From positions 1-32,690 of the IMG/VR virus record IMGVR_UViG_3300042465_005077: a DNA stretch of 32,690 nt. The stretch is one strand, 5' to 3'. The notes beneath the pieces are model-generated. The model worked only from the letters and a program-made list of their open reading frames with translations. It searched no databases and was not told the origin of the DNA. Positions 1 through 32,690 of the stretch are shown in pieces. Position numbers and translations under genes: made by a program. The DNA is from a virus. Position 1 is the first letter of the stretch. The number at the start of each line of letters is the position of its first letter.

Positions 1-259
1 CCAAGCCCGTCAGGTTGACCGTCACCCAGTCGGTCGCGTAATCGACGCCCGAGGTCTTCTGAAGGAACTGACCAGAGGTGCCGCCAGCAGGCAGGCCGAT
101 ACCAGCAGGGCCAGCAGGCCCGGGGACACCCACCGAACCGTCAAGAGTGCCGGCCACGATACCCGTGACCGTGCCCACGATGGTGGACTGGTCTGCCGCG
201 AACGTGCCGGAGATGGTCCCGAAGGTCGAAGCCGTCGAGGTGATCGTCGCGTCAGGCAT
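1..259 (-). CDS. Collagen-like tail fibre, 5' part (runs off left edge)
   Basis: The first 86 residues are visible; the stop lies beyond base 1. The N-terminus is rich in Thr, Ser and Gly. Around residues 48-56 lies a short collagen-type stretch (GVPGPAGPAG), followed by AGGTSGQFLQK and DYATDWVTV. This Gly-X-Y plus 'AGGTxGQxLxKxxGxDYxTxWV' pattern is widespread in tail-fibre and appendage proteins of tailed phages. The ATG lies 3 bases after the stop of the upstream gene. By position it is the last gene of the tail module. The right edge of the window holds the 3' part of a minus-strand fibre, so both may be one gene on a circular genome. Fibre identity is well supported; receptor and full length are unknown. 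Confidence 0.8.
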   Translation of the reverse strand, partial: MPDATITSTASTFGTISGTFAADQSTIVGTVTGIVAGTLDGSVGVPGPAGPAGIGLPAGGTSGQFLQKTSGVDYATDWVTVNLTGL

Positions 260-262
260 AAA

Positions 263-577
263 TCAAAGAGTAACCGAGTCGATGACCTGAACGCGGAAAA
301 CCTCGGTGCGGGAGATGCCACCGCCAGGGAATACGAACTTGATGTCCCACCGACCAAGGCCGAGGCCCCAGTCGGCGGTCGAGCCCGGGTAGGTGCAGGT
401 AAACGACAGGCCGTCCAGCGCCTTGGTGATCGTCAGCTCGTAGGAGTTGCCGCACTTGTCCTCCACCGTCGAGGTCAGGGTCGTGGTCAGCAGGTTGGCA
501 GGGCCGGTAGCGCCAGGGGTCCAGACGAAGGTGCAGGCGAACGTGTTGCCCTGCGATAGCGTGACGGTGTCAGACAT
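263..577 (-). CDS. Small distal-tail protein with Ig-like/BppU-like fold (putative)
   Basis: This protein of 104 residues opens with MSDTVTLSQGNTF and has alternating beta-strand-like segments, with TWTP-like and LGLGRWDIKF motifs and an ending FRVQVIDSVTL. Small beta-rich proteins of this shape beside tail fibres are often the N-terminal attachment domains of baseplate upper proteins (BppU-like). That assignment rests on pattern and position, not on a catalytic motif. It lies between a 155-residue tail protein and the collagen-like fibre. The leader carries the conserved start motif (ACCCTACC, then GCACAATAAGTA just before the ATG), suggesting independent initiation. Four bases separate it from the fibre start. 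Confidence 0.6.
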   Translation of the reverse strand: MSDTVTLSQGNTFACTFVWTPGATGPANLLTTTLTSTVEDKCGNSYELTITKALDGLSFTCTYPGSTADWGLGLGRWDIKFVFPGGGISRTEVFRVQVIDSVTL

Positions 578-604
578 GGCTACTTATTGTGCAAATGGTA
601 GGGT
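578..604 (-). promoter_or_regulatory. Start-proximal leader motif, distal-tail gene
   Basis: Read on the minus strand, ACCCTACC (604-597) is followed by GCACAATAAGTAGCC and then ATG at 577. It is a variant of the leader found before several uncoupled genes here. There is no AGGAGG-type box. Confidence 0.45.
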
Positions 605-609
605 TTAGG

Positions 610-1077
610 TCAGAAGGCCGTCAGGTTGCCGATGGAGAGGATGGGCTGGGCTGGGGAAGCACCCCCGATGAACTGCGTGTTAGTCGTAAAGAACGTGGAA
701 CCAAGGGTAGCACTAAGACCTGTAAGGGTAACCGTCTGGCCTTCGAGCTGAGTCCTGACCTCTGTCGGGACAAGGTAGCCGTTGGTTCCGTTGCCGGGGA
801 CTCCTTGCAAACGATTACCGATGGGAGGGATTAGTCCGCTGTATGCGCTGTAAACGCTCGGCTGCTGGGCGAAGTTGACTGAGACGGTAAACCGAGGATA
901 ACGGATAAGACCGCTGCCGGCAGCCGATGCCTTCTGGCCGTCTACTCCTGTCAGATATTCGATGCTGTAGTCGTAAGCATCGAAACCTGCTGAGCCTGTG
1001 CTGTCGTTCAGGATCATGGCACAACGGAACTTGCCCCACGTGGAGACCGAGGCCGATGCTCCTAGGGCGGTAGCCAT
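610..1077 (-). CDS. Tail structural protein, function unknown
   Basis: This protein of 155 residues has no recognisable enzymatic motif. It is rich in Gly, Ser, Thr and aromatic residues and looks beta-structured, for example YDYSIEYLTG near residue 35 and LTGLSATLGSTFF near the C-terminus. The ATG at 1077 overlaps the stop of the upstream 586-residue gene (TGATG), which fixes the start and implies translational coupling. Its place among distal tail genes suggests a virion component such as a baseplate or fibre-connector protein; that is inference from position. Confidence 0.65.
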   Translation of the reverse strand: MATALGASASVSTWGKFRCAMILNDSTGSAGFDAYDYSIEYLTGVDGQKASAAGSGLIRYPRFTVSVNFAQQPSVYSAYSGLIPPIGNRLQGVPGNGTNGYLVPTEVRTQLEGQTVTLTGLSATLGSTFFTTNTQFIGGASPAQPILSIGNLTAF

Positions 1078-2837
1078 CAGACTCGGGCGTAGTAGTAGGT
1101 CGCAGTCTGACTGCCCATCTTGATTCGGTCAGCCCAGAGCGAGCCGGTGACGTATTGGGTGACGGTGGCGCCGTTGACCGTGGCGATACGGATATAGCCT
1201 TCCGCGTCCGTGTCGGACGGCAGGGGGGTTCCGATGTTCCACTCGAAGCCAGTCGGGTTCGGGAACAGGCCAGACGCGAACGGAGCCTTGACCCAGACCT
1301 CGTAGGTGCTGGTCGAGACGGTGATGTTGCTGGCGATGTTGCCAGGGGTGACGTTGTTGACCGTGCCAGAGACGATGCGGTAGGTGGACATACCTCCAGT
1401 GGTGCTGACGTGGATGACCTTGAAGGGGTGATCCGTGGTCGGCTCGGCGGTGCAGCCAGATGCTTCACCGTAGTTAAGGATGCGCTTGGTAAACGTGCGC
1501 GGGGTGGTGTCGTTGATGACCGGGGTGGCAAAAGCAGGGGTGAACGTCAGGGCGTTGGCCGCGTAGGCGTCCTCGTAGTTTACCACGTGCGCCCACTTTA
1601 CGGGGGTCGTGGCCGCGTTAAGGTTGTAGGGGTCCTCGGCCTCGGTCTTGCCGGATACGTTCATCAGCTGCGTGGCGTTGAGCTCGCAGGGAATGACGAT
1701 GTCCTGAGAGCCGACGGAGCACTGGTAGACAGAATACCAGGTCGTGAAGGACGTGAGGCTAGAGTTAGGCGTGAGCGTGGCCACGTCCGTGTTCTTGAGG
1801 CTGTTGGTAAACTCGACCTGATAGACGCCCGGGCCAGCCAGTTGGACGATGACGTTGCCTTTCAGCGCGGGGATCGTGTTGAGGCACTGTTGCAAATCGT
1901 AGGCTGACTCGCTGCCAGGGTTGAAGCCAGACGTGGTAGTTGCGGCGCCGTAGGTAAAGGTCACCGTGCCCGACTTGTATATGCCGACAAAGATGACCTG
2001 CTGGATTTCGTTGGCGGTAGCGCTGCCGGCCCTGATCTGCACGACCGAGACAGTGCAAGGCGTTGCCGCGATGGAATCGATGACGGCCAGCACCCGGACG
2101 TGATGACCGAAGAAGCGAGGGTTGAACCAAGTGGTGTGGCAGTTGCCCCAGTCGGTGGTCAGCCCGGTGGATGCCGCGTCATAGCCGGACATCTTCTGCA
2201 CGTTGGTCTTATTCTGATAAAGCGACGGACCAGAATCGACGAAGAGTTTGTTGAACTGATCGGAGCCGTCCTTGACGATGGACACCCAGGGGAGGTTCTG
2301 GTCGAGCAGGCCAGCAGAGAACTCGCCGTTGCCAGCGTCCCACTTCGACAGGGTGACGAACCAGCGACCCGTGCCCGTCAGCGCGTAGCCGCCGCCGCCC
2401 AGCATCCAAGGCGAGCTAGAGTCGCCGACAGGGACAGGGGTGATGCCAGAAGACAGCACCGCCGCGAAGTTCATGTAGGCTTGGCGGTAGTCCGTAAACG
2501 GCGAGTTCTTGATGAGAGGCATCAAGGAGTGCGTGTAGGTCACCGAGCCTAGGGCGACCTGAAGCACCGGGGCAGGAGTCCCTGACACAGGCAAAGCAAT
2601 CATCCCGCACTGGAACTGAAGCGGCTTTAACTTGGCCGCGAAAGGGTCAACGAAGGAGGGGACTTCAGGCGGGACAGGCGGATCGGGGGGCTGAGGAGGG
2701 TCAGGCAACTTAGGAACCGCAAAGCCTAGGACGAAGCCGCCATCGCCGGCGGGAGGAATCCACGGCTTCTCGATGTCCAGGGAGAACCCGTTAGACGAAG
2801 CCTTGAAGGTGTATCCGTCGCCGGGTTGTAGGCTCAT
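1077..2837 (-). CDS. Large distal tail/baseplate structural protein (putative)
   Basis: At 586 residues this is the largest complete tail gene in the window. The N-terminal third has a proline-rich linker (residues about 43-62, repeated P-D-P-P and P-V-P-P units), suggesting two folded parts joined by a flexible hinge. The rest is Thr/Val/Gly-rich and beta-like, with many Asn and Tyr residues and a few scattered Cys. No enzymatic motif is seen. It follows the 307-residue gene by 2 bases and overlaps the next gene by TGATG. Tail-tip, baseplate hub or receptor-binding roles are possible by position. Long plus-strand reading frames across it are antisense shadows. Confidence 0.65.
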   Translation of the reverse strand: MSLQPGDGYTFKASSNGFSLDIEKPWIPPAGDGGFVLGFAVPKLPDPPQPPDPPVPPEVPSFVDPFAAKLKPLQFQCGMIALPVSGTPAPVLQVALGSVTYTHSLMPLIKNSPFTDYRQAYMNFAAVLSSGITPVPVGDSSSPWMLGGGGYALTGTGRWFVTLSKWDAGNGEFSAGLLDQNLPWVSIVKDGSDQFNKLFVDSGPSLYQNKTNVQKMSGYDAASTGLTTDWGNCHTTWFNPRFFGHHVRVLAVIDSIAATPCTVSVVQIRAGSATANEIQQVIFVGIYKSGTVTFTYGAATTTSGFNPGSESAYDLQQCLNTIPALKGNVIVQLAGPGVYQVEFTNSLKNTDVATLTPNSSLTSFTTWYSVYQCSVGSQDIVIPCELNATQLMNVSGKTEAEDPYNLNAATTPVKWAHVVNYEDAYAANALTFTPAFATPVINDTTPRTFTKRILNYGEASGCTAEPTTDHPFKVIHVSTTGGMSTYRIVSGTVNNVTPGNIASNITVSTSTYEVWVKAPFASGLFPNPTGFEWNIGTPLPSDTDAEGYIRIATVNGATVTQYVTGSLWADRIKMGSQTATYYYARV

Positions 2838-2839
2838 GT

Positions 2840-3763
2840 TCAGATCAGTCGGTTGTCTCGGTATACCTTATCGTGCCAGCCGACAATACTATAGCGCACC
2901 TCATAGTTGACCTTATAGAGCAGGCCGTAGTCCTGAACGTTTACCTGAGACAGCAGCAGTTGATTGAAAGAACCGTTGGCCGCGCTGGAAACCCAAGTGG
3001 TTCCGGCGTAGTCCGGGATAATCTTAGGCAGGACACTAGACCAGTCGTTATCGCGGGAGGTCGTGCCGAGGTAGTCCATCATGTTATGAACCTCAGAGGC
3101 TTCGGTTGTGTAGAAGTGGCCGGAGAAGGACGAGGTCGGGGCGAGGTAGTTGGTCTTTCCGTAGAAGTGCTTATCAGCCGCCTTGACGAAACCGATGAAG
3201 CGACCGCCCTGCGGGTCCTCGAAGCACGCGCCGTTCTGGCCGAGGTATGACTGCTTCTTGTTGACCAGGGCAGTGATCGGGGAGCCGTCGCCGTTGTATC
3301 CCGTGATGACAGTGATGAAGTCGGCGGTGTTCTTGATTTCCACCAGAGGACCGATGGGCGACTGGGTGTAACTTCCAGCTGCGCCGGCGATGACGCCATC
3401 ATATCCGTCACCGCCAGGTTCAAAGAAGTTGGGGTTGGTCGTGATGTTCTCGGACGTCAGGCCATTGGACGCGCCGACCTCGGGGTTGGTGTAAACTCCC
3501 TCGTTCACATCAGGGTCGATGCCGATGTAGTCCACCGTGATGATGGCCATCCCGAGGGCATCGTAGGACACGGAGAACTTGTGCGCCGCCAGGGCCGCGT
3601 TGATGGGGCAGGTCGAGCCTCGGTTGCCGACCGAGAGATCGTTGTTGGTGTTGGCCTTCCAGACGCAGGTGGCCGTGAGCAGGCCGTAGCCGTCGTTGCT
3701 CAGTTTGCCTCCAGGCTGGAGAACCGGGGCGTTTAGGTTGTTGCCGTAGTCTTGACGTGCCAT
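2840..3763 (-). CDS. Tail structural protein downstream of tape measure (distal-tail-like, putative)
   Basis: This protein of 307 residues starts MARQDYGNNLNAPVLQPGG. It has regularly spaced aromatic and glycine residues and no catalytic motif. In lambda-like siphoviruses the gene after the tape measure usually encodes a distal tail or tail-tip protein, which is the basis for the call; the sequence itself is not diagnostic. The leader GGCAAATAAACTTT before the ATG is A/T-rich with no purine box, resembling the GCAATA(A)GTAT leaders of other late genes. Five bases separate it from the tape-measure stop. Confidence 0.6.
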   Translation of the reverse strand: MARQDYGNNLNAPVLQPGGKLSNDGYGLLTATCVWKANTNNDLSVGNRGSTCPINAALAAHKFSVSYDALGMAIITVDYIGIDPDVNEGVYTNPEVGASNGLTSENITTNPNFFEPGGDGYDGVIAGAAGSYTQSPIGPLVEIKNTADFITVITGYNGDGSPITALVNKKQSYLGQNGACFEDPQGGRFIGFVKAADKHFYGKTNYLAPTSSFSGHFYTTEASEVHNMMDYLGTTSRDNDWSSVLPKIIPDYAGTTWVSSAANGSFNQLLLSQVNVQDYGLLYKVNYEVRYSIVGWHDKVYRDNRLI

Positions 3764-3768
3764 AAAGT

Positions 3769-4665
3769 TTATTTGCCTCGGAGTAGTGCGGCGCGGGAAG
3801 GCGCGGCGGTTGAGGTGGCACCAGCAGGAGCGTCTAGCCAGCTAGAGGTGCGGCCTCCGCCAGAGGTGACGAGCTGAGCCAGAAGGTCGTTGGTCTTCTT
3901 GGCCTCTTCGAGCTGGGAAGCCATGGCCTCGAGCACCGGGTTGGCTCCCACGCCGACGACGTTGGAAAAACCTTCAGGTCCCTTGAAGGTGGTCGGCATC
4001 TTATCGACCTCCTTCTGCGCTTGGATCTGAGCGTCGGCTGCTTCCTTCTGCTTGGCGGCGGCCTTCTCGGCCTCGATGCGAGCCTTTGTTTCTGGGCTGT
4101 CAGCAACGCGAGCAGCCGAACGCTCAGCCACGATGGCTTGGATTTCCTCATTCTTGGACATATCCGTGAGGCCGAAATACATCATCATTGACTTGATGTC
4201 CCCAAGGAACCCAGCGTTGCGCTTGTTATATTCCGCAAGGACCTCATCGCCTTCGCCTCCAAACCCGGCAACCCCGCCCTGCTCAAGGGCTTCCTTCGTT
4301 TCTCTTTCAGCCGCAATCTTTGCCAGTTCCTTCTCGGCGAGTTCACGGCGGCGGTTCTCGTTCTCACGGGCCACGGTCACCGTGCCCTTATCGACAAAGC
4401 GGGATTCTCCTTTGACGGCCAGATCGTGAGCGTCCTGCACCTTCTGCTGATTACGCTCGATGGCCCCTGAAATCATATTCATGGCCGAGTTGAGCAGGAC
4501 CATCGGGGCCGCGAAGGAAAGGAACAGGTCCTTGCCGAAGGACTTGAAGCGGTTCTCGATTCCCTCGATGTTCTTCTCCAGGGCGCTGACGGACTTCTTG
4601 ACCTTCTCGGTCACCTGCTCGGCGTTGGTATCGCCGTTGATGCTGAACTTGATGACGTTGCTCAT
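3769..4665 (-). CDS. Short tape-measure-like protein
   Basis: This protein of 298 residues is highly helical. It has a heptad-rich N-terminus (about residues 10-45), a hydrophobic stretch around residues 46-72 (FLSFAAPMVLLNSAMNM), then long charged Lys/Glu/Ala helices (about 75-230). This architecture and the position after a chaperone-like gene match a tape measure. At roughly 1.5 angstrom per residue (a known property of tape measures) it would set a tail of about 45 nm, short for a siphovirus. The start overlaps the chaperone stop by ATGA. Six A residues (4678-4673) just upstream could permit -1 slippage into this frame. Confidence 0.65.
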   Translation of the reverse strand: MSNVIKFSINGDTNAEQVTEKVKKSVSALEKNIEGIENRFKSFGKDLFLSFAAPMVLLNSAMNMISGAIERNQQKVQDAHDLAVKGESRFVDKGTVTVARENENRRRELAEKELAKIAAERETKEALEQGGVAGFGGEGDEVLAEYNKRNAGFLGDIKSMMMYFGLTDMSKNEEIQAIVAERSAARVADSPETKARIEAEKAAAKQKEAADAQIQAQKEVDKMPTTFKGPEGFSNVVGVGANPVLEAMASQLEEAKKTNDLLAQLVTSGGGRTSSWLDAPAGATSTAAPSRAALLRGK

Positions 4666-5201
4666 GCTTGGATTTTTTCGAGTGAGTCGATTAGTTCCTC
4701 GTCCTCGGAGGTGAGGACTTTGAGTTCGGCTCCCTTGCTGATCGCAAAGGTGGAGTTAAGCCAGATGGCCTGGCACTCCGGCATCGTCCACGCGCGCTCT
4801 TCTGGGATGCCGTTGGAAATCAGCGAGGCCACCACGGTTAAGACCCAAGGGGTCCCGCTGGTCTCGGAGTGCTTGGCCTTCTTCTCCCAGAACTTCGGCC
4901 ACGCCTCGACGAGGACGAACTTCGAGAAGAGTTCAATCTGCTCGGCAAAGTAGTCATCGTTTGCGGTCATCTTGCCGAGATACCATGAGTCCTTCCAAGT
5001 CAGTTTGTCGAGGCGTTCGCCCGAGCAAATCTTTACGGCCACTAGCAGATCGAGCGGACGGATGCCGACGCCAGAGCGAAGGAGGGGGCTTTCGGCTGCT
5101 TCCAGCTGCACGCGGTGAAGCAAGCAGAACGGGGAAACAAAACGACCCAGGAGTTTGGTAAGCCCCGGGTCCGTGAAAGCGGATGTGAACCGCTTGTCCA
5201 T
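4662..5201 (-). CDS. Tail assembly chaperone-like protein (putative)
   Basis: The protein has 179 residues from the ATG at 5201, four bases after the stop of the tail-tube-like gene; the longer upstream extension would overlap that gene and is not used. The sequence is mixed alpha, with aromatic patches (WKDSWYLGK) and a C-terminal acidic helix (LTSEDEELIDSLEKIQA). It contains no enzymatic motif. The slot between tube and tape measure is where lambda gpG/gpT-type chaperones sit, and the acidic C-terminus suits that. The call is mainly positional. Confidence 0.5.
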   Translation of the reverse strand: MDKRFTSAFTDPGLTKLLGRFVSPFCLLHRVQLEAAESPLLRSGVGIRPLDLLVAVKICSGERLDKLTWKDSWYLGKMTANDDYFAEQIELFSKFVLVEAWPKFWEKKAKHSETSGTPWVLTVVASLISNGIPEERAWTMPECQAIWLNSTFAISKGAELKVLTSEDEELIDSLEKIQA

Positions 5202-5205
5202 GCGG

Positions 5206-5589
5206 TTAGGCGCCGGCGACGCCTTCGTAGCCGACGGCACTGACGGTAACGGCAGTGTATCCGCGATTAGATCCCTTGTCCGAAACCTTGGTCACCCAGC
5301 CGGAGAAGGCCGTGGAGGCCGTGCCGCCAGAGTAGGAAGAGGCGGTGTTGACCGTTAGGGTAAAGGATGCACCGAGGACAGGAATCGCCGAGGTTTTCGC
5401 GATGATTTCCACGCTCACCTGGCAGCGTCTGTCGTCGCCGCGCCATGCGACGGTCTTGCCCGTCTCGTCGATGATGGTCGCTTCGTTGGCAAACTCGCCG
5501 TCGTTGGTGTAGGACTGGACAACGGCATTGGCCACGGTAGCGCCGGGAAGGCCATAGATTGCGGTTACCCCTTTGACGATAGCAGCCAT
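5206..5589 (-). CDS. Tail tube-like protein (putative)
   Basis: This protein of 127 residues is beta-rich with many Val, Thr, Ser and Gly and almost no long helices (SFTLTVNTASSYSGG, YTAVTVSAVGYEG). It lies between a tail-terminator-like gene and the chaperone, the normal place of a major tail (tube) protein in siphoviruses. It has its own conserved leader (ACCTTACC then CGCAATAGTAT before the ATG), as expected for a highly expressed structural gene. It is shorter than lambda gpV, so a minor tail protein remains possible. Confidence 0.55.
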   Translation of the reverse strand: MAAIVKGVTAIYGLPGATVANAVVQSYTNDGEFANEATIIDETGKTVAWRGDDRRCQVSVEIIAKTSAIPVLGASFTLTVNTASSYSGGTASTAFSGWVTKVSDKGSNRGYTAVTVSAVGYEGVAGA

Positions 5590-5613
5590 ATACTATTGCG
5601 GATAAGGTAAGGT
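5590..5613 (-). promoter_or_regulatory. Start-proximal leader motif, tail tube-like gene
   Basis: On the minus strand the upstream stop TAA runs directly into CCTTACC (ACCTTACC at 5613-5606), followed by CGCAATAGTAT and the ATG. It is nearly identical to the leader of the scaffold-like gene (8770-8747), although the genes are unrelated. Confidence 0.5.
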
Positions 5614-6050
5614 TAGCCCTCGGGGTTCACGACCACCAGAATGTCGTAGACTAGGACCGATGCCCAGGAGCGTTCATTGACCCCCTCATCCTCGGACAGA
5701 GGGGTGATGTCGTAGCAGTGGGCATCGCCTTGGGCGGTGAACACGTCCTGCAGCTCTTCGAGGTCCTGCATGGCGCCGGCAATGGCGGCCATCCGGGCAC
5801 GGTGATCGGCTAGGGTCACGTCGTCGGCGGAGTCCAGCAGGGTGACGCGGACCGAGCAGGAGTAGTTCCCTAGGCCGTCAGGGAAGTCGTTAGGCAGGCG
5901 GGCGGAGTCGCAGAGCACGATGGCCTTAGGGAGCACGTTCGTGTCGGCGCTGTCGCCCGTGTAGACGTTGACCCCGGTCAGTTCGACCTGGGCGGTGAGG
6001 TAGGTAGCCACTGCGGCTTCCACGATATGGCGGGCGGATTTGGTTCCCAT
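5613..6050 (-). CDS. Tail terminator / neck protein (gpU-like, putative)
   Basis: The protein has 145 residues from the ATG at 6050, four bases after the previous stop. It begins MGTKSARHIVEAAVATYLTA and continues with alternating hydrophobic beta-strands (SCSVRVTLLDSADDVTLADH, ASVLVYDILVVV). The helix-then-beta plan and size match gpU/tail-completion proteins that cap the tail tube. The position between a gpZ-like gene and the tube gene is also that of gpU in lambda. No diagnostic residue is visible, so this is a fold-pattern and synteny call. Confidence 0.55.
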   Translation of the reverse strand: MGTKSARHIVEAAVATYLTAQVELTGVNVYTGDSADTNVLPKAIVLCDSARLPNDFPDGLGNYSCSVRVTLLDSADDVTLADHRARMAAIAGAMQDLEELQDVFTAQGDAHCYDITPLSEDEGVNERSWASVLVYDILVVVNPEG

Positions 6051-6054
6051 AGAG

Positions 6055-7017
6055 TTATTTACTTTTACGAGCGTTAGCCTGAGCCAACGTCTTCTCAAGC
6101 CTTGCGAGCACGGCGGCACGCATTTGTTTGACGCGGTTGCCGTAGACTAGGTTCTCGGTCCCGGCTTCTCCTGCCACGTTGTTGATGTTTCCGATCAGGT
6201 TCATCACGGTCATCGAGACGAAGCCCGGGCTACGGCTGGCGCTGAACACGCCCTGGGCTGAGCGCTTATTGGCGTCCACCCACGGAGCGTCATAGGCTCC
6301 GAAGTTACGCTCTACGCCCTTCTTGGTCACGGGCTTGGGGACCTGCGCTAGGACCGCAGCCCAGCCGGACTTGACCCGTCCGACCTTGGCCTGACGTTCA
6401 GCTATATAGGCTTGGAGTTGTTGGACTGAGCCGACCATATACTGCGGTCCGCCAACGGGCTGGTTGCGCTTCCAGCGTCCGTTCACGGCGTTCTTGTATT
6501 TGTCGTGGATGCCTCGCAGGTCGTTGGTCTGCCCTTCAATCGGCCTGATCTGCCCGAAGATGTTCGCCTTGTTCAGGTAGTTCTTGGCCTTCTTGAATGA
6601 ACGTTCCCAGCTCACGTCTTCCAGAATCTTACGCATGACCGGGGAGATGCCGCGTGCCTTGCCTGAATCGAAGTTGCCGTAGATTTCCATGAACGCCTGT
6701 CGGTCGTCGCCTCTGACGGAGTTGATGACGCGGCGCAGCAGGACGGGCATCCCCTTCTTGGGGCTGTCCGCAGGAATGAAGATGCGTTTGATGTCCTTGG
6801 CCGTCTTACCCATGCCGGCCTTGTGGGCGGCTGAGCTTAGGCCACGGCCACCGCCGGCAGGCATCGGAGGGGTGAAGGTCATGGCGTCGCGGCACATCAG
6901 CCTGATCTGCTCGCGGGTGACCATCTCCATATCGCCCTTTACCTCGGCGGCAAAGTGCCGCATAGCCGCGTTGAAGTCGGCTAGACTGGCTGGGTCGATG
7001 GCTCCCTTGCTGGCCAT
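6055..7017 (-). CDS. Head-tail connector / minor tail protein (gpZ position, putative)
   Basis: This protein of 320 residues is basic and largely helical, with many Lys and Arg throughout (for example FKKAKNYLNKAN, RVKQMRAAVLARLEK). The ATG overlaps the preceding stop (TAATG), indicating coupling to the gene before it. It contains no enzymatic motif. In gene order it corresponds to lambda gpZ or HK97-gp10-like neck proteins, though it is longer than many of these. Confidence 0.55.
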   Translation of the reverse strand: MASKGAIDPASLADFNAAMRHFAAEVKGDMEMVTREQIRLMCRDAMTFTPPMPAGGGRGLSSAAHKAGMGKTAKDIKRIFIPADSPKKGMPVLLRRVINSVRGDDRQAFMEIYGNFDSGKARGISPVMRKILEDVSWERSFKKAKNYLNKANIFGQIRPIEGQTNDLRGIHDKYKNAVNGRWKRNQPVGGPQYMVGSVQQLQAYIAERQAKVGRVKSGWAAVLAQVPKPVTKKGVERNFGAYDAPWVDANKRSAQGVFSASRSPGFVSMTVMNLIGNINNVAGEAGTENLVYGNRVKQMRAAVLARLEKTLAQANARKSK

Positions 7018-7391
7018 TACTGGTTGTCGTCGATGCAGGTCAGCTCGATGACGGCGCTGGCCTGCTTGTAGGACTGGCCCTTGACCCGGAGGACCTGCCC
7101 GTTGACCGTCAGTTTCTTGCCAGGGGCTAGGGAGGCCACAGGGACGCCCGAGGCGATTGTGGCTACCTGACCTCCAACCCGGCCATCAGAAGCCGTCCAA
7201 GGGGCCGTAGCGGCGGCAAAACGCACCGTCCACATCTTTTCCTCGGTGAAGCCCCCCGCGTCGAACTTGGGGGTGTTCATGGGTTGGGACAGGCCGACAA
7301 GGAACAGGTTGGCCCCGACCGTAGCCGGAACCCCGATGTCTGCCAGGATGGATTGGAAGTCAGAGTTGAAGGTGGAACCGTAGAGGGACAT
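7017..7391 (-). CDS. Head completion / head-tail joining protein (gpFII-like position)
   Basis: This protein of 124 residues starts MSLYGSTFNSDFQSILADIG and becomes beta-rich (KLTVNGQVLRVKGQSYKQAS), a typical plan for small joining proteins such as lambda gpFII. It is the first gene after the capsid and lies just downstream of the strong capsid terminator, so its expression probably depends on read-through or on its own start region. The leader before the ATG is C-rich (CCCTACCCACCCTC) with no purine box. The assignment is positional plus fold pattern. Confidence 0.55.
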   Translation of the reverse strand: MSLYGSTFNSDFQSILADIGVPATVGANLFLVGLSQPMNTPKFDAGGFTEEKMWTVRFAAATAPWTASDGRVGGQVATIASGVPVASLAPGKKLTVNGQVLRVKGQSYKQASAVIELTCIDDNQ

Positions 7392-7416
7392 GAGGGTGGG
7401 TAGGGATTTAGGGATA

Positions 7417-7442
7417 CAAAAAAGCCCCCATCACTGGGGGCT
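7417..7442 (-). terminator. Rho-independent terminator after the major capsid gene
   Basis: On the minus strand the stem AGCCCCC / GGGGGCT closes a short TGA-type loop and is followed directly by a run of six to seven T residues (7423-7417). It lies 20 bases after the capsid stop and before the start of the next structural gene. It could lower expression of the downstream neck and tail genes relative to capsid. Confidence 0.9.
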
Positions 7443-7462
7443 GTTTCAGGACTCAGCCCCGA

Positions 7463-8317
7463 TTAGGGGTTGTAGACCGAGGCGAGAGTGCCCGTGGTGA
7501 TCGCCTTGTTCGCACCGAACATCAGTTCCATGGAACCGACGAGGTTACGGGTGCTCTTGTCAGCCCAGACGTTGTAGTAGACCGAGATGCCGAGACCTTC
7601 GATCGGAACCACTTCGCGGACGAGGAAGTCGTTGCCGACAGCGTCGAGGTCCGGGGCGGCGGCGGCCATCGCCAGGGCTTCGCTGGAAACCGCGAAGCCG
7701 GCGAGTTTCGCTTCGGACGGGAAGAGGGAAGCGTAGAACACGCCACCATCGAAACCGTAAGCGCCAGCGGAGAGCGGGAGGGAGGTCGTGCTGGTCGGGA
7801 TGAGCTGGGAGTAGATGCCCGGGTTCACGATCAGGGTCTTGCGACCAGCCTTGGAGACGCCAGCCCAGAGAGCCTTGAGCTGAGCGGAGCCAGGGGTGAT
7901 AGCCGAATCAGCGGCGGTAACCGTGGCGGCGCCGAAGTTGGCGACGGTGATAGGAGCGGTAGCGGCGGCCCAGATGGAGTCGGCCAGCTTGTCCATGTTG
8001 ATCTTCAGAATCTTCTCGAGCTTGATGCCGTTCTGGATGTCGGCGTAGGAGAGACCGAAGGGCTGGTAGAGGTGGTTCAGCGAGACGGCGGTGGCGCCGA
8101 GGGTGCTGTCGCCGATGACGTTGAACGCGGTCGGGTTGGTCAGCGTGGTGCTGCCGGCGGTGGAGAGAGCCACCTGGACGACGTCCTTCGGGCGCTTCAC
8201 GTCAGCCGAGAAGTCGGAGGCGAAGTTACCGAGGGCCGCGAGGCGGTTCGAGAGGTTGGTGAGGCTGAGCTCGGCGACGGTATCGACGATCAGAGCGCTG
8301 TTGATGGTGTTAGGCAT
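7463..8317 (-). CDS. Major capsid protein
   Basis: This protein of 284 residues follows the protease and scaffold-like genes and is followed by a strong terminator, as expected for the most abundant virion protein. It starts MPNTINSALIVDTVAELSLT and has mixed alpha/beta Ala/Thr-rich sequence with segments resembling HK97-fold coat proteins: a spine-helix-like region around residues 98-118, the strand GRKTLIVNPGIYSQL, and late beta segments (LGISVYYNVWADK). There is no His-tag-like or enzymatic motif. The family is not certain, but position and size make the role likely. Confidence 0.8.
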   Translation of the reverse strand: MPNTINSALIVDTVAELSLTNLSNRLAALGNFASDFSADVKRPKDVVQVALSTAGSTTLTNPTAFNVIGDSTLGATAVSLNHLYQPFGLSYADIQNGIKLEKILKINMDKLADSIWAAATAPITVANFGAATVTAADSAITPGSAQLKALWAGVSKAGRKTLIVNPGIYSQLIPTSTTSLPLSAGAYGFDGGVFYASLFPSEAKLAGFAVSSEALAMAAAAPDLDAVGNDFLVREVVPIEGLGISVYYNVWADKSTRNLVGSMELMFGANKAITTGTLASVYNP

Positions 8318-8347
8318 GGGTAGCTAGTAGGTTGAAGTGAGGGGAAA

Positions 8348-8746
8348 TTATTTGGAGAAGAGGACGGCCTTGTGCTTCTTGAGGAAGGCGCGGCGCTCAG
8401 GGCCGGCAGGCATCGAGGCATACTGCTCGTGGATGGAACCGACGGCGGCGGCGACGACCGGGGCGGCGACAGGAGCCACGCCAGAAGAGGCAAGGATGTT
8501 CGCGGCTTCGACGGAGGCGGTGGCCTTGGAGGCTTCGAGCTCGACGATCTTGGCGTTGGCCTCGGCGAGGGCGGCTTCCAGTTCCTGAACCTTCTGGTCC
8601 TTGGCGGCGGCATCGACCTTAGCCTGGTCGAGTTCGGCAGAGACGTTGACCACGGAGGCTTCGACCGTCTTGCGGAGGTCGTCGCGTTCAGCGGTGAGGG
8701 AGACGACAGCGGCCTCGGCGGCCTTGAAGCGTTCTTCGATGGTCAT
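8348..8746 (-). CDS. Scaffold-like coiled-coil protein
   Basis: This protein of 132 residues is almost entirely predicted coiled coil in the first 80 residues (heptads in LTAERDDLRKTVEAS and VQELEAALAEANAKIVELE). An Ala/Val/Pro-rich linker follows, then a basic C-terminus (RRAFLKKHKAVLFSK). An acidic coiled coil with a basic tail directly between prohead protease and capsid is the classic plan of a scaffolding protein, whose C-terminus binds coat. It is not fused to the protease as lambda Nu3 is to gpC. It has an independent leader motif. Confidence 0.7.
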   Translation of the reverse strand: MTIEERFKAAEAAVVSLTAERDDLRKTVEASVVNVSAELDQAKVDAAAKDQKVQELEAALAEANAKIVELEASKATASVEAANILASSGVAPVAAPVVAAAVGSIHEQYASMPAGPERRAFLKKHKAVLFSK

Positions 8747-8770
8747 ATACTATTGCGTAGGGGGTAAGGT
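8747..8770 (-). promoter_or_regulatory. Start-proximal leader motif, scaffold-like gene
   Basis: Minus-strand ACCTTACC (8770-8763) follows directly on the protease stop codon TAA and precedes ACGCAATAGTAT and the ATG at 8746. It closely matches the leader at 5613-5590. Confidence 0.5.
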
Positions 8771-9573
8771 TAAGCGGCCTGCTCGAAAGCGGCGAGGGCC
8801 TCGGCGAAGGACGTGGCCAGACCCGTGACGAGGTTCTTGGCGGCGGCTTCCCGACCAGAGAACACTTGGCCTTCCATGTCTTCGCGGCTGGCGAGCGAGC
8901 GCTTGCGGAGGACCGTCTGCTTGAACTCTTCATGCATGGCCTCGATGGACTTCTGCTCGAGCTCGCGCATCTCGTCGGTGTAGCCTTCGCCGGCGATGTT
9001 CGGGGCCTTGTATTTGCCCGCACGGAACACCTCGACCTTGAGGCCCATGTTCTTGAACGCCTCGTCGTAGGACTCGTCCACGGCGATCACGCCGATGGAG
9101 CCTACCATAGCGGAGGGCGATGCGATGACGTAGTCGCTTTGACTTCCGGTATAATATGCGCCAGAGGCCATGAGCTTCTTGGCGTAGGACATGGTCGGCA
9201 GCGGGATGCTGGCAATCTTGTCGGCGAGTTCGGGCGTGCCGACGACCGTCCCACCAGGGGAATCAATCTCGAAGGCGATGCGCTGGACCGCAGGGTTGGC
9301 AAGGGCTTCGTCAATCTGCTCGCTGACCTCGGTCATGTCCATGGCCCCGGTCATCTTCTCGAACTTGGTCAGGCCGACACCGAGGAATCCCTGGAGCGGG
9401 ATGACCGCCGTTCCGCCCTGCGTGACGTAGGGCTTCGCGACAGGGTTGAAGAACATATCCAGCACGCTGTCCACGACGCCGTATTTCTCGGCATACTTCA
9501 TGTGGTTCGCGGCCTTGATAGGGTCGCAGAGAAGTGGCTCTCTTCCAGAGAGTCCGTTGATTAAGCATTTCAC
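8770..9573 (-). CDS. S49-family prohead protease (gpC-like, ClpP/SppA fold)
   Basis: This protein of 267 residues matures the prohead by cleaving scaffold and/or portal-associated proteins. The SppA-like core is clear: the strand-turn FEIDSPGGTV (about 101-110), the nucleophile region MASGAYY with Ser137, the conserved GSIGV (158-162), and a Lys in FRAGKYKAP (Lys187 or Lys189). The Ser-Lys spacing of about 50 residues is typical of the catalytic dyad in this family. The start is GTG at 9573, overlapping the portal stop by GTGA. It sits between portal and scaffold as in lambda, but here without an internal scaffold extension. Confidence 0.88.
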   Translation of the reverse strand: MKCLINGLSGREPLLCDPIKAANHMKYAEKYGVVDSVLDMFFNPVAKPYVTQGGTAVIPLQGFLGVGLTKFEKMTGAMDMTEVSEQIDEALANPAVQRIAFEIDSPGGTVVGTPELADKIASIPLPTMSYAKKLMASGAYYTGSQSDYVIASPSAMVGSIGVIAVDESYDEAFKNMGLKVEVFRAGKYKAPNIAGEGYTDEMRELEQKSIEAMHEEFKQTVLRKRSLASREDMEGQVFSGREAAAKNLVTGLATSFAEALAAFEQAA

Positions 9574-11042
9574 GGGTTAGATGGTTCGGGAGGGGGAGGG
9601 AGGTCGAGGTTGTCGGCGACCGCGTCAGGCGTCTGGCTCGAAGCCTGACCCTGCTGCAGCCAGTTGAAGGCCGACTGATAAAGCATCCACAGCGGGAGGT
9701 TCCGCTCCTTGGACTTCTGCACGAGCTTCTCCATCTCGACGGCGCGCTGCTCGAGCACCTCGTCGTAGGTCATGCCCTTCTTGCCGAGGATGGCCTGCGC
9801 CGTGGTAAGACCCATCTGCAGGTCGGCACGGTCTTGCGAGGCTTCGCGGCCAGCGTCCACGGTGATGTCGCGGGGCGTGATCCAAGACTTGCGGTTGAAG
9901 TCCGGGTCGTCGGGCAACTTGCCCTTGGCGATGGCGTCAGCGATGACGTAGTCGTAGACCCTGTCGAGGCTGTCGATGATAATGCTCTGCCACTTGCCAG
10001 CCCATCGTGACACGCGGCCAGCGACTAGGCGGACCGAGGAACCGCCGAGGGCTCCGGGCGTGACCTGGTATTCGTAGGGGAGCAGGCGGACGATGTCGCG
10101 CTCAATGGCGGTCATCATCCCGATCCACGCTTGAGAGGGGCGGGTCTGGGTCAGCTGAGAGAGGTCCTCGTTGGTATCGACCACCAGCATCTTGCCGCCC
10201 ATCTGGCTGGCCATCTTCTCGCAGGAATTGTAGTCGCCGGAGAACTTGGAGGCTGGGTCGTCTTGAAGCACCCCGCCCTGCTTCTTCAGGATTAAAGTAT
10301 GGTCCGCCGAGTCGCGGGCTGCTCGAACCTCGAGGCTGAAGACCTCCAGGTGATCCCTCACCGAGTTGAGCGATGACTGTAGGACAGGGTAACCTCGCAC
10401 CGCAGACGGGCGCTCGAACTCCATGACCTGGAGCATGGACTGGGCGGGCACGTAGCGGTCCTTCTTGTCGCCGTCAGTGTAGACGTTCCAGCCCGTGATC
10501 TCGCCATACGTGCCGAGGTAGGCCCCGTCCACGTTGCTGGTGTCAAACTTGTCGGAGGGCGTCCCCACTCGATGACTCTCGAGGATTTGCACCTTCGGGA
10601 TGCCGGTCTTCGGGTCGTTGGTCAAGATGCCGAACGAGTCGCCATCGACCAAAGCCCCGGACATCCACATGGCCTGCAGTTGCCCCAGGTTGTAGCGTCC
10701 GGTCAGGTCGCAACGGGTGGACCAGTCGCGGAAATAGTTCTGGTGGGCAACGGCCACAGCGGGGTCGCGGGCGTTGGACTGAGCCACAAGGCCGTCACCG
10801 ATGGAGACCAGCACGGCCTCGTCGATGCACTGCTTGTAGATCGGGCTGTTGCGGACGGCCCAGCGGGACGTGCCGACCATCGTCAGGCGCGTGCCGGACG
10901 TGACCTCCTTACGCTGGTCGGTGACCGCACCGATGAACAGCATACGCCGAGCACCCGAGTCGGTCGTGCTGGCGAACTGAGAATAAGAGGCGGACGGCCC
11001 CTTCTTCTCGGTCTTGGTCTTGGGCGTGGTCTTCTTTCGCAT
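9570..11042 (-). CDS. Portal protein (lambda gpB family)
   Basis: This protein of 490 residues forms the dodecameric portal through which DNA enters and leaves the head. After a very basic N-terminus (MRKKTTPKTKTEKK) come segments typical of gpB-type portals: WAVRNSPIYKQCIDEAV, a DLTGRYNLGQLQ region, GDSFGILTND, and the central DYNSCEKMASQMGG helix and PYEYQVTPGALGGSSVRL region. The C-terminus is Gln/Pro-rich. The ATG overlaps the stop of the gpW-like gene (TGATG). Family membership is supported by internal pattern and by flanking genes. Confidence 0.87.
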   Translation of the reverse strand: MRKKTTPKTKTEKKGPSASYSQFASTTDSGARRMLFIGAVTDQRKEVTSGTRLTMVGTSRWAVRNSPIYKQCIDEAVLVSIGDGLVAQSNARDPAVAVAHQNYFRDWSTRCDLTGRYNLGQLQAMWMSGALVDGDSFGILTNDPKTGIPKVQILESHRVGTPSDKFDTSNVDGAYLGTYGEITGWNVYTDGDKKDRYVPAQSMLQVMEFERPSAVRGYPVLQSSLNSVRDHLEVFSLEVRAARDSADHTLILKKQGGVLQDDPASKFSGDYNSCEKMASQMGGKMLVVDTNEDLSQLTQTRPSQAWIGMMTAIERDIVRLLPYEYQVTPGALGGSSVRLVAGRVSRWAGKWQSIIIDSLDRVYDYVIADAIAKGKLPDDPDFNRKSWITPRDITVDAGREASQDRADLQMGLTTAQAILGKKGMTYDEVLEQRAVEMEKLVQKSKERNLPLWMLYQSAFNWLQQGQASSQTPDAVADNLDLPPPPEPSNP

Positions 11043-11290
11043 CAGAGGTCAACCCGCATATCCCAGTTCTTCTGCACGGAGGTATGAGCACCGCCATACT
11101 TCTTAGGGTCGATACGGGACAAAGCGTAGTTAATCTCTTGGATGCGGCGGTCGGGTGGCATCCCGAACTGCTTGTTCACGGACGTGCCGGAGTCCGAGTA
11201 GGACGTGACCGCCTTTCCAAGGTCAGCGAGTGCCTCCTGCTTGTATTGCAGCAGCACGTCTTCTGGAACGCCTACGTAGATGCCGAGCAT
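11042..11290 (-). CDS. gpW-like head-tail joining protein
   Basis: The protein has 82 residues from the ATG at 11290. The longer frame from 11335 overlaps the TerL gene and lacks the leader, so MLGIYVGVPEDVLLQYKQ is taken as the start. It is a small, mostly helical protein with a C-terminal stretch ALSRIDPKKYGG. Size and position between large terminase and portal are those of lambda gpW. The leader ACCTTACC...GCAATAAGTAT lies immediately upstream and overlaps the end of TerL. Confidence 0.7.
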   Translation of the reverse strand: MLGIYVGVPEDVLLQYKQEALADLGKAVTSYSDSGTSVNKQFGMPPDRRIQEINYALSRIDPKKYGGAHTSVQKNWDMRVDL

Positions 11291-11315
11291 ATACTTATTG
11301 CGGGGCGGGTAAGGT
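11291..11315 (-). promoter_or_regulatory. Start-proximal leader motif, gpW-like gene
   Basis: Minus-strand ACCTTACC (11315-11308) is followed by CGCCCCGCAATAAGTAT and the ATG at 11290. The TerL stop (TAA, 11297-11295) is embedded in the GCAATAA part, so the motif is retained although it lies inside coding sequence. Confidence 0.5.
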
Positions 11316-13127
11316 TTGCGGCTCGTCCCGACCAAGCAGGCCCCAGCGCGCCGCGATCAGCATCCCGAGAAGCTCACAGTCGAAAGCGTGGTTGTCGCGG
11401 ACTCCCTTGCGTAGTCGCCACATGGCCTTGCCCGCCTCCTTGATGCGGACCTCCGAGTTCAGCTGCTCCACATACCCGGGGTCGGCATCCCGGGCAAAGG
11501 TGAACACCTTGCGCGAGCGCATCCCGTGGAACAAGTCCTTGCCTGACAGGTTGGACCAGACCACCAATGCCGTGGGGGTGCGGATGCCCGGGACGTGGAT
11601 GGCGGTCGGGGTGTTGTAGAACCGCCGGACGGTGTCCCCGGCCTTGGTCTTGACATTGAAATATTCCTGACCCGAGCCCTTCGAGCAATACCAGCCACGG
11701 GTGGCGCACTGCTTGTAGACCGTCTGGGTCGTGGTGTCTGCGCCGCCAGAGTCCACCATGACGAGCTGAGGGTGGACGCCGTGCTTGACCGCCAGGGCGT
11801 CGAGGCCGGACCAATCGCCTAGGCCGTCCGTGCTCAGGACCTTGCCGAAGTAGACCAGCCGGCTGTGGCCCGTTCGTGCCCACTGACGCACGACCACCCA
11901 GAAGTGGTCCGCCTGACAGTCGATTTGCAGGGTGATGAACTTGACCGAGCCTTCAGTCGCGTCGTCCTTATCCACGATCTGACCGCGTGGGCTGATGTAG
12001 CAGACCGCTTCCCAAGGGTCGGCCATGGCGTAGTCCGAGGACTCCGTCGAGACGACCATGCTCCCCGTGCCGTCATCACTCCAGGGCAGAGCCAGATACT
12101 GATTCTTAAATAGCATACGCGGGGTCTGGTCTCCGACCAAGTCTGCGACCTGCTTCGCTTTTATCATGTCCACGGCCAAGGACCCCCAGCTCGTAGACGC
12201 AAGAGCGTTGACGTGGAGCCCGACGTAGCCGGCCTTCTCCGCCTTGGTCGTGGCCTCGAACCCGGCGCCGCGCTCGACCTCGTTGCAGATCGTCCGCACC
12301 TCGTCGTTGTCCTCCATGCGGTGACGGCACTTCGAGCACTCGTAGGTCGTGCCCTGTTGCACGGCCTCAAGGTCCCAGCCGTCCACCATCTTGGCGCCTT
12401 CGGGGAATCTGATGTAGTCCCATAGCCAGGGCTGGCGGTGGTTGCACGACGGGCAGACGAACATCCATTCACGCTGGTCGGTCATCAGGTAGAACTTCCA
12501 GAACTCAGCGCCCTGTCCTTCGATGTCACCGGGCTGGCTCTCGTAGATCGCCTTCGACGCGAACGCCGCCGCCTTCATGCGGCTCATGCTCATGGCCAGC
12601 GCGCCGTTCGGCCACTGCCAGATTTCCGAGCCGAACACGTAGCGGACGTGCAACGACTGCAGGTGCTTCTCCGTCGAGGCCGAGCGGTTGTGGATCAGAG
12701 ACCCGTCCGCGAACCGCAACGTGCCCGACTTGTCGTTATCGTCCCCGGACATCTGGCTGCGGATGTCGGACACCTGGTCGAACAGCGGGCGCAGCTCGTT
12801 AAGCGTGAACGCCTTCGCCTTGTCCTGCGAGTCGAGGAAGATGGCCATCGACGCACGGCGGTTCGCCATCAGGTAAGTCGCGCAGAGTTTCAGCGTCAGC
12901 GTCTTCCCGCAGCCGATTGCCCAGGGCATAAACAGACGCGAGGTCGTCGGAGCGTTGAAAATGCGGACGGCCTCACCGATCCAAGGCCAACGCTTCGGGT
13001 TGTAGCCGCCATCGAAGACACCCGCCGGAATCTTCTTAACGTTCTCCTTCAGATACGCGACCGGGTCGCTCAAGGCCGACGGCCTGACAACGGCCAGCCC
13101 TTCTTCGAAGAGCTCGTCGGCGTTCAC
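11295..13127 (-). CDS. Terminase large subunit (GpA family)
   Basis: This protein of 610 residues is the ATP-driven DNA packaging motor and nuclease. The Walker A segment is AIGCGKT (about 70-76). The expected Walker B region reads YVFGSEIWQWPNG (about 163-174), with Ser-Glu in place of the usual Asp-Glu. A zinc-type insertion has Cys225/Cys228 (CPSC) and Cys264/Cys267 (CSKC), a GpA-family hallmark. The nuclease half has acidic motifs in LQIDCQADH, VMVDSGGADT and NHAFDCELL. The GTG start at 13127 overlaps the TerS stop by GTGA. GpA terminases are known from lambda and from many cos and non-cos phages, so the packaging type is not fixed by this. Confidence 0.93.
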   Translation of the reverse strand: MNADELFEEGLAVVRPSALSDPVAYLKENVKKIPAGVFDGGYNPKRWPWIGEAVRIFNAPTTSRLFMPWAIGCGKTLTLKLCATYLMANRRASMAIFLDSQDKAKAFTLNELRPLFDQVSDIRSQMSGDDNDKSGTLRFADGSLIHNRSASTEKHLQSLHVRYVFGSEIWQWPNGALAMSMSRMKAAAFASKAIYESQPGDIEGQGAEFWKFYLMTDQREWMFVCPSCNHRQPWLWDYIRFPEGAKMVDGWDLEAVQQGTTYECSKCRHRMEDNDEVRTICNEVERGAGFEATTKAEKAGYVGLHVNALASTSWGSLAVDMIKAKQVADLVGDQTPRMLFKNQYLALPWSDDGTGSMVVSTESSDYAMADPWEAVCYISPRGQIVDKDDATEGSVKFITLQIDCQADHFWVVVRQWARTGHSRLVYFGKVLSTDGLGDWSGLDALAVKHGVHPQLVMVDSGGADTTTQTVYKQCATRGWYCSKGSGQEYFNVKTKAGDTVRRFYNTPTAIHVPGIRTPTALVVWSNLSGKDLFHGMRSRKVFTFARDADPGYVEQLNSEVRIKEAGKAMWRLRKGVRDNHAFDCELLGMLIAARWGLLGRDEPQTLPAPQ

Positions 13128-13630
13128 GGCTTCGGTTCCTCCAACACTCCGGCCACCCGGGCAATCTTCTCGCGGGCTTCACGTGCCCACTCTGTCAACA
13201 CACCGATGGCTTTCACCGGGTCCTTGGGATTGCAGTTCTCACCGCACTCCGAGCCTAGCGCGTCCAGCCGTTCGACGATCAGGCCAGCCAGACGGAGCAT
13301 CGCCTCGCGCGCCTCGGTAGAGTCGATGTGCTGACGGGCGAACACCGAGCGCCGTTCCTGCTCTTCGCGCAACGCGACCGCTTGCTTCAGGCTCTGGTTG
13401 TAGGTCACTTGGTAGCGGCCAGCCTCAGCATCGCCGGCACGCAGCATCCGCTCATACTTCTCGCGGGCGAGCACGACCAGGCGCTCGTGCTTCTCGATCG
13501 TCTGCTCGAAGCTCGCGTCGGGGATTCCCTCAACGTCGAGCGGCGGCCTTTCCTTTTTGGGTCGCCCCGGCTTTCGAGCTGAACCGGCTGGTTCGGAATC
13601 CCCCGATTTTGGCTGGTTTTGAAAATCCAT
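13124..13630 (-). CDS. Terminase small subunit (putative)
   Basis: The protein has 168 residues from the ATG at 13630; an upstream GTG would add ten residues but is less likely. It starts MDFQNQPKSGDSEPAGSA and has a basic GRPKK AT-hook-like motif near residues 23-28. The rest is helical and charged (SLKQAVALREEQERRS), ending in a helix that could bind the large subunit. Position directly upstream of TerL with a GTGA overlap is the main evidence for the call. A run of T residues lies just upstream on the coding strand (GTTTTTTTTAAC), with no Shine-Dalgarno. Confidence 0.65.
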   Translation of the reverse strand: MDFQNQPKSGDSEPAGSARKPGRPKKERPPLDVEGIPDASFEQTIEKHERLVVLAREKYERMLRAGDAEAGRYQVTYNQSLKQAVALREEQERRSVFARQHIDSTEAREAMLRLAGLIVERLDALGSECGENCNPKDPVKAIGVLTEWAREAREKIARVAGVLEEPKP

Positions 13631-13717
13631 GTTAAAAAAAACGGCGGGGTGGCAAGCCACGCGATAAGCGGGGGGGGTGGTAAAAGATTCCTTTGAGGCC
13701 CTTTTCCCCTGTTTTCC

Positions 13718-14182
13718 TCATGTGCCGCGGACACGGCGCAAACCGCTCTCCATGCGTGTGCGGAAGCACGCTACTTGCTGCACCACCGAGACCCGGGAGC
13801 AGCCGAGTAGTTTTGAAATTTGTTTATGCGTCAGCTTGGAACCAATTCCTAGGCCGATGCGGACCACCTCTGCCTGTCCACGTAGCACCGGGCAGCGCTT
13901 GCCTCCGATCGTGTCGAGCACGACAGCCAGGACGGTGAGCACCTCGTCCCTGGTATAGGTCGCCGGCCTCACTGTCGCGTCAGCTCCTTCGGTCTGTCTG
14001 ATACGGAAGCAGGCGCGTGCCTCATCGAGCTCCATGACTGTGTCACCTGATCGGGGTAGCTCGCGGTAAGGTCGGAAGCCGTTGGCCCTAGCCTTGGCCT
14101 GAGCCTTAGGGGATAGGGAGTCGAAGTGAGCATCGACGGCGCGTTGATGCTCTAGCGGGATGTTGTCCTGAGTCTCGGCCAC
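13718..14182 (-). CDS. HTH DNA-binding regulator upstream of terminase (putative late regulator)
   Basis: This protein of 154 residues begins at a GTG at 14182. The C-terminal third contains a helix-turn-helix like sigma region 4 (LTHKQISKLLGCSRVSVVQQ, about residues 117-136). The N-terminal part is charged with no known domain. Position immediately before the small terminase is where late activators or antiterminators (ArpU-like or Q-like) are often found, so late transcription control is a reasonable guess. The control region upstream carries GTTTGCA repeats that could be its operator. A replication-initiator role is an alternative, since those repeats also resemble origin iterons. Confidence 0.6.
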   Translation of the reverse strand: MAETQDNIPLEHQRAVDAHFDSLSPKAQAKARANGFRPYRELPRSGDTVMELDEARACFRIRQTEGADATVRPATYTRDEVLTVLAVVLDTIGGKRCPVLRGQAEVVRIGLGIGSKLTHKQISKLLGCSRVSVVQQVACFRTRMESGLRRVRGT

Positions 14183-14220
14183 TTGCCTAGGTTGTAGGGC
14201 TCAAGGTGGCTTGAAGTGAA

Positions 14221-14226
14221 ACTATA
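14221..14226 (-). promoter_or_regulatory. Possible -10 box for HTH regulator gene
   Basis: Minus-strand TATAGT lies 39 bases upstream of the GTG start at 14182. The GTTTGCA repeats start about 15 bases further upstream, where a -35 region would lie, suggesting repression or activation through them. No good TTGACA box is seen. Confidence 0.3.
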
Positions 14227-14240
14227 ACCCGACAACCTGC

Positions 14241-14279
14241 GTTTGCATCTGTTTGCAGTCGTTTGCAGGACTTGCAAAC
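14241..14279. repeat. Phased GTTTGCA iteron cluster
   Basis: GTTTGCA occurs at 14241-14247, 14251-14257 and 14261-14267, spaced one helical turn apart, then as the inverted copy TGCAAAC at 14273-14279. Related copies lie at 14423-14429 and 14475-14481. A protein binding these would contact one face of the helix. Confidence 0.75.
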
Positions 14280-14494
14280 ACCTTAACCCATTGACCAGCA
14301 ACGGACTTGCGAACGACTACTACTACTACCTACAACTATATAGATAGATATATATAGAGAGAGAGAGAAGAAGGGGAGAGGGGAGGGGGTATCCTATAAA
14401 GGGGGCTATAGTGCGGGGAAGTTGCAAACACCGACTTGCAGACGTAAAGCCTTACCACTGCAGACGTTTAGCACGTTTGCAGAGTAGGCCGAAA

Positions 14495-14506
14495 CTGTTG
14501 CAACAG
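14495..14506. repeat. Perfect 12-base palindrome CTGTTGCAACAG
   Basis: This exact palindrome lies a few bases after the primase-helicase stop. Its core TTGCAA is shared with the iterons, so it may be a dimeric binding site of the same protein. Confidence 0.6.
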
Positions 14507-14510
14507 ACCG

Positions 14511-17147
14511 TTAGTCGAGGAAAGCCGACCTCGGAATCCTGACCGCTCGGTGTATCGACGCGCCAAAACGGACGCCCGCCACGTGGGCCGCACCCGGGAC
14601 TCTTGCAAACTGATCCTTCCACTTGTCAGCCCAGGAGGTGTCCATGAATAGGGTCCGAAGGGCTGGGTGGTGGTTGGAGATGGCCACGGTATCGTCCTCC
14701 AGACGGATGCCTGAGCGCTGCAGATTGAGGCGCAGGTTGTCGGCCTCGTCCACGGTGACCTCGGTCGAGTAGTAAGCCTGCACCAGTTCGCCGATGGATC
14801 GGGTGTAGGTGTGGTCGCCCTGCTCGAAGCGGATGGACTTGTCTAGCATCCAAGCAAGGGCTCGGACTTCGTCCTGGTCAGCCTCGTCGGGCATGAAGCC
14901 GTGCCAGTTCTGCTTCTCGACCCAAGCGGTGGCGTCCTCAAGGGAGAGCACTCGCGTCGAGGTAAGGGAGAAGGCGCCGGATAGGAGGGCCCCTAGTTGG
15001 TCGCCGATACGCTGGTCCCCTAGCTTGATGGCCACGGCCTTGGCGAAGGTGCGGGCGTTGGCGGTGATGCTCATGGCGTTAGCCAGGGAACGGGAGCGGA
15101 TGCCCTCGGCATACTCCGGGCGGGCCACGGTCTCGGCCCATAGGGTCTTCAGCTGCTCGAAGCGTTCGCGGCCTCCGTCGGTGTTATCCTTACGCAGTTC
15201 GAGGGAGGTGATACGGCTGGTGTCGGCGCGCTGGTTAGCGGCCACGCCGATGGAGGCGAAGGCGAAGCAGGAACGGATCTGATACTCGTGGGCCTTGCCT
15301 GACGCGGAGCCCTTGCCGATGCCGGCTCCGGTCTCAGCTGAGGCGGCGCGCGCGAGTTCGAGGATGGACTGCATACGCATCTGGCCGCGCTTGTCTTCGG
15401 ACTCGGCCTCGTCGAACACGACAGGCAGGGCGTCGGACTTGAGGCGCTGACGGATGTAAGCCTCGGTGGTAGCGGACTGCACGGACAGGGCGAGCCTGCC
15501 TACGAGCGGGTCGAGGATGTTGTTGAGCAGCCAAGTCTTGCCGGAGCCGGAGGGACCGTTGACCCAGATATGGGGACGCCATCCGAGCACGCCGCAGATC
15601 GGGGCGATGACGCACCAGCCGGCGAAGAACTTAGAGAAGATGGGTTCCTTCCAGTTCATCATGTCGGTCAGGGTCATCAGGCGCGCGGCCTCGGCGTTGG
15701 AGATGGGTTCAGCCTGGTCGGCCTCGAGGCGCTGGCCTTGGGTATAAATCCACTTGGACTGCCACGAGGGGATGGTGCGTTCTTCGTTACCGATCAGGAG
15801 ACGGTCGCCGGCATGGAACAGGACCTGCTCGCCATCGACCCAACAGCCACGGCCACGGACTCGGCGAGGGGCGAAGATGCCCTCGCGGTGGCTGGCTTGG
15901 ATGAGAGCGTTGGCGGCGGCCTTCCAGTCGGCGCCTTCACGCCCGGGGAAGTGAGTCTCCCACCAGTTGGCTCCCGCGAGACGCAGGAACGGCAGGTGCT
16001 TGTGGTCGCTGGCGGTGAGAGCGACGATCTGCTGGCTGGAGTCGGGCAGGTAGAAGTAAACGCCCTCGTCATGGCCTAGGACGCGGAAGGGCCACGGCTC
16101 GGCCTCGACGGGGTCGGGCTCATGCAGGGGCTGGGCGTCCAGGTTGGCGTAGTCGATGGCCTCAAGGACTTCTGGAGGGGGCGGCGGTTCGGAGGCGGCG
16201 GGCGTGGGTGTTGGCTCGCCCTTGATGTGAGCGCGGACGCGGTCGGTGTCCCAGCCCTCGGCCTCAGCGTCGGCTAGGTCCCAGCCTTCGGCCACGCCAG
16301 TGGGCGGGGTGACGATACGCACGTTGGGCAGTTGCTTGCGGATGAGCTCGATGCACTTGCGTCCGGGCTCATCGGCATCAGGCCAGAACAGGACCTTGCG
16401 CTCGGCTAAGGGGGACCAGTCGGCTAGGCTGACGGCCTTCGAGCCACCTGACCAGGTAGTGACGGCGAGATGAGGCATGAGGCGCTGCGCGGCGTCGGCG
16501 GTCTTCTCGCCCTCAACGATGAGCACCCAGCCAGTCGAAGCGACGACGCAGGGCAGGGCGTAAAGCGGGCGGGGCTTGGCAAAGGACTTCCATCGCCAGC
16601 CCTCACGGCCGGAGGTATGCTTGCACCAGGTGATAGGGAGGACTTCCTTTGAGCCGTCGGGAAGGTTGAATCTGCAGATCAGGCCGACGCGGTGACCATC
16701 GGCGGTCAGATAGGGCCACGTGGCAACGGGCTGGCCGTGCTTGTAGTGGTTGAGGTCGGGCTCATGGCAGCCCTCGGGAGCGTGGGGCATCGGCTCCCAC
16801 TCTGACGCGGCTGACGGCTTGGACTCATACTCGGCACGCGGTGCGGAGCCTGACAGGTTGCCGAGGGAAAGACGTTCGGTCAGTTCCTTAGCGGCCTCGC
16901 CCTGCTTGCATCCACGGATCGCGGCAAGGAGGGAGATAGGGTCGGAGCCCTTGAGGTCGCCGGCGAAGTCGGCCCACTTGCCGTTGGTCAGGTTGATGGA
17001 GAGGCTGGAGCCGGGTTCTCCGTTGATAGAGCCGACGCGGAACTCGTGGCCGTCCTTCTTGCCGGCGGGGAACCACTCACAGCAGAGGGATTCAAGTGAG
17101 CCGAGCGCGGCGGAGTTGACGGCGGCGAAGTCGAGACGGGGAGTCAT
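14511..17147 (-). CDS. Primase-helicase with TOPRIM and P-loop ATPase domains
   Basis: The protein has 878 residues from the ATG at 17147, chosen because the CCCGCAC leader lies directly upstream. The first ~95 residues (WADFAGDLKGSDPISLL) resemble the N-terminal region of phage primase-helicases but lack a visible zinc motif. A TOPRIM-like region follows, with VEGEKTADAA (211-220) and PDADEPG (256-262). After a Pro-rich linker (about 312-328) and a middle domain comes a helicase ATPase with Walker A GPSGSGKT (531-538) and Walker B VVFDEAE (about 576-582). It likely primes and unwinds DNA at the nearby candidate origin. DUF927-type helicases are the closest pattern I recognise. Confidence 0.85.
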   Translation of the reverse strand: MTPRLDFAAVNSAALGSLESLCCEWFPAGKKDGHEFRVGSINGEPGSSLSINLTNGKWADFAGDLKGSDPISLLAAIRGCKQGEAAKELTERLSLGNLSGSAPRAEYESKPSAASEWEPMPHAPEGCHEPDLNHYKHGQPVATWPYLTADGHRVGLICRFNLPDGSKEVLPITWCKHTSGREGWRWKSFAKPRPLYALPCVVASTGWVLIVEGEKTADAAQRLMPHLAVTTWSGGSKAVSLADWSPLAERKVLFWPDADEPGRKCIELIRKQLPNVRIVTPPTGVAEGWDLADAEAEGWDTDRVRAHIKGEPTPTPAASEPPPPPEVLEAIDYANLDAQPLHEPDPVEAEPWPFRVLGHDEGVYFYLPDSSQQIVALTASDHKHLPFLRLAGANWWETHFPGREGADWKAAANALIQASHREGIFAPRRVRGRGCWVDGEQVLFHAGDRLLIGNEERTIPSWQSKWIYTQGQRLEADQAEPISNAEAARLMTLTDMMNWKEPIFSKFFAGWCVIAPICGVLGWRPHIWVNGPSGSGKTWLLNNILDPLVGRLALSVQSATTEAYIRQRLKSDALPVVFDEAESEDKRGQMRMQSILELARAASAETGAGIGKGSASGKAHEYQIRSCFAFASIGVAANQRADTSRITSLELRKDNTDGGRERFEQLKTLWAETVARPEYAEGIRSRSLANAMSITANARTFAKAVAIKLGDQRIGDQLGALLSGAFSLTSTRVLSLEDATAWVEKQNWHGFMPDEADQDEVRALAWMLDKSIRFEQGDHTYTRSIGELVQAYYSTEVTVDEADNLRLNLQRSGIRLEDDTVAISNHHPALRTLFMDTSWADKWKDQFARVPGAAHVAGVRFGASIHRAVRIPRSAFLD

Positions 17148-17169
17148 AAGGTGCGGGATGGCGTAAGGT
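17148..17169 (-). promoter_or_regulatory. Start-proximal leader motif, primase-helicase
   Basis: Minus-strand ACCTTACG (17169-17162) is followed by CCATCCCGCAC (ending 17151), then CTT and ATG. This leader links the early CCCGCAC type with the late ACCTTACC type in a single site. Confidence 0.5.
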
Positions 17170-17452
17170 GCGGCCCGTGGGCGGGTCAGGCAACCAGAAA
17201 AGAAAGACCCCCCGAGAGAAACCATGCCAGGGGCAGAGGGCCGGAGGGTCGCTCGGATGTGGTCCGGTCCAGAGGGCATCTTCCATTGCCGAGGATTGCT
17301 GATGATGGCTTATTGCCTCTTGCCTTTCGTCGTCATGAGCGACGCTGAGTGTCGATAGCCCATAGGCACTAAACACTTCTCACAGCAAAGAAGAACAGGG
17401 CTTACTTTTGCAGAGGCCCTATCCGTTATGCGTTTACTGTGCCAACCTTGCC
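17170..17452. other. Intergenic stretch without a confident gene
   Basis: This lies between the VRR-NUC stop and the primase-helicase leader. The minus strand carries a short open frame with a Cys-x-x-Cys-like cluster (CCEKC) and an ending TTKGKRQ, but it has no convincing start: only a GTG giving 19 residues. The extension of the primase frame up to 17279 lacks the leader and is not used. No clear promoter or terminator is seen. Confidence 0.4.
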
Positions 17453-17806
17453 TTAGTCCGCAAGCAGAAACCGCACGTCATCCACGCTGCGGGCCACGAC
17501 CGCGATGCCTCCGGCCTTCTTTACCGCGTCAAACCAAGCCTGCTGATCGTCGGGCAGTTTCTTGGGGGCTTGCGGCGTCTTGACTTCCACTGAAAGGAAC
17601 ACGGCCACCTTTTGGCCTACCATGTCTGGAGTAATCGTAACCGTCTTGAGGCCAATGATATCGGCAGAGCCGTTGAAAAGTCCGTATCGAATCCATCTGC
17701 CAGACTTCTGTTCCTTGAACATCCCGACGTTATTTCGCCAAGCCTTGATGCCCGGGCATTGTCCCAGGGCTAGGCGGATGTCCTGCTGGATGGCGGCCTC
17801 GCTCAT
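17453..17806 (-). CDS. VRR-NUC domain nuclease
   Basis: This protein of 117 residues consists of a single VRR-NUC (PD-(D/E)XK-type) domain. The signature order is present: the basic N-terminal helix (MSEAAIQQDIRLAL), WRNNVG, GLFNGSADIIG with the first acidic residue, VFLSVEVKTPQ with the Glu-x-Lys catalytic pair, DDQQAWFDAVKKAGG, and the terminal strand IAVVARSVDD. Stand-alone VRR-NUC proteins are common in phages beside SF2 helicases and may process branched DNA. Its ATG overlaps the helicase stop by ATGA, so the two are co-translated and probably act together. Confidence 0.9.
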   Translation of the reverse strand: MSEAAIQQDIRLALGQCPGIKAWRNNVGMFKEQKSGRWIRYGLFNGSADIIGLKTVTITPDMVGQKVAVFLSVEVKTPQAPKKLPDDQQAWFDAVKKAGGIAVVARSVDDVRFLLAD

Positions 17807-19176
17807 TTCTTCTGCCGTGCCTTGAACACGTTATGAGCCCAGCCGTAGGGGTTCTTCATGCCGCGAGCCTTGCCGACCTTGATGAGGTCCTCGAGGGTCT
17901 GGGCCGTGCCCTGCTCACGCTTGCGCTGCTTGACTGCCTCGCGGGCCTTCAGCTCTTCGAGCTCGCCCTCGACGACGTCAGGGATGCGGTCCTTGATTTC
18001 GTAGACGTGCAAGCACTGCGGACAGGTCGGGCTCGGGGTATGGACGGCAAAGCACTCTGGGCACTGGCGGGTGTCTGCCACGTCGTCCTGCTGGCCCTTG
18101 CGTACGCGTTTGCGTACGCCGTCGAGCGACCAGTCGCGGACCTCTTCGGCGAGTCCGTGCCGGCGGCAGTTGCCCACGTGGTCGAGGATGATGGCGCGGG
18201 GCTTGTTCGGTGCTGGCCTGAGCACTCGCCCGATCTGCTGGAGGTGCAGGGACAGGGACGCGGTAGGGCGTAACAGGATGGCGGTCGAGACGCAGGGCAG
18301 GTCGAAACCCTCTGACACGATGTCCACTGAGACGAGGCCATGCAGCTGACCCGAGCCCAGGGCGGCGACGCGGAACGCGCGTTCCTCCTTGGCGAGCGTG
18401 CCGTCGATGACCTTGAAGCGGTAGCCTGATGCGTTGAAGGCGGCGGCCACGTTCTCGGCGTGCTTCAGCCCGGTGCAGAATACTATGCAGGGCTGGCCTT
18501 CGGCATACTTTCGGTAATGGGTGACAGCGTCGCCGGTGATGGTCGGCTTGTCCATGCGCTCGGCGACCTCGGCGCGGTTGAAGTCTCCGGCCACCTTATG
18601 CACGCCTTCCATGCTTACGGTCTTAGGGGCGTAATACACTGGTTTACATAAGTAGCCATCCTCTATGAGTTTTGTAACCTCGGGGCCACGGATCAGGTCG
18701 TCGAAGACTTGGCCGAGGCCCTTGCCGTCGAGCCGTGCCGGTGTCGCGGTGACTCCGAGCACGCGGGCTTGCGGCCACTGAGCCAGGACCGATGCCCATG
18801 CGCCTGCGGTGGCGTGGTGAGCCTCGTCGATTACGATCAGGTCGGGCGGCACGACGCGGTCGAACCTGCGGACGAGTGTCTGCACGCTGGCGACCTGCGT
18901 CAGTTGGTTGCGGTCAGGCGTGAGGCCGGCGGCGATGAGGCCATGCGGCACGTCCATGGACGCAAGCGAGCGGTGGCACTGCTCCAGGAGCTCGGCGCGG
19001 TGGACGAGGATGAGCGTGCGGTTGCCCTTGGCCGCAGCTGAGGCCGTCACGTAGGAGAACATGACGGTCTTACCGGAGCCCGTAGGAGCGACCAGCAGGG
19101 GCTTGCGTCGGCCTGCTCGGAAGGCTTCGCGGACTTGGTCAACGGCGGCCTGCTGGTATGGACGGAGTGGGAACAC
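17803..19176 (-). CDS. SF2 DEAD/DEAH-box helicase with C-terminal zinc motif
   Basis: This protein of 457 residues has all main SF2 motifs: a Q-like LRPYQ at the N-terminus, Walker A PTGSGKT (31-37), DEAH (117-120), TAT (143-145) and the arginine-finger motif QQIGRVLRP (313-321). The tail has two Cys pairs (CPEC near 372 and CPQC near 385), a probable zinc ribbon, then a basic region. It starts at GTG (19176), directly preceded by CCCGCAC. Such phage helicases are thought to act in replication or recombination. It heads the minus-strand replication block and is divergent from the plus-strand operon. Confidence 0.92.
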   Translation of the reverse strand: MFPLRPYQQAAVDQVREAFRAGRRKPLLVAPTGSGKTVMFSYVTASAAAKGNRTLILVHRAELLEQCHRSLASMDVPHGLIAAGLTPDRNQLTQVASVQTLVRRFDRVVPPDLIVIDEAHHATAGAWASVLAQWPQARVLGVTATPARLDGKGLGQVFDDLIRGPEVTKLIEDGYLCKPVYYAPKTVSMEGVHKVAGDFNRAEVAERMDKPTITGDAVTHYRKYAEGQPCIVFCTGLKHAENVAAAFNASGYRFKVIDGTLAKEERAFRVAALGSGQLHGLVSVDIVSEGFDLPCVSTAILLRPTASLSLHLQQIGRVLRPAPNKPRAIILDHVGNCRRHGLAEEVRDWSLDGVRKRVRKGQQDDVADTRQCPECFAVHTPSPTCPQCLHVYEIKDRIPDVVEGELEELKAREAVKQRKREQGTAQTLEDLIKVGKARGMKNPYGWAHNVFKARQKK

Positions 19177-19194
19177 GTGCGGGAATAGGGTGAG
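19177..19194 (-). promoter_or_regulatory. Start-proximal leader motif, SF2 helicase
   Basis: Minus-strand CTCACCCTATTCCCGCAC runs directly into the GTG start at 19176. The motif supports this non-ATG start. Confidence 0.5.
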
Positions 19195-19201
19195 AATGGG
19201 T

Positions 19202-19231
19202 CGTTATAACTGGGGGTCGAGAATTATAACG
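19202..19231. promoter_or_regulatory. Divergent promoter / operator with mirrored TATAAC boxes
   Basis: CGTTATAA (19202-19209) and TTATAACG (19224-19231) are perfect inverted repeats with a 14-base spacer. Each contains TATAAC pointing outwards: plus strand at 19225-19230 and minus strand at 19208-19203. They sit about 57 bases before the plus-strand operon and 27 bases before the helicase start. They could be back-to-back -10 boxes or an operator controlling both directions. No clear -35 boxes are visible. Confidence 0.5.
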
Positions 19232-19268
19232 CTTTGTGGTTTACAGCGGAAGACTGCCCGCCAGTGTG

Positions 19269-19286
19269 ACCGAGCAATCCCGCACT
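19269..19286 (+). promoter_or_regulatory. Start-proximal leader motif, first plus-strand gene
   Basis: ACCGAGCAATCCCGCACT directly precedes the ATG at 19287. It is the plus-strand counterpart of the leaders seen on the other strand. Confidence 0.45.
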
Positions 19287-19400
19287 ATGAAACTAATCGC
19301 CTACCTCCTAATCGCGCTGGCCCTCGGCTATGCGCTCGCCGTGTTCCTCGACCCGTCCTTCCCGGACCTGCTCGAGATCATCGACAACCCCAAGTTCTAA
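19287..19400 (+). CDS. Small single-pass membrane protein
   Basis: This protein of 37 residues begins MKLIAYLLIALALGYALAVF, one hydrophobic helix, then has a short acidic tail ending NPKF. It is the first gene after the divergent promoter, with the CCCGCAC leader one base before the ATG. The next gene starts four bases after its stop. Size and a single membrane helix suggest a small inner-membrane peptide expressed early, such as an exclusion or host-interaction peptide, but nothing identifies a function. Confidence 0.6.
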   Translation: MKLIAYLLIALALGYALAVFLDPSFPDLLEIIDNPKF

Positions 19401-19404
19401 TCCC

Positions 19405-19707
19405 ATGAGCAAGAAACCTACCATCCCCCAGCCGCGTCACCGCGACGACCTCGGACGCAACGCCCTGGTCAACCTGCTGGAGAACATCGACGGCGCGCAG
19501 ATCATGAAGGACGCAGGCAAGCCGCAGGAGGAAGTCATCGGCTACGTCGAGACCGCCATCGCCGAGTTCAAGTCCACCCCGGGCGTCTCCTGCGACGGCG
19601 GGGCCATCTTCTTCGGCATCACCCTCGGACGCATCACGCTCGACGTGACCTTCAGCGACGACAAGGGCGAGGTGTCCGTCACCTACATGGCCAAGCGCCG
19701 CGACTAA
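19405..19707 (+). CDS. Hypothetical early protein
   Basis: The protein has 100 residues from the ATG at 19405; the frame is open further upstream but that part overlaps the membrane-peptide gene. The N-terminus is polar (MSKKPTIPQPRHRDDLGRN), followed by a helical part and a C-terminal beta-rich part (GAIFFGITLGRITLDVTFSDD). No family is recognised. It is the second gene of the plus-strand operon. Confidence 0.65.
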   Translation: MSKKPTIPQPRHRDDLGRNALVNLLENIDGAQIMKDAGKPQEEVIGYVETAIAEFKSTPGVSCDGGAIFFGITLGRITLDVTFSDDKGEVSVTYMAKRRD

Positions 19708-19710
19708 TCT

Positions 19711-19717
19711 CCCGCAC
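19711..19717 (+). promoter_or_regulatory. CCCGCAC leader before third plus-strand gene
   Basis: CCCGCAC abuts the ATG at 19718. The upstream stop TAA lies at 19705-19707, so this gene is not coupled and carries the leader instead. Confidence 0.45.
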
Positions 19718-20026
19718 ATGACCCACAAACCCACATCCATCACCGACCCTGTCCGTCTCGAAGCGGCCAAGGAACTCATCATCAAACACCGGGCGAAGGC
19801 CGGACCGAAGGCGACCTACGAGCTGTACGGTTTCCTCTTCGGACTGCGAGTCCAGATTGACCGCGTGGACCACGCTCCCACCTCGGGCGACTTCTCCTCC
19901 ATGATCGGGAAGAAGCGCATCGCCTCGCTGTTCACGGCCTACGACATGGTCGTGGAGTTCCGTGGCAACTGGAAGACCGACGCCGAGGCCAAGGTCGTCG
20001 CATGGGAGGCCGCTGACCATGCCTAA
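19718..20026 (+). CDS. Hypothetical early protein
   Basis: This protein of 102 residues has alternating helices and strands and a moderate positive charge (KELIIKHRAKAGPKATYELYGFLFG). No known domain is recognised. CCCGCAC directly precedes the ATG, and the next gene begins inside its last codons (ATGCCTAA overlap). The protein looks soluble and is probably an early phage-specific factor; that is inference only. Confidence 0.65.
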   Translation: MTHKPTSITDPVRLEAAKELIIKHRAKAGPKATYELYGFLFGLRVQIDRVDHAPTSGDFSSMIGKKRIASLFTAYDMVVEFRGNWKTDAEAKVVAWEAADHA

Positions 20027-20405
20027 CGCCAAGTTTCAGTTCGTCACCTCGGTGACGTTCCTCGGTCGCGACATCCCGCTGCTTAAGCCCATCGCCCTGT
20101 TCAACGCTCGCCGGCTGGAGGCTCTGCTCCCGCAGATCGCGGCGCTGAACGCGGCCCGCAAGACTAAGGGAGCCGCCGCCGCCTCCCTCGGTATCACCCA
20201 GCAGACTCTAGCAACGTGGATTAAACTGACCCAGACGACTTGGCTCGGTAAGGTTAATAAGCCCAATTACCGTAACCCCGAGCGTCACCGGGCGAACGTC
20301 AAGGCGTGGAGGCTTCGCAACCTGGACAAGGTCAAGGCCATGAAGCGCGCTTACTATCTCCGATGCAAGGCCCGCCGATTCTCCCGCCCTACCTCCAATG
20401 CCTAA
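20019..20405 (+). CDS. Hypothetical protein with HTH-like segment
   Basis: The protein has 128 residues from the ATG at 20019, which overlaps the previous stop by eight bases. A helix-turn-helix-like stretch lies at about residues 52-68 (KGAAAASLGITQQTLATW). The C-terminus is strongly basic, with repeated Arg and Lys (LRNLDKVKAMKRAYYLRCKARR), suggesting nucleic-acid binding. A small homing-type or regulatory DNA-binding protein is possible. No catalytic motif is seen. Confidence 0.6.
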   Translation: MPNAKFQFVTSVTFLGRDIPLLKPIALFNARRLEALLPQIAALNAARKTKGAAAASLGITQQTLATWIKLTQTTWLGKVNKPNYRNPERHRANVKAWRLRNLDKVKAMKRAYYLRCKARRFSRPTSNA

Positions 20406-20685
20406 CCCCCTAGCCCACCATCCCTCCATGCTCATCGTCAAACCCGACTCCCTCCCCCGCCTCTGGTGGCTCTTCCCCTGGAGCATCGCCCGTCAGCTGC
20501 ACAAGAACGCCGTGGCCCTGAAGGCGCTGGCCGACAAGACCGACGACGAGAACCGCCTGCTCCGTCAGGAAGTGACCCGCCTCGCCCACTCCCGCGAGCA
20601 TTGGATCGCAAAGCACGACCGGGCCTACGCCGTGGCCATGCATAACGAGCGCGTGATTGCCGACATGGAGAACCGCAGCCGATGA
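20398..20685 (+). CDS. Hypothetical protein with short hydrophobic segment and coiled coil
   Basis: This protein of 95 residues begins at 20398 inside the previous stop (same ATGCCTAA overlap as the pair before it); an ATG at 20428 would give 85 residues. It has an aromatic stretch (LWWLFPWSIA) that could be membrane-associated, followed by a heptad-rich helix (DENRLLRQEVTRLAHSREH). Function unknown. The following gene overlaps by ATGA. Confidence 0.55.
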   Translation: MPNPLAHHPSMLIVKPDSLPRLWWLFPWSIARQLHKNAVALKALADKTDDENRLLRQEVTRLAHSREHWIAKHDRAYAVAMHNERVIADMENRSR

Positions 20686-20888
20686 ACCTCACCCACCACC
20701 AGATGGCGACCCGGCACATGGCCACCGAGGTCGAGCACATCAACCGCCTGATCTACACGAAGGACCTGTCCGTGGCCAAGGCCAAGCTGATGCTGGCCGA
20801 CGCGGCCCACGCCGCCCGTCAGCACTGCCCGGACTGCACCATCAAGTTCGGCATCAACGCGGGGAGGGCTTGGTTCAACGTGCTATGA
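20682..20888 (+). CDS. Small helical hypothetical protein
   Basis: This protein of 68 residues is helical and rich in His, Ala and Met, with a Cys pair near the C-terminus (HCPDC) that might bind metal. The ATG overlaps the previous stop (ATGA), so it is translationally coupled, as is the next gene. No family is recognised. Confidence 0.55.
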   Translation: MNLTHHQMATRHMATEVEHINRLIYTKDLSVAKAKLMLADAAHAARQHCPDCTIKFGINAGRAWFNVL

Positions 20889-21190
20889 GCGACATCGACC
20901 GCACGCGGATGATACCCCTGCACATCGCCGACCAGGCGGTGGCGGCCTGTGACGCCGAGATCGCGAAGCTGAGGGACGAGAACGCCCGGTTGCGTTCGTT
21001 TTGCACTCGCACGATTATTCCAAACATAGACTTGGAGAAGGAGAACGCCCGGCTCAAGGCCGAGGTCGAGCGGCTGACCAAGGCCATTGATTTGACTATC
21101 ATCGACCTTGATGAACGCCACGAAAGACAAGACCTTCGGGCTTGGGAGTTTGCTGAACTTCTACGAAAGGCCAAGGGGGTGCAGTCGTGA
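20885..21190 (+). CDS. Coiled-coil protein with leucine-zipper repeat
   Basis: The protein has 101 residues from the ATG at 20885 (ATGA overlap). The middle carries two heptad blocks, EIAKLRDENARLRSF and EKENARLKAEVERLTKA, a leucine-zipper-like coiled coil that probably dimerises. The second block reappears almost unchanged in the next protein, at both protein and DNA level, so the genes seem related by partial duplication. The N-terminus IADQAVAACDAEI is compact and helical. It may be a small assembly or regulatory adaptor; function unknown. Confidence 0.6.
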   Translation: MSDIDRTRMIPLHIADQAVAACDAEIAKLRDENARLRSFCTRTIIPNIDLEKENARLKAEVERLTKAIDLTIIDLDERHERQDLRAWEFAELLRKAKGVQS

Positions 21191-21744
21191 GCGAACCGAA
21201 GCGATACAACGAGGAGATGGTCAACATCTCCAATGGCGACCCTTGCGGTGAAATCGAATTCGATTATTCGGCAAGTATGGTCGAAGCATTTGAAGGTCGA
21301 TGGGTAGCGTGGGAGGACTACGCCGAACTCAAGGCCGAAGCCGAGCGGTATCGTCTGGCAAGCCTCCGTGTCGATGTGAGTGAACTACACGCACAGTTCA
21401 ACCGAGCATTGTTCGATGATACTATTGCCGAGAACGCCCGCCTCAAGGCCGAGGTCGAGCGGCTGACTGAACGCCTTGGCGGAGTGCGGCTGATTGTGAC
21501 GGAAGAAATGTATGACGAACTCAACACGAAGTATCTTGAGCAACAGCACGAACTTCAGAACATCGCTTTGACGGCTAGGCAAATCCTCGATGAGAAGATA
21601 GACCTCAAGGAACAGGTCGAGCGGCTGACCAAGGCCGGGGATGCGATGGATGCTTATCTGAAACGTCAGGATGGCACGACCAACGGGATGCTTGATTGCC
21701 GTCGTCTCTGGCACGCCGCCAAGGAGGGCAAGCCCTGTGCATAA
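21187..21744 (+). CDS. Coiled-coil protein with repeated leucine-zipper module
   Basis: This protein of 185 residues begins at a GTG overlapping the upstream stop (GTGA). It contains a block like that of the preceding protein (ENARLKAEVERLTERL, about 82-97) and another (LKEQVERLTKAGDAMD) near 140-154. The C-terminus DCRRLWHAAKEGKPCA is a short aromatic-basic tail that recurs in phage coiled-coil proteins of this type as I know them. It may form a homo- or heterodimer with its neighbour. No enzymatic motif. Confidence 0.6.
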   Translation: MSEPKRYNEEMVNISNGDPCGEIEFDYSASMVEAFEGRWVAWEDYAELKAEAERYRLASLRVDVSELHAQFNRALFDDTIAENARLKAEVERLTERLGGVRLIVTEEMYDELNTKYLEQQHELQNIALTARQILDEKIDLKEQVERLTKAGDAMDAYLKRQDGTTNGMLDCRRLWHAAKEGKPCA

Positions 21745-21889
21745 GCAGAAGCGCCGCCCGGAGATACTGAAGCCCGGCCTCAAGCAACTCACGCCCGCCG
21801 AGCAGCGCATCGTGGCCGAGCGTCTCGCCGATCACCGCAAGCGCTGGGAATACCTGTTCAGCCTCAACGTCTGGAAGCCGTCCCGATGA
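21737..21889 (+). CDS. Small basic hypothetical protein
   Basis: The protein has 50 residues from a GTG at 21737, overlapping the previous gene by eight bases. It is highly basic (HKQKRRPEILKPGLKQ) with one amphipathic helix (AEQRIVAERLADHRKRW). The following gene overlaps by ATGA. It could bind nucleic acid. The start is inferred from overlap spacing. Confidence 0.45.
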   Translation: MHKQKRRPEILKPGLKQLTPAEQRIVAERLADHRKRWEYLFSLNVWKPSR

Positions 21890-22242
21890 CCACGCCCTAC
21901 AACTCCCGCTCGTCTGGCATCAGCGAACTGCACGACCTCATCGACAAGTTTGTGCCGGTCCGCGAGGCCGCGCTTCAAGAGCATTACCAGAAGGCCGCCC
22001 AGACCAGGGCGCTGCTCAAGTCCCTCGGCTGCTGGCCGACCGACAAGCGCAAGCCTGTCGAGCCTAGGGGCAAGAAGCCGAAGGCCGGCAAACTCGCCAG
22101 CGAGCTAGGCCGCGAGGCTTACCACTGGGCGCACGCCAATAACGCCACCTACACCGAGGCCGCTGAACGCTTCCGCGTCGATGCCAACTCAATCCACTCT
22201 TACCGCCAATACCGCAAACTCCCTAAACTCCGAAACAAATGA
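21886..22242 (+). CDS. Basic protein with C-terminal HTH-like region
   Basis: This protein of 118 residues overlaps the previous stop by ATGA. A basic middle region (DKRKPVEPRGKKPKAGK) precedes an HTH-like segment YTEAAERFRVDANSIHSYRQ (about 89-108), resembling homeodomain-type or resolvase-type DNA binding. A local transcription regulator is plausible; there is no catalytic part for a recombinase. Confidence 0.55.
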   Translation: MTTPYNSRSSGISELHDLIDKFVPVREAALQEHYQKAAQTRALLKSLGCWPTDKRKPVEPRGKKPKAGKLASELGREAYHWAHANNATYTEAAERFRVDANSIHSYRQYRKLPKLRNK

Positions 22243-22466
22243 ACAACCTACCAGACTACGATGAAATCACCCGGCTCCGGCTACGCCTTGCCGAGGTCGA
22301 ACTTCAGCGCGACGCCTTCAAGGCCATGGCCGACAAGGCCGTGACCGACCTGATCCGTCAGGTCATGGACCGCGAACGCTGGCAGGTCGGACTCCCTGGC
22401 GTGACGACCTACACCTACGCCCCGACCGAGCAGCCGAAACCCGCCAAGCGTAAGCGCCGTGGCTGA
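22239..22466 (+). CDS. Small hypothetical protein, coiled-coil N-terminus
   Basis: This protein of 75 residues overlaps the previous stop by ATGA. The N-terminal half is one amphipathic helix (EITRLRLRLAEVELQRDAF), and the C-terminus is basic and Pro-rich (PTEQPKPAKRKRRG). No family recognised. Confidence 0.5.
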   Translation: MNNLPDYDEITRLRLRLAEVELQRDAFKAMADKAVTDLIRQVMDRERWQVGLPGVTTYTYAPTEQPKPAKRKRRG

Positions 22467-22716
22467 GCACGAACTGACGGTCACCCATAAGGGTTGCGAG
22501 TATCAGGTCATCCTGGACGGCTCGGCCATCTACGTGGACGACTCCTTCGACCATGAGTTCGGGACCGAGGTTCGCGGCCACTGGGAACTCGACTGGGAAG
22601 AGACGGAAATCGTCTCGGTCATCGACACCGACGGCGAAGAGATTGACCCCTACGAGGTGGTCGGCCTGACCCGCGCAATCAGAGACGCATCCAATGACAT
22701 CGAAATCGAGGGCTAA
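22459..22716 (+). CDS. Acidic small hypothetical protein
   Basis: This protein of 85 residues begins at a GTG overlapping the previous stop by eight bases. It is strongly acidic and beta-rich (YQVILDGSAIYVDDSFDHEF, WELDWEETEIVSVIDT), in contrast to its basic neighbours. Small acidic, beta-rich early phage proteins are sometimes DNA mimics or inhibitors of host enzymes; this is a speculative possibility and no known family is recognised. Confidence 0.5.
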   Translation: MAEHELTVTHKGCEYQVILDGSAIYVDDSFDHEFGTEVRGHWELDWEETEIVSVIDTDGEEIDPYEVVGLTRAIRDASNDIEIEG

Positions 22717-23026
22717 CTACGGACTAGTCAAGGCCGCCGTGATCGCCACGGCCTCCCCGCAGCTGACGGTCGAGCAGGTGGCCACGCTTACCGGGCATAA
22801 CCTGCGCTCGGTCCGTTGCGCCATCAAGCACCTCGGCCTGCCGGCCTTACGCGAGCGCCGTCCCAAGGGGTCCATCAAGGACCTCGTCCTAGCCGGCCAT
22901 GACCAGGGGATGACCGTCCCGCAACTGGCCGAGACCAGCGGGGTTTCCCGTTATACCCTTTACGCTACCTACAGGCGTCTCGGCATTACCCCCTGCGTTG
23001 CCCGCCAAGGCCGTTCGACCCTATGA
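22694..23026 (+). CDS. Double helix-turn-helix protein (putative regulator)
   Basis: This protein of 110 residues overlaps the previous gene by 23 bases. It contains two HTH-like units, LTVEQVATLTGHNLRSVRCAI (about 24-44) and MTVPQLAETSGVSRYTLYATY (about 73-93), joined by a basic RERRPKGS linker, the plan of resolvase-like or tandem-HTH regulators. The next gene overlaps by ATGA. It may control the plus-strand operon or late genes; no nuclease or recombinase core is present. Confidence 0.6.
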   Translation: MTSKSRANYGLVKAAVIATASPQLTVEQVATLTGHNLRSVRCAIKHLGLPALRERRPKGSIKDLVLAGHDQGMTVPQLAETSGVSRYTLYATYRRLGITPCVARQGRSTL

Positions 23027-23496
23027 CCCTAGTCCTAGCCCTCTCCGCCGCCCTGCTGACCTCTGAGGCCATCCCAGAGCAGACCCTGCAGGCTGTCGAG
23101 CAGGTCGAGTCCTCGGGCCGTGGGGCGTCCACCCCTCGGGGCGACGGCGGCAAGGCCCTCGGCTGCCTTCAGTGGCACGCCGTAGCGTGGAAGGACTGCT
23201 CGGCCATCAGGCGCAAGGTGGGGCTGGCGGTCTATCCCTATGCCGACGCGGCTGTGCCGGCCAAGGCTCGGGACTACGCTCGCACCTGGCTGACGGTCCT
23301 GAAGGTCAGGCTCGCCGGCGAGATCGGGCGGCAACCTCACCCCGGGGAAATCTGGCTGGCTTGGAATCTAGGCTGGACGGGCTTCCGTCGCTACGGTTTC
23401 CAGTGGGCCGAGGTTCCCTCTGCCAAGTTCAACAAGGCGCGGCAGGTGAACACGCTGGCTTGGGGCTTGCCAAAACGCCCTGCCGTCGCAAGGTAA
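23023..23496 (+). CDS. Lysozyme/transglycosylase-like endolysin
   Basis: This protein of 157 residues has a short hydrophobic N-terminus (MTLVLALSAALLTSEA) that may be a signal or anchor. A lysozyme-fold signature follows: a catalytic Glu in VEQVESSGRG (Glu29), then GDGGKALGCLQWH, the SLT-type 'G-x-x-Q' region, and the helix PAKARDYARTWL. WLAWNLGWTGFRRYGF completes a typical substrate groove. It would cut peptidoglycan at the end of infection. It is the last gene of the plus operon, about 5 kb from the holin-like cassette, a split lysis layout. Confidence 0.75.
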   Translation: MTLVLALSAALLTSEAIPEQTLQAVEQVESSGRGASTPRGDGGKALGCLQWHAVAWKDCSAIRRKVGLAVYPYADAAVPAKARDYARTWLTVLKVRLAGEIGRQPHPGEIWLAWNLGWTGFRRYGFQWAEVPSAKFNKARQVNTLAWGLPKRPAVAR

Positions 23497-23556
23497 CAGG
23501 CGAGGCCCGGACAAAATCAATTGTGCGGGATCGCAACTGAGGGCAGTTCGGGCTTC

Positions 23557-23578
23557 GGGCCATCCGCAAGGGTGGCCC
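23557..23578. terminator. Hairpin terminator between convergent genes
   Basis: GGGCCATCC-GCAA-GGGTGGCCC forms a 9-pair stem (one T-G pair) with a GCAA tetraloop, followed on the plus strand by TTATGCTTTATA. It lies between the endolysin stop and the minus-strand gene stop at 23579, so it may serve both directions. Confidence 0.65.
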
Positions 23579-24073
23579 TTATGCTTTATACAAGCGGTCG
23601 AGGTCGGCCTTCAGGTAGTAGGCGTTCATGTGCAGGCCGATGATACCGCGAGGGGTCTTCCAATACTTCGGCTTCAGCCCTGCCCGGGCTACTCGGCCAC
23701 GCACGGCCACGTCCGAGACGTTCTTGCTGACCGCGTAATCGACCAGGCGCACCCAGCCCTTGGGGACTTTGTCGGAGCGGTGGGCGAACATCTGGGCGGC
23801 GGCCTCCTTGATGGACTTATACGGAGGGACCGGGCGGTAGACGTAGGCCATGTGGCACTGGCCTGTGCCGGACTTGAACTGATGGGGCTGGCGTTCGAGC
23901 AGGCCACGGCGCTGCAGGTCGAGCGCGCGGGAGGATGCGTTGCGCGTGTGGGCCATATCGAGCTCGACGCGGATCTGGTCCACGGTGAACCAGCCCTTGG
24001 GGCAGGGGTAGTCCTTGGGCTCGTTGCTCAGTTCCTTGAGCAGGCGCTGCACGATGGAGTTTGAGTCGGTCAT
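23579..24073 (-). CDS. Winged-helix-like DNA-binding protein (putative)
   Basis: The protein has 164 residues from the ATG at 24073, which overlaps the phosphoesterase stop by ATGA; an upstream ATG at 24088 adds five residues. The N-terminal ~70 residues look like a winged helix (WFTVDQIRVELDMAHTRNAS, then SSRALDLQRRGLLER). The C-terminal half has a second HTH-like block (VRLVDYAVSKNVSDVAVRGR) followed by a small beta-hairpin (PRGIIGLHMNAYYL). Function unknown; it ends the minus-strand block at the convergent terminator. Confidence 0.65.
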   Translation of the reverse strand: MTDSNSIVQRLLKELSNEPKDYPCPKGWFTVDQIRVELDMAHTRNASSRALDLQRRGLLERQPHQFKSGTGQCHMAYVYRPVPPYKSIKEAAAQMFAHRSDKVPKGWVRLVDYAVSKNVSDVAVRGRVARAGLKPKYWKTPRGIIGLHMNAYYLKADLDRLYKA

Positions 24074-24816
24074 ACGGATAAGCGCCAAGGCTGGCCGGAC
24101 ATCTCCAGCGGGTGGATGTAGAGACTAGGCTGGATGCCCGTGTCGCAATACTCGCCATACGCGATGGCCTGACCCCACGACAGGGTCTTGCGACGCCCCT
24201 TGGCGTAGTCGCTTGAGCCCCGCAGCTTGAGCGTGCCGACGTTGATGCCGATCGTGCGGCGGGAGTTACGGGCTAGGGCTATGCCAGGGGAATGGGTATG
24301 GCCGAAGAAGACCGCGTCCGCTTCGACATACATTTCCGCCATGTCCCGAGGCGCTGACTCGTTGTAAATCGTGCCGTGCGTGAACAGGCCCGTGCCGAGC
24401 ATATACTTCTGGAAGACCCCGGTGTAGGGGACGTGGTCGGCCTTCAGTTTCTGGACGGTCTGCTCGATGTCGTGCTTCAGGTATTGGCTCAGCTCGGCCA
24501 CGACCTCGTTCTTGGAACGGGTCAGCCGCCAGATGCGGTCCTCGTGGTTTCCGTTGATGACCACGTTGAACTCGCCGTCCTCAAGGAAGCGGACGCCCCC
24601 GGCGATGTCAGGCGCAAGGGGTTCGCCATGGCCGGCGCCGCCACCCATCAGGGCCTCGACGTCTACGAAGTCCCCGAGGTGGATGCGCTTCGCTCCTGGG
24701 CCTTTGCAGAAGTCGCCCATGAACTTGAGGACAGACTCCCGCGCCACCGGGTCGATGTGATGCCCATGAGAGCAGGACACCGCCGCGAACCGCTTCCACT
24801 TCCGGGTGATGTTCAT
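24070..24816 (-). CDS. Calcineurin-like metallophosphoesterase
   Basis: This protein of 248 residues has most of the metal-binding motifs of the calcineurin-like superfamily: SCSHGHH (about 14-20), HLGDFVD, GNHED, a lone His in FTHGTIYN and GHTH. The first motif, usually D-x-H, reads C-S-H, so the first metal ligand differs from canonical family members. Phage members include lambda NinI; substrates may be phosphodiesters or phosphoproteins. Its ATG overlaps the kinase stop by ATGA, placing it in the nucleotide/host-takeover cluster. Confidence 0.85.
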   Translation of the reverse strand: MNITRKWKRFAAVSCSHGHHIDPVARESVLKFMGDFCKGPGAKRIHLGDFVDVEALMGGGAGHGEPLAPDIAGGVRFLEDGEFNVVINGNHEDRIWRLTRSKNEVVAELSQYLKHDIEQTVQKLKADHVPYTGVFQKYMLGTGLFTHGTIYNESAPRDMAEMYVEADAVFFGHTHSPGIALARNSRRTIGINVGTLKLRGSSDYAKGRRKTLSWGQAIAYGEYCDTGIQPSLYIHPLEMSGQPWRLSV

Positions 24817-25433
24817 CGGTATAGGCTCATTGACTGGGTAAACTTACGGGCCCACTGACGGATCGCCTCGACGGAGTTATCCGGGAAGCAGACCTGCAGG
24901 GCGTTGCCCCTGCGGAAGCAGTCGTGCGCCGCCATCAGCCCGATGGACTCGGCCTCGGCGTTGTTGGCGGGCAGGTTGCCCTGGCGTTCGATGTAGATCG
25001 GGACGAAGGCCCAGCCGCGTTTGACGCAGAGGGCCTCGAGTTTCAGATACTCGTTCTCGTAGCGCATATCCGGCACGAGGATGACGGAGTGCTCGGAGCC
25101 TGAGTCCTTGCAGGTGATGTCGGCCCAGTTGTTGATGTGCTCGATGACCTTGTCCACCCAGACGTTCGGGTTCTGCGTGCGGCAGTATTCCCCGTAGGCA
25201 ACCAGGAGCGGACGGAGCGCGGCCTTCTTGGCGGTGTCCTCGGTGAAGGCGTCGATATTCACGCCCGCTTCGTCTAGGGAAATCTGGAGGGACTCCTTCA
25301 GCGCGTCGGCGAACTTCAGGACGATGCAGGAATACTCGGGCTCGTCCTGTTCGAGCAGCTCGAAGATGGAGTCGGCCAGGGAATCTTTGCCTGCCCGGGC
25401 GAATCCTGCGATGGGGACCAGTATGTGTTTCAT
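24813..25433 (-). CDS. Deoxynucleoside monophosphate kinase-like P-loop protein
   Basis: This protein of 206 residues begins with the strand-loop MKHILVPIAGFARAGKDSLAD, a P-loop of the G-x-x-x-x-G-K-D-S type found in phage dNMP kinases (T4 gp1-like). Later segments PNVWVDKVIEHIN and VPDMRYENEYLKLEA match the acceptor-binding and lid-proximal parts of that family. It would phosphorylate dNMPs to feed phage DNA synthesis. It overlaps both neighbours by ATGA. The exact substrate is not decided by sequence. Confidence 0.82.
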   Translation of the reverse strand: MKHILVPIAGFARAGKDSLADSIFELLEQDEPEYSCIVLKFADALKESLQISLDEAGVNIDAFTEDTAKKAALRPLLVAYGEYCRTQNPNVWVDKVIEHINNWADITCKDSGSEHSVILVPDMRYENEYLKLEALCVKRGWAFVPIYIERQGNLPANNAEAESIGLMAAHDCFRRGNALQVCFPDNSVEAIRQWARKFTQSMSLYR

Positions 25434-25684
25434 AGGGAAGTTCTGCGGTAGCCTTGGGACCAGAGCACGTCCGCGATCTTGCGCGAGATGCGGTCCACCT
25501 TCTTCTCGGGGGCTTTCCAGTCTCCGAGGTGGAGGGCCTCATGCACGGTCACGCGCAGGCGTTCGCGCTCCGTGATGATGTTCGGGTCGAGCTCGATGGT
25601 GTTGTCCTTCTTGCAAGCGAGCCCTGCGATGTCCCCGGGCAGGGGTCGGACGATGACCTTCGGGACCTTGGGTTTCTTTCCCAT
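25430..25684 (-). CDS. Small HEALH-motif protein (metalloprotease-like)
   Basis: The protein has 84 residues from the ATG at 25684. It holds the zinc-protease signature HEALH (about 48-52) after a beta-rich front (VIVRPLPGDIAGLACKKDN). Such short HExxH proteins, sometimes SprT-like or ImmA-like, occur in many phages; whether they are active proteases is unclear. No third zinc ligand is obvious because the protein ends soon after. It heads the ATGA-coupled set 25684-23579, just below a terminator. Confidence 0.7.
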   Translation of the reverse strand: MGKKPKVPKVIVRPLPGDIAGLACKKDNTIELDPNIITERERLRVTVHEALHLGDWKAPEKKVDRISRKIADVLWSQGYRRTSL

Positions 25685-25716
25685 GGGTGGATGTTGTCTC
25701 CCAGCATCTGCACCTA

Positions 25717-25754
25717 AGCAAACAATAAGCCCCGCCCCCTTTCGAGGGCAGGGC
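25717..25754 (-). terminator. Rho-independent terminator after RecT
   Basis: On the minus strand GCCCTGCCC pairs with GGGCGGGGC (one G-U pair) around a TCGAAAGG-type loop, followed by TTATTGTTT. It lies 27 bases after the recT stop and about 33 before the next start, so the next gene set probably needs its own promoter or read-through. Confidence 0.75.
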
Positions 25755-25780
25755 CGGCTACACGGCACTCCTGCGTCAGC

Positions 25781-26566
25781 CTAAATGTCGATGGGTTCGT
25801 CGCCGGCGGGGGCGGCCTCGGGCTCGGTGGCCTTGGCCTTCTTGACCAGGTCCTTCACGGCTTCGGCAGCGGGCTGAACCGGCTGGCCTTCGACCGTGCG
25901 CTGGCCATACTCGGCCTCGTTGTCCTTGCGGATGGCTTCCTGCACGTCACGCGGCAGGCGGGGGAGCCACTTGGCAAGGCGCTTAAAGGCGGTCTTCTTC
26001 CACATCTCCATCGGGTAGGTGGCCCAAGGGCCGGACGAGCCGGAGCGGCTGGCCTTGCGGATGGCCTCGACCTCGGCCTTGCTCATCTGGATCGCGGCGG
26101 TTTCCCCGTCCTTGAAGCGGACCATGGCGTAGACCGCGTAGGCTTCGCCCCGGTCCTTGGACAGGTCCACGACGTGCTCCTCGACCTTGCCCAGGTTGAA
26201 CCGATACTTGTCATTCTGGCAGACGATGTCGGCGTGTATGTGGGCGACTTCGCCCGAGCGCATGACGAGCGCAAGGATGCCCTTGTAGTCGAACTGCAGG
26301 GTGGCGTCGTTGCCGTAGGGGATGAGGTGGGCGTGGTGGCCGTCAGGCATCAGACCCCACTGGGCGGCCTGCAGGACCACGGAGGCCACGGACTCCTTAG
26401 TGCAGTCCCAGAGTTTGGGGTTCTTGTTGCAGGCGGTGATGACGCAGCGCATGAAGCGGCTGGCGTCGTCGGCGTTCGGGAGGGCCTTGGCGACCTGCTC
26501 CTGCAGTCCGGCAGAGCGGACGAGTTCGATGGTGTTCTTCGGGGGGAGTGCGGGTGTGTTGCTCAT
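25781..26566 (-). CDS. recT: RecT-family single-strand annealing protein
   Basis: This protein of 261 residues carries the RecT core: helix-rich N-terminus, SVASVVLQAAQWGLMPDG (a conserved 'gL.p' region), HLIPYGNDATLQFDYKGILALVMRSGEV (about 81-108), then DGETAAIQMSKAEVEAIR and WKKTAFKRLAKWLP in the C-terminal third. It anneals complementary single strands and would act with the exonuclease encoded just upstream. The C-terminal tail is Glu/Ala/Lys-rich and probably flexible, as in known RecT proteins. The leader is a variant, ACCCTTTCCCAC, abutting the ATG. Confidence 0.92.
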   Translation of the reverse strand: MSNTPALPPKNTIELVRSAGLQEQVAKALPNADDASRFMRCVITACNKNPKLWDCTKESVASVVLQAAQWGLMPDGHHAHLIPYGNDATLQFDYKGILALVMRSGEVAHIHADIVCQNDKYRFNLGKVEEHVVDLSKDRGEAYAVYAMVRFKDGETAAIQMSKAEVEAIRKASRSGSSGPWATYPMEMWKKTAFKRLAKWLPRLPRDVQEAIRKDNEAEYGQRTVEGQPVQPAAEAVKDLVKKAKATEPEAAPAGDEPIDI

Positions 26567-26580
26567 GTGGGAAAGGGTCA
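26567..26580 (-). promoter_or_regulatory. Variant start-proximal leader before recT
   Basis: Minus-strand TGACCCTTTCCCAC runs directly into the ATG at 26566. It differs from the CCCGCAC form by missing the GC pair. Weaker than the other sites. Confidence 0.3.
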
Positions 26581-26784
26581 GAGGGTGCGGGTGGCCTCGG
26601 CGATGTCTTCGCGGATGCGTTTTAGGAAGTCTTCCATCGGGCCGTCGAAGGTAAACTCGTAGCCGTTGGTCATTGTGACAATGGTAAACCCGCACTTCGG
26701 GTAGATGTGGGAAATGGACTCGGGGTTGAAGAAGGCATCCCATCCCCCGGCGGTTTTGTATCTGAGGAAGTAAGCGCAGGACAT
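26578..26784 (-). CDS. Small hypothetical protein between exonuclease and RecT
   Basis: This protein of 68 residues begins MSCAYFLRYKTAGGWDAFFN and is mixed beta then helical (PMEDFLKRIREDIAEATRTL). Its ATG lies four bases after the exonuclease stop. Genes placed between RecE-like and RecT proteins may modulate their activity, but no family is recognised and the role is unknown. Confidence 0.6.
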   Translation of the reverse strand: MSCAYFLRYKTAGGWDAFFNPESISHIYPKCGFTIVTMTNGYEFTFDGPMEDFLKRIREDIAEATRTL

Positions 26785-26788
26785 AGCT

Positions 26789-27577
26789 TCAGACGTTGAA
26801 CTTGGACAGGTCCACCTCGATGACGCCCGGGCCGGTCTTCTTTGGCCATGCGATGGGGTCAGCGCCGTGGGTCTTGATGTAGCGATCCATCAGGTCGAGG
26901 CCGGCGCGGTAACGCTTTCGGCCAATCTCGATGTCGGCCTCGGTCATCACGAACACCTGGACGAAGATTTCGGGGGCGTCCTTGCCCTCGATGGCGATGA
27001 AGGCAAAGCCACGCGGGCGGCGGCTGGTCACGGCCTCGATGCCGTCGATATACAGCGCGCTCTGGCGGTCATAGCCATAGTCCCAGACTGATCGCCTGAA
27101 GGCATAGTGCTCCACGCTGGCGGTGGTCTTGACGTCCACGAGCAGGCCATCGTCGCGGTAGCGGTCAGGTCGGCAGCGCATCGGGATGCCGGTGACGGAG
27201 TCCTTCCAGAAGTAGGAAGACTCGTTGACCCCTTCGCCGGAGAGCAGGGCGGCGGCTTCATCGTCCTGCTGGACGGCTTCGGCGATGGCGCTCAGCTGAG
27301 TGAACTCATCGTGGCTCACGATCTCCTTGCCCTCGTTAGCCAGGAGGAACTCTTCCTCGCGGGCCTTGGCGCCTTTGCCCTTGTCGAGGCCCTCGGGCAT
27401 CACGGCCCATTCTTCGCCGATGAGCTGAGGCTCGAGGATGATAGTGTGGACAAGCGAACCCCAGCGGAGGGAAGGGGTCTTCTTGCGGGGCGTGTTCATC
27501 AGACGCGGGGACTCAAGGAAGCGGGAGAGCTTCGAGTTCGAGACCGCCGGGCTGGCGTGGTAGTCTTTGTTATTCAT
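26789..27577 (-). CDS. RecE-like PD-(D/E)XK exonuclease
   Basis: The protein has 262 residues from the ATG at 27577; a longer upstream frame overlaps the ligase. The pattern of phage exodeoxyribonuclease VIII/DUF3799 proteins is clear: N-terminal MNNKDYHASPAVSNSKLSRF, GSLVH (40-44), then the catalytic core RPDRYRDDGLLVDVKTT with Asp138, Asp148 and Lys150, and a Gln-containing helix YDRQSALY. It would digest one strand of duplex ends to expose single strands for RecT. CCCGCAC abuts the ATG. It forms a recombination module with the RecT encoded downstream. Confidence 0.87.
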   Translation of the reverse strand: MNNKDYHASPAVSNSKLSRFLESPRLMNTPRKKTPSLRWGSLVHTIILEPQLIGEEWAVMPEGLDKGKGAKAREEEFLLANEGKEIVSHDEFTQLSAIAEAVQQDDEAAALLSGEGVNESSYFWKDSVTGIPMRCRPDRYRDDGLLVDVKTTASVEHYAFRRSVWDYGYDRQSALYIDGIEAVTSRRPRGFAFIAIEGKDAPEIFVQVFVMTEADIEIGRKRYRAGLDLMDRYIKTHGADPIAWPKKTGPGVIEVDLSKFNV

Positions 27578-27597
27578 GTGCGGGGGGAATTGGTAAT
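27578..27597 (-). promoter_or_regulatory. Start-proximal leader motif, exonuclease
   Basis: Minus-strand ATTACCAATTCCCCCCGCAC directly precedes ATG. The first element is diverged (ATTACC); the second is complete. Confidence 0.4.
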
Positions 27598-27605
27598 ACG
27601 TTGTT

Positions 27606-28493
27606 TTACTTGTCGCCACGGATGCGGGGGTGACGGAGGGAGCCATCGGGCGTCTTGCTCTGGAAGGTGACCTCAAGGTAGGAACCGATGACGGTGTCGC
27701 GGTTCGCCCAGATCATGGCGCGCTGCTCGTCGCTGAAGCCACCGCCGACACGGACGAGGCGTCCGTTGTTCTCGACGACGACGTGGCCCATCGTGCCAGA
27801 CAGTCGGCCTTCGCCTTCATGGACGGAGACCACCGGGCAGTCCTCGGCGTCCACGGCCTTGACCTTCAACCAGGCGTTGGAGCGCTTGCCCTGCGAGTAG
27901 GGAGCGTCGAGGTCCTTGACCATAGCACCCTCGAAGCCCTGCGAGACGAAGCGACGGAACGCATCGTTAGGGGAGATGCCGACGAAGGACTCGACCAGAC
28001 GGACGGAGTCGGTGAACTCGAACTTGGCCATCTGTGCGCGGCGCTCGCGGTAAGTGCCGATGTCGTCGGGAAGGTCGAGCAGCCAGAGGAAAGCGTCCTT
28101 GGCGGGCTCGCTGGAGCGGATGTCGCCGACCGCGTCGTAGAAGTCAGCGCCGGAGACGGCTTCGCAGTCGAAGGTAAAGACGCCGTGCTTGCTGGCAGTG
28201 TCAGCGAACCACGCGCCGAGGTGCTCGATGGACGGAAGCGGGTTGCCGTTGCGGGTCTTCATGGCCACGGCGAACGTCTGGCGGCAGACTTCCACGATCA
28301 CGCGGACGCCGTCAATCTTCGGCTCGACCGCGTAGGACTCGGGGAGGATGCCTTTGTAGGGCTTGGCCAGCATCGCCGGGGAAAGAGGGGCGGCGGCAGG
28401 CTTGCGTGCGCCGACACGGAAGTGCGGCTGGCTTTCAATCATGTTGAAGATGAAAGCGTAGAGGTCGGCGTTAGGGTCGGAGGATGAGCTCAT
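27606..28493 (-). CDS. ATP-dependent DNA ligase (minimal type)
   Basis: The protein has 295 residues from the ATG at 28493; the upstream extension lacks the leader. Nucleotidyltransferase motifs are present in order: motif I EPKIDGVR with the adenylated Lys59, motif III FTFDCEAVSG, motif IV FEGAMVKD, and motif V AWLKVKA. A short OB-like C-terminal domain follows (VVSVHEGEGRLSGTMGH). There is no N-terminal DNA-binding domain, so it is a compact viral-type ligase. It would seal nicks in phage replication and recombination and heads the ligase-exonuclease-RecT operon. Confidence 0.92.
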   Translation of the reverse strand: MSSSSDPNADLYAFIFNMIESQPHFRVGARKPAAAPLSPAMLAKPYKGILPESYAVEPKIDGVRVIVEVCRQTFAVAMKTRNGNPLPSIEHLGAWFADTASKHGVFTFDCEAVSGADFYDAVGDIRSSEPAKDAFLWLLDLPDDIGTYRERRAQMAKFEFTDSVRLVESFVGISPNDAFRRFVSQGFEGAMVKDLDAPYSQGKRSNAWLKVKAVDAEDCPVVSVHEGEGRLSGTMGHVVVENNGRLVRVGGGFSDEQRAMIWANRDTVIGSYLEVTFQSKTPDGSLRHPRIRGDK

Positions 28494-28515
28494 GTTGTGC
28501 GGGATAGGCAAAGGT
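28494..28515 (-). promoter_or_regulatory. Start-proximal leader motif, DNA ligase
   Basis: Minus-strand ACCTTTGCC (28515-28507) then TATCCCGCAC and AAC before the ATG. Both elements and their spacing match the primase-helicase leader. Confidence 0.5.
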
Positions 28516-28558
28516 ATGCCGCCCGGGCAGGCCGCCGTCAAGCCCCAAGGGGCAACCG

Positions 28559-28574
28559 CCTAGGATGCCCTAGG
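28559..28574. terminator. Possible hairpin between membrane cassette and ligase
   Basis: CCTAGG-ATGC-CCTAGG can form a 6-pair stem with a 4-base loop, 16 bases after the membrane-protein stop. No U-run follows, so it may be a weak terminator or a processing site. Confidence 0.3.
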
Positions 28575-28589
28575 AAGGGGGCTTAGGGG

Positions 28590-28919
28590 TCAGCCCTGCC
28601 GTCTACCCCGCCAGAGCCTGATACCCACCGCCAAGGCCACGGCAAGGCATCCAAACGACAGGGCCAGCCCTAGTTCGCGGACGGACTGCAGGGCTAGGGT
28701 GGCCGAGGACATATTCCGCTCAAGGTCGGCGGAGTCGGACCGCAGCTTGCCCCCATCAACGACCAGCATCACAAGGGCGTCAGTTGACTGCACCTGGTCA
28801 ATCACGTAGCCCGCCGTGTAAGCCGTGGTCACCGAGGCCATGCCGGCGAAGGTCACCAGCAGGCAGACGGCCAGCAGGAGATTGGACTCACTTGCGCTTG
28901 GTTCGCTTGGCTTTGGCAT
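28590..28919 (-). CDS. Two-helix membrane protein (lysis cassette, putative)
   Basis: The protein has 109 residues from the ATG at 28919. It has a hydrophobic helix at about 13-35 (LLLAVCLLVTFAGMASV), a polar middle (SADLERNMSSATLALQS) and a second hydrophobic helix near 83-103, then a basic tail RLWRGRRQG. It overlaps the holin-like gene by 32 bases and ends the membrane cassette. A holin partner, antiholin or spanin-related role is possible; there is no defining motif. Confidence 0.55.
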   Translation of the reverse strand: MPKPSEPSASESNLLLAVCLLVTFAGMASVTTAYTAGYVIDQVQSTDALVMLVVDGGKLRSDSADLERNMSSATLALQSVRELGLALSFGCLAVALAVGIRLWRGRRQG

Positions 28920-29268
28920 TAGGCTTGGACTTGGCTGGCTTGGACACCTTCTCGACCTCACGCTCTGCCCGGGCTTTTACCCAGCGTAGTAGGGCGTCGA
29001 GGGCCTCGGGGCTGGAATAAGCCAACGCTCCGATGGCTCCCATCCGTAGGCCCGGGCTGGAGATATACTCGGTGAGGGCGTAGCCAGCGATCGCGGCGGT
29101 AATGGAAGCGGCCATTACTCGGCGGGCCGCCCAGCCCCACGTGTGCTTTTCCTGTGAGAGCAAAAGTCTCGCCGCCATACTCAGGGCTCCGATGGTCGAT
29201 GCCACGACGCCATCCTTCAATTCCTTCGGGATGGACTCGGGGTCGATAGGTGCAGGGGGAGGGCTCAT
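28888..29268 (-). CDS. Holin-like membrane protein
   Basis: This protein of 126 residues has two or three hydrophobic helices (about 20-37, 46-67 and 73-86), including GWAARRVMAASITAAIAGYALTE in plan, and a strongly basic, disordered C-terminus (KPAKSKPNAKAKRTKRK). Size, helix spacing and basic tail match holins of the LydA-type superfamily as I know it. It overlaps the upstream lipoprotein gene by ATGA, within a cassette of membrane proteins after the tail-fibre gene, where lysis genes usually lie. It would form membrane holes that time lysis. Confidence 0.65.
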   Translation of the reverse strand: MSPPPAPIDPESIPKELKDGVVASTIGALSMAARLLLSQEKHTWGWAARRVMAASITAAIAGYALTEYISSPGLRMGAIGALAYSSPEALDALLRWVKARAEREVEKVSKPAKSKPNAKAKRTKRK

Positions 29269-30005
29269 TCGTCCTTGGTGATTTCGGCTTCGTCCTTCTT
29301 GTCCTGCACGGCATCGGAGACTTTATCGTAGAGCCACCAGAGCGATAGGCCCGAGGCGATGGCCGCCGTGCCGATGGCCACATACATGAAAGCGGGGGAG
29401 TCGTAGATGAACGGGACCGAGCCAGCCAGCGCAGCGCAAGCCAGGAGCGGGACACCTAGGCGAGGTCCGAGGAAGGCCGTGGTCAACGCACCGACCGCGA
29501 AGAGACCAGCCCCGAGTAGACTCCAGATGTTCTTAGAGGCTTCGGCCTTCACGGCTTCGACCTCCTTCTGCAGCTCGACGATGCGGGCGTCACGGGCGGC
29601 GAGGGCGGCCTTGTTCGCGGCGACCTGTTTCTCGAGGTCAGCCCACGCGGCCTCGGCGGCCTTCTGCTTCTCGGCGGCCTTGGCTCGCTGGCGTTCGTAG
29701 TCGGCAGGGCTGGCCTTCTCACTGCGTTGGCGCGCGTAGGCGAGATCGCCCTCGGTAGCCTTGGGGAGGAAAGAGCCAGCCACTGACAGTTCGGACTCCA
29801 CGACGGCAGGCTTCCCTGCGGTGTTCGCTTCCCGGGCGACGGCCACGGCGGCGGCCACGCGGGAGTCGATGACGTCGAGCGTCGAGCCTACGGAAGTCAG
29901 GGCGACCTCCTTGGGCGTGGCGACCGCGGGAGGCAGGGGAGCGTCGGCGGGCTTGGACTTGCACCCAGCCAGGGCCACGAGGGCGATGACTAGGAGCAAG
30001 CGCAT
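29265..30005 (-). CDS. Lipoprotein with coiled coil and multiple membrane helices (lysis-associated?)
   Basis: This protein of 246 residues has a lipoprotein signal MRLLLVIALVALAGC (Cys15 the probable lipidated residue). A polar Ala/Pro-rich stretch and a long Ala/Lys/Glu coiled coil follow (about 95-158, such as YERQRAKAAEKQKAAE). Then come two or three hydrophobic helices (about 160-180, 182-200, 205-227) and an acidic tail. A lipid anchor and coiled coil recall spanin-type proteins, but several C-terminal membrane helices are unusual for those. Position between a one-helix protein and a holin-like protein suggests a role at lysis or in the envelope. Confidence 0.6.
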   Translation of the reverse strand: MRLLLVIALVALAGCKSKPADAPLPPAVATPKEVALTSVGSTLDVIDSRVAAAVAVAREANTAGKPAVVESELSVAGSFLPKATEGDLAYARQRSEKASPADYERQRAKAAEKQKAAEAAWADLEKQVAANKAALAARDARIVELQKEVEAVKAEASKNIWSLLGAGLFAVGALTTAFLGPRLGVPLLACAALAGSVPFIYDSPAFMYVAIGTAAIASGLSLWWLYDKVSDAVQDKKDEAEITKDE

Positions 30006-30009
30006 GAGG

Positions 30010-30147
30010 TCAGTCGCGACCCTTGAGGGCGTCGAGGGCGGCTTTGCCCTTGGCTTCGAGCGTGTCGGCCTTGGCCTTGTGCTTGCGCATGACGAGGGCT
30101 CCGGCGATGAAGCCGACGAGGAGGGCGAGGAGGATGGCGGTAATCAT
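30010..30147 (-). CDS. Small single-pass membrane protein
   Basis: This protein of 45 residues starts MITAILLALLVGFIAGALVM, one hydrophobic helix, then a Lys/Ala-rich tail (KHKAKADTLEAKGKAALDAL). Its ATG overlaps the previous stop by ATGA and the lipoprotein start is four bases downstream. The translational coupling makes it very likely real. A small holin-like or spanin-associated peptide is possible. Confidence 0.65.
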   Translation of the reverse strand: MITAILLALLVGFIAGALVMRKHKAKADTLEAKGKAALDALKGRD

Positions 30148-30344
30148 AGGTTAGGAATTGATTCCACGCGTTCGACGCGGACGAGGGGGCCGAGGTCAGC
30201 GGGGGTCTGTTCAGTTTCGAAGCCGTAGAACGCTTCGCACTCGTTGACGAGAGAAGCGCAACAGACTGCGGAGTCGCCGAACAGGGAATGGAAAAGGTTT
30301 TTCCACTCCGGGGAGAAGGCGGTTTTGATTCGATAGAAGAACAT
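30144..30344 (-). CDS. Hypothetical small protein after tail fibre
   Basis: The protein has 66 residues from the ATG at 30344, two bases after the fibre stop (TGATTATG). It starts MFFYRIKTAFSPEWKNLFHS, with Cys residues at about 28, 29 and 36 and an acidic middle. No family recognised. It could be a fibre-assembly or accessory factor, or the first gene of the lysis cassette. It overlaps the next gene by ATGA. Confidence 0.55.
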   Translation of the reverse strand: MFFYRIKTAFSPEWKNLFHSLFGDSAVCCASLVNECEAFYGFETEQTPADLGPLVRVERVESIPNL

Positions 30345-30346
30345 AA

Positions 30347-32690
30347 TCAGGAACGGCTCCACCAGATTTTGGTCGGGAAGGCATAGTAAGCCATGCGCGT
30401 GGCGTGGCTTCCTGTGGACTCGCAGCCCTGGAGGAAGTAATTGAAGGTGATAGTGGCATCCGCTGGAGAGTTCTGTCCTGTCGCTACGAGGTTGTCGTTA
30501 ACGTAAAGGTAGCACTTCGAGAGGGAAGGCGTGGAGACGTTCGGCTCGTGATAAATGAACCAGTCGAACGCCTGATTGACGACGGGGGTGAAGCTGCTGG
30601 TCGTCTCGGTGACTACGGAAGAGGTTCCGTTATAACCATAGGTGACAAGAACCAGGGCGTTTGAGCCGCCGCCGACAAGCTTCCAGCCGATGGACTGCTT
30701 GGTAGGGCTTCCGGTCCCGAACGCAGCCTTGCCGCCGATCATCACGCGGGCCGTCGTCGCAGAGTCGCCGATGAGGTTGAACATCGTCGTGCCGCTGGCG
30801 AAAATCTTCTTTGACCAGTCTTGCGTGTAATGAAAAGCACCACGCTTGGCCGCAAGCAACCCCCACGAGGAAGCCGTGGTGTCGAACATATTCTGACCGT
30901 GACCAGCAATGCCCGCGTTGGGCGTGCCTAAGGCCAACAAGCGGTCATTGGTGACCTTGTATGCTTCCGCGCCGGTGCCTGAGGTGTTGAACGAACCCGT
31001 GGCCGCCTTTGTATCAAAGAAAGCCGCGTTGGTAATCATCCGCACCGCGTCGAACGGGCTCAGGACCTTGGTCGTCGAGGACGGCGACATGATCTCCGAG
31101 GTCGTCGCAAAGTCAGGAACCTCCTGCTGCACGAAGGCGGTGGTGGCGACCTGAGTCGTATTCGTGCCTGTGGTGGCCGTCGGGGCGGTCGGGGTTCCCG
31201 TCAGGGCAGGGCTTGCAAGGTCGGCCTTGTTCGCAGCGCTGGCAATCGTGAAGTAAGTCGAGGACGCCGTGGCCGTGGTCAGGTAGTTCGACGCCGTCTC
31301 AACCGCCATCGTGCCGAGGCCAAGGTTCGTCCTAGCCGTGCCGGTGTTGGCCAGACCGCTCAGGTTGTCGGCCTTGAGCAGGAAGTCGGAAGAGCCAGGG
31401 TAGGCCGTGGTCTGGGTCGTGGCGTCAGGGAAGCGAACGCCTTGGCCGGAACTGAAGAGCTTGAGTCCTTCGAGGCCGTTAAGCGTGAAAGACTTGTTCC
31501 CGCTGGCATAGGTCACACCCTGGATGACGCCGGCTTGTAAGCTTAAATAATTGTAACCAGAAGATAATGAACCAATCAGGATGCTGCCGTCGGAGTTCGG
31601 GCTCGACGCCGTTCCGTCCAAGGTGAAATTGCCCTTGAGGGCGCCATCCGTCTTGAGCGCATAGGTCGACGCGGCAGTCGAAGTCGTCAGGTAGGACGAC
31701 ATCCCAGCGAGGGTCTGGTACGTCGAGGCCGCCGTGGCCGAGGTCAGCAGGCCGAGAGCGCTGAACGTCTTGTTCTTCCAGAGGGTCGTGGACGCCTCGT
31801 AGGCCAGCAGGTTATTGTCGGCGACGGAACTGATCGCCACGTCGTGCAGCTCGTTCAGCTCGTAGCCGTTCTGGACTGCGACGAGGATGACGCCAAGGGT
31901 CGGATGCGAGCGGATGACGATGCCGACGTAGACGAGGTGCTGGGGAGCGGACGGCTTGGTGGTCGTCCACGTTCCGGCCACTGTCGGCGAGAGGTACAGC
32001 TGGGCGCCTTCGGTCAGGGCCGAGGTGTCGATGTTCTCGAGTTCGCCGCGGACGATGACGTAGCCGAAGGCGTTGTTCGCGATGGCCGTCTTAGTGAAGC
32101 CCATTGTCTGGGCGGAGTTCGCGTCGTTGTTAGCCTGGGCCAGCGTGATCAGGGGCTTGTTGCCCGTGGCGCCGGAGATGTAGACGATGGAGCCGGCGGG
32201 GATGGTCGAGCCGGACTGGTTGCGGACATAGACCTCGAGGTTCTTCGCGACGGCCACGCCTGATGCGAGTTCCTGCTGCACGAAGGCGGTGGTCGCCAGG
32301 GAGGTGTCGTTATCGCCGAGGGCCGCCGTGGGGGCGGTGGGGTTGCCCGTGAAGGCGGGGGAGGCGAGCGGGGCGTAAGCCGAGAGGTCAATCGTCAGGT
32401 TGCCGGTCGTGACCGACAGGGGCGACGAGACGCTGGAGATGAAGTCGGGGGTGGTCGTGACCACTTCCCAAGCCGCGTTCTTTCGGGCATACTGCGAGCC
32501 GTCCGAGGGGGCGTCGTTGACCACAGCCAGGGAGCCGAGGCCGAGGTTGGTGCGGGCCGTGCCGGTGTTCGCCAGCCCTGCCAGATTCCCGGCCTTTGCC
32601 AGATAGTCCGACATACCCGAGAGGGTCTGGTAAGTAGACGCGGCGGCAGAGGTCGTCAGATACGAGCTCATTCCCGAAAGCGTCTGGTAG
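30347..32690 (-). CDS. Tail fibre, 3' part (runs off right edge)
   Basis: Some 780 residues are visible and the start lies beyond base 32690. The shaft contains repeated units: LANTGTARTNLGLG twice, ALTGTPTAPTATTG-type 'PTAPTA..T..ATTAFVQQE' twice, and STYQTL(S/A)GMS(S/D)YL several times, all typical of tail-fibre shafts. A separate domain lies around VYVRNQSGSTIPAGSIVYISG. The C-terminal ~120 residues (SIGWKLVGGGSNALVLVTYG, KCYLYVNDNLVATG) look like a LamG/concanavalin-type receptor-binding tip. It probably completes the collagen-like fibre whose 5' end is at the left edge. Confidence 0.85.
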   Translation of the reverse strand, partial: YQTLSGMSSYLTTSAAASTYQTLSGMSDYLAKAGNLAGLANTGTARTNLGLGSLAVVNDAPSDGSQYARKNAAWEVVTTTPDFISSVSSPLSVTTGNLTIDLSAYAPLASPAFTGNPTAPTAALGDNDTSLATTAFVQQELASGVAVAKNLEVYVRNQSGSTIPAGSIVYISGATGNKPLITLAQANNDANSAQTMGFTKTAIANNAFGYVIVRGELENIDTSALTEGAQLYLSPTVAGTWTTTKPSAPQHLVYVGIVIRSHPTLGVILVAVQNGYELNELHDVAISSVADNNLLAYEASTTLWKNKTFSALGLLTSATAASTYQTLAGMSSYLTTSTAASTYALKTDGALKGNFTLDGTASSPNSDGSILIGSLSSGYNYLSLQAGVIQGVTYASGNKSFTLNGLEGLKLFSSGQGVRFPDATTQTTAYPGSSDFLLKADNLSGLANTGTARTNLGLGTMAVETASNYLTTATASSTYFTIASAANKADLASPALTGTPTAPTATTGTNTTQVATTAFVQQEVPDFATTSEIMSPSSTTKVLSPFDAVRMITNAAFFDTKAATGSFNTSGTGAEAYKVTNDRLLALGTPNAGIAGHGQNMFDTTASSWGLLAAKRGAFHYTQDWSKKIFASGTTMFNLIGDSATTARVMIGGKAAFGTGSPTKQSIGWKLVGGGSNALVLVTYGYNGTSSVVTETTSSFTPVVNQAFDWFIYHEPNVSTPSLSKCYLYVNDNLVATGQNSPADATITFNYFLQGCESTGSHATRMAYYAFPTKIWWSRS
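31313..31360 (-). repeat. Fibre-shaft repeat copy 2
   Basis: This encodes LANTGTARTNLGLG, the same unit as at 32534-32580, with strong DNA similarity (GTGCCGAGGCCAAGGTT versus GAGCCGAGGCCGAGGTT). Such duplicated shaft units are substrates for recombination that changes fibre length. Confidence 0.7.
32534..32580 (-). repeat. Fibre-shaft repeat copy 1
   Basis: This encodes LANTGTARTNLGLG. It is the partner of the unit at 31313-31360, about 1.2 kb away in the same gene. Confidence 0.7.

Follow-up and report, generated by a model that had tools for sequence, protein, structure and literature searches.

T4 gp55, T5 D5, P2 Ogr, and Mu C are phage late activators or late sigma factors. In their scheme, a phage protein made before the virion proteins directs the host polymerase to a few late promoters. 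A different late system is found in phage AR9, where the promoters read AACA-6N-TA/G with the transcription start site at the last base, the phage has its own multisubunit RNA polymerases, and the leaders are 26-491 nt long (PMC5312081). In Deinococcus-Thermus, a -10 motif adjacent to ORFs yields leaderless mRNA (PMC12340547). Verrucomicrobia are listed among the bacteria in which Shine-Dalgarno (SD) boxes are scarce (PMC10783764). Very little is known about gene control in Verrucomicrobiota phages.

We analyzed a 32,690-base virus record (the window) with 62% GC from a tailed freshwater phage whose host is probably in the Verrucomicrobiota. Its late genes carry an element that, like the late-promoter motif of AR9, is short and bipartite, has a 6-nt gap, and is specific to late genes. 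Unlike the AR9 promoters, the element abuts the ATG, and no RNA polymerase was recognized among the proteins searched. As a putative promoter element that adjoins the start codon of genes with no ribosome-binding site, it also resembles the Deinococcus-Thermus motif. That motif, however, is the host -10 region, whereas the present element is phage-specific and bipartite with an upstream box that varies by lineage. Each half of the late-element design therefore exists elsewhere.

Sequences and relatives

Portal, protease, TerL, primase, helicase, RecT, exonuclease, and ligase genes are recognized in the window. Gene starts were predicted by simple rules, and the names gpW-like, scaffold-like, tube-like, and distal tail come partly from position and an earlier note on this DNA. 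No RNA families or tRNAs were found in the window, and INPHARED held no near-identical phage for window bases 1-24000. About 150 loci of relatives were collected by searches with TerL, primase, RecT, and one late protein. All are IMG/VR contigs, often incomplete and closely related, with many >85% identical in TerL.

A bipartite element at late gene starts

Four late genes of the window are preceded by the element AACCTTACC-N6-RCAATA, which ends 4-7 nt 5' of the ATG (Table 1). With its flank, the element reads [AT]A-ACCTTACC-N6-RCAATA, where box 1 is ACCTTACC or ACCCTACC and box 2 is RCAATA. At the gpW-like gene, it overlaps the end of the TerL gene, stop codon included, and the intergenic stretch at late sites is sometimes only as long as the element. 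A position weight matrix scored the four late sites at 28-34 bits, and no other position in the window exceeded 7.4 bits. When the complete rule was applied (up to one mismatch in box 1, then N6, RCAATA, and an ATG within 3-8 nt), it gave four matches in the window and none in 300 dinucleotide-preserving shuffles. In this genome, the motif is thus confined to the starts of several late transcription units. The uncoupled starts at 8317 (the major capsid protein, MCP), 7391, and 3763 carry neither this element nor the early element described below, and most uncoupled phage genes are without the late motif.

Table 1. Positions of the elements and candidate regulators in the window
Feature	Positions	Strand	Detail
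Late element, gpW-like gene	11291..11317	-	AA-ACCTTACC (11308-11315), N6, GCAATA (11296-11301), AGTAT, ATG 11290
Late element, scaffold-like gene	8747..8772	-	TA-ACCTTACC (8763-8770), N6, GCAATA (8751-8756), GTAT, ATG 8746
Late element, tube-like gene	5590..5615	-	TA-ACCTTACC (5606-5613), N6, GCAATA (5594-5599), GTAT, ATG 5589
Late element, distal-tail gene	578..606	-	AA-ACCCTACC (597-604), N6, ACAATA (585-590), AGTAGCC, ATG 577
Intrinsic-terminator-like hairpin and T run	7423..7442	-	3' of major capsid gene
154-aa helix-turn-helix (HTH) protein, candidate late factor	13718..14182	-	C-terminal HTH, residues ~114-146
110-aa D5-like regulator, alternative candidate	22694..23026	+	phrog_323, E 2e-5
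Early element CCCGCAC, helicase	19177..19183	-	GTG 19176
Early element CCCGCAC, primase	17151..17157	-	ATG 17147
Early element CCCGCAC, ligase	28497..28503	-	ATG 28493
Early element CCCGCAC, exonuclease	27578..27584	-	ATG 27577
Early element CCCGCAC	19279..19285	+	ATG 19287
Early element CCCGCAC	19711..19717	+	ATG 19718

None of the four late sites has a TTGACA-like/TATAAT-like pair at 16-18 nt spacing, and no separate promoter, in the form of a TTGAC-like box or TANNNT at the usual spacing, was seen at them. They also lack a purine-rich complement to the 16S tail 4-15 nt before the start, the late element being C/A/T-rich. The scaffold-MCP unit has the element at its head and a terminator-like hairpin at its end, and there is no site before the capsid gene itself. 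This layout fits transcription better than translation. An RNA hairpin between the boxes, drawn by eye, was rejected because the pairing is lost where box 2 goes from AGGTAT to AGTAT.

The late element is conserved in >70 related phage contigs, and all four late sites are present in 21 of them. At orthologous starts, it occurs throughout with its boxes 6 nt apart and a variable N6, and the gap from RCAATA to the ATG is usually 4-8 nt. Across the ~150 loci, 82 distinct contexts had the boxes exactly 6 nt apart, nine had them 1 nt apart, and any other spacing accounted for two at most; in the window, the 1-nt case comes from the tandem ACCTTATC at the tube site. The element is restricted to late virion gene starts and, in relatives, lies only beside an ATG. 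An independent motif scan of IMG/VR gave, among the matches listed, 105 in loci of the family, each followed by an ATG 3-8 nt later. Another 39 fell in unrelated contigs, where an ATG stood at scattered distances or was absent; these represent the chance background. No match fell in host genes, as both exact matches in an Opitutia metagenome-assembled genome (MAG) are on its phage contig, and the other host DNA examined had none.

The earlier note had described a single recurring two-part leader at these four starts and at primase, ligase, helicase, exonuclease, 19269, and 19711. The four late starts do share such a leader, with strong matrix scores, enrichment over shuffled sequence, and conservation at orthologous starts. 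The remaining sites carry a second motif.

Box 1 changes together within a genome

Box 1 differs between lineages at all sites of a genome together, giving ACCTTACC, ACCTTCCC, ACCCGAAC, CCTAAAC, and CAAC types. One clade has ACCCGAAC at gpW, scaffold, and tube and ACCCGAAA at distal tail, and L138 has ACCTTCCC at both visible sites. G012 (TerL 67%) has CCTAAAC before gpW and tube; its distal-tail site is the weaker CATATAC. Box 2 and the 6-nt spacing are kept in all three. Only in the most distant clade does box 2 change as well: G003 (TerL ~49%) has CAAC-N7-CTAAA at three late starts, where the geometry is the same with both boxes altered. A concerted change of box 1 at every site is typical of sites that track a factor acting in trans.

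A candidate late factor

The late block opens with the gene for the 154-aa HTH protein, and both G003 and G012 have a homologue at the corresponding position. When the phages compared differ in box 1, the HTH is 26-50% identical (mean 37%), compared to 52-91% (mean 65%) where box 1 is shared. Outside the HTH, identity is similar in the two groups (73% and 79%, respectively). These HTH/box 1 pairs are non-independent: within the family, they represent essentially one transition, from clade A (ACCTTACC) to clade C (ACCCGAAC), to which the distant G003 and G012 are added. The other candidate, the D5-like protein, was rejected as the late factor because its HTHs show no contrast between box 1 types. 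Next to the D5-like gene, a 157-aa protein of unassigned family (23023-23496, plus strand) is conserved in 33 loci, including L116 (78%) and L118 (35%).

A structure model of the 154-aa protein was obtained with moderate confidence (pLDDT 82, pTM 0.48). Foldseek gave no significant match in the PDB (best E 0.44), with a list dominated by bacterial sigma factors, and all Pfam HTH matches were below threshold. Sigma70_r4 appeared in four of 16 members, with a best E of 0.033, below the cut-off, so that neither sequence nor structure gave a significant match to region 2 or region 4 of sigma-70. The protein could be either an activator or sigma-like. In the proposed role it would act as gp55, D5, Ogr, and Mu C do, though it has no significant match to any of them. 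No phage single-subunit RNA polymerase was named in PHROG searches of the proteins examined.

In L041, L043, L046, and L088, the leader of the HTH gene itself contains ACCTTACC-N6-CCCATA, which suggests autoregulation of the gene in this subclade. In the window, the region upstream of the HTH gene (14183-14500, minus strand) contains GTTTGCA/TGCAAAC iterons, a CT/TA-rich tract, and a box, GGGTTATAGTTTCACTT, that is highly conserved; the region is a possible origin, packaging site, or regulatory region. The iterons were rejected as the target of the HTH, as they are unchanged in the ACCCGAAC clade and changed (GTATGCA/TGCATTC) in L092, where the HTH and box 1 are not. Directly before TerL (13124-13660, minus strand), there is a very weak terminase-small-subunit match (phrog_57, E 0.16). 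Therefore, the upstream HTH gene is probably not TerS.

Late starts in P8625 and the host lineage

The closest cultured phage by TerL is P8625 (NC_029047, L152), from a Puniceicoccales strain. By distances largely counted by eye, a TTGACA-like box ends exactly 30 nt before the start of gp08, gp13, gp15, gp22, gp23, and gp31, and a TANNNN hexamer ends 7 nt before the ATG of gp08, gp13 (ATG 9656), gp15, gp22, and gp23. Judging from their sequence, these late boxes are predicted promoters with the start point at the start codon. P8625 resembles the present phage in its late gene order and in having promoter-like boxes fixed directly before late start codons; with only 22% TerL identity, the comparison of late starts is mainly positional, and gp15 is maybe not the tube. 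It differs in that its boxes are canonical TTGACA-N17-TANNNN with a GTATCC/GGATAC dyad, not ACCTTACC-N6-RCAATA. The dyad, GTATCC-N-GGATAC, overlaps the late promoters at 5426, 9634, 10750, 15573, and 17515 and is possibly an operator. It shifts by a few bases at gp23, where the distance from -35 to ATG stays 30. No clear peak for TTGACA-N30-ATG was seen in G004, G005, and other phages with 26% TerL identity.

One relative sits on a contig of the Opitutia MAG (G001), and a second, L154, is on an Aurantimicrobium MAG contig, so the MAG evidence for the host is weak on its own. The host lineage is probably Opitutae. Gene starts in the Opitutia MAG are C-rich at positions -1 and -2, and SD-like words occur at background level (8.4% vs 10.1% in control positions). 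Among 465 starts of this MAG, a TTG-N16..18-TANNNT pair whose -10 ends 4-12 nt ahead of the ATG was found 15 times, compared to 3.2 in shuffled sequence. Due to this excess, short-leader promoters fit the host lineage, and mRNAs with a short leader or none may be common in Opitutae.

Explanations for the late element

With roughly even confidence, we read the bipartite element as a phage-specific late promoter of leaderless or nearly leaderless mRNA, in which box 1 is read by a phage factor. Box 1, as ACCTTACC or its lineage variants, would be the target of a DNA-binding factor made by the phage, most probably the 154-aa HTH protein. Box 2, RCAATA with the AT-rich stretch to the ATG, would be where the host RNA polymerase opens the DNA. 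Transcription would begin at the ATG or a few bases away, as inferred from the 4-8 nt between box 2 and the ATG and from the geometry in P8625. The gpW-portal-protease, scaffold-capsid, tube, and distal-tail units would then give leaderless or near-leaderless late messages, which would suit a host lineage that makes little use of SD boxes.

Several observations argue for the promoter. The 6-nt spacing between the boxes is rigid next to a variable N6 and a 4-8 nt gap to the ATG, and the HTH of the 154-aa protein co-varies with box 1 while the D5-like protein does not. That the iterons do not track the HTH also speaks for a match between this protein and box 1. The site-like sequence in the HTH-gene leader of some relatives and the P8625 promoter-like boxes at a fixed distance from late ATGs point the same way. 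Against the promoter are the missing -35, a box 2 that makes a poor -10, and a 6-nt gap unlike that of sigma-70 promoters. The constant closeness to the ATG is equally expected of a translation signal, the HTH correlation comes from few independent transitions, and the HTH protein has no significant Foldseek or Pfam match.

If the promoter reading is right, a late regulon is now defined by sequence, together with its likely regulator, in a freshwater phage family that is uncultivated. This would also provide a natural series of matched protein-DNA specificity changes, covering four or more types of box 1, most of them paired with an HTH version. Together with the host data, it suggests that Opitutae and their phages commonly transcribe genes with short leaders or none, which would account for the lack of ribosome-binding sites at gene starts.

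Another possible explanation, which we consider unlikely, is a non-SD translation signal acting in the mRNA, where a phage RNA-binding protein or a modified ribosome recognizes ACCUUACC-N6-RCAAUA and loads at the adjacent AUG. An element that always ends 3-8 nt before the start codon, can fill the whole intergenic stretch, and would operate in a host lineage with missing SD boxes is consistent with such a signal. However, the spacing is fixed between the boxes and variable to the AUG, the co-varying protein is of the HTH type, which normally binds DNA, and the capsid gene, presumably the most translated, is without the element that the preceding scaffold gene has. It is rather improbable that the element is a phage-made replacement for the ribosome-binding site, read in the mRNA by a phage factor in a host lineage without SD. 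The earlier note had taken the leader as a replacement for the SD box, and this headline is unsupported: SD boxes are at background in the probable host lineage, so a missing box needs no phage-specific replacement, and most uncoupled genes are without the motif. A promoter and a protein-binding site were among the other options it offered, and the promoter is now the best reading.

It is quite doubtful that the element, instead of being the promoter, is an operator used by the HTH protein to repress late transcription or set its timing, or a site of RNA processing or pausing. Co-variation with the HTH protein would fit an autoregulated operator equally well, as would the site-like sequence before the HTH gene in some relatives, but no separate promoter is visible at the four late sites, and box 2 has stayed conserved in lineages with an altered box 1. 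Functionless similarity inherited among close relatives, suggested by the many contigs with >85% TerL identity, is hardly credible given that one genome has the element at four unrelated genes, that N6 drifts while the boxes stay, that box 1 changes in concert at non-homologous sites, and that the geometry persists at 67% and ~49% TerL identity.

A separate element at early gene starts

Early genes carry TCCCGCAC directly before the ATG or GTG, a separate conserved element that is distinct from the late one. In 11 sampled phage loci, 63 of 74 occurrences lie within 8 nt of an ATG or GTG, compared to 3 of 14 in host DNA. The element is conserved in relatives at helicase, 19287, 19718, exonuclease, ligase, and primase, and none was seen at the starts of G003 and G012. 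One motif for early and late blocks alike, as first proposed, has thus become two, with the late element only at late starts. Primase (ACCTTACG) and ligase (ACCTTTGC), which had been counted with the late leaders, have no late element and share only TCCCGCAC before the start. The GTG start proposed for the helicase is supported, being conserved in all 12 distinct leaders of 27 loci. The early element could be a real translation-start element. It is present in operon-internal and promoter-proximal positions alike. In several relatives, the ligase and primase leaders also have TTGACG or TTGCCT ~30-32 nt before CCCGCAC (window 28504-28541 and 17158-17200, minus strand), which would place the transcription start at CCCGCAC.
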